A DNA stretch of 28,589 bases from Candidatus Eiseniibacteriota bacterium. Lineage in GTDB: Bacteria > Arandabacterota > Arandabacteria > JAGLYR01. A model generated the notes under the pieces. The model was not told the origin of the DNA. It saw only the letters and a list, made by a program, of their open reading frames with translations, and made no database searches. Position numbers and translations under genes: made by a program. The DNA lies in NCBI GenBank assembly GCA_023132135.1, contig JAGLYR010000025.1, positions 1 to 28,589 on the forward strand, written 5' to 3'. This document shows positions 1 through 28,589 of this stretch, piece after piece; position 1 is the stretch's first letter; each line of letters opens with the position of its first letter.

Positions 1-66
1 ACCTGGCCAATATCTGACCAGGTCAACACCCTGAACCGTCAAAAAGGGGACATCTTAGTCCGGAGA
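1..66. repeat. Possible mobile-element terminus at the window edge
   Basis: A perfect inverted repeat, ACCTGG...CCAGGT, spans bases 1-23. It is followed by a stretch with two AGGGGACA-like words (about 47-54 and 69-75). This joins directly onto the prematurely ended beta-helix gene, so it may be the edge of an insertion that truncated that gene. No transposase is visible in the window, so the identity of the element is a guess. Confidence 0.25.
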
Positions 67-435
67 TCAGGGGACAAACAACTCCGGCGTTGACACCGCG
101 CCGCCATTCGTGAATGTCATCCCCTCCAGCACGGCCTCCGGCCACTCCCCCCAGTGGAAGTAGAACCCGCGTGCTGCTTCCCCGCAGTCAATCACGCAGG
201 TAGATGGATCCCCAGTCACGGATTTCACGACGATTAGCTTGCCGAGGTAGTCAATGTCGCGGTTTCCCTCACCCGTGTACGTTCCCGCAGCCACGAGAAC
301 CGTATCCCCAGCACTCGCCGAGTCAATCCCCGCTTGAATCGTCGGGCATTGGGCAGGAACATGCCAGGTGGCGGCATAAGTGGTCACGGGAGAAAGTGTC
401 AGATACGCAACCAGAATTGTAGCGAGCAACCTCAT
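67..435 (-). CDS. Truncated secreted beta-helix-type protein (122 aa)
   Basis: The product begins with a signal peptide (MRLLATILVAYLTLSP...) and then the motif TWHVPAQCPTIQAGIDSA. This closely copies the N-terminus of the 745-aa beta-helix protein encoded just upstream on the same strand. The start at 435 is supported by an AAGGAGAT ribosome-binding site and by overlap with the stop of the preceding small reading frame. The paralogue continues into hundreds of residues of repeats, but this protein stops after EGMTFTNGGAVSTPELFVP. It is therefore probably a 3'-truncated gene, cut by whatever lies at bases 1-66. It would be exported, and its function as a surface or adhesive protein is inferred from the family only. 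The reading frame extends further upstream in sequence terms, but the signal peptide and ribosome-binding site fix this start. Confidence 0.7.
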   Translation of the reverse strand: MRLLATILVAYLTLSPVTTYAATWHVPAQCPTIQAGIDSASAGDTVLVAAGTYTGEGNRDIDYLGKLIVVKSVTGDPSTCVIDCGEAARGFYFHWGEWPEAVLEGMTFTNGGAVSTPELFVP

Positions 436-518
436 GGCAGATCTCCTTGGGGGGATTCCGCATGCAGGCAAAGAACAAGGGCAACGAGCCCGATCGATGC
501 GTACATGAAGCGTTTCAT
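432..518 (-). CDS. Small 28-aa signal-peptide-like reading frame
   Basis: This short frame sits between the two beta-helix genes. It has an excellent ribosome-binding site (TAGGAGGTCGAA before ATG), and its stop overlaps the next start as ATGA. The peptide begins MKRFMYASIGLVALVLCL, a basic start followed by a hydrophobic core like a signal peptide, and ends ESPQGDLP. It could be a real small secreted or membrane peptide, a leader that couples translation of the next gene, or the remnant of a third beta-helix gene that lost its body. The first possibility has no independent support. Confidence 0.4.
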   Translation of the reverse strand: MKRFMYASIGLVALVLCLHAESPQGDLP

Positions 519-527
519 TTCGACCTC

Positions 528-2765
528 CTACTTCAGCATGACGGCCTTTCTGTGACGGACTCCTTGCGGCGTGCTCAAGTGATAGAAGTAGATGCCAGAG
601 GGCACAATCTTGCCGTCGTCGCCTTTGCCGTCCCAGTACGCTTCGTGGCGGCCGGGCGCGACATGTTGGTCCACGAGCGTCCGGACCAACCGCCCGCGAA
701 CGTCGTAGATAGCTAGCGTCACGGGTCCACCCGGGGCCGGAAGATCGTACCCAATGGTCGTTCCGGGATTGAATGGATTCGGGAAGTTCTCGCCAAGCGA
801 CAGCCTCGTGGGCGCGTCGAGGGATACATCCGCAGTACCTGTGAGTGTCCATCCGCGACACTCACAGGCAACGAAGGCCGAGCAGTCGTAGGCCACATTG
901 GTGATGCATCTGAGCGATGGAATCGAGTCGCCATAAATCAGACCCTGGCAATCCATCAGAAAAGTCATTCGTACTAGGCTTCCGGACGCACCGGCCGGAA
1001 TGGGAGAGGATCCGCCTCGATAGCCGTACACGCTGATTGTGTCTTCTCCCCGACTCGTGGCACAGCCCACCGGTGGCCAGCTGGCCGTAAGGTCCCCATT
1101 GGAGCACCCGGCGAACCTGAAATAAGATGATTCGTAGGTCATATCGAAGCCGATCTCCCCAACAGGAGACAAATTGTCCCCGAGAATCACATCGACTTTG
1201 ACCGTGTCTCCAGTGAGACACGTATAGACAGTATCAGGTACGTCTGGATCAAAGCACAGAGTACCTTCGACACCCGGGCAACCTACTGGAAACACACCGA
1301 CAAGATCACATTCATCGTTCGGGGGTGAGAATGGTCTGCAGGGAGAGTCGCTGCGAAGCATAAAATCGCTGCTGTCCGGACTGCAGAATCTAGGATCCTC
1401 GCAGATGTTGCCTGCTACGTCCCCTTGGTCTGCGATGCAGCCCACCCAGTCGCCGCCTTGGTTGCCGAAGACGTCGCAGCACGTGAGCGTTGCAGTGCCG
1501 CCATTGTCACAATACACCGCGGCGCCTCTCTCGCCGAAAGTAATGATGCTGTTGAACAGCGTGGGGGACGAATTGTACCAGGATATCACTCCGCTACCCT
1601 GGAATGCCGAGTTGCCAAAAAAGGTCGCGTTGGATATCTCAGGGTGCGAGCTATCATAGCAGGATAATCCTCCACCAGCCCGCCCCGCGGTATTCCGGGA
1701 AAAGGTGACATTCGAAAGAACGGGACTTGATTCTTCAACGCAATCCAGCGCACCGGCGTCATAGGTCACGGCAGTGTTTCTATCGAAGGTTACCCACCGG
1801 AGCTCAGGTGAAGACTGGACGCATATCATTCCTCCTCCGTACAAATCTGCTGAGTTCTCGATAAAGCGGACAGTGTCCAAAGTCAACGCGGACTGATCAC
1901 ATGCAAGCCCTCCCCCCGAAGCTCCCACAGAGTTCATCGAGAAGGTGCACTCTTCAAGAACCAAGGAAGAATCACCGTAGGTCTCCATGCCGCCACCCGT
2001 AAAAGCCGCGGAATTTTCCAAAAAGGTTACGCTCACAAGCGTATCCTGCCGGCAATCCCATGAGTACAGGCCACCACCGCGCTCGTCTGCAGAGTTTCCT
2101 ACAAAGGTGCTGTTGTTGACTATTGTCCCAGAGCAGCGGAAGCAGGACATCCCACCACCGCAGTTGCCAGCGACGTTGTTCGACAGAGTCACGCCGACAA
2201 ACACCGGAGAGGAATCCCAGCAGAGGACTCCGCCACCACCCAGTATCGAACTGCCGGTCGCCGAGTTGCCTGAGAAGGTACAATTCGTGACAGTAGGACT
2301 GGACAATCTGATGTACATGCCGCCACCCACGTCTCCATGATTGGCGACGAAGTCGCAATTGCTGACTGTGAGCGAACACCTATAGCAGTACATTCCACCC
2401 GCACGGCCCTCTGTAAGTCCCCCTGTGATGGTAAAGCCGTCAATGTGAGTCGCGTTGTCAGCCTCCCGGCAATAGACGACCCTGCCCATTGAATCTGCGT
2501 CGACGGTGACACAGTCTGCCTGGCCAGTCTCACTCTGGAGACAAATCCCCGACTTCATGATTACGCAGTTCAGGACACCTCCGGCGTCCACATGGGTGCA
2601 ATCGTAGTATGTCCCGCAGGCAACCAGCACCGTGTCCCCCGCAGCTGCCGAGTCGATTCCTGCCTGGATCGTGGGGCATTGGGATGGGACGTGCCAGGTG
2701 GTGGCGTAAGCAAAGATCGGGAGGAAGGACACACACGCGGCCAGAATAGCAGCGAACAATCTCAT
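528..2765 (-). CDS. Secreted right-handed beta-helix protein with cohesin-like and FlgD-like C-terminal domains
   Basis: A 745-aa exported protein. Residues 1 to about 20 form a signal peptide. Roughly residues 80-430 are repeats of the type GGGM...SSPTVTNCTFSGNSA, typical of polymorphic outer-membrane-protein and parallel beta-helix proteins. Around residues 495-610 there is a cohesin-like beta-sandwich (PDTVYTCLTGDTVKVDVILG...). The C-terminal 80 residues carry ENFPNPFNPGTTIGYDLP, YDVRGRLVRTLVD and SGIYFYHL, the FlgD Ig-like or secretion-sorting module common in FCB-type bacteria. A strong ribosome-binding site (GAGGAGG) precedes the ATG at 2765. The likely location is the cell surface, and a role in adhesion is an inference. 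The gene lies outside the leftmost 84-bp element and probably belongs to the resident chromosome rather than the island. Confidence 0.85.
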   Translation of the reverse strand: MRLFAAILAACVSFLPIFAYATTWHVPSQCPTIQAGIDSAAAGDTVLVACGTYYDCTHVDAGGVLNCVIMKSGICLQSETGQADCVTVDADSMGRVVYCREADNATHIDGFTITGGLTEGRAGGMYCYRCSLTVSNCDFVANHGDVGGGMYIRLSSPTVTNCTFSGNSATGSSILGGGGVLCWDSSPVFVGVTLSNNVAGNCGGGMSCFRCSGTIVNNSTFVGNSADERGGGLYSWDCRQDTLVSVTFLENSAAFTGGGMETYGDSSLVLEECTFSMNSVGASGGGLACDQSALTLDTVRFIENSADLYGGGMICVQSSPELRWVTFDRNTAVTYDAGALDCVEESSPVLSNVTFSRNTAGRAGGGLSCYDSSHPEISNATFFGNSAFQGSGVISWYNSSPTLFNSIITFGERGAAVYCDNGGTATLTCCDVFGNQGGDWVGCIADQGDVAGNICEDPRFCSPDSSDFMLRSDSPCRPFSPPNDECDLVGVFPVGCPGVEGTLCFDPDVPDTVYTCLTGDTVKVDVILGDNLSPVGEIGFDMTYESSYFRFAGCSNGDLTASWPPVGCATSRGEDTISVYGYRGGSSPIPAGASGSLVRMTFLMDCQGLIYGDSIPSLRCITNVAYDCSAFVACECRGWTLTGTADVSLDAPTRLSLGENFPNPFNPGTTIGYDLPAPGGPVTLAIYDVRGRLVRTLVDQHVAPGRHEAYWDGKGDDGKIVPSGIYFYHLSTPQGVRHRKAVMLK

Positions 2766-2893
2766 GGCAGGCCTCCTCGGATGGGCTTCCGCATTTGGCG
2801 ATCGCCAAGTAGCATTCTATTGTGGCGTATGGTATGCCGGATTGCAAGCACCAAAGCGGGTTTCAGGGGAGGCAGGTCAAGGCTGCGTCTGCC

Positions 2894-2977
2894 TGACCTT
2901 TGGGTCCAGTACCCAATCCCACCTCCTACCTTGTTGCGGGTCAACCAGATCTGGAGACATGCTAATCATCTGCTAAC
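2894..2977 (+). repeat. 84-bp element, copy A
   Basis: First of five direct copies. It starts TGACCTTTGGG and has the dyad TTGGGT-CCAGT-ACCCAA. Invariant bases inside include CC, A.C, TTG and CAA words, and it ends with TGCTAA and TGCTAAC exactly 11 bp apart. It lies between the beta-helix gene promoter region and the AlbA-type gene. It is non-coding in all frames that matter. The sequence outside the 84 bp is not shared with the other copies, so this is the unit boundary. Confidence 0.85.
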
Positions 2978-3196
2978 GGTTTGGCTAGGAACCTGCCTGA
3001 GAACGCGCCATCTTCAGAACCGGAGCCCGGTCGACTCGGAGGAACTTCCCAGGAGAATCACACTGTGTCAGCTCGAGCCTCCGAGCACTCCCCAACGGAA
3101 CCCTTGAAAGTGAAGTGCCTTCGCAGGTAGTATTCCCACTTGGGGTGGCAAGCATCGAGCAGACGCTTATTCGGGGAAACAGTCGGGGAGGTCGCG
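2978..3196. other. Leader before the AlbA-type gene, no clear content
   Basis: This stretch between copy A and the AlbA-type gene shows no reading frame with coding character. I did not see a convincing sigma-70 promoter pair in it. A TTG at 3140 is in frame with the downstream gene but has no ribosome-binding site. Confidence 0.4.
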
Positions 3197-4603
3197 GTGG
3201 ATCTGAAGCAGCTTGAGAAGTTGGTCGCTGCAGGCGAATCCGAGACTGTGGAGTTCAAGAAGTCGACTGGCCAACTGAGACCTGCCGGCCAGACATTGTG
3301 CGGGTTTCTCAATGCCAGTGGTGGACACGTGCTGATTGGCGTGAGCGAGAAGGGTGCTATTCTCGGCCAGCAGGTCTCAGACAGCACTCAGATCGACATC
3401 GCGGCGACCTTGAAGAAGTTCGAACCGCCTGCTTCTGTCGAAATCCAGCGTGTTCCATTGACGGGGGAAGGCGACAGAGAGGTTATCGTGCTGGCCGCTG
3501 CGACACCGGGTAGCCTTCCGTTCACGTTCGACGGTAGGCCGTACCAACGGATCGGGACAACAACCTCCGTCATGCCACAGGAGCGGTACCAGCAGCTGCT
3601 GCTTCAGCGCATCCATAGTCATCAGCGCTGGGAGAACACCCGAGCAGATGTTGGGATTGAGGATCTTGATCAGGAGGAAATCCTGCGGACTGTCCGCGTC
3701 GGAAAAGAGGCGGGGCGTGTGCCCGAGTCCACAGGCGAGGATCTGGGAATCATACTGGATCGCTTTGGACTTCGCATGGACGGAGAGATCTTGAACGCCG
3801 CCGTGGTTCTCTTCGGGACGCACTTCCTTCCAGACTTTCCCCAGTGCCAGCTGCGGTTGGCTCGCTTCAAAGGAACCGACAAGTCGGAGTTCCTGGACCA
3901 GCGCCAGATCCAGGGTCATGCGTTCGACCTTCTCCACGAAGCAATGCTCTTTCTGAGGCGCCACCTCCCTGTAGCGGGGCGGATCCAGCCGGGTCTCTTT
4001 GAACGCGAGGATGAACCGCTTTTCCCGCTTGCCGCACTGCGGGAGGCTTTGGTCAACGCGCTGTGCCATCGAAACTATGCTCTAGTTGGCGGAGCAGTTA
4101 GCGTAGCTGTGTATGATGATCGGCTGGAGATCTGGAGTGATGGTGCTCTACCTCCCGAACTCTCCATCGAGGATCTCAAGAGAGACCATCAGTCCCGTCC
4201 GCCGAATCCGATTATGGCCGACGTTTTCTTTCGACGGGGGTTGGTCGAGCGCTGGGGACGCGGCACCCAGAAGATTGTCGAGCTTTGCGTCAAGGCCGGC
4301 CATCCTGAGCCCGAGTTCAATGAGCAATCTGGCGCTGTTGGCGTCCGTTTCTTACCCAGCGGCTACATTGCTCCAGTGAGAGTGGCTCATGACCTCACCG
4401 AGCGCCAGCGCGAGGTCCTCCAGATCTTGGCGGCTGCTCCTCGAATGCCATTCCGTGAGATCCGCCGTCGAATGGCCAAGGCGCCGCCGGATCGGACCCT
4501 CCGGGAGGACTTGATCCACTTGAAGAGACTCGGGATCGTTGGATCGGAAGGTCATGGGCGAGGAGCGGTCTGGTTCCTGACCAGGGATGGAGATCGTGAA
4601 TAG
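3197..4603 (+). CDS. Schlafen AlbA_2 domain / GHKL-type ATP-binding protein with C-terminal winged helix
   Basis: A 468-aa protein. Residues 1 to about 130 match the AlbA_2 domain (ETVEFKKS, then LCGFLNASGGHVLIGVSEKG). Residues about 275-390 match the HATPase_c_4 type: ALREALVNALCHRNY with the likely nucleotide-binding Asn at 287, then DDRLEIWSDGALP, PNPIMADVFFRRGLVERWGRGT. A DNA-binding winged-helix tail follows (LTERQREVLQIL...RTLREDLIHLKRLGIV). Such proteins are often annotated as RecG-like or transcriptional regulators and occur in defence islands; their exact activity is unsettled. I chose GTG 3197 because GGGGAGG lies five bases upstream; an in-frame TTG at 3140 lacks a ribosome-binding site. 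It is the only gene between 84-bp copies A and B, so it forms a one-gene cassette. A stand-alone regulatory role is an alternative. Confidence 0.85.
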   Translation: MDLKQLEKLVAAGESETVEFKKSTGQLRPAGQTLCGFLNASGGHVLIGVSEKGAILGQQVSDSTQIDIAATLKKFEPPASVEIQRVPLTGEGDREVIVLAAATPGSLPFTFDGRPYQRIGTTTSVMPQERYQQLLLQRIHSHQRWENTRADVGIEDLDQEEILRTVRVGKEAGRVPESTGEDLGIILDRFGLRMDGEILNAAVVLFGTHFLPDFPQCQLRLARFKGTDKSEFLDQRQIQGHAFDLLHEAMLFLRRHLPVAGRIQPGLFEREDEPLFPLAALREALVNALCHRNYALVGGAVSVAVYDDRLEIWSDGALPPELSIEDLKRDHQSRPPNPIMADVFFRRGLVERWGRGTQKIVELCVKAGHPEPEFNEQSGAVGVRFLPSGYIAPVRVAHDLTERQREVLQILAAAPRMPFREIRRRMAKAPPDRTLREDLIHLKRLGIVGSEGHGRGAVWFLTRDGDRE

Positions 4604-4661
4604 GGCCGCGTGCGGCGGAAATAGGGCAAGAATAGGGCAGAAATAGGGCAAGAATAAGGCA
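4600..4661 (+). repeat. Short tandem repeat, unit about 11 bp (AATAGGGCAGA-like)
   Basis: From 4617 the words AAATAGGGCAAG, AATAGGGCAG, AAATAGGGCAAG and AATAAGGCAG follow each other, giving a 22-bp period built from two 11-bp units. The end of the AlbA-type gene (GAATAGGGC at its stop codon) looks like the seed unit. The array also places stop codons in several frames. Slippage expansion from the gene end is a simple explanation. Confidence 0.65.
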
Positions 4662-4776
4662 GCCAGCACATACCCCGTTGGCCATTCCGTGGCCAAGACA
4701 GCCATTTAGCAGCCCAGAGAGGACGAGGCCAATGGCGCAGATAATAAGGCAACAGGCTGCGCTATTTCTGCGCTAT
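4632..4776 (+). other. Long imperfect hairpin region (possible structured RNA or cruciform)
   Basis: The arm at 4632-4650 (ATAGGGCAGAAATAGGGCA) pairs with 4758-4776 at 17 of 19 positions. Inside the 107-nt loop is a second perfect stem, TTGGCCA-TTCCG-TGGCCAA, at 4678-4696. The region follows the AlbA-type gene and precedes 84-bp copy B. It could be a transcription end, a small structured RNA, or a remnant of an inverted duplication of the tandem repeat. There is no T-tract, so a classical intrinsic terminator is unlikely. Confidence 0.4.
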
Positions 4777-4928
4777 TGGCCGGGGCAGTCTTCTGGTCGA
4801 TCATCACCATCTCCACCGATGATGCTCACGTTCACCATCACCACGACGGCGGGCGTGGCTCAAACACCGACGACGGCGACGGTGGGAGCCCGCGGAGAGC
4901 ATCGAGGCCGTCAGGACCAGCGGATGCG

Positions 4929-5012
4929 TGACCTTTGGGCTAGTAGCCCAATACCGCTTTTCAACCTGTTGTCCGGCAAGTGATTCCGGGGGCCTGCTAA
5001 TGGTTTGCTAAC
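4929..5012 (+). repeat. 84-bp element, copy B
   Basis: Second direct copy, aligned to copy A with no indel. It has the best dyad of the five, TTGGGCT-AGT-AGCCCAA. The right end reads TGCTAATGGTTTGCTAAC, showing the two TGCTAA motifs 11 bp apart. It separates the AlbA-type block from the RT-polymerase block. Confidence 0.88.
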
Positions 5013-5056
5013 AGTTTCCCAACATCCAACCACCAAAGCTCTCCCCGAGGTTGTCC

Positions 5057-5086
5057 TTGTAGGTTCCCCATCTGTTCCGCTAGCAT
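5057..5086 (+). promoter_or_regulatory. Putative sigma-70-like promoter shared with the DISARM-like operon leader
   Basis: TTGTAG and TAGCAT are separated by 18 bp. The surrounding 57 bp (from TTGTCCTTGT to TCCAGATG) closely resembles 12420-12475, where the pair is TTGTCA-18-TACAAT. Both stretches lie shortly after an 84-bp element. The boxes here are weaker than in the second copy. Promoter function is inferred. Confidence 0.4.
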
Positions 5087-5168
5087 AGGGTGTCTTCCAT
5101 CCAGATGCTCTCCCCTACCCTGGCCGCCAGCGCGGCGGCGGGATCGGGTGCGGTCGTGAGGAGTGTAA

Positions 5169-5438
5169 CGGAGAGATCCGACCACGTGGCCGGAGCTGAC
5201 ATACGCTTTTGCTGACTACTACTTCTGGTTCCCGCAGCATCTCTTCCGCACAATCGAGGGCTCAAAGGCGGCCAAGGCGCGGGGCCTTGACCCGGTGGTA
5301 GAATTCCGCAAGAAGGTGCGCAACCAGAAGCCTCCGCTGAATTACATCACCAACGTATTCCTGAAGATCATACCCGCCCAGTTCAGGCGTGCATGTCTCT
5401 CCGCATTTGGCCTCGATCCAATGGCTCAGGAAATCTAG
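5169..5438 (+). pseudogene. Coding remnant of unknown gene (89 codons, no start)
   Basis: An open stretch from just after a TAA at 5166 to a TAG at 5436 reads like real protein: TYAFADYYFWFPQHLFRTIE, then GLDPVVEFRKKVRNQKPP and NYITNVFLKIIPAQFRRA. There is no ATG, GTG or TTG near the left end with a ribosome-binding site, and the frame is closed upstream. It is probably the C-terminal part of a gene that was truncated when the cassette was assembled. I do not recognise the family. A small functional gene with an unusual start codon is the alternative. Confidence 0.45.
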
Positions 5439-5688
5439 GGACATAGGGGCTGTTGAAACAGTGATGGCTATTCAGCCTGCAACGACCTCCCTTGTGCAGT
5501 CGCAAAGTAGTCCTTGTATCTCCCAGTATGTTCTCCTAAGATTAGATGTCTTCACCCAGACACGTCTCGGTCGTCTTTGTGAAACAGGCGTTGAGACCTG
5601 ATGGCATGGTTCCAATCCCAGTGCAGCCCTTTCGTGGTGCCATGGGGCTGGTGAAGCCTAGGATCCTCCTACGGAGATATTTGCGAAC
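5439..5688 (+). other. Leader of the RT operon, possible small structured RNA
   Basis: No coding content is seen here. Local stems can be drawn, for example ATGGCA (5601-5606) with TGCCAT (5638-5643), or alternatively CAGCCC (5624-5629) with GGGCTG (5645-5650). Defence RTs often need a nearby non-coding RNA as template or scaffold, which makes this the first place to look. That role is not visible in the sequence itself. Confidence 0.25.
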
Positions 5689-6534
5689 ATGACCGCCATG
5701 CCCAATACAGAGCATGTACACCAACTGTACTATGGCGCGATGGAGCAGCAGAAGGTGGTCCGGATTCTAGCTTTCGTGCTTGAGCTGGTTGCTGCAATCA
5801 TCGCCATCTACGGACGAACTGTTGAAGGTTCCCCAAAGCTGGGCTACGGGCCGCTCTTCGCAGTGCTCCTTCTTTCTGGATCAGTGGTTCTTCGATCCTA
5901 TGCGAAGAATATCCGCGGCTATGCTGAGATTCTCCGGGTTCGCATAGTCCGCGCCGTAGCGTTTGAGCAGGATGTTGGCCCTGCGGAGCGAACGGATGCC
6001 GATGTAGGAGCGCCATGGCTGGCGTCCTGGTTTGCGAGAAGAAGCAGTTGCCCGACCCTAGCAGCCTATTATGCGCCAAGCTCAGGACCGGGTGTACGCA
6101 GGTTACGGGAGCTTGTAGCCCAGAACGCCTTCTTCACATTCCAGCTTCTTCGGACCACGGCCATTGTTTGGGCAACAGTCGCCATATTCGCACTCGTATA
6201 CGTTCTGTGCTACCTGTATCGTTATGCTGTGAATCCACTGCCGACCGACGAGGTCGTTTTCGCGTTTGACTTCTTGCTGACGGTGATAGTGGCGCTGTTG
6301 CTCTTGCGTTCGTTAGATGCTTGGCTCGGGGCATGGCGGATTCATCAAGAAATACGGCTCATAGAGACGGCACTAGGTGCAGTGCCTCCCGACGACCACG
6401 CAAGAATAGAGCAGCTGGTCCGAGCATATGATCAGGAAGTATCTCGAGCCCCTGAAATCTTCACTCGCGTTTACCGGCTGAGGGGATCCCGGATCGGCCA
6501 ACTCTGGGAGACTCGCAGGAAACATTACGTGTGA
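5689..6534 (+). CDS. Four-helix membrane protein, first gene of RT-polymerase operon
   Basis: A 281-aa protein with two pairs of predicted membrane helices, at about residues 24-42, 51-68, 155-178 and 188-207. The two pairs are separated by a soluble stretch of roughly 85 residues, and a charged, helical C-terminal tail follows. The layout recalls SLATT-like membrane modules that accompany nucleotide-based and RT-linked conflict systems, but I see no decisive motif. The first ATG is preceded by GGAG twelve bases upstream; a second in-frame ATG lies at 5698. The stop is followed after only GCC by the ATG of the reverse transcriptase in the same frame, so the two are certainly co-translated. 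A likely role is the membrane effector or anchor of the RT-polymerase system, by analogy with other defence operons. Confidence 0.75.
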   Translation: MTAMPNTEHVHQLYYGAMEQQKVVRILAFVLELVAAIIAIYGRTVEGSPKLGYGPLFAVLLLSGSVVLRSYAKNIRGYAEILRVRIVRAVAFEQDVGPAERTDADVGAPWLASWFARRSSCPTLAAYYAPSSGPGVRRLRELVAQNAFFTFQLLRTTAIVWATVAIFALVYVLCYLYRYAVNPLPTDEVVFAFDFLLTVIVALLLLRSLDAWLGAWRIHQEIRLIETALGAVPPDDHARIEQLVRAYDQEVSRAPEIFTRVYRLRGSRIGQLWETRRKHYV

Positions 6535-6537
6535 GCC

Positions 6538-8139
6538 ATGAGCAACAAATGCCACATAAAGATACCAGGTTCACTGCACTTCGCTCGTGCGATCCTCCGA
6601 GTGCGTAGGGACATGAGTGATGACTGGTTTCCCGATCCTATCCGTTTCAAGGACCAGGCAAACCAGAAGTCGGTCCTCTGGGGCTCTGTAGCTCCAGGAC
6701 AGACCTGTGTTGTCAGGCGTTCGGAGGTTTTCAACGTTCCAAAGGTGGGATTCACCCTTAGGTATGCGCTTCAGGGGATGTTTTCCGAGCGTGTTTTCTA
6801 CCAGGCTCTTGTTGACGCGATCGCCCCTCTCTATGATCCGCTTCTGGACCCACGAGTGTACAGCTGTCGGATTCGCTCCGGGCGGTCTGACTACATGTTC
6901 TGCCCTCCTGTTGTTGCGTGGCGGGACTTCATCGCGGATGCACGCGAGACCCTCTCCTCCCGCAGGGGAGTACTCCTGAAAACAGACATTCAGAATTACT
7001 ATGAGTCAATCTCAATTGGTCTGCTCGCTTCCGAGCTCCTAAGGATTGGGCCAAAGCGCACGGTCCAGGAAACTGTCGACACTACCCAGCAGCTTCTATT
7101 GCAGTGGTGTCCCTATGGGGACCACGGAATACCTCAGAACAGGGATGCATCCGCGTTTCTGGCGAACGCCTTCCTGAAATCCGTGGACAACACCATGGTG
7201 AGAAGGTATGAGCACTACTTCCGCCTAATGGATGATATTGTCATTGTCTGCCGAGACCATCTTCACGCAAGGAAGGCATTGCGTGACCTCGTCATAGCAC
7301 TCCGCCGTCTCCGGCTGAACGTCAATACCAAGAAGACTCACATCCTATCCTATGATGACGAAAAGGTGGACGAGCATCTTCCTCCACCGAACCGCAGGAT
7401 CGAGGAGATTGATACCCTACTCAAGTCCCGCCGTCTGAGCACCTTCAAACGCGGACTCCCTCTGCTGCGAGAGTTCACGCTCGAGACACTGCAGTCAGAT
7501 GATGTCGACGAGACGGCATTGAGATTTTGCCTAAATAGACTGGAGCGGATCAACAGGGTTAGGGGGATTCGCATTGCATGGAAGCCGGTCACGGAGGCAC
7601 TGTTGCCTCAGCTTCGCGATAGACCTTGGACTACAGCCCCAATCACTAAGTATCTTGTCACGGCGCCCATCGACTCGTCACAGCTAGGCGAGGTTGAGCG
7701 GGTGGTCTTGGATCGGCATGTTGCGATATACGAGTGGCAGAACTACCACCTCTGGATCGCACTTGGCTATCATGAGATCAAGACCAAAGCCTTGCTTCAC
7801 AGGGCTAGAGCAATGACCAGAACAAGAGGCCCTGTGCCAACTCGAGCAGCGGCGATACTCTACTTGGGCAAGTGCGGTACCTCGGCAGACAGGGAGAAGA
7901 TAGCTAAGGAGTATGGGAGAGTCAGATCCCCTTTCCTTAAGAGAGCAATTCTGCTTGCCACACAGAAGACACCGAAGTCAACCGCCAGGAGGCAAATATT
8001 GCCCTACTTGACTCCAGAGACGAGGTCCACGCATCAGTGGCTCACTAGAAGAGAAGCAAGTCCGATTTACTACGTGAAGCCTTATCCTCTGACTCCTAGC
8101 GAGTTCTTCGACGATCTGCCGTCAATATCAGGTCCATAA
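6538..8139 (+). CDS. Reverse transcriptase of the Abi/unknown-group (defence) type with helical C-terminal domain
   Basis: A 533-aa protein with the RT palm motifs in order: LLKTDIQNYYESI (catalytic Asp150), GIPQNRDASAFLANAFLKS (motif B region), FRLMDDIVIV (catalytic Asp232-Asp233, with Leu-Met replacing the usual Tyr-x) and LRRLRLNVNTKKTHIL. No maturase, endonuclease or X domain of a group II intron follows. Instead residues from about 290 to the end are helical and repeat-like (AILYLGKCGTSADREKIAKE...FLKRAILLAT), as in HEAT-like tails of defence RTs. It starts three bases after the membrane-protein gene and its stop overlaps the polymerase start as TAATG. Template and primer are unknown; a neighbouring non-coding RNA or protein priming are both possible. 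Catalytic residues look intact. Confidence 0.88.
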   Translation: MSNKCHIKIPGSLHFARAILRVRRDMSDDWFPDPIRFKDQANQKSVLWGSVAPGQTCVVRRSEVFNVPKVGFTLRYALQGMFSERVFYQALVDAIAPLYDPLLDPRVYSCRIRSGRSDYMFCPPVVAWRDFIADARETLSSRRGVLLKTDIQNYYESISIGLLASELLRIGPKRTVQETVDTTQQLLLQWCPYGDHGIPQNRDASAFLANAFLKSVDNTMVRRYEHYFRLMDDIVIVCRDHLHARKALRDLVIALRRLRLNVNTKKTHILSYDDEKVDEHLPPPNRRIEEIDTLLKSRRLSTFKRGLPLLREFTLETLQSDDVDETALRFCLNRLERINRVRGIRIAWKPVTEALLPQLRDRPWTTAPITKYLVTAPIDSSQLGEVERVVLDRHVAIYEWQNYHLWIALGYHEIKTKALLHRARAMTRTRGPVPTRAAAILYLGKCGTSADREKIAKEYGRVRSPFLKRAILLATQKTPKSTARRQILPYLTPETRSTHQWLTRREASPIYYVKPYPLTPSEFFDDLPSISGP

Positions 8140-9758
8140 TGCGCCCAAGCTACCTTCTTTTCAGAAACCCCGTTCACGAACTAGGGCAGGAGCTGGCCGG
8201 TTTCCTGCACGCCCCTGAGGGCAGGGGCGGTTTCGTGAACGTGGTTGATCTGTGCGGAGAGTCCGGGCCAATTGTCGTATTGGGATTGCCAGATCTGGCA
8301 GATGGTCTGAGCGGGAAGACACTCTCGATCACAACGACCTTCGTGGACCTATGTCTCGCCAAGCGCTTGGTGGTTGGTCAGAAGCATCAGGCCAGAGCAG
8401 GAGCAGAGCCGTGGAGCCAAGGGAAGTTGCTTGCCCAGGCAGGCATTTCCGAATCGTACATTGAGCAGTACTTGTGCTGGACAACCGGTGCTTGCACTGA
8501 GGAAGTCGATGCTGCACTTTTGCAGACAGTACTACAGTCTATAGCCACTAGCCTCCAGAAGCTGTTGCGTGAGCTCGACGATGAGCTCCGGACAAAAGGC
8601 GAACGGGAGCGTTTCTTTGATATTGAAGTACCGGTGTCTAATGCCATGCTACGCCAGCAAGTGAGGGGTTTGAGTATCGACCACGTTCGTCTCGAGGGCG
8701 TGCTCGAGCACACCAGCTCATCACTGGCACGGGTGCGGCGTCAATTGAGAATGCGCTTCAATCTTACGAACCCCTCAGACCGCTCGATGGTGAGGGCGCG
8801 ATTGGCTGAGGCTGGCTTCGACAAGGCAACCAATCGGGCTCTCCGAGAGGGAGACAAGGGATGGCTTGAGCTATCGGGGCTTCGTCACGATCTGCCGCGG
8901 CTACTTCACGAGCATCAGACCTTTACGAGAGACAAGTCCACTCTGCTGAAGCTGGGAGCCTTTGGCAGCACTGAGGTCTTCCCGCGCTACAACACGCAAG
9001 GGACAATCACGGGAAGAATCGTGATAACTGAACCAAGTCTGCAGAATCTAAGGAGGGAAAGTCGGGAGGTGATCAGCCCGAGGCCAGGAAGAGTGCTCCT
9101 ATATCCCGATTTCAGCCAATACGAACCTGGCATCTTGGCAGATGAGTCAGGTGATGAGCAATTGATCAGTGACTACAACCGAGGCGACCTGTACGAGCCA
9201 CTGAGCATCGCCTTGTTTGGCGACCGAGCACACAGAAAGCACGCAAAGACGATCTTCATTGCCTTCTGCAATGGCATGACTGAAGAGGGACTTGTTGAGA
9301 TCGCCTCAAGAGCCTCGGGAAGACCGAATGAAGAGTGCCGGGACATCGTAGCCCAGTTCTTTGGCAAGTATATGCGTCTTCGAGATTGGACCGAAGATCT
9401 GTTCGGAGAACTTGAGAACCAAGGACGAGTAGGTTCTCGGCTGGGGAACTACCGCTATCTTGGGGCAGGGGCAGCACCCGGCAGCAGAGCTAGGAACAGG
9501 TGGGCCATCAGCCAAAGAATTCAGGGCACCGCATCGCTGATCCTCAAGCGCGTGATCATTAGGCTGGACAAAGAGGCGCCGGACTGCTGGCCCGTCCTTC
9601 CGATGCATGACGCGCTGCTCTGCGAGGTCCCGAAATCGAGCGCGAGCGAGATCCGGTCTCTCTTGGGAGAGCTGTTTATTTCTTGCTTTCGCGAGGAATG
9701 CCCAAGTGTGGATCCTCGAGTGCACTTCGAGGGATCCGGTTTCGTCGTGGACGGCTAG
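8139..9758 (+). CDS. Divergent family-A (Pol I-like) DNA polymerase paired with the RT
   Basis: A 539-aa protein. Its C-terminal two thirds carry the family-A core: DIEVPVSNAMLRQQVRGLSI (Pol I thumb entry), YNTQGTITGRIVITEPSLQN, motif A PDFSQYEPGILADESGD (Asp324, Glu329), motif B RKHAKTIFIAFCNGMT (Arg366, Lys370) and motif C PVLPMHDALLCEV (His490, Asp491). Both metal-binding aspartates are kept. At conserved O-helix and motif C positions Ile374 stands where Phe is usual, Asn378 where Tyr is usual, and Ala492 where Glu is usual. The first 150 residues show no 3'-5' or 5'-3' exonuclease motifs. The one-base overlap with the RT gene argues for a joint function, such as second-strand synthesis on the RT product. 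It is too short and too divergent to be housekeeping Pol I. Plasmid or phage origin is an alternative source. Confidence 0.88.
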   Translation: MRPSYLLFRNPVHELGQELAGFLHAPEGRGGFVNVVDLCGESGPIVVLGLPDLADGLSGKTLSITTTFVDLCLAKRLVVGQKHQARAGAEPWSQGKLLAQAGISESYIEQYLCWTTGACTEEVDAALLQTVLQSIATSLQKLLRELDDELRTKGERERFFDIEVPVSNAMLRQQVRGLSIDHVRLEGVLEHTSSSLARVRRQLRMRFNLTNPSDRSMVRARLAEAGFDKATNRALREGDKGWLELSGLRHDLPRLLHEHQTFTRDKSTLLKLGAFGSTEVFPRYNTQGTITGRIVITEPSLQNLRRESREVISPRPGRVLLYPDFSQYEPGILADESGDEQLISDYNRGDLYEPLSIALFGDRAHRKHAKTIFIAFCNGMTEEGLVEIASRASGRPNEECRDIVAQFFGKYMRLRDWTEDLFGELENQGRVGSRLGNYRYLGAGAAPGSRARNRWAISQRIQGTASLILKRVIIRLDKEAPDCWPVLPMHDALLCEVPKSSASEIRSLLGELFISCFREECPSVDPRVHFEGSGFVVDG

Positions 9759-9884
9759 GGCATTCCGTAGGATTCCGACCGAGGTATCTTGTTGCACGCC
9801 CAGATGGGAGTCTGCAGTCACGGACGCGTTGACCAGCCAGCATTTGGGGCACGCTCCAAGCAGTGCACTCCAAGGCGTTCACTC
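9759..9884. other. Spacer after the polymerase gene, nothing recognised
   Basis: No gene, strong hairpin or repeat was seen between the polymerase stop and 84-bp copy C. Together with copy C and the following stretch to 10118 it forms a gene-free interval of about 360 bases. Confidence 0.4.
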
Positions 9885-9968
9885 TGAGCTCTGGGTATTG
9901 AACCCAAATCCGACCTGCAACCCTTTGTCCTTCAACGTCTTCCGAACGCTTGCTAGTGGTTTACTAAC
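9885..9968 (+). repeat. 84-bp element, copy C
   Basis: Third direct copy and one of the more divergent: it starts TGAGCTCTGGG, and the second right-hand motif is TACTAAC instead of TGCTAAC. The dyad TGGGT-ATTGA-ACCCA is kept with compensating arms. The length is again exactly 84 bp, with no indel against the others. It lies downstream of the + strand RT operon and downstream of the minus-strand cyclase group, so it is not consistently a promoter. Confidence 0.82.
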
Positions 9969-9998
9969 GGCTTGCGGCGTAGCATCGGGTCCTGCCCA

Positions 9999-10060
9999 GA
10001 CAACCAGCGACACTGCGGGATCGTCACCGAACTATGAAACGCGTACTATGTCCCTGGAAG
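9999..10060 (+). repeat. 62-bp direct repeat R1
   Basis: Aligned without indels to 10653-10714 at about 50 of 62 positions by hand count. Shared words include GCGGGATCGTCA and ACGCGTAC. A shared CTTGCGGC also sits a little upstream of both copies. The two copies flank the small secreted-protein gene on the minus strand. Confidence 0.7.
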
Positions 10061-10118
10061 AGCCCGGTTGATGAGGGTCGGTGGCTGTCCCCGTCGGCCC
10101 GAATTCCTGTCTTGATGC

Positions 10119-10502
10119 CTACTGCGCCGACTTCAAGGTGAGCATCTTCCACGTCCGATCGTCTCCAGACGGCTGTAGAACCCAAAGACTACCATGGCGG
10201 GTGAGAAGTACACCCGCGCTCCATTCGGCAATGTCCGCGACTGGCACCGGGACCTTGAGCCATGGCAGGTCGATGGTCGCTCCATCGAGGAGTACGTATC
10301 CGACATCGCCGTTGTCGTATAGCACCATAGTCACTGTCAGGAGCGTCACGATGTCTGCCATCGCTCCTAGATCGCTCATGTCCTGCTCGGTGGGTATGTA
10401 GAAGTCAACCACTTTCCGGGTTTCACCCCGGCCAGCAGTGCTTCCCGATGCAGCGGACACGATCAGGGCCAGGAGCATGGCGGTCAGCAGAGACTTCTTC
10501 AC
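10119..10502 (-). CDS. Small exported protein of unknown function (127 aa)
   Basis: The product begins with a classic signal peptide (MKKSLLTAMLLALIVSAASG) and continues as a soluble domain of about 105 residues with alternating hydrophobic and polar positions, suggesting beta structure. There is no lipobox and no second membrane helix. The start is GTG at 10502, fixed by an AAAGGAGGACGAA ribosome-binding site. It is the last of three minus-strand genes and is flanked by the 62-bp direct repeats R1 and R2, so it may be a separately acquired unit rather than part of the cyclase operon. I do not recognise the family; an effector role with the cyclase is possible but unsupported. Confidence 0.65.
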   Translation of the reverse strand: MKKSLLTAMLLALIVSAASGSTAGRGETRKVVDFYIPTEQDMSDLGAMADIVTLLTVTMVLYDNGDVGYVLLDGATIDLPWLKVPVPVADIAEWSAGVLLTRHGSLWVLQPSGDDRTWKMLTLKSAQ

Positions 10503-10652
10503 TTCGTCCTCCTTTCATGGGGCAAGGGAGACCCCACCCCGGCCACTAACATACTTCTTTGCCGTCTACCGTGATATGTGAATGGGGACCGTCCCCTTCC
10601 AGCAAGGACACGTCAACTCGTCGGGAATGTAGGCGGTCAAGCTTGCGGCTGG

Positions 10653-10714
10653 GACGACCAGGAACACAGCGGGATCGTCAGCGGACTGTGACACGCGTAC
10701 CATATCCTCGGAAG
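10653..10714 (+). repeat. 62-bp direct repeat R2
   Basis: Partner of R1 (9999-10060). It lies just downstream of the cyclase gene's stop on the minus strand, with the small exported-protein gene between the two copies. Its purpose is unclear; duplicated 3' flanks or a recombination scar are possible. Confidence 0.7.
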
Positions 10715-10728
10715 GCAATGGCTCCCGC

Positions 10729-11493
10729 TCAATACGTCATAGCATAGCCAACGAGCCTCTCTCCGTGCTTGCCCACCTTGGGGCCAATCTTGCTGAACGC
10801 GGTACCAGCCGGCACTCCCGCTGCTACGAATATCTTGTATGCACCTTCCGAGACGCAAATGCGGGAGCCCTCTTCCTGGGTTGGTGTCGTATCTCCGGGG
10901 TCTGGGACTAACGTACTCATACGCTGGGCAAAGTTGATTCCGCCGCCCACGTAGTTGAGCTCTCGCTTCACGTCTCTGAACAAATATGCCTCACCAATGT
11001 GAACGCCAATTCTATGCACCAGGGGTTTCACAGCCATTTCGAAGAACTCGTCGTTATATCTGGCGATGCCACGATCTAGGGACTGCACGCACTTCAGCAT
11101 CCCGCCAATCTGATCCTGGTCGAAAACGATTACCATACCATCGCCCGTGGATATCAGCCTGGCCACCTCACACGTGCGTAGAGATTCCCTTATTTTACAC
11201 TGATACCGAACTATCATCTTGAGCTGGGTTTCGTCTGGATTCATCGAAAAACCTACAAGGTCGAGCAGAACCGCCCCGATCTTTTCAGGCTTCATGAGAG
11301 CATCTCGGTATTGTGAGGAAGCCAAAAAACCTTGGAGCTCCGTGCAATCCGGAACTGTGATGAGGTAGAAACCATACTCATGGCCTGGCAGCCTGAACAG
11401 GTACATCCCATCCTTGGTCGAGTACTCCAAGATCAAGAAACCGTCATTGATTGCAGCGCGCAGTTCTTCCAGTTGTTGGGCAGCAGAGCCCAT
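10729..11493 (-). CDS. Class III nucleotidyl cyclase domain protein (254 aa)
   Basis: The catalytic homology domain fills about residues 70-254. Visible motifs are AVLLDLVGFS (metal Asp78), ISTGDGMVIVF (second metal Asp118), HRIGVHIGEAY, LNYVGGGINFAQRM (Asn187 and Arg191 at the transition-state positions) and ICVSEGAYK. The reaction expected is cyclisation of a nucleoside triphosphate; which base is used cannot be read safely. The first 65 residues are an uncharacterised N-terminal region. I chose ATG 11493 because GGAGGGAGGGAGC stands directly before it; an in-frame ATG 15 bases upstream has no such site. A stand-alone soluble cyclase inside a defence island recalls Pycsar-type signalling, but no obvious TIR or membrane effector is next to it, so ordinary signalling remains possible. 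Confidence 0.82.
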   Translation of the reverse strand: MGSAAQQLEELRAAINDGFLILEYSTKDGMYLFRLPGHEYGFYLITVPDCTELQGFLASSQYRDALMKPEKIGAVLLDLVGFSMNPDETQLKMIVRYQCKIRESLRTCEVARLISTGDGMVIVFDQDQIGGMLKCVQSLDRGIARYNDEFFEMAVKPLVHRIGVHIGEAYLFRDVKRELNYVGGGINFAQRMSTLVPDPGDTTPTQEEGSRICVSEGAYKIFVAAGVPAGTAFSKIGPKVGKHGERLVGYAMTY

Positions 11494-11586
11494 GCTCCCT
11501 CCCTCCATTCCAATCGCTTGGCTAACTGGCCATCCCTATGGATGTCGAACCTGTTGAAGACCCCTGTAGCTCCCGTGGCAGGATAC

Positions 11587-12198
11587 CTAGGTACGACTGC
11601 CCAACCCGGGACGCTGGGCCCTTTTGTCAAGAGCAGCCAACACCAAATGGTTCGCGTTCACAGGACTATCCAGCCAAGTCCCAACCATGTCATGGCACTG
11701 AAAGATGTCGGGCGCAGCTGTGTCTGTAACCTTGCCCAGTCGGGACAGGTACTGAACCGCCTCGGGAAGAGATAGATAGGTTCCCGCCCTGTCGGTGAGC
11801 CAGTGGGCGGCGACCTTGCCGCGAATGGGTTCGAGTTGCTTGAGCGCGTCGTTGAGTCGTCTCCGTACTGCTCGGTTCAGTGGTTTGACGGGGGATTGCC
11901 GACCTGCTTCAGAATAGGCCTCGTCCACGACGCGAACGACGCTGTCGAGGGCTCTCATGAGCTGCTGCAACATTGATGCAAGATCACAGAGTGTTATAGT
12001 GATCGGCTTGTTGAACCTCCAGGCTTCAGGCTCCTCGCAGCTCTCCCGGTGTCGTGTCCACCACTCGACCTCCTTACGAAGCTCCCCAGTCCACAGACGG
12101 AGATCGTGGATGCGCTGTGCTCCCTCCCGCGCGATGACTGGATCATCAGGTTTGCGCCACTCAACGTAGAAGATCTGCTCCTCGCCCTTTTCCTCCAT
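11587..12198 (-). CDS. Uncharacterised helical protein upstream of the cyclase (203 aa)
   Basis: This is the first gene of the minus-strand group. The product is charged and mostly helical, with a segment around residues 65-125 that could form a helical bundle (TLCDLASMLQQLMRALDSVV, then RRRLNDALKQLEPIRGKVAA). No signal peptide, membrane helix or catalytic motif was found. The ATG at 12198 has a moderate AAAGG site upstream. The gap to the cyclase gene is under 100 bases, so co-transcription is likely. It might be a partner or target of the cyclase product, but this is only proximity. The family is not recognised. Confidence 0.6.
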   Translation of the reverse strand: MEEKGEEQIFYVEWRKPDDPVIAREGAQRIHDLRLWTGELRKEVEWWTRHRESCEEPEAWRFNKPITITLCDLASMLQQLMRALDSVVRVVDEAYSEAGRQSPVKPLNRAVRRRLNDALKQLEPIRGKVAAHWLTDRAGTYLSLPEAVQYLSRLGKVTDTAAPDIFQCHDMVGTWLDSPVNANHLVLAALDKRAQRPGLGSRT

Positions 12199-12277
12199 CC
12201 CGTTGCCTTTCTCTGCTTGCTGACTCCTAGCGGCAACACTCCCGCCGAGATGGCCTCTGCTCGTGGTGACAGTCTTC

Positions 12278-12361
12278 TGACCTTTGGGCTACTCACCCAA
12301 CTCCGGATTCTAACCCGCTGCTGCGCAACCAGCTACGAGCCACTGCTAACGGCCTGCTAAC
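12278..12361 (+). repeat. 84-bp element, copy D
   Basis: Fourth direct copy, with no indel. It starts TGACCTTTGGG with CCCAA after a 7-base variable centre, and ends TGCTAACGGCC-TGCTAAC. It separates the minus-strand cyclase group from the DISARM-like operon, which begins about 150 bases downstream. Confidence 0.88.
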
Positions 12362-12390
12362 CACACGAGGCCGTTTTCCGGAGCCTCCTC

Positions 12391-12409
12391 TGCCCTGGCG
12401 AGCAGGGCA
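12391..12409 (+). other. Small hairpin in the DISARM-like operon leader
   Basis: TGCCCT-GGCGAGC-AGGGCA forms a perfect six-base stem between 84-bp copy D and the putative promoter. It has no T-tract. A protein-binding dyad or chance are both possible. Confidence 0.35.
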
Positions 12410-12425
12410 CGCACCCAACTTGTCC

Positions 12426-12455
12426 TTGTCACCCACCCTTCTGTTCTACTACAAT
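12426..12455 (+). promoter_or_regulatory. Putative sigma-70-like promoter of the DISARM-like operon
   Basis: TTGTCA and TACAAT are separated by 18 bp, a good match to the bacterial consensus. Because the -10 box overlaps the ATG at 12454, translation from that ATG is implausible, and this supports the downstream start at 12514. The block is shared with 5051-5107 in front of the RT cassette. Confidence 0.55.
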
Positions 12456-12513
12456 GAGGTGTTTTCGTCCAGATGAGAACAGCTTGGTGGCGAGAGGGGG
12501 AGCCGGGCGACCG

Positions 12514-15500
12514 ATGGATGTATTTCAGCTTCGCGAGCGGCTGGTACGAGATTACCAGTCCTACATCAGCAGCTTCATCCAGATTCGGGATTCACGCATC
12601 AAGGGAACGGTCGATGAGGCACTCGACGGTGGTCTCCTCTGGCCGGATCCCCTCATCCAACTCAATCCCGCCTTCGAGCCCGGCAAATGGATCGATGAGC
12701 TCGTGGACGAAGGTCTCCTGCACCAAGAATGTCGCCGGATCTTCCGTATCAAGCCCCAGCCCCCCAAAGAGAGCAAGGGGCTACGGCTCCACAGGCACCA
12801 GGAAGAAGCAATACGGGCTGCCCAAGAGGGCCACAACTACGTCCTCACCACGGGAACGGGTTCAGGGAAGAGCCTCGCCTATATCATCCCGATCGTTGAC
12901 TATGCGCTCCGCAGAGGGAGCGGGGGCGGCATCAAGGCCATCGTCGTCTATCCGATGAACGCCCTGGCCAACAGCCAGGAGGGCGAGCTCCGAAAGTTCC
13001 TGTGTCAGGGCTATCCTGATGGAGTTGGTCCCATTACGTTTGCACGGTACACCGGGCAGGAATCCGACGAGCGGAAACAGGCGATCATTGCAGATCCACC
13101 CGACATTCTCCTGACGAACTACGTAATGCTCGAGTTGCTCCTAACTCGCCCCCAGGAGAAACCTCTGGTGAAGGCAGCCAGGGGCCTGCAGTTCCTGGTC
13201 CTGGACGAGCTCCACACCTACAGAGGGCGGCAAGGCGCAGATGTGGCTATGCTGGTGCGCAGATGCCGCGAATCTTTCGAGGCGGAGAGCCTACAGTGTG
13301 TGGGCACGTCCGCCACCTTGGCCGGCGTCGGATCATACGAACAACAGCGGGCTGAAGTCGCGGGTGTTGCATCGATGATCTTTGGTGCCCCTGTTCTGCC
13401 TCAACACGTAACTGGCGAGACCCTCCAGCGGGCGACCGACGAGCCGGACTTGGCAGACACGACTTTCCTGGCCAACCTGAAGAAGAGCATCGAGAATCCA
13501 GAAAGCTCCCGCCCGTCGGATTTCCAGAGTTTCCTCGCCAACCCCCTATCCGCCTGGATCGAGAGCACTTTCGGTCTCACGAAGGAGGAGGGAACGGGAA
13601 GACTCATCCGGAGCGCTCCCCGAAGCATCACGGGAGAACAGGGAGCGGCCAAGGAACTCGGCGAGCTCACCGGTCTCCCTGAGTCCCAGTGTACCGACAG
13701 GATCGGACAGCATCTCATTGATAGCTACGAGCACGGAGTCGATCCGGCGACGGAATCCCCTGCTTTCGCCTTCCGCCTTCACCAGTTCGTGAGCCGCGGA
13801 GACACCGTCTATGCCTCCCTTGAGTCTGAACCCCAGCGCTACGTCACGGTCTATGGCCAGCAGTATGTCCCTGGAGACCGGACCCGTGTGTTGCTACCTC
13901 TCGTCTTTTGCCGCGAGTGCGGTCAGGAATACTACTGTGTGCGGGCGACACGCGGCGTTGGAGACAAGCACCGTGTGTTCGAACCGCGCGAGCTGGGCGA
14001 TCGACTCAGCGATGAGGACAGCGAAGCGGGATTCATCTACGCGAGCGCGGAAGGCCCCTGGCCTGTTGATCTCGAAGAGGTTCTCACTCGGCTCCCTGAA
14101 GACTGGCTGGAAGAGTACAGGGGCAAGGTCCGGGTCCGGAAGAGCAGGCAGAAGTACCTGCCGCAAGCCGTCAGAGTTACCACGGATGGCCGGGAAGCCG
14201 AACAGGGGCTCGCGTGTCAGTACATCCCACGTCGGTTCTCTTTCTGCTTGCACTGCGGAGTATCCTACGGGGTCCAGGCGTCATCCGACTTCGCGAAGCT
14301 CACCACTCTGAGCATGGAGGGGCGGAGCACTGCCACGACCATCCTCAGTCTGGCAGTGATCCGATACCTCCGGGACGAGAGCACCTTGGCCGACGAGGCC
14401 CGGAAGCTCCTGAGTTTCACCGACAATCGCCAGGATGCCTCGCTCCAGGCGGGGCACTTCAATGACTTCGTGGAAATTGGCCTGCTTCGGGCGGCCCTCT
14501 TCAAGGCCGCACATGATGCAGGCCCGGACGGGCTGAGATACGACACGTTGGTCGAGAAGGCTTTCGATGCTCTGGACTTGCCGCTCGACTTCTATGCCAG
14601 CGATCCGGCAGTCCTGTACAGAGCTCTGGAGGACACTAAGGGTGCTCTTCGTGCGGTGCTTGGGTACCGGCTCTATCGGGACCTGAAGCGGGGCTGGCGA
14701 GTCACACTCCCGAACCTGGAACAGTGCGGGCTTCTGGAGATTGAGTATGATTCGCTGTCTGAGGTATGCCGGGACGAAAGCATCTGGAAAGGTCTTCACC
14801 CCGCGCTGGCCTCTGCTTCTCCGACCACCAGAGAGGCGATTGCCAAAACCCTCCTGGACTACGGGCGACGAGAGTTGGCGATAAAGGTTGAGTACCTGGA
14901 TCGCACAAGACAGGAGCGCATTCAACAGCAGAGCTGGCAGTTCCTGAAAGAACCCTGGGCGATCGATGAAGAGGAACGGATGGAGCACGCGGCAATTCTC
15001 TATCCTCGGTCGCGCCGGGCCAAAGACTACGCGGGCAATGCGTTCCTCTCGGGCCGGTCTGGTTTCGGGCAGTATCTCCGCAGGTCCTCCACATTCCAGG
15101 ATTACGGCCAGAGACTGACCCTGGATGAGAGCGAGGAGCTCTGCCGTCAGCTCCTGGAGGTGTTGAGGATTGTAGGCCTTACCGAGGCCGTTGCTGAGGA
15201 GAAGGGGCCGGATGGCACGCCCGGCTACCAGATTCGCGCTTCCGGCTTGATCTGGAGGGCCGGTGACGGCACCCGACCCTTCTGGGACCCGATCCGGGTT
15301 CCCCGTCAGTCTGAGGAAGGCGGCAGCACGAATCCGTTCTTCAAAGAGATGTACAAGGGCATTGCGCTCAAGGGAAAGGGACTGGAGGCTCGGGAGCACA
15401 CGGCCGCCGTTCCATACGACGTTCGGATGGAACGGGAGGAACGCTTCCGTGAAGGGCGACTTCCCGTTCTCTACTGCTCACCGACAATGGAACTTGGGGT

Positions 15501-17709
15501 CGACATCGCGGAGCTCAACGTTGTCAATCTTCGGAACGTGCCTCCTACCCCGGCCAACTACGCCCAGCGTAGCGGCCGAGCGGGGCGGGGTGGAAGAAAT
15601 GCTCAACCCGCTCTCGTGTTCTCCTACTGCTCCACGTTCAGCTCTCACGACCAGTACTTCTTCAAACGTCCCGGCTTGATGGTGATGGGGGCAGTGACGC
15701 CGCCGCGGCTGGACCTGGCGAACGAGGATCTGATTCGGGCACATATCCATGCAATCTGGCTGGCCGAGACGAACCTCCCGCTTGGGAGTTCCCTGATCGA
15801 GATCCTCGATGTCGACGGGACAGAGCCGACTTTGCAGCTGAGGGACCACATCCGGGATGCCCTGAAGGCGATGGGCCCCAGGCAGAAGGCTCGTGAACGG
15901 GCGGAGCGTGTATTGGCCAGCATGCAAAGTGAGCTTGAGGAAGGCGACTGGTACAGCGCCGGCTGGCTGGATGAAGTCCTGGGACAGGTGTCCCTGCATT
16001 TCGAGTGGAGCTGCGATCGCTGGCGCAACCTGTACAGGGCGGCACTCAGGCAGCGGACGCTCCAGCACTCGATTATCAGCGACGCTTCGAGACCAGCAGA
16101 TGAGAGAAGAAAGGCCAAGAGGCTTCGCGCCGAGGCCGAGTCCCAGATTGAGCTTCTGACCGAAGCCCGTCGGGCAATTCAGTCCGATTTCTACAGCTAC
16201 CGCTACTTCGCAAGTGAAGGGTTCTTGCCGGGCTACAGTTTCCCGAGGCTTCCGCTCTCGGCATACATCCCAGGCAGGCGGATCAAAACCGGCGACAGTG
16301 AGTACATCTCCAGACCCCGATTCCTGGCGATTTCTGAGTTCGGGCCGAGAGCCATCCTGTACCACGAGGGTTCCCGGTATCGAATCGAGAAGGTCTTCCT
16401 CCCCGTTGAGGATCGGGCGGAGGATGGTCTGGCCACCGGATCGGTCAAGCTTTGCAGCGAGTGTGGATACCTCCACCCGATCAGCCAGGGAGACGGTCCG
16501 GACCTGTGCGATCGGTGCGGCGAGACCCTGGAAATCCGGCTCCGGGATATGTTCCGACTCCAGAATGTGAGTACGAGGCGTGCAGAGCGGATCAGTTCCG
16601 ACGAGGAGGAGCGGCGGCGGATCGGCTACGAAGTGGTCTCGTGTGTGCGATTTGCGACCAGGGATGGTCGGCCTTCCTATCGGACCGCTGTAATGGATCT
16701 GGAAGGTGAAGAAGCCGCGACCCTTGCCTATGGACACGCGGCCACCCTGTGGCGTGTGAACTTGGGCTGGAGGCATCGAGCGGTCAAGCACAAGTACGGA
16801 TTCATCCTCGACACAGAGAGAGGGTACTGGGCGAGGAATGAGTCCGACAGTGAGGATGACGCCCAGGATCCCCTTCCTGCCCGTACCCGGCGGGTGATCC
16901 CTTATGTGGAGGACAGTAGGAACTGCCTCCTCTTCGAGCCTTCAGGCCAACTGTCTGGAATCGAGATGGCTTCGCTGCAGGCTGCCCTCAAGAAAGCGAT
17001 CCAGATTGAGTACCAGTTAGAGGATTCCGAGCTTGCGGCTGAACCGCTCCCGTCGCGGGACAATCGCAGAATTCTCCTCTTCTACGAGGCTGCCGAGGGG
17101 GGAGCGGGTGTCCTGCGCCGTCTCGTGGATGACCCGGAATCCATGCAGCGGATCTCCCGGAGGGCTCTTGACCTGTGCCACTTCGACGCGGATACCCTGG
17201 ACGACCTTCGTCGCGCACCCGGGGCCAGAGAAGACTGCGAGGCCGCCTGCTACGACTGCATGATGAGCTATTCGAACCAGATGGACCACAGGTTGCTGGA
17301 CCGGCACGCGATACGGGACTTCCTCCAGAAACTCGGGGCGGCCAGACTTCAGAACTCGCCCGGACCACTTCCCCGAGCCGAGCATCTCAGCCGGTTAATG
17401 CGCCAGTGCGCGTCGGATCTGGAGCGGGCCTGGCTCCAGTTCCTGGAGGACCACGACCTGGCGCTCCCGGCGAAAGCTCAAGTTCTGATCGAAAACTGCA
17501 GGACGCGGCCCGATTTCCTGTACCACCCTGCCCAGGTGGCGGTCTACGTAGATGGACCCCACCATGACTATCCGGACCGGCAGAACCGGGACCAGGCCCA
17601 GACGGAGTGCATGGAGAACCTGGGCTACGTTGTGGTCCGCTTTGGACACAGGGACGATTGGAAGGGAATCGTGGAACAATTCCCGGAGACCTTTGGGAGG
17701 ATCTCATGA
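12514..17709 (+). CDS. YprA/DrmA-like superfamily 2 helicase with DUF1998-type region and C-terminal nuclease-like domain
   Basis: A 1731-aa protein, far longer than YprA/MrfA helicases (about 750 aa). Helicase motifs: Walker A TGTGSGKS (Lys119), VVYPMNALANSQ, DELH box at Asp231, GTSATLAG near 266, LLSFTDNRQDASLQAGHFND, SPTMELGVDIAELNVVNLRN and QRSGRAGRGGRN near 1018. Cysteine pairs (FCRECGQEY, FCLHCGVSYG, CSECGY...CDRCGE) suggest zinc ribbons. The DUF1998-type signature EAAEGGAG...CEAACYDCMMSYSNQ lies near 1525-1590. The last 70 residues (RPDFLY with Asp1667, VYVDGPHH with Asp1680, VVRFGHRDDW) resemble Vsr/DUF559-type nucleases. The ATG at 12514 is preferred over 12454, which lies inside the -10 box. 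The stop overlaps the next start as ATGA. DISARM splits helicase and DUF1998 into DrmA and DrmB; here they appear joined, which is inference. Confidence 0.85.
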   Translation: MDVFQLRERLVRDYQSYISSFIQIRDSRIKGTVDEALDGGLLWPDPLIQLNPAFEPGKWIDELVDEGLLHQECRRIFRIKPQPPKESKGLRLHRHQEEAIRAAQEGHNYVLTTGTGSGKSLAYIIPIVDYALRRGSGGGIKAIVVYPMNALANSQEGELRKFLCQGYPDGVGPITFARYTGQESDERKQAIIADPPDILLTNYVMLELLLTRPQEKPLVKAARGLQFLVLDELHTYRGRQGADVAMLVRRCRESFEAESLQCVGTSATLAGVGSYEQQRAEVAGVASMIFGAPVLPQHVTGETLQRATDEPDLADTTFLANLKKSIENPESSRPSDFQSFLANPLSAWIESTFGLTKEEGTGRLIRSAPRSITGEQGAAKELGELTGLPESQCTDRIGQHLIDSYEHGVDPATESPAFAFRLHQFVSRGDTVYASLESEPQRYVTVYGQQYVPGDRTRVLLPLVFCRECGQEYYCVRATRGVGDKHRVFEPRELGDRLSDEDSEAGFIYASAEGPWPVDLEEVLTRLPEDWLEEYRGKVRVRKSRQKYLPQAVRVTTDGREAEQGLACQYIPRRFSFCLHCGVSYGVQASSDFAKLTTLSMEGRSTATTILSLAVIRYLRDESTLADEARKLLSFTDNRQDASLQAGHFNDFVEIGLLRAALFKAAHDAGPDGLRYDTLVEKAFDALDLPLDFYASDPAVLYRALEDTKGALRAVLGYRLYRDLKRGWRVTLPNLEQCGLLEIEYDSLSEVCRDESIWKGLHPALASASPTTREAIAKTLLDYGRRELAIKVEYLDRTRQERIQQQSWQFLKEPWAIDEEERMEHAAILYPRSRRAKDYAGNAFLSGRSGFGQYLRRSSTFQDYGQRLTLDESEELCRQLLEVLRIVGLTEAVAEEKGPDGTPGYQIRASGLIWRAGDGTRPFWDPIRVPRQSEEGGSTNPFFKEMYKGIALKGKGLEAREHTAAVPYDVRMEREERFREGRLPVLYCSPTMELGVDIAELNVVNLRNVPPTPANYAQRSGRAGRGGRNAQPALVFSYCSTFSSHDQYFFKRPGLMVMGAVTPPRLDLANEDLIRAHIHAIWLAETNLPLGSSLIEILDVDGTEPTLQLRDHIRDALKAMGPRQKARERAERVLASMQSELEEGDWYSAGWLDEVLGQVSLHFEWSCDRWRNLYRAALRQRTLQHSIISDASRPADERRKAKRLRAEAESQIELLTEARRAIQSDFYSYRYFASEGFLPGYSFPRLPLSAYIPGRRIKTGDSEYISRPRFLAISEFGPRAILYHEGSRYRIEKVFLPVEDRAEDGLATGSVKLCSECGYLHPISQGDGPDLCDRCGETLEIRLRDMFRLQNVSTRRAERISSDEEERRRIGYEVVSCVRFATRDGRPSYRTAVMDLEGEEAATLAYGHAATLWRVNLGWRHRAVKHKYGFILDTERGYWARNESDSEDDAQDPLPARTRRVIPYVEDSRNCLLFEPSGQLSGIEMASLQAALKKAIQIEYQLEDSELAAEPLPSRDNRRILLFYEAAEGGAGVLRRLVDDPESMQRISRRALDLCHFDADTLDDLRRAPGAREDCEAACYDCMMSYSNQMDHRLLDRHAIRDFLQKLGAARLQNSPGPLPRAEHLSRLMRQCASDLERAWLQFLEDHDLALPAKAQVLIENCRTRPDFLYHPAQVAVYVDGPHHDYPDRQNRDQAQTECMENLGYVVVRFGHRDDWKGIVEQFPETFGRIS

Positions 17710-20546
17710 GTTTCCCCGTCGGCGCTCTTGTGAGAGCGAGGGGCCGCGAGTGGGTCGTGCTCCCGGAGTCGGACGAGGACATGCTGGTCCTCCGCCCCCT
17801 CGGCGGCACCGATGACGAGGTCACGGGGATCTACGTACCTCTGGAGTCTGTCGAGCCGGCCACATTCGATCTTCCCGACCCCACAGCAGTTGGAGATTTC
17901 CGGTCCTGTCGGCTGTTGCGGGATGCCGTTCGGCTGACTTCCCGCTCCGGCGCCGGGCCGTTCCGTTCATTTGCTCGGCTGGCGGTCGACCCCAGGCCCT
18001 ACCAGCTCGTACCGCTCCTGATGGCGCTCAAGCTGGACCCCGTACGGCTTCTGATTGCCGATGATGTGGGCATTGGGAAGACTGTGGAGGCGTGCCTCGT
18101 GGCCCGCGAGCTCCTGGATCGCGGGGAAGTCCGCCGCCTGGCCATTCTGTGCCCCCCTCATCTTGCGGAGCAGTGGCAGGGGGAACTCAGCTCGAAGTTC
18201 CACGTGGACGCGGAGCTGGTGCTCTCGAGCACTGCAGCCCGCCTGGAACGGCATTGCCGTCTCGGCCAGTCGCTGTTTGACCTCCATCCGCATGTGATCG
18301 TGTCCACCGAGTTCATCAAGTCCGATCGGCGTCGAGACGAGTTTGCGCGGACATGCCCGGAGCTCGTGATCGTGGACGAGGCGCATAGCTGCGCGTTCGG
18401 CTACGAGCACCGCGGCGGGAGGCACCAGCGCCATCGCCTGGTGAGCCAGCTCGCTTCCGATCCAGACCGCCATCTGCTCCTGGTGACGGCCACGCCTCAC
18501 AGCGGAAAAGAAGAAGCCTTCCGGTCGCTGCTGTCTCTCCTGAACCCGGATTTCTCGTCCCTGCCCTCGACCCTGACCGGTCCGGAGAACGAACAGCACC
18601 GCCGCCGCCTGGCCGCTCACTTTGTCCAGCGACGCCGGGCAGACATCCGCCAGTATGCCGACGCCGATACCCCTTTCCCCAGCCGGGAAGAGGCCGAGGA
18701 GACGTACGCCCTTTCGGATGAGTACCGGCAGTTCTTCGACCGCATCCTTCGATACACACGCGAGCGGGTCGAGGACCCTGAGGGAGGACAGCACCGCCAG
18801 CGCGTCCGCTGGTGGTCAGCGCTCAGTCTCCTCCGCTCGGTTGGATCCAGCCCTGCAGCGGCAGCGGAGACACTCCGCAATCGGACACCTGCAGCGGAGT
18901 CGGAGGGTCTGGAAGAGGCCGATGAAATCGGCCGCCGAACCGTCCTCGACGTTGATATCGATGACCAGGCCGAGGCTATCGACGTGGCTCCCGGGGGCGA
19001 CACCGGCGAAGAGACCGACGAGGCCCAGAAAACACGGCGGCAACTGCTGGATCTGGCAAGGGAAGCTGAAGGGCTCCGCGGGGACATGGACGCCAAGCTC
19101 CTGAAGGCAGTCCGCCTCCTCAAGGGCCTTCTCAAGGACGGATACCGCCCCATCGTCTTCTGCCGGTTCATTCCTACATCGGAGTACGTGGCCGAGGAGT
19201 TGCGGAAACGGCTTCCGAAGAAAGTCGACGTGGTCTCGGTCACGGGCCTTCTACCCCCGGCGGATCGGGAAGCCAGAATCCTTAAGCTGGCGAAGTCGCC
19301 CAAGCGGGTCCTGGTGTGCACGGACTGTCTGAGCGAAGGCATCAATCTTCAGGAGGATTTCGATGCGGTCATGCACTACGATCTTCTCTGGAATCCCACC
19401 CGTCACGAGCAGCGGGAAGGCCGTGTGGATCGCTTCGGGCAACCCCGCGAAACGGTACGAGTGCTGACCTACTACGGTGCGGACAACCCGATCGACGGCA
19501 TCGTTCTGGACGTTCTTCTTCGGAAGCACAAGACAATTCGAAGTTCCTTGGGGATCTCCGTACCCGTTCCCGTCGGCACCGACACTGTGATCGAGGCCAT
19601 TTTCGAGGGTCTGCTGATGCGATCCCGCGGGGGAAGCGGCGATCAGGCTCTTCTTCCGGGGTTGGAGGAATACCTGAAGCCCAAGAAGGAAGATCTGTAC
19701 ACGCAATGGGACGATGTGGCCGACCGGGAGAAGCGGTCGAGAACGATGTTCGCCCAGGAACTCATCAAGGTGGAAGAGGTCAAGCGGGAACTGGACGAAA
19801 CACAGGCTGCTCTGGGTTCCGTGGAAGACGTTGAGGCTTTCGCCGTGGAGGGGCTCCGCTCCTACGGCGCCGTTGTATCGAAGTCCGACGGCCTCCTGGA
19901 TTTCGACCTCCAGGAAGTCCCGAGGGCACTCAGGGATACCATTCGGGTGCCCGATCGATTCCAGGCCCGCTTCAGTCTACCTGTCGACGAAGGACAGATC
20001 TATCTCAGCCGCACACATCCGATGGTCGAGGGTCTTGCATCCTACGTGATGGACGCCGCCCTCGATCCTGAGCTCGAGGGCATAGCCAAGCGTGCCGGGG
20101 CCATCCGAACCCAGGGCGTGGCGAGCCGCACGACGCTTCTGCTGGTCCGCTTCCGCTACGACGTTGTCACTTCCGATCAATCCGGCGAGCGGAGTCAGCT
20201 TGCAGAGGAGTGCCGGGTCCTCGCTTTCGAGGGTTCCCCTTCGGATGCCAACTGGCTGCCTGAAGTGGAAGTCGAGGCGCTTCTTGATCTCAAACCCTCG
20301 GCCAACGTCTCCCGCGAGCAGGCAACTACCTTTGTCCAACGCGTTGTGGACGGAGCGGATGCCCTTCGCCCTCACCTCGAGGCAACGGCTGAGCGGCGAG
20401 CCGAGGATCTCCTGGACGCTCACCAGCGGGTGCGCCTGGCCGCCAGGATCAAGGGGGTCCGGTATCGTGTGGAGCCCCAGCTTCCCACCGACGTCCTCGG
20501 CATCTACGTCTGCCTCCCGGATGGCGAGGGGGGGCAAAACCGATGA
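17706..20546 (+). CDS. SNF2-like helicase, DrmD-like
   Basis: A 946-aa protein. After an N-terminal module (FPVGALVRARGREWVVLPES) come the SNF2-type motifs: ADDVGIGKTVEA (Lys125), VDEAH (Asp224), TATPHSGKEEAF, then the second lobe with RPIVFCRFIPTSEYVAEELR, CTDCLSEGINLQEDFDAVMH and QREGRVDRFGQPRE near 569. An acidic insertion separates the two lobes (about 390-450). The C-terminal third is unassigned. The start at 17706 has GGGAGG upstream and overlaps the preceding stop; an earlier in-frame ATG lies inside the preceding gene and is disregarded. The combination with an adenine methylase and a DUF1998 helicase points to DISARM class 1, where DrmD is the SNF2 component; that assignment rests on memory of the family. 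It likely translocates on DNA during foreign-DNA recognition. Confidence 0.88.
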   Translation: MSFPVGALVRARGREWVVLPESDEDMLVLRPLGGTDDEVTGIYVPLESVEPATFDLPDPTAVGDFRSCRLLRDAVRLTSRSGAGPFRSFARLAVDPRPYQLVPLLMALKLDPVRLLIADDVGIGKTVEACLVARELLDRGEVRRLAILCPPHLAEQWQGELSSKFHVDAELVLSSTAARLERHCRLGQSLFDLHPHVIVSTEFIKSDRRRDEFARTCPELVIVDEAHSCAFGYEHRGGRHQRHRLVSQLASDPDRHLLLVTATPHSGKEEAFRSLLSLLNPDFSSLPSTLTGPENEQHRRRLAAHFVQRRRADIRQYADADTPFPSREEAEETYALSDEYRQFFDRILRYTRERVEDPEGGQHRQRVRWWSALSLLRSVGSSPAAAAETLRNRTPAAESEGLEEADEIGRRTVLDVDIDDQAEAIDVAPGGDTGEETDEAQKTRRQLLDLAREAEGLRGDMDAKLLKAVRLLKGLLKDGYRPIVFCRFIPTSEYVAEELRKRLPKKVDVVSVTGLLPPADREARILKLAKSPKRVLVCTDCLSEGINLQEDFDAVMHYDLLWNPTRHEQREGRVDRFGQPRETVRVLTYYGADNPIDGIVLDVLLRKHKTIRSSLGISVPVPVGTDTVIEAIFEGLLMRSRGGSGDQALLPGLEEYLKPKKEDLYTQWDDVADREKRSRTMFAQELIKVEEVKRELDETQAALGSVEDVEAFAVEGLRSYGAVVSKSDGLLDFDLQEVPRALRDTIRVPDRFQARFSLPVDEGQIYLSRTHPMVEGLASYVMDAALDPELEGIAKRAGAIRTQGVASRTTLLLVRFRYDVVTSDQSGERSQLAEECRVLAFEGSPSDANWLPEVEVEALLDLKPSANVSREQATTFVQRVVDGADALRPHLEATAERRAEDLLDAHQRVRLAARIKGVRYRVEPQLPTDVLGIYVCLPDGEGGQNR

Positions 20547-23500
20547 AGGCCCGCGACCTCTTCACCACAATTCGGACGGAAGGCGGGCTCCTACCTGCCG
20601 ACCTCCTGGAGCGGATCTCCCGCGGTGACGGTGATCTCAAGGGTCTGGATCCGAAGTCCTACCACCTCGCCGCTGATGAACGCCTCAATGAGATGATCAG
20701 CCGATCCTGGAACCGGATGGTCGGCGCGTGGTCCGGGTTCCGGGCAGCATCGGAGAAGCTTCCGGAGACTGACCTGGGCACCAGCTCCACGCGTGAGCGC
20801 TGGCTGCTGGTCCTGTTCCAGGAACTGGGCTACGGGCGGCTGAGAGCCGCGTCAGCCGTTGAGATCGAGGGCAAGAGCTACCCGATCTCGCATTTGTGGG
20901 ATCCCAGCCCCATCCATCTTGTGGGTTTTCGAGTTGACCTGGACCGGCGGACACCCGGCGTTGCAGGAGCTGCCCGTTCAAGCCCTCACAGCCTGGTTCA
21001 GGAGTTTCTGAACCGGAGCGATGACCACCTGTGGGGGTTCGTGTCTAACGGACTCCGGATGAGGATCCTGCGGGACAACTCCAGCCTCACGCGCCAGGCC
21101 TATGTCGAGTTCGACCTTGAGGGCATGATGGAAGGCGAGGTCTTCGCGGACTTCGTCCTCCTCTGGCTTCTCTGTCATCAGTCGAGGATCGAAGCCGAGG
21201 ACGCCAGGCCTGAGACATGCTGGCTGGAGCGCTGGGCGCAGGCCGCCCAGGAACGGGGAGTCCGCGCTCTCGATACGCTCCGCAAGGGTGTTGAAGCCGC
21301 GATCAAGGCGCTGGGGAGTGGGTTCCTCGATCATCCCGGCAATAATGATCTCCGTGAAAAGCTCCGGTCGGGGACCCTCTCCACCCAGGACTACTACCGG
21401 CAGCTGCTCCGCCTCGTCTACAGGCTTCTCTTCCTCTTCGTGGCGGAAGACAGGGATCTCCTCCTCCACCCGGAGTCCGATGCCAAAGCCCGAGAACGGT
21501 ACGGCCGGTTCTACTCCACGGCGAGACTGAGGCGAATGGCGGAGCGCCTGCGGGGCACCAAACACGCGGATCTGTTCAGGGGATTCCGGATTGTGATGGA
21601 GAAGCTGGGAAGCGACGGAGGCTGTCCCGCCTTCGGCCTCCCGGCTCTCGGCAGCTTCCTCTGGTCCAGGGAGGCAATCGCCGATCTGGAAACCTGCGAC
21701 ATCTCGAACCACGGCATCCTGGAGGCGATCCGGGCTCTTGCATTCACCATCGAAGACAAAATCTTCCGCTCTGTGGACTTCAAGAACCTGGGTTCTGAAG
21801 AACTGGGGAGCGTCTACGAATCTCTTCTCGAACTCCATCCGGAGATCAACACCGACAGCGCCACCTTCGAACTCAGAACCGCCAGCGGCCACGAGCGAAA
21901 GACGACGGGTTCCTACTACACGCCATCCAGCCTCATCCAATGCCTGATGGATTCGGCCCTGGAACCTGTCCTGGACGAGGCAGTGAAGAAGCCCGACCCC
22001 AGGCAGGCCATTCTCGATCTCAAGGTCTGCGACCCGGCCTGTGGCAGCGGTCACTTCCTGATCGCCGCAGCCCACCGGATGGCACGCCGTCTGGCCGCAA
22101 TCGAAACCGGCGACGAAGAGCCCGCTCCCGAGGCTATGCGTCATGCGCTCCGCCAGGTCATCGGACACTGCATTTACGGTGTCGACCTGAACCCGATGGC
22201 CGTCGAGCTATGCAAAGTTGGCCTCTGGCTCGAGTCCTTAGAACCCGGGAAGCCTCTCTCCTTCCTTGATCACCGTATTCTGTGTGGGAACAGCCTGCTG
22301 GGAGCCACCCCGGCGCTCTTGGCCAAGGGCATCCCCAACGGTGCATTCAAGGCCATTGAGGGTGATGACAAGGAACTCGTGAAGGCATTCCGCAAGCAGA
22401 ACCGCGACGAGCGGAGAGGCCAGACGACCATGTTTGCCGAACTGAAAGTTGCCGAGTCGCTCGTGCCCTACCGGACTCTGAGCAACGGCTTGGTCAATCT
22501 CGACCACATTGACGATTCGACCATTGAAGGCATCCACCAGAAAGAGGATCTGTACCAGACACTGTCCCAGTCAAAGAGCCACCGGCGTGCGCGCCTGCTT
22601 GCGGATGCCTGGTGTGCGGCTTTCGTGTGGAAAAAGACGAAGCAATTCCCCTACCCGATCACCGAAGGCGTATTCCGCCAGATCGAGAAACACCCTGAAG
22701 AGACATCCTCCTGGATGGTGGCCGAGATCCAGCGCCTCACGGAGCAGTACCAGTTCTTCCATTGGCACTTGAGGTTTCCAGATGTGTTCCAGGTTCCGGA
22801 AAAGGGCGGGAGGCCAGATGATGAAGAACAGACCGGATGGAGCGGCGGTTTTGACTTCGTCGGTGGCAATCCGCCGTGGGAACGGGTCAAATTGCAGGAG
22901 AAAGAGTGGTTCGCTGGGAGGCGGCCTGACATTGCCCGCGCCCCAAACGCGGCCGCTCGGCGGAGAATGATAGCGGCCCTTGAGCATGAAGATCCGGCGA
23001 TCCTCACCGAGTTTCTTAACGACCGGCGAAAGGCGGAGGGCGAGAGTCACTTGGTGCGAAACACCTCCCGCTATCCACTCTGCGGTCGGGGGGATGTCAA
23101 CACATACGCAGTGTTTGCCGAGCTCAAGCGTGGAATTATCAACCCCTCGGGCCGGGTCGGTTGCATTGTCCCGTCAGGTATTGCTACTGACGATACGACC
23201 AAGTTCTTTTTCCAAGACCTCATGGAGACGCGGGCACTCGCGAGTCTGTACGACTTCGAGAACCGAGCCGCGATCTTCCCCGGTGTCCATCGGAGCTACA
23301 AGTTCTGCCTGCTCACGTTGATTGGTTCCGAGTGCCCGGCGACGAAGGGCGCTGAGTTCGTCTTCTTCGCCCATGCCGTCGAGGAGCTGTACGACCCCGA
23401 GCGCCGCTTCACCCTCTCGGCTGAGGACATCGCGCTCCTCAACCCCAACACTCGCACTTGCCCGATCTTCCGATCGCGTCGCGATGTTGAATTGAACAAG

Positions 23501-25147
23501 CACATTTGCGCCCATACACCAGTGCTCGTTCCGTCTCAGGGTGCTTCTCGCTGGAATGCCTACTACATGCGTCTGATTGACCTCGACGACCACGCGGAAG
23601 ACATCCGCTTCCCCTGGCAAGACAAGGGCGAGAGCTGGAACACTCCCCTTTACGAGTCGAAGCTGGTCAACCTGTTCGACCACCGATTCGCGACGTTTGA
23701 GGGAGTGGACCGAGCCAAATGTGCCAACGGCCAGGCGCGGGGCACCACTATCGAGGAACGTACAAACCCGTCCTTCCAAGTCGTCACCCGGTATCTCGTC
23801 CGCGACGAATTGGCCCGACAGCTATTCGCGAAATACCAGTCCCATACGCAGAGGTGGCTGCTTGTCTGGCGGGATGTTGCCCGCGCCACAGATGAACGAA
23901 CGTCGATCGCGGCAGCCATCCCCAGAGCCCTTGCGACACGGAGTAATCCCTCACTGGGATTCTCACCAGCGAAAGAGGGCTACTTCCTGCTTGCAGGTCT
24001 ATCGTCGTTCGTCTTTGACTACCTTGCCCGACAGAAGGTCGGTGGAATTCACTTCAACTGGCAGGTGCTGGCCCAATTACCGGTAGCCCCTCCGTCAGTG
24101 GCTGCGAGCGTGTCGCGTGAGTTCATTCGCTCCCGCGCGCTGGAACTGACCTACACAGCGTGGGACCTCGAATCGTTCGCGCAGGACTGCGGCTGGTCCG
24201 GACCACCGTTCCGGTGGGACGAGGAGCGCCGTTTCCTGCTCCGTTGCGAGCTGGACGCTGCCTTCTTCCACCTCTACCTATCAGCCACATCAGACTGGCA
24301 ATGGAAACAAGCCCGCATTGCGGAGGGAGCAGTACGCGACGAAACCGCAGATGAGCTGGCAGAGTTGAAGAAGCACTTCCCGACCCCACGCGATGCCGTG
24401 GCCTACATCATGAACACCTTCTCCATCGTGAAGCGCAAGGACGAGAAGCAATACAGCGAGTACCGCACGAAGCGGGTGATCCTGGAGATCTACGACGAGA
24501 TGGCCGAGGCCATGCGCACAGGCAGGCCATACCAGACCCGCCTCAACCCACCCGCGGCTGATCCTCGTATTGCGCACCAGCCGAGACAGCGGGAACGGCC
24601 AGCGGCGCCAGCGCTGGTGCAACCTCGTCGAGTGGGCGCTCTCGATAAATCGCGAGTGTTGCTTCTAGCCACTCCGCGCTGGGAAGAGCGATACAGCACT
24701 TGCGTTCCCCGACTCGATCTCAAGATCGCCGCCGGTCTGTCCAGTGACCAGCAGCATCCCGACTTCAGGGAATGGGTCGAGGTGAATGCATCGCGCCTAC
24801 TTCGGAACGGGATGTTCGTGGCGCAGGTTGTTGGCCGGTCAATGGAGCCGCTGATCTCCGACGGCGCGTATTGCTTGTTTCAGTTCAAGGCACCGCACGT
24901 ATCCGACGGAATGGTGGCGCTCTTCGATCTCCAAGGGGTAACGGATCCAGAGTCGGAAGGGTGCTTCACTGTCAAGAGACTGAGATTGTCGGCGCGTCCG
25001 ACACCGGATGGGCCGCAACGGGTAGCCATGCTCGTCTCTGAGAACGCGGCCTTCGAGCCGATTCCGGTGGAGGAGGAGGGCGTGAGGATGGTGGCGGAGT
25101 TCTTGGAGGTCCTTCGCCCTTTGGATGATAGTGCTGGTGATGGCTAG
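20543..25147 (+). CDS. Eco57I-type N6-adenine DNA methylase fused to a C-terminal S24 (LexA/UmuD-like) peptidase
   Basis: A 1534-aa protein. Residues 1 to about 450 are a helical region typical of large Eco57I/PglX/DrmM methylases. Methylase motifs follow: [20 protein letters not shown] (Asp497), [20 protein letters not shown], and the catalytic NPPW at Asn776. After TGRPYQTRL and a linker (about 1340-1370), residues about 1375-1530 form an S24 domain. It has an Ala1397-Gly1398 pair, nucleophile Ser1433 in VVGRSMEP and Lys1478 in FTVKRLR. The 35-residue Gly-to-Ser spacing fits LexA and UmuD self-cleavage sites. The start overlaps the DrmD-like stop as ATGA, giving strict coupling. The methylase would mark self DNA or take part in recognition. 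The S24 tail could regulate it by self-cleavage under DNA damage, an inference. Plain DISARM methylases, as I know them, lack this tail. Confidence 0.88.
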
Positions 25148-25196
25148 ACTAGAGAGGTGGAATCCTGACTAAGATGACCCAAGATAAAACCACCGT

Positions 25197-25440
25197 ATCG
25201 TGAAGCGTCGCGACGAGCAGACACACGGAGAGTATCGCACCAAGCGGGTGATCCTGGAGATCTATGACGAGATGGCCGAGGCCATGCGCACAGGCAGGCC
25301 ATACCAGACTCGCCTCGATCCGCCGCCGGGGCCGCCCGCTGAGGGCCTGCAAGACTGGCCACCCGGTGCACCACGCCCTGCAAACTGGCCGTTGTCACAT
25401 TCATCCGCCCTTGTGGGTGGACAGTGATGGCACTGCGTGA
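25197..25440 (+). pseudogene. Stranded C-terminal fragment of an Eco57I-type methylase
   Basis: The frame reads [20 protein letters not shown] then [20 protein letters not shown], almost the same as residues 1295-1335 of the upstream methylase. Bases 25242-25309 match 24470-24537 with one mismatch in 68, 772 bp apart. Beyond that point the two diverge: this copy continues DPPPGPPAEGLQDWPPGAPRPANWP and then needs a one-base frame change to read HIHPPLWVDSDGTA before a stop at 25440. No ribosome-binding site or full domain is present, so it is a remnant. It looks like the ordinary methylase tail left behind when the S24 tail was acquired. Homologous recombination between two methylase genes would explain it. 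Confidence 0.7.
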
Positions 25441-25513
25441 TCCTGAAAGGCGGAATGGCCGGGTGAGGGGCATCTAGGGGATGTGTTCCGAAGCAGTCCA
25501 AGGAGGGCTACTG

Positions 25514-27028
25514 ATGGCGATCATGCTCAAGAGACAGATCAGTGATGACGAAAAGGCGGAGATTCTGAAGATGCATGGCCGCAAGTGCTTCGCCACTGGC
25601 CACACGATACCGGAGGGTGACCCGGTACACTTCGACCATATTCGAGCGTTTGGTACGGCGGGTCTCACGGAGATTCAGAACATCGCCCCGATGTGTGAAC
25701 AGCACAACCTTCAGAAGGGACAGCTACCCCTGGAAGACTTCAGAGTGAAGCTGCGCCTGCAGGAGTTCTTCACGGGGGGAGACTCTCAGACTTTGAGACA
25801 CATGCTTGAGTATCTCCAGCTAGCTGGTGAACTAGACGAATTTGGTCAGTCGGTTTCTGCTACTGAGAATGCCGACACAATCGTGATTGAATCCGCGCAC
25901 TGGACTCGTGAGTATACGCTGTACGAATGCGCGACTACCGGATGGAAGTACTTCTACGCTACACTCCCAGTCCAGTTACTTGATAGCGATGATGAGAAGG
26001 ATCCGAACATGGGCCTCCAGCCTCGATACCTGATCTTTGACAAGGTGTTCAAGATGTACAGGCACTTTCAGATGCATCCTGTGTTGCAGCCATCTATCGG
26101 ACGAATCGTCGGGAGCCAAATCAGGTTATTCGACGGACAGCACAAGATTGCAGCTCTATTGTGGACAGGTCGAAGGGAGTTTAAATGCAAGATCTACCTG
26201 GCTCCAGAACTAAGGCTGCTGAACCAGACGAATATCGCGGCGCACGACAAGTTCGCGCAGACACGGTTCTACTCTTCTATCATGGTAATGAAGTTGGGCA
26301 GTCAATTCGGGGCTGATTTCGAGGAATACAAGAGTCTGGAAGATGGTGAACCGAAGAGCGAAGCCGGTCTCATGGCATTCTTGGACCGCAAGGACAACCA
26401 GTCACTGACCAAAGCCGAGCGCAACCGACAGTTCCGCAGCTACCTCTACAACTCCGTACTGGATGCTCCAGATAACAAGTGCAGACAGTTGCTTTCAGCC
26501 AGCAACCGCAGCACAGATGAGAGGCCCCTCACGATCGATATGCTGAGCAAGTCCGTTTTCCAGAGTTTTCTCTATCGCCATCCGGTCGAGGAAGACATGG
26601 CAACTGATGCATACAGGCGGCAGAGTGAGATCGAAAACACAGTCGCGCTGATGAACATGCTTCACGACCACGCACTCGGCAGCTGGGATGCCAAGGCGAG
26701 CCCAGCTGACTCGAATCAGCGCAGACTTAGTCGAATGTTTAGATCGAAGTCGATCATGGCATGGAGCGAACTTCTGCGAGATGCCGTTTGTGGGAAGCTC
26801 GACCTCCAAGACACTGAGGACAGGGCCAGGCCGTTCTATCGTGATCTACGGCCCGAGCAGCTAGAGCAGATCAGCGCTGTTGTCGAACGTCTGGCCAAGT
26901 GGAAGTTCTGGCGTGCGCCAGCCAAGGACGAGATTGACCGAATCCTGGCCGACAACAAGAGCGCCGTGAAGGATTGGCTCAAGAAGCATGGCCTCACGAC
27001 TGGCTACCTAATGGGCGCACCTGAGTAG
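25514..27028 (+). CDS. HNH endonuclease fused to a DGQHR (DndB-like) domain
   Basis: A 504-aa protein. Residues about 20-70 form an HNH nuclease fold: CFATGHTIPEGD, FDHIRAFGTAG (Asp41-His42), Asn56 and CEQHNLQKG (His64-Asn65). Near residue 207 the sequence FDGQHKIAALLWTG matches the DGQHR signature of DndB-related and ParB-like proteins; the remaining C-terminal half is helical and unassigned. ATG 25514 is chosen because AAGGAGGG lies eight bases upstream; an in-frame ATG at 25481 has a poorer site. It follows the DISARM-like operon by about 370 bases and precedes the cyclase-like gene by 36 bases, with which it is probably co-transcribed. A likely role is a nuclease with its own DNA- or ligand-sensing module. 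Whether it belongs to the DISARM-like system or is a second system in the same cassette is open. Confidence 0.75.
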   Translation: MAIMLKRQISDDEKAEILKMHGRKCFATGHTIPEGDPVHFDHIRAFGTAGLTEIQNIAPMCEQHNLQKGQLPLEDFRVKLRLQEFFTGGDSQTLRHMLEYLQLAGELDEFGQSVSATENADTIVIESAHWTREYTLYECATTGWKYFYATLPVQLLDSDDEKDPNMGLQPRYLIFDKVFKMYRHFQMHPVLQPSIGRIVGSQIRLFDGQHKIAALLWTGRREFKCKIYLAPELRLLNQTNIAAHDKFAQTRFYSSIMVMKLGSQFGADFEEYKSLEDGEPKSEAGLMAFLDRKDNQSLTKAERNRQFRSYLYNSVLDAPDNKCRQLLSASNRSTDERPLTIDMLSKSVFQSFLYRHPVEEDMATDAYRRQSEIENTVALMNMLHDHALGSWDAKASPADSNQRRLSRMFRSKSIMAWSELLRDAVCGKLDLQDTEDRARPFYRDLRPEQLEQISAVVERLAKWKFWRAPAKDEIDRILADNKSAVKDWLKKHGLTTGYLMGAPE

Positions 27029-27064
27029 CGTTGACCATGAACTGACGCAGGAGGGCCATATCCA

Positions 27065-27949
27065 GTGGATCGGCGAACACGGGAATCCGGGGATGTCGAA
27101 GTCGAGTGCTACGCTGTTGCCTACTTGGATCTGCTCAATCAGAAAGACGTGCTGAAGAAGATGGCGCGCTGCCTGAGGGATCCCTCAGAGAAGAGCGAAT
27201 TCAAGAAACTGATGCAACAAAGCTACGGGAAAGTCCTGTGTTTCCGGGACGTCTTTGAGAAGACGCTCAGCAATCACATTTCTGCAGTCAAGGGGGACAG
27301 TAACTCGCTTAGCGCTGAGCAAAGAAGCATCATCGAGCGATTGACAAACATGGACATTCGTAGACAGTGTTTTTCTGACACCATTGTCTACTATATACTG
27401 CTAGGGGATCGGGCAGATCGTGTACCTATCGCGGGTGTCTGGAGCCTGCTGGTGGTATCGGCCGCTGTCTTTATGAGCGCTCTGCCTCGTCAGCTTGTTT
27501 TTCGCGGCGCGATCGAGGCGGGACTTGGGATGGAATTCTCGAGAGGTGACATCTACGGTCCCGCTTTGTCTGGCGCACACGCGCTAGAAAGCCACGTTGC
27601 AAGGTATCCCAGGATTGCGATCGGCAACACGATGAGGGAGTATCTGCTATCAGAGTCGCGTGCCACAGACCCCGATGGGGACTTCCGACAATCCACCGCA
27701 CGAGAGTGCTTGTCCTACATCTTCGAAGACCAGGATGGTATCTGGGCCTTGGACTATCTCGGCCAAGGGATGAGGCGTCTACTTCGGTCCTCCGGAGTAG
27801 ATCTGGAGCCGATTTTCAAAGATGCTATCGAGTTCGCGGCCGGAGAGGCTGCGAGGTTCAAGAATGAGGGGAATGAGAAGCTCGAAAAACGGTACAAGAA
27901 GCTGCGTGCATACCTGGAGAAGTGCTGGAGGGAATCGCACGCGGATTGA
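27065..27949 (+). CDS. Cyclase-homology-like protein of unknown activity (294 aa)
   Basis: The N-terminus AVAYLDLLNQKDVL, the central CFSDTIVYYILLGD and LVFRGAIEAGLGMEFSRGDI plus YGPALSGAHALES...YPRIAIG follow the layout of a degenerate class III cyclase-like fold, often annotated only as hypothetical. Asp in YLDLL and in FSDTI sit where cyclases hold metal, but the Asn and Arg transition-state residues are not evident, so catalysis is doubtful. The C-terminal 60 residues are charged and helical. The GTG at 27065 has AGGAGG upstream. It comes 36 bases after the HNH-DGQHR gene and is the last gene before 84-bp copy E. A ligand-binding sensor partnered with the HNH protein is a reasonable guess, not shown. 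Confidence 0.65.
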   Translation: MDRRTRESGDVEVECYAVAYLDLLNQKDVLKKMARCLRDPSEKSEFKKLMQQSYGKVLCFRDVFEKTLSNHISAVKGDSNSLSAEQRSIIERLTNMDIRRQCFSDTIVYYILLGDRADRVPIAGVWSLLVVSAAVFMSALPRQLVFRGAIEAGLGMEFSRGDIYGPALSGAHALESHVARYPRIAIGNTMREYLLSESRATDPDGDFRQSTARECLSYIFEDQDGIWALDYLGQGMRRLLRSSGVDLEPIFKDAIEFAAGEAARFKNEGNEKLEKRYKKLRAYLEKCWRESHAD

Positions 27950-27979
27950 TTGAGGCTGTTCGATCTCCCCCTGATGACG

Positions 27980-28063
27980 CGACCTTTGGGTAGCCAACCC
28001 AATTCCAGATCCCAACCCATTGTCTAGCAAATAGTTAGGCCTGCCTGCTACCACATTGCTAAC
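27980..28063 (+). repeat. 84-bp element, copy E
   Basis: Fifth direct copy, with no indel. It starts CGACCTTTGGG, has the dyad TTGGGT-AGCCA-ACCCAA, and ends TGCTACCACAT-TGCTAAC. It marks the right end of the DISARM-like cassette. An internal GTTAGGC looks like half of an integron attC core but is not at a conserved position in the other copies. Confidence 0.87.
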
Positions 28064-28074
28064 AGGAATTCGGC

Positions 28075-28101
28075 GAGGGGCCTCCAATCCGGAGGCCCCT
28101 C
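28075..28101 (-). terminator. Hairpin after the minus-strand gene
   Basis: GAGGGGCCTCC-AATCC-GGAGGCCCCTC is a perfect 11-bp stem with a five-base loop, directly abutting the stop codon of the minus-strand gene at 28100. No clear T-tract follows on the minus strand, so it may be a weak terminator or a 3' stabilising hairpin. It could also attenuate + strand transcripts leaving the cassette. Confidence 0.5.
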
Positions 28102-28537
28102 ATGGTACCTCCAGCTCCGATTCCTTGGCGGCCATCCTTTGCAGGAACTCCTCGGGGCTCGGAAGATCGGGCGGTGGATCAGCGGGTTTCTGGCGGTCAG
28201 GGAAATCGATCCCCCTCTCCTCCGCAATCTGAGCTACCCAGACGTCCGATAGGTGGCTCACTATCTCCTTGAAGGTCTCTGCCTGATCAGTCTTGTAGAC
28301 CCTGTCCAGGAACCCAGCAAGCGAGTCCTGTGACGTAGATAACTCGTCGGCGATCCTCGCCATCGCCCTGGAGGCTCTCAGAGACTCCCGCCGACAGCGG
28401 AAGTGCACCAACGACGAGCTCTGGCAGTACGCGAAAATCTGCCGGATGACCAACGTGATGAAGCCGTATCTCGAGATGCTAACATGACCGGAGTTGACAT
28501 GGCCGTCGGAAACGATTAGGCTCTGTTCTGCAAGCAA
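28100..28537 (-). CDS. Hypothetical protein, start uncertain (up to 145 aa)
   Basis: The C-terminal 90 residues look like a real protein: RAMARIADELSTSQDSLAGF, FKEIVSHLSDVWVAQIAEER and a proline-rich tail ending in EFLQRMAAKESELEVP. The first 45 residues are less convincing and there is no good ribosome-binding site at the TTG at 28537. An in-frame GTG at 28408 is a plausible alternative start. It could also be the 3' part of a broken gene. It lies outside the last 84-bp element, so it may belong to the host chromosome. I do not recognise the family. Confidence 0.45.
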   Translation of the reverse strand: MLAEQSLIVSDGHVNSGHVSISRYGFITLVIRQIFAYCQSSSLVHFRCRRESLRASRAMARIADELSTSQDSLAGFLDRVYKTDQAETFKEIVSHLSDVWVAQIAEERGIDFPDRQKPADPPPDLPSPEEFLQRMAAKESELEVP

Positions 28538-28549
28538 AGATTATGACGA

Positions 28550-28583
28550 GCGACCGGCGGGAAAAGGCCGGTCGCTTTTTTTT
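28550..28583 (+). terminator. Rho-independent terminator
   Basis: GCGACCGGC (28550-28558) pairs perfectly with GCCGGTCGC (28567-28575), followed by eight T residues. This is a textbook intrinsic terminator for + strand transcription. It could end transcription running rightward out of the island, although no + strand gene lies directly before it. Confidence 0.85.
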
Positions 28584-28589
28584 GTTCGG

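Follow-up and report, generated by a model that had tools for sequence, protein, structure and literature searches.

Five directly repeated 84-bp elements divide a bacterial defence island into modules. Each of them is probably a tyrosine-integrase attachment site of the lambda type. The enzyme would once have used the anticodon arm of tRNA-Met, and the modules were probably stacked by its action in trans. How modules come together in defence islands is an open question. In this genome, candidate integrase sites descended from a tRNA target can be named at the joints between four complete modules and around at least one further module on another contig, and such joints may be predictable by the core together with the arm repeats. 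The window, that is, the whole stretch of DNA analysed (28,589 nucleotides), is the entire contig C168 of a draft genome (3.4 Mb, 345 contigs).

Elements, modules and further copies

A sequence-only reading of the window had reported five indel-free copies of the element on the + strand with about 35 invariant columns. This was confirmed: copies A-E (Table 1) align without gaps in exactly 84 columns, 35 of which are invariant, and the mean column identity is 76%. The copies are far beyond chance; a loose pattern derived from them gave 5 matches in the window and 0 in 100 dinucleotide shuffles. The architecture was also found as claimed, with a TTGGG-n-CCCAA dyad of variable centre at the left and, at the right, in columns 67-84, the pair TGCTAA / TGCTAAC with an 11-bp period. 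The left arm of the dyad is CTGGG in copy C, whose core is the most diverged among the window copies. The TGACC-type left end holds for most copies and fails for E, which begins with CGACC, and for C, which begins with TGAGC. The DNA flanking the elements shows no conservation, in line with the earlier claim. The promoter-like block said to be shared by B and D is indeed present in both, but it has a third copy at about 5505-5558, where there is no element. Judged by the main ORFs, all five elements are intergenic, and they stand between modules, as the earlier reading stated.

Table 1. Elements, modules and the left-hand neighbour in the window (positions are those of the whole stretch)
Feature	Position	Strand	Content	Basis
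Left of element A	528..2765	-	beta-helix / FlgD_ig surface protein	Pfam
Element A	2894..2977	+	core GACCTTTGGG-TCCAGTA-CCCAA 2895-2916; arms TGCTAA 2960-2965, TGCTAAC 2971-2977	
Module A-B	3140..4603	+	Schlafen AlbA_2 + RecG-C-like ATPase protein, 487 aa	Pfam PF04326, PF13749
Element B	4929..5012	+	core GACCTTTGGG-CTAGTAG-CCCAA 4930-4951; arm repeats 4995-5000, 5006-5012	
Module B-C	5689..9758	+	4TM-effector-like protein 5689-6534	PADLOC, Pfam
Module B-C	6538-8139	+	DRT reverse transcriptase, UG9 type	PADLOC, Pfam
Module B-C	8139-9758	+	RT-associated PolA	PADLOC, Pfam
Element C	9885..9968	+	core GAGCTCTGGG-TATTGAA-CCCAA 9886-9907; arm repeats 9951-9956, 9962-9968	
Module C-D	10729..12198	-	203-aa protein 11587-12198; 259-aa protein 10729-11508	
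Element D	12278..12361	+	core GACCTTTGGG-CTACTCA-CCCAA 12279-12300; arm repeats 12344-12349, 12355-12361	
Module D-E	12454..27949	+	DruE-like helicase 12454-17709	PADLOC
Module D-E	17607-20546	+	DpdE/DISARM-like SNF2 helicase	PADLOC
Module D-E	20543-25147	+	DrmMI/IIG-like methylase	PADLOC
Element E	27980..28063	+	core GACCTTTGGG-TAGCCAA-CCCAA 27981-28002; arm repeats 28046-28051, 28057-28063	

Module D-E is a large DISARM/Druantia-like operon, the last two genes of which (515 aa and 294 aa) gave no significant match. Module C-D is on the strand opposite to the other modules, and its 259-aa protein has a weak nucleotidyl-cyclase match that lies below the cut-off (PF00211, E 0.047). The surface-protein gene to the left of element A is probably host DNA.

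Using a covariance model built from the five window copies, we found another three full copies on other contigs of this genome, none of which had been used in building it: C155:4950-5033 (E 5e-15), C79:190-273 (2e-12) and C201:1613-1696 (5e-8). All eight full copies are exactly 84 bp long and free of indels. Their pairwise identity is 46-60/84 and they are about equally distant from one another, which indicates conservation of several short motifs at fixed distances, not a recent duplication. There are also two partial copies, a right half at C155:951 and a core alone at C79:7675-7695. Sites on the same contig share their orientation (5/5 on C168, 2/2 on C155 and 2/2 on C79). Copies that flank another module were seen on C79, where the full copy and the core-only copy lie on either side of a type IIG restriction-modification gene, among others. 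The C201 copy precedes AbiEi, a context shared by the half copy on C155; some neighbours on C155 are not defence genes. The C155:951 locus is 92-95% identical to C201, minus 88 bp that held the core. We considered this pair as a filled and an empty site and rejected it, since the difference is an 88-bp deletion with breakpoints that are not at the element. Three ORFs on C155, considered as recombinases, turned out to be a beta-helix protein and unknowns.

The profile thus extended the family within this genome; among 97 other genomes it gave no match, and the weak matches of the class were the arm repeat alone or chance. Scans with whole-element patterns of 85k other genomes and IMG/VR gave nothing save two clostridial matches, which the covariance model did not recognise.

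Correspondence of the two ends to an integrase attachment site

Read on the minus strand, the left end of the element is TTGGG-N7-CCCAA-NGGTC. An exact search of the 3.4-Mb genome for TTGGGN7CCCAANGGTC gave 7 matches, namely six elements and one tRNA-Met(CAT) gene on contig C256 (GTTGGGCTCATAACCCAAAGGTCG), identified by ARAGORN. Judged by this match, the left dyad is the 5-bp anticodon stem, its centre the 7-nt anticodon loop and the outer GACC the variable loop, all of tRNA-Met(CAT) in antisense. Outside the loop, 13-16/16 positions of the elements agree with this tRNA; inside it, 2-4/7 do. Most matches to GACCTTTGGGN7CCCAA in IMG/VR carry a TATGA centre, which is antisense tRNA-Met(CAT). The loops of the elements are not CTCATAA, and this 7-bp centre has seven different sequences among the eight copies, with only A and C201 in agreement. 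The information content is 1.5 bits per column in the half-site stems, about 1.5 in the arms and 0.3 in the centre. No tRNA gene was found in the window, on C155 or in the first 20 kb of C79 and C201; the assembly is fragmented, and C256 is a different contig. Tyrosine integrases are well known to target anticodon stem-loops because of their likeness to core sites that have a 7-bp overlap (PMC8371274, PMC4383910).

The tRNA-Met gene on C256 is directly followed by a gene for a 388-aa tyrosine integrase. The end of this gene overlaps TTTGCTACCGTTTTGCTACC, an 11-bp direct repeat nearly the same as TGCTAAnGGTTTGCTAAC of the elements. In a distant relative of this integrase from another genome (37% identity), TTTGCTACCACTTTGCTACC lies between tRNA-Lys and the end of the integrase gene. 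We scanned IMG/VR for two direct copies of TTTGCTA[A/C]C, with the reversed pattern as control, and found 45 stretches against 7 for the control. Of 48 such repeats in IMG/VR, 21 lie at most 250 bp from the end of a tyrosine-integrase ORF, where 5.7% would be expected by bases (P about 4e-14); in the control, none of 10 did. By sequence, the right-hand repeats of the element thus match repeats that stand beside tyrosine-integrase genes in viral contigs and in this genome. The two ends of the 84 bp thus have their counterparts in the two ends of an integrase attachment site, the tRNA core and the arm repeat, including those of one such site in this genome, on C256.

The spacing differs between these sites. 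At several IMG/VR loci and two genome loci, the distance from the anticodon stem to the repeat is 79-82 bp for Ser, Trp and Lys, 103 bp for Met and 49 bp in locus L082. In the elements, the distance from core to arm is 42 bp in 8/8 copies, and the arms are of the AAC type, whereas the arms of the C256 integrase are of the ACC type and lie 103 bp from its core. Between core and arms, columns 49-57 read CAA-N4-TT in 5/8 copies, and the other copies miss one of the five letters; the letters flanking this motif are not conserved. CAA-N4-TT is the central part of the IHF consensus, and four genes of the HU/IHF family occur in the genome. These columns may be an IHF site, although the match is suggestive only.

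The sequence-only reading had proposed a linked tyrosine or serine recombinase as a check. The annotated genes of the window, in or next to the array, include no integrase. The genome has four Phage_integrase genes, all off C168: one XerC-like, one XerD-like and two other tyrosine recombinases. The integrase on C207 has no repeat of the TTTGCTA(A/C)C type beside it. Integrases of the class have neither this repeat nor the core nearby; only in genome G005 does a diverged repeat, TTGCAAAC, stand close to a fragment of an integrase. To the left of the cores, no opposite (P) arm was found.

Proposed mechanism and alternative explanations

That the element is a recombination site, with a crossover core, inverted arms and accessory protein sites, is strongly supported by the match of its parts. 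Columns 2-23 would be the core, in which GACCTTTGGG and CCCAA would serve as the two core-binding half-sites and the 7-bp centre as the crossover overlap. The repeats in columns 67-84 would be two arm-type sites. IHF at columns 49-57 may bend the spacer so that one integrase bridges core and arms. Such a layout, with core, bend and arm repeats on one side, is attL-like. The integrase would act in trans, because the window has no integrase of its own and the C256 enzyme goes with arms of another sequence and spacing. Single-site circles carrying one defence module would recombine into a resident site, and the modules would come to be separated by directly repeated sites of the same orientation, an arrangement like that of integrons or tandem tRNA islands. 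The order in which the modules arrived is inferred, like the binding, IHF and recombination steps. The best model, and a probable one, has integrase-less defence modules inserted in series; stacking bounded by elements is consistent with the layout on both C168 and C79. The cognate integrase would be recognised by a gene end with two copies of TTTGCTAAC and, at a distance of some 42 bp, a TTGGG-N7-CCCAAAGGTC core.

The weak point of this model is the overlap. Canonical tyrosine integrases need identical overlaps, and, A and C201 apart, partner sites among the eight copies of this genome do not have them. The enzyme may accept mismatched overlaps, as integrases of the Tn916 type do; if not, recombination between neighbouring sites has ceased and the array is locked or fossil. 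Thus, of the role proposed by the sequence-only reading, the recombination site gained a tRNA-Met core and integrase-type arms by sequence match, and stacking of modules by movement met the difficulty that overlaps differ between neighbours. In a tentative and on the whole doubtful reading, the array results from integron-like capture by a phage integrase that collects large integrase-less defence modules through single-arm, attL-type sites with freed tRNA-Met cores and non-matching overlaps; the differing overlaps would then keep neighbours from recombining out.

It is possible that the sites are relics, immobile scars of integrase-bearing islands that accreted nearby and lost their integrases, with no integron-like stacking. 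The modules lack an integrase, the overlaps are now incompatible, and decay is seen in the partial copies (the 88-bp deletion at C155:951 and the lone core at C79:7675). Tandem ssrA islands of Dehalococcoides, some of them without an integration module, provide a precedent (PMC3146451). But neutral scars should decay evenly, and here eight copies are indel-free, with half-sites and arms kept far better than a nearly random overlap; this difference favours continued protein binding over plain decay, and we consider relics unlikely. A function as an operator or promoter region through which a common regulator controls defence genes is much less likely still. A, B, D and the C201 copy do each have a defence gene downstream that runs in their direction, and the promoter-like block common to B and D follows the element. 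However, no gene clearly follows C, E or the C155 copy in that direction, and the block is distinct from the element and is found at 5505 on its own. A match to integrase arm repeats as well as to the tRNA-Met anticodon arm is also left unexplained by a regulator.

The minus strand, with its 5-bp stem, 7-nt loop and AGGTC variable loop, resembles tRNA-Met, and a stem pair is kept in the C201 copy through a two-sided change. A structured RNA or tRNA mimic, for example a decoy for anticodon-cutting toxins, is nevertheless highly improbable: the anticodon is not kept, D, T and acceptor arms are missing, the window has no match in Rfam, columns 24-84 show no conserved long pairing, and the arm repeats would be left unexplained. 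We give the least credence to remnants of MITE-like or one-ended transposons that a transposase had spread. The copies are dispersed over four contigs, but they have no indels, their internal motifs are fixed, their orientation is constant on each contig, and the alignment shows no conserved terminal inverted repeats.

Comparison with known systems

The proposed attachment site shares features with several known systems. The attL site of lambda has a core, an IHF spacer and, some 50-70 bp to one side of the crossover, direct arm repeats. The element is similar in its core, IHF-like spacer and one-sided direct arm repeats, but here there is no att partner with P arms and the overlap is not conserved. 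Tn916-type elements combine a tyrosine integrase and direct arm repeats with variable 6-7 bp coupling sequences between the core half-sites. Their targets are AT-rich and loose, in contrast to the half-sites here, which have a fixed, apparently tRNA-derived sequence. CIMEs, known from ICE/IME accretion in Streptococcus, are integrase-less accreted modules bounded by att sites and moved in trans by a relative. They keep a differently built attL and attR, whereas every full site here is the same attL-like half.

The attI site of integrons consists of a core and two direct repeats on one side. The element recalls attI, and the array recalls an integron in that its cassettes stand between sites of the same orientation. 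However, no IntI was found: two of the Phage_integrase genes score far below the integron-integrase cut-offs, and the other two are XerC/XerD-like by inspection. The attC signature (R'' RYYYAAC and R' GTTRRRY) is also absent, the element ending in GACC and GCTAAC as read from the alignment, and the modules are operons of 2-16 kb.

In anticodon-centred islands (Islander; Williams 2002 class A), the core is the anticodon stem-loop and the 7-bp loop serves as the overlap (PMC8371274, PMC4383910). The 5-7-5 core is the same here, where it matches the tRNA-Met anticodon arm, and the elements have both the inverted core half-sites and the direct arm repeats at a fixed distance of such attachment sites. 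In contrast to these islands, the sites here lie outside a tRNA gene, restore none and carry unrelated loops. Islander assigns each island its own integrase, and the annotated genes of the window include none. Tandem islands at tRNA or tmRNA genes form arrays that start at the tRNA gene and have repeats with an intact overlap; as far as the fragmented assembly shows, this array has neither. Among them, the ssrA-specific islands of Dehalococcoides are arranged in tandem, with cargo modules split by direct repeats of a segment of a small-RNA gene, and some lack integration genes (PMC3146451). They use a serine recombinase, and their repeats lie downstream of ssrA and are of its 3' end; the elements here have a core of the tyrosine-integrase type, arm repeats, a variable overlap and no tRNA on the contig.

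Tandem islands separated by repeats of an RNA gene and integrase-less accreted modules (CIMEs) are thus already known. The differences here are a freed tRNA-like core outside tRNA genes, unmatched overlaps, one-sided arms in every full site and a largely defensive cargo. The literature yielded no paper that deals with attachment sites carrying this arm motif or with defence islands divided by att sites. Direct repeats of TTTGCTA(A/C)C are widely linked to tRNA-targeting integrases and can help to locate att sites in phages and islands. The arm repeat alone recurs in two relatives, G006 and G002; in the latter, some 130 bp separate it from a tRNA-Met 3' fragment, and the locus looks like an attR.

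Arm repeats at tyrosine integrases and in a related genome

In a number of IMG/VR loci, copies of TTTGCTA(A/C)C follow one another in direct orientation, with a period of 11 bp, at the ends of tyrosine integrase genes, and the integrases bearing them are adjoined by tRNA genes of many kinds. This direct repeat is a general signature of predicted arm-sites. In the related genome G002 (contig C229), TGCTAACGTTTTGCTAAC lies about 130 bp ahead of a tRNA-Met 3' fragment (L035:3287-3480), an arrangement resembling the attR of some island located at tRNA-Met.

Near-identical segments across contigs

Two segments on separate contigs (L014:21-1804 and L016:700-2555) are 92–95% identical and span the element, the AbiEi region and the beta-helix start. 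They represent either a duplication or strain variants. Adjoining this matching segment, about 16.5 kb of contig C155 is missing from C201. Another contig of the same genome matches window positions 28365-28481 at 90.6% identity (C79:11893-12009, reverse).

Sequences accompanying the elements

A promoter- or leader-like block occurs three times in the window, with the common pattern GTCCTTGT..CC..TGTTC..CTA..AT..G.TGT.TTC..CCAGA. Two of the three copies are element-adjacent, with B and D on their left.

Features in the window and example IMG/VR loci
Feature	Location	Strand	Remark
Block, copy 1	5052-5105		directly right of element B
Block, copy 2	5505-5558		
Block, copy 3	12416-12472		directly right of element D
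Two-gene pair	10729-12198	-	one gene with weak nucleotidyl-cyclase match
IMG/VR loci	L074, L081, L091, L094, L104; L047; L038		repeat at integrase gene end

The two-gene pair between elements C and D is possibly an unrecognised cyclic-nucleotide defence pair. Immediately right of C, 62-bp direct repeats (9999-10060 and 10653-10714, 81%) enclose about 590 bp. A 133-bp repeat (24425-24557 versus 25197-25329, 86%) consists of the end of the methylase-like gene and a partial second copy beyond its stop, which is possibly a remnant of specificity switching.

Follow-up and report, generated by a model that had tools for sequence, protein, structure and literature searches.

The window (the whole stretch of 28,589 nucleotides analyzed here, a contig of a Candidatus Eiseniibacteriota bacterium) encodes a DNA methylase fused at its C-terminus to a Peptidase_S24 domain of the LexA/UmuD type. 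Relatives of this domain are attached to several families of restriction and defence enzymes. Its catalytic and scissile residues are conserved almost without exception, its modeled fold is that of LexA, its phylogeny indicates transfer between enzyme families, and the host genome encodes both RecA and ClpX. We propose that the domain is a mobile, catalytically competent cassette that makes these enzymes conditionally self-destructing through RecA-stimulated cleavage and a ClpXP degron ending in -AA, a proposal whose chances we judge to be evenly balanced. A more specific version has a real but somewhat lesser chance of being correct. According to it, the cassette is transplantable, has been grafted repeatedly and responds to DNA damage by cleavage that bares a LexA-like -AA ClpXP degron, so that autoimmunity control would reside in the enzyme itself and be independent of LexA.

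Three overlapping genes encode a YprA/DruE-like helicase, an SNF2 helicase and, last, the methylase. The open reading frame of the methylase (1534 residues) has no internal stops. The features of the trio and of the tail are as follows.

12454-17709, + strand: YprA/DruE-like DEAD helicase, 1751 aa, with MZB and a C-terminal DUF559 (Vsr-like) nuclease domain, and no S24 tail (DEAD, Helicase_C, MZB and DUF559 matches; DruE profiles to E 1e-88).
17706-20546, + strand: BrxHII/RapA/DrmD-like SNF2 helicase, 946 aa counted from the ATG overlapping the preceding stop (SNF2-rel_dom and Helicase_C; DpdE, E 3e-265; DrmD, E 1e-83).
20543-25147, + strand: PglX/DrmMI-type (Eco57I) N6-adenine DNA methylase with a C-terminal S24 domain, 1534 aa (Eco57I, E 1.4e-16; N6_Mtase, E 1e-8; Peptidase_S24; DrmMI, E 2.7e-68).
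20543-24577, + strand: methylase body, residues 1 to about 1345, ending where tail-less homologues end (compare ..YQTILDPPPGDPRVALRE* in locus L178).
24578-24682, + strand: Pro/Arg-rich linker, residues about 1346-1380, recognized by sequence (the tail model opens with a block of pLDDT 56).
24683-25147, + strand: putative S24 (LexA/UmuD-type) self-cleavage module, residues about 1381-1534 (PF00717; AlphaFold model; LexA, CI and UmuD folds).
24731-24736, + strand: predicted cleavage site Ala1397-Gly1398, in the context LKIAA/GLSS (tail alignment).
24839-24841, + strand: predicted nucleophile Ser1433 (VVGRSMEP; Ser in 101 of 101 tails).
24974-24976, + strand: predicted general base Lys1478 (FTVKRL; Lys in 100 of 100 tails).

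Judging by domain profiles, the trio matches ARMADA type I in its content (YprA-like, BrxHII-like and PglX-like proteins), in gene order and in the C-terminal Vsr-like nuclease of the YprA-like protein (DUF559 at residues 1643-1731, E 2.2e-6), but differs from it in the S24 tail of the methylase (PMC12458937). The main text of that report contains none of the terms S24, LexA, UmuD, peptidase or protease. Relatives of DrmD and DrmMI are present in the window, but the assignment to DISARM class 1 (drmD, drmMI and drmA with drmB and drmC) fails: the NCBIfam DISARM_DrmD profile scores 322 bits against a cut-off of 610, and the protein of the YprA type resembles DruE and has a nuclease fused to it. 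No separate drmB or drmC was seen adjoining the trio. The trio also occurs without the tail in Nocardioides and Streptomyces plasmids, and in Nocardioides pNOCA01 it is directly followed by an AAA ATPase and McrC (L008:13981-17890, + strand). Elsewhere in the window, a reverse transcriptase (UG9-small DRT profile, E 1.5e-120) and then a family A DNA polymerase (RTasPolA, E 1e-102) are encoded at 6538-9758 (+ strand); together they form a DRT defence system of the UG9 type close to the ARMADA-like trio. The methylase is followed closely, at 25481-27028 (+ strand), by a gene for a 515-aa protein that has a DGQHK motif and matches HNH weakly.

Comparison with homologues shows that the S24 tail is an addition to the methylase body. 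The homologous methylases of L178 and L196 end at ..YQT(I/R)LD(P/L)PPGDPR.. with no S24 domain after it; the window methylase has the equivalent of this end, then the Pro/Arg-rich linker and then the S24 domain. Most homologues of the window methylase lack an S24 tail. In a set of 386 diverse genomes no methylase homologue except the window's own had an S24 tail match, and some bore other C-terminal extensions. One window-type methylase (L181) has a different extension with a weak resemblance to SocA/Panacea; this match is not significant (E 0.18), and we dropped it as a parallel link to ClpXP. The view of the tail as a methylase-specific trait was likewise rejected, as most methylase homologues are without it and other enzymes bear one.

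The earlier note on this DNA had described an apparently active LexA/UmuD-type self-cleavage domain on a restriction-type methylase, and the Pfam profile, the fold and the conserved residues all support that description. PF00717 matches residues 1394-1518 of the whole methylase with E 3.3e-6 and the last 248 residues with E 1.4e-7 (31.7 bits, cut-off 23.3). In the 175-aa tail, which begins at methylase residue 1360, A38, G39, S74 and K119 correspond to Ala1397, Gly1398, Ser1433 and Lys1478, exactly where the note had placed them. The AlphaFold model of the tail has a pLDDT of 87 and a pTM of 0.83, and the block holding the predicted cleavage loop reaches a pLDDT of 92. When the model was compared with the PDB using Foldseek, the best 32 matches were all LexA, lambda CI or UmuD, several of them in complexes with RecA filaments. 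VIA-align gave Z-scores of 10-12 to LexA, CI and UmuD. A search of PDB sequences with the tail profile returned no match, though the fold match is clear. The tail is a genuine Peptidase_S24 domain with a predicted fold of the LexA type.

Where the earlier note presented the domain as a feature of the methylase, the latter turned out to be only one carrier of a widespread module. Scanning with the window tail alone found no relatives, the resulting patterns being too specific, but a three-tail alignment succeeded: using one genome per GTDB species, its profile retrieved at least 441 loci. Besides the window's own genome, 15 of the 386 diverse genomes (about 4%) have the module. The window's genome also contains a second copy, 39% identical, at the end of a type I HsdR. 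Among the loci studied, with carrier classes assigned by clustering and Pfam, the module is found on type I HsdR (48 loci), on YprA/DruE-like helicases of about 1975 aa with no detected C-terminal nuclease (20), on type ISP methylase-specificity proteins (8), on Schlafen-group-3/DUF2075 helicases (5), on window-type methylases (4), on type III-like helicases (4) and on ordinary HTH regulators (2). The tailed methylases include that of L086 (candidate division FCPU426), which is part of the same trio, and related ones in L060 (Planctomycetota; split by a frameshift) and, more distantly, in L033.

In the 386 diverse genomes, near-full-length matches to the module, at E below 1e-30, are set off from the usual LexA and HTH-S24 proteins, whose matches have E 2e-7 or weaker; a few truncated copies of the module score in between. 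Of 18 strong matches in frames of at least 249 aa, 16 lie within frames of 660-1994 aa. Based on the size of these carrier frames and on the gap to LexA and HTH-S24 scores, the tails constitute a distinct S24 subfamily, used mainly as an enzyme appendage. The tail tree requires at least 14 changes of carrier class across six classes (the minimum being 5), few of them forced by strong branches, and it indicates that the module has been transferred between enzyme families. We did not find S24 fusions to restriction or defence enzymes in the literature searched, which covered few subscription journals; the parts are known, and it is their combination that was not found there.

Several additional observations concern the surroundings of the module. 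The idea that the tail always sits on the last gene of an operon was not upheld, as a close co-directional frame occurs at 33 of 77 loci. A phage origin was also dropped: phage records gave no match at E 0.01, and of two IMG/VR loci one is an HsdR fusion. An HsdR-S24 protein of about 1200 aa (L198) lies on a contig classed as viral in IMG/VR. In the type ISP proteins of L053, L056 and L090 the S24 domain is followed by about 200 residues without a Pfam match. A gene for Peptidase_M78 (ImmA/IrrE-like) is located near HsdR in the HsdR-S24 operon at L082:5694-6938 and at 10 similar loci, and other HsdR-S24 loci have an AAA_21 ATPase nearby.

The residues expected to perform cleavage are nearly invariant across the tails. 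Ser is kept in 101 of 101 tails and Lys in 100 of 100, with a Ser-to-Lys distance of 45 in 97 of 99. Immediately ahead of the scissile bond, P2-P1 read Ala-Ala in 97 of 99 tails; taken separately, each position is Ala in 98 of 99, the exception at P1 being Cys. The residue after the bond (P1') is Gly in 93 of these tails, Ser in five and Thr in one. Such conservation excludes chance resemblance. Nor is that of Ser an artefact of a search pattern that itself contained Ser, since it is present in all 69 tails beyond the reach of the pattern. The earlier note had named homologues lacking Ser, Lys or the Ala-Gly pair as evidence against an active domain; its claim survived this comparison. On the other hand, its argument from UmuD-like spacing was dropped. 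The Gly-to-Ser distance in the window tail is indeed 35, as in UmuD, but the tail family ranges from 34 to 47, which makes this spacing undiagnostic.

The Ala-Ala pair that would form the new C-terminus of the enzyme shows stronger conservation than P1', and much stronger conservation than its counterpart in LexA. Ala at P2 occurs in 98 of 99 tails versus 26 of 45 sequences of a LexA set (Fisher p 1.6e-10, a value that takes related sequences as independent and therefore overstates the difference). A fairer figure is 15 of 16 for tails of less than 50% identity, a set more divergent (mean identity 0.38) than the LexA set (0.45). Shared ancestry may be a partial cause of this signal. The nearest HTH-S24 regulators (L013 and L023) also have AA before the cut, whereas more distant ones vary. 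Overall, the conserved residues make self-cleavage of the S24 tail likely. For the window tail the activity is probable with slightly less certainty than for the HsdR tails, because it is among the most divergent (end branch of 2.05 in the tail tree versus a median of 0.34).

One HsdR carries the module internally. In L092:9083-12778 (+ strand) it interrupts an HsdR that is complete in all other respects, sitting between nuclease and ATPase motor. In an alignment with the L073 HsdR, the insertion lies between positions 286 and 290 of the latter, directly ahead of the Walker A segment GVIWHTQGSGKS. The L073 protein shares 54-66% identity with that of L092 and has its module at the C-terminus. 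Cleavage in L092 would be expected to part the nuclease from the motor. This is a single case that could be an assembly chimera, though the frame is intact.

The genome of the window (G000, 96% complete) encodes RecA (E 3e-163) and ClpX (E 5e-183), and no canonical LexA was found in it at E 1e-20. Apart from the two enzyme tails, on the methylase and on HsdR, it has no clear S24 peptidase; a third PF00717 match (C232) resembles a signal peptidase more than LexA. Membership in the S24 family together with the presence of RecA makes RecA-triggered cleavage of the tail plausible. In the mechanism that we infer, RecA filaments formed on single-stranded DNA of damaged host DNA would stimulate cleavage, and Ser1433, activated by Lys1478, would attack the Ala1397-Gly1398 bond intramolecularly. 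The tail would be released, leaving a methylase that ends in -IAA; its relatives (HsdR, YprA/DruE, type ISP and type III-like enzymes) would be left with -(I/V/A)AA ends. In the ssrA and LexA signals the key element is a terminal -AA. The new end would act as a latent C-terminal ClpX signal, like that exposed by LexA autocleavage and that present on ssrA tags. The enzyme fragment would then be degraded or disassembled, and restriction would be turned down during repair of unmodified or damaged host DNA. The net result would be an on-board form of restriction alleviation. Two known processes offer precedents: LexA-like autocleavage exposes C-terminal ClpXP signals adjoining the cut (PMC10584840, PMC5742171), and in E. 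coli restriction alleviation ClpXP removes HsdR as a means of self-protection (PMC4231737, PMC11109961, PMC3874165).

The earlier note had allowed for detachment, inactivation or release. The direction that we favour is shut-off and self-protection, because the enzyme families share one plug-in module, because the L092 HsdR has this module before its motor, and because conservation of the site peaks at the residues that would form the new C-terminus. The opposite direction is an activation switch, in which the uncleaved S24 domain would keep the enzyme inactive or inactively assembled until RecA filaments induced by phage triggered its release. Phage infection can yield single-stranded DNA, the catalytic site is conserved in the tails, and S24 cleavage can activate, as in the conversion of UmuD to UmuD'. 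We nevertheless find activation unlikely. A single module on at least six enzyme families would hardly make a specific inhibitory contact with each, and its presence in differing positions is more in keeping with a general-purpose destruct tag than with specific autoinhibition. Furthermore, the body of the window family ends exactly like its tail-less homologues, which evidently manage without release, and in L092 cleavage would split the nuclease from the motor parts. The window itself presents a difficulty for shut-off: here it is the methylase that bears the tail, and losing only this enzyme could leave the host open to attack if the helicase-nuclease remained active. Whether methylase removal disarms or endangers the cell depends on how far the ARMADA helicase-nuclease needs the methylase. 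Phage protection by E. coli ARMADA type II has been shown experimentally, and mutation of the methylase NPPW motif abolished it (PMC12458937); on that basis, loss of the methylase would amount to shut-off. A further point against the proposal is that EcoKI restriction alleviation is ClpXP-dependent with no tail of this kind.

The trigger might also be something other than RecA, such as a partner peptidase, a phage protein or stress, or cleavage might occur in trans. One report describes IrvR, which is LexA-like, as an exception to the RecA rule that autocleaves outside the RecA paradigm (PMC7101444). The Peptidase_M78/ImmA-like gene near 11 HsdR-S24 loci and the lack of a detected LexA in the window's genome point the same way; however, the M78 gene is absent at most loci, none was seen beside the window trio, the genome encodes RecA, and the closest folds include RecA-filament complexes. 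We would give this reading little chance. It is quite improbable that the tail serves only for dimerisation or assembly, with cleavage incidental or absent. Restriction complexes are oligomeric and LexA-family S24 C-domains dimerise, but a purely structural domain should lose its catalytic residues, while Ser is lost in none of 101 tails, Lys in none of 100, and the scissile site is kept as well. A chance resemblance, or a regulator gene wrongly fused to the methylase during assembly or annotation, might be suspected, since the window tail is one divergent copy in a metagenome-assembled genome, and contigs of such genomes can be chimeric. Yet in L086, which belongs to another phylum, the trio recurs with this tail on its methylase, L060 and L033 are likewise tailed, the window's genome has a tail on HsdR too, and hundreds of similar fusions exist. 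With independent fusions already refuting it, we assign this explanation a negligible probability.

The proposed shut-off cassette combines properties of known systems. With LexA, UmuD and lambda CI the tail shares its fold, the Ser-Lys dyad, an Ala-Gly scissile bond upstream of Ser and probably intramolecular cleavage. It differs in being joined to restriction and defence enzymes rather than to a DNA-binding domain or a short arm, in a Ser-to-Lys distance of 45 instead of 37, and in an almost fixed Ala at P2. The residues before the cut, [AVI]AA, are such as LexA can have, and autocleavage would bare a ClpX-recognised C-terminus as it does in LexA and CI (PMC10584840, PMC5742171), but the cargo is a restriction or defence enzyme of 600-1900 aa and not the DNA-binding domain of a repressor. 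As in ClpXP-dependent alleviation of EcoKI, a restriction subunit would be removed on damaged or unmodified host DNA (PMC4231737, PMC11109961). In EcoKI, however, HsdR is targeted while translocating, and its degron was sought and not found (PMC4231737), whereas the tailed enzymes would have both trigger and degron built in.

It has long been asked how a cell prevents its restriction and anti-phage enzymes from turning on its own DNA when that DNA is damaged or unmodified. The S24 module, which is widespread, contains every part of the LexA switch and is present on HsdR, ARMADA, type ISP and type III-like enzymes, suggests a simple answer that is built into the enzyme. If this is true, RecA as a co-protease would act not only on repressors and UmuD but also on defence enzymes.
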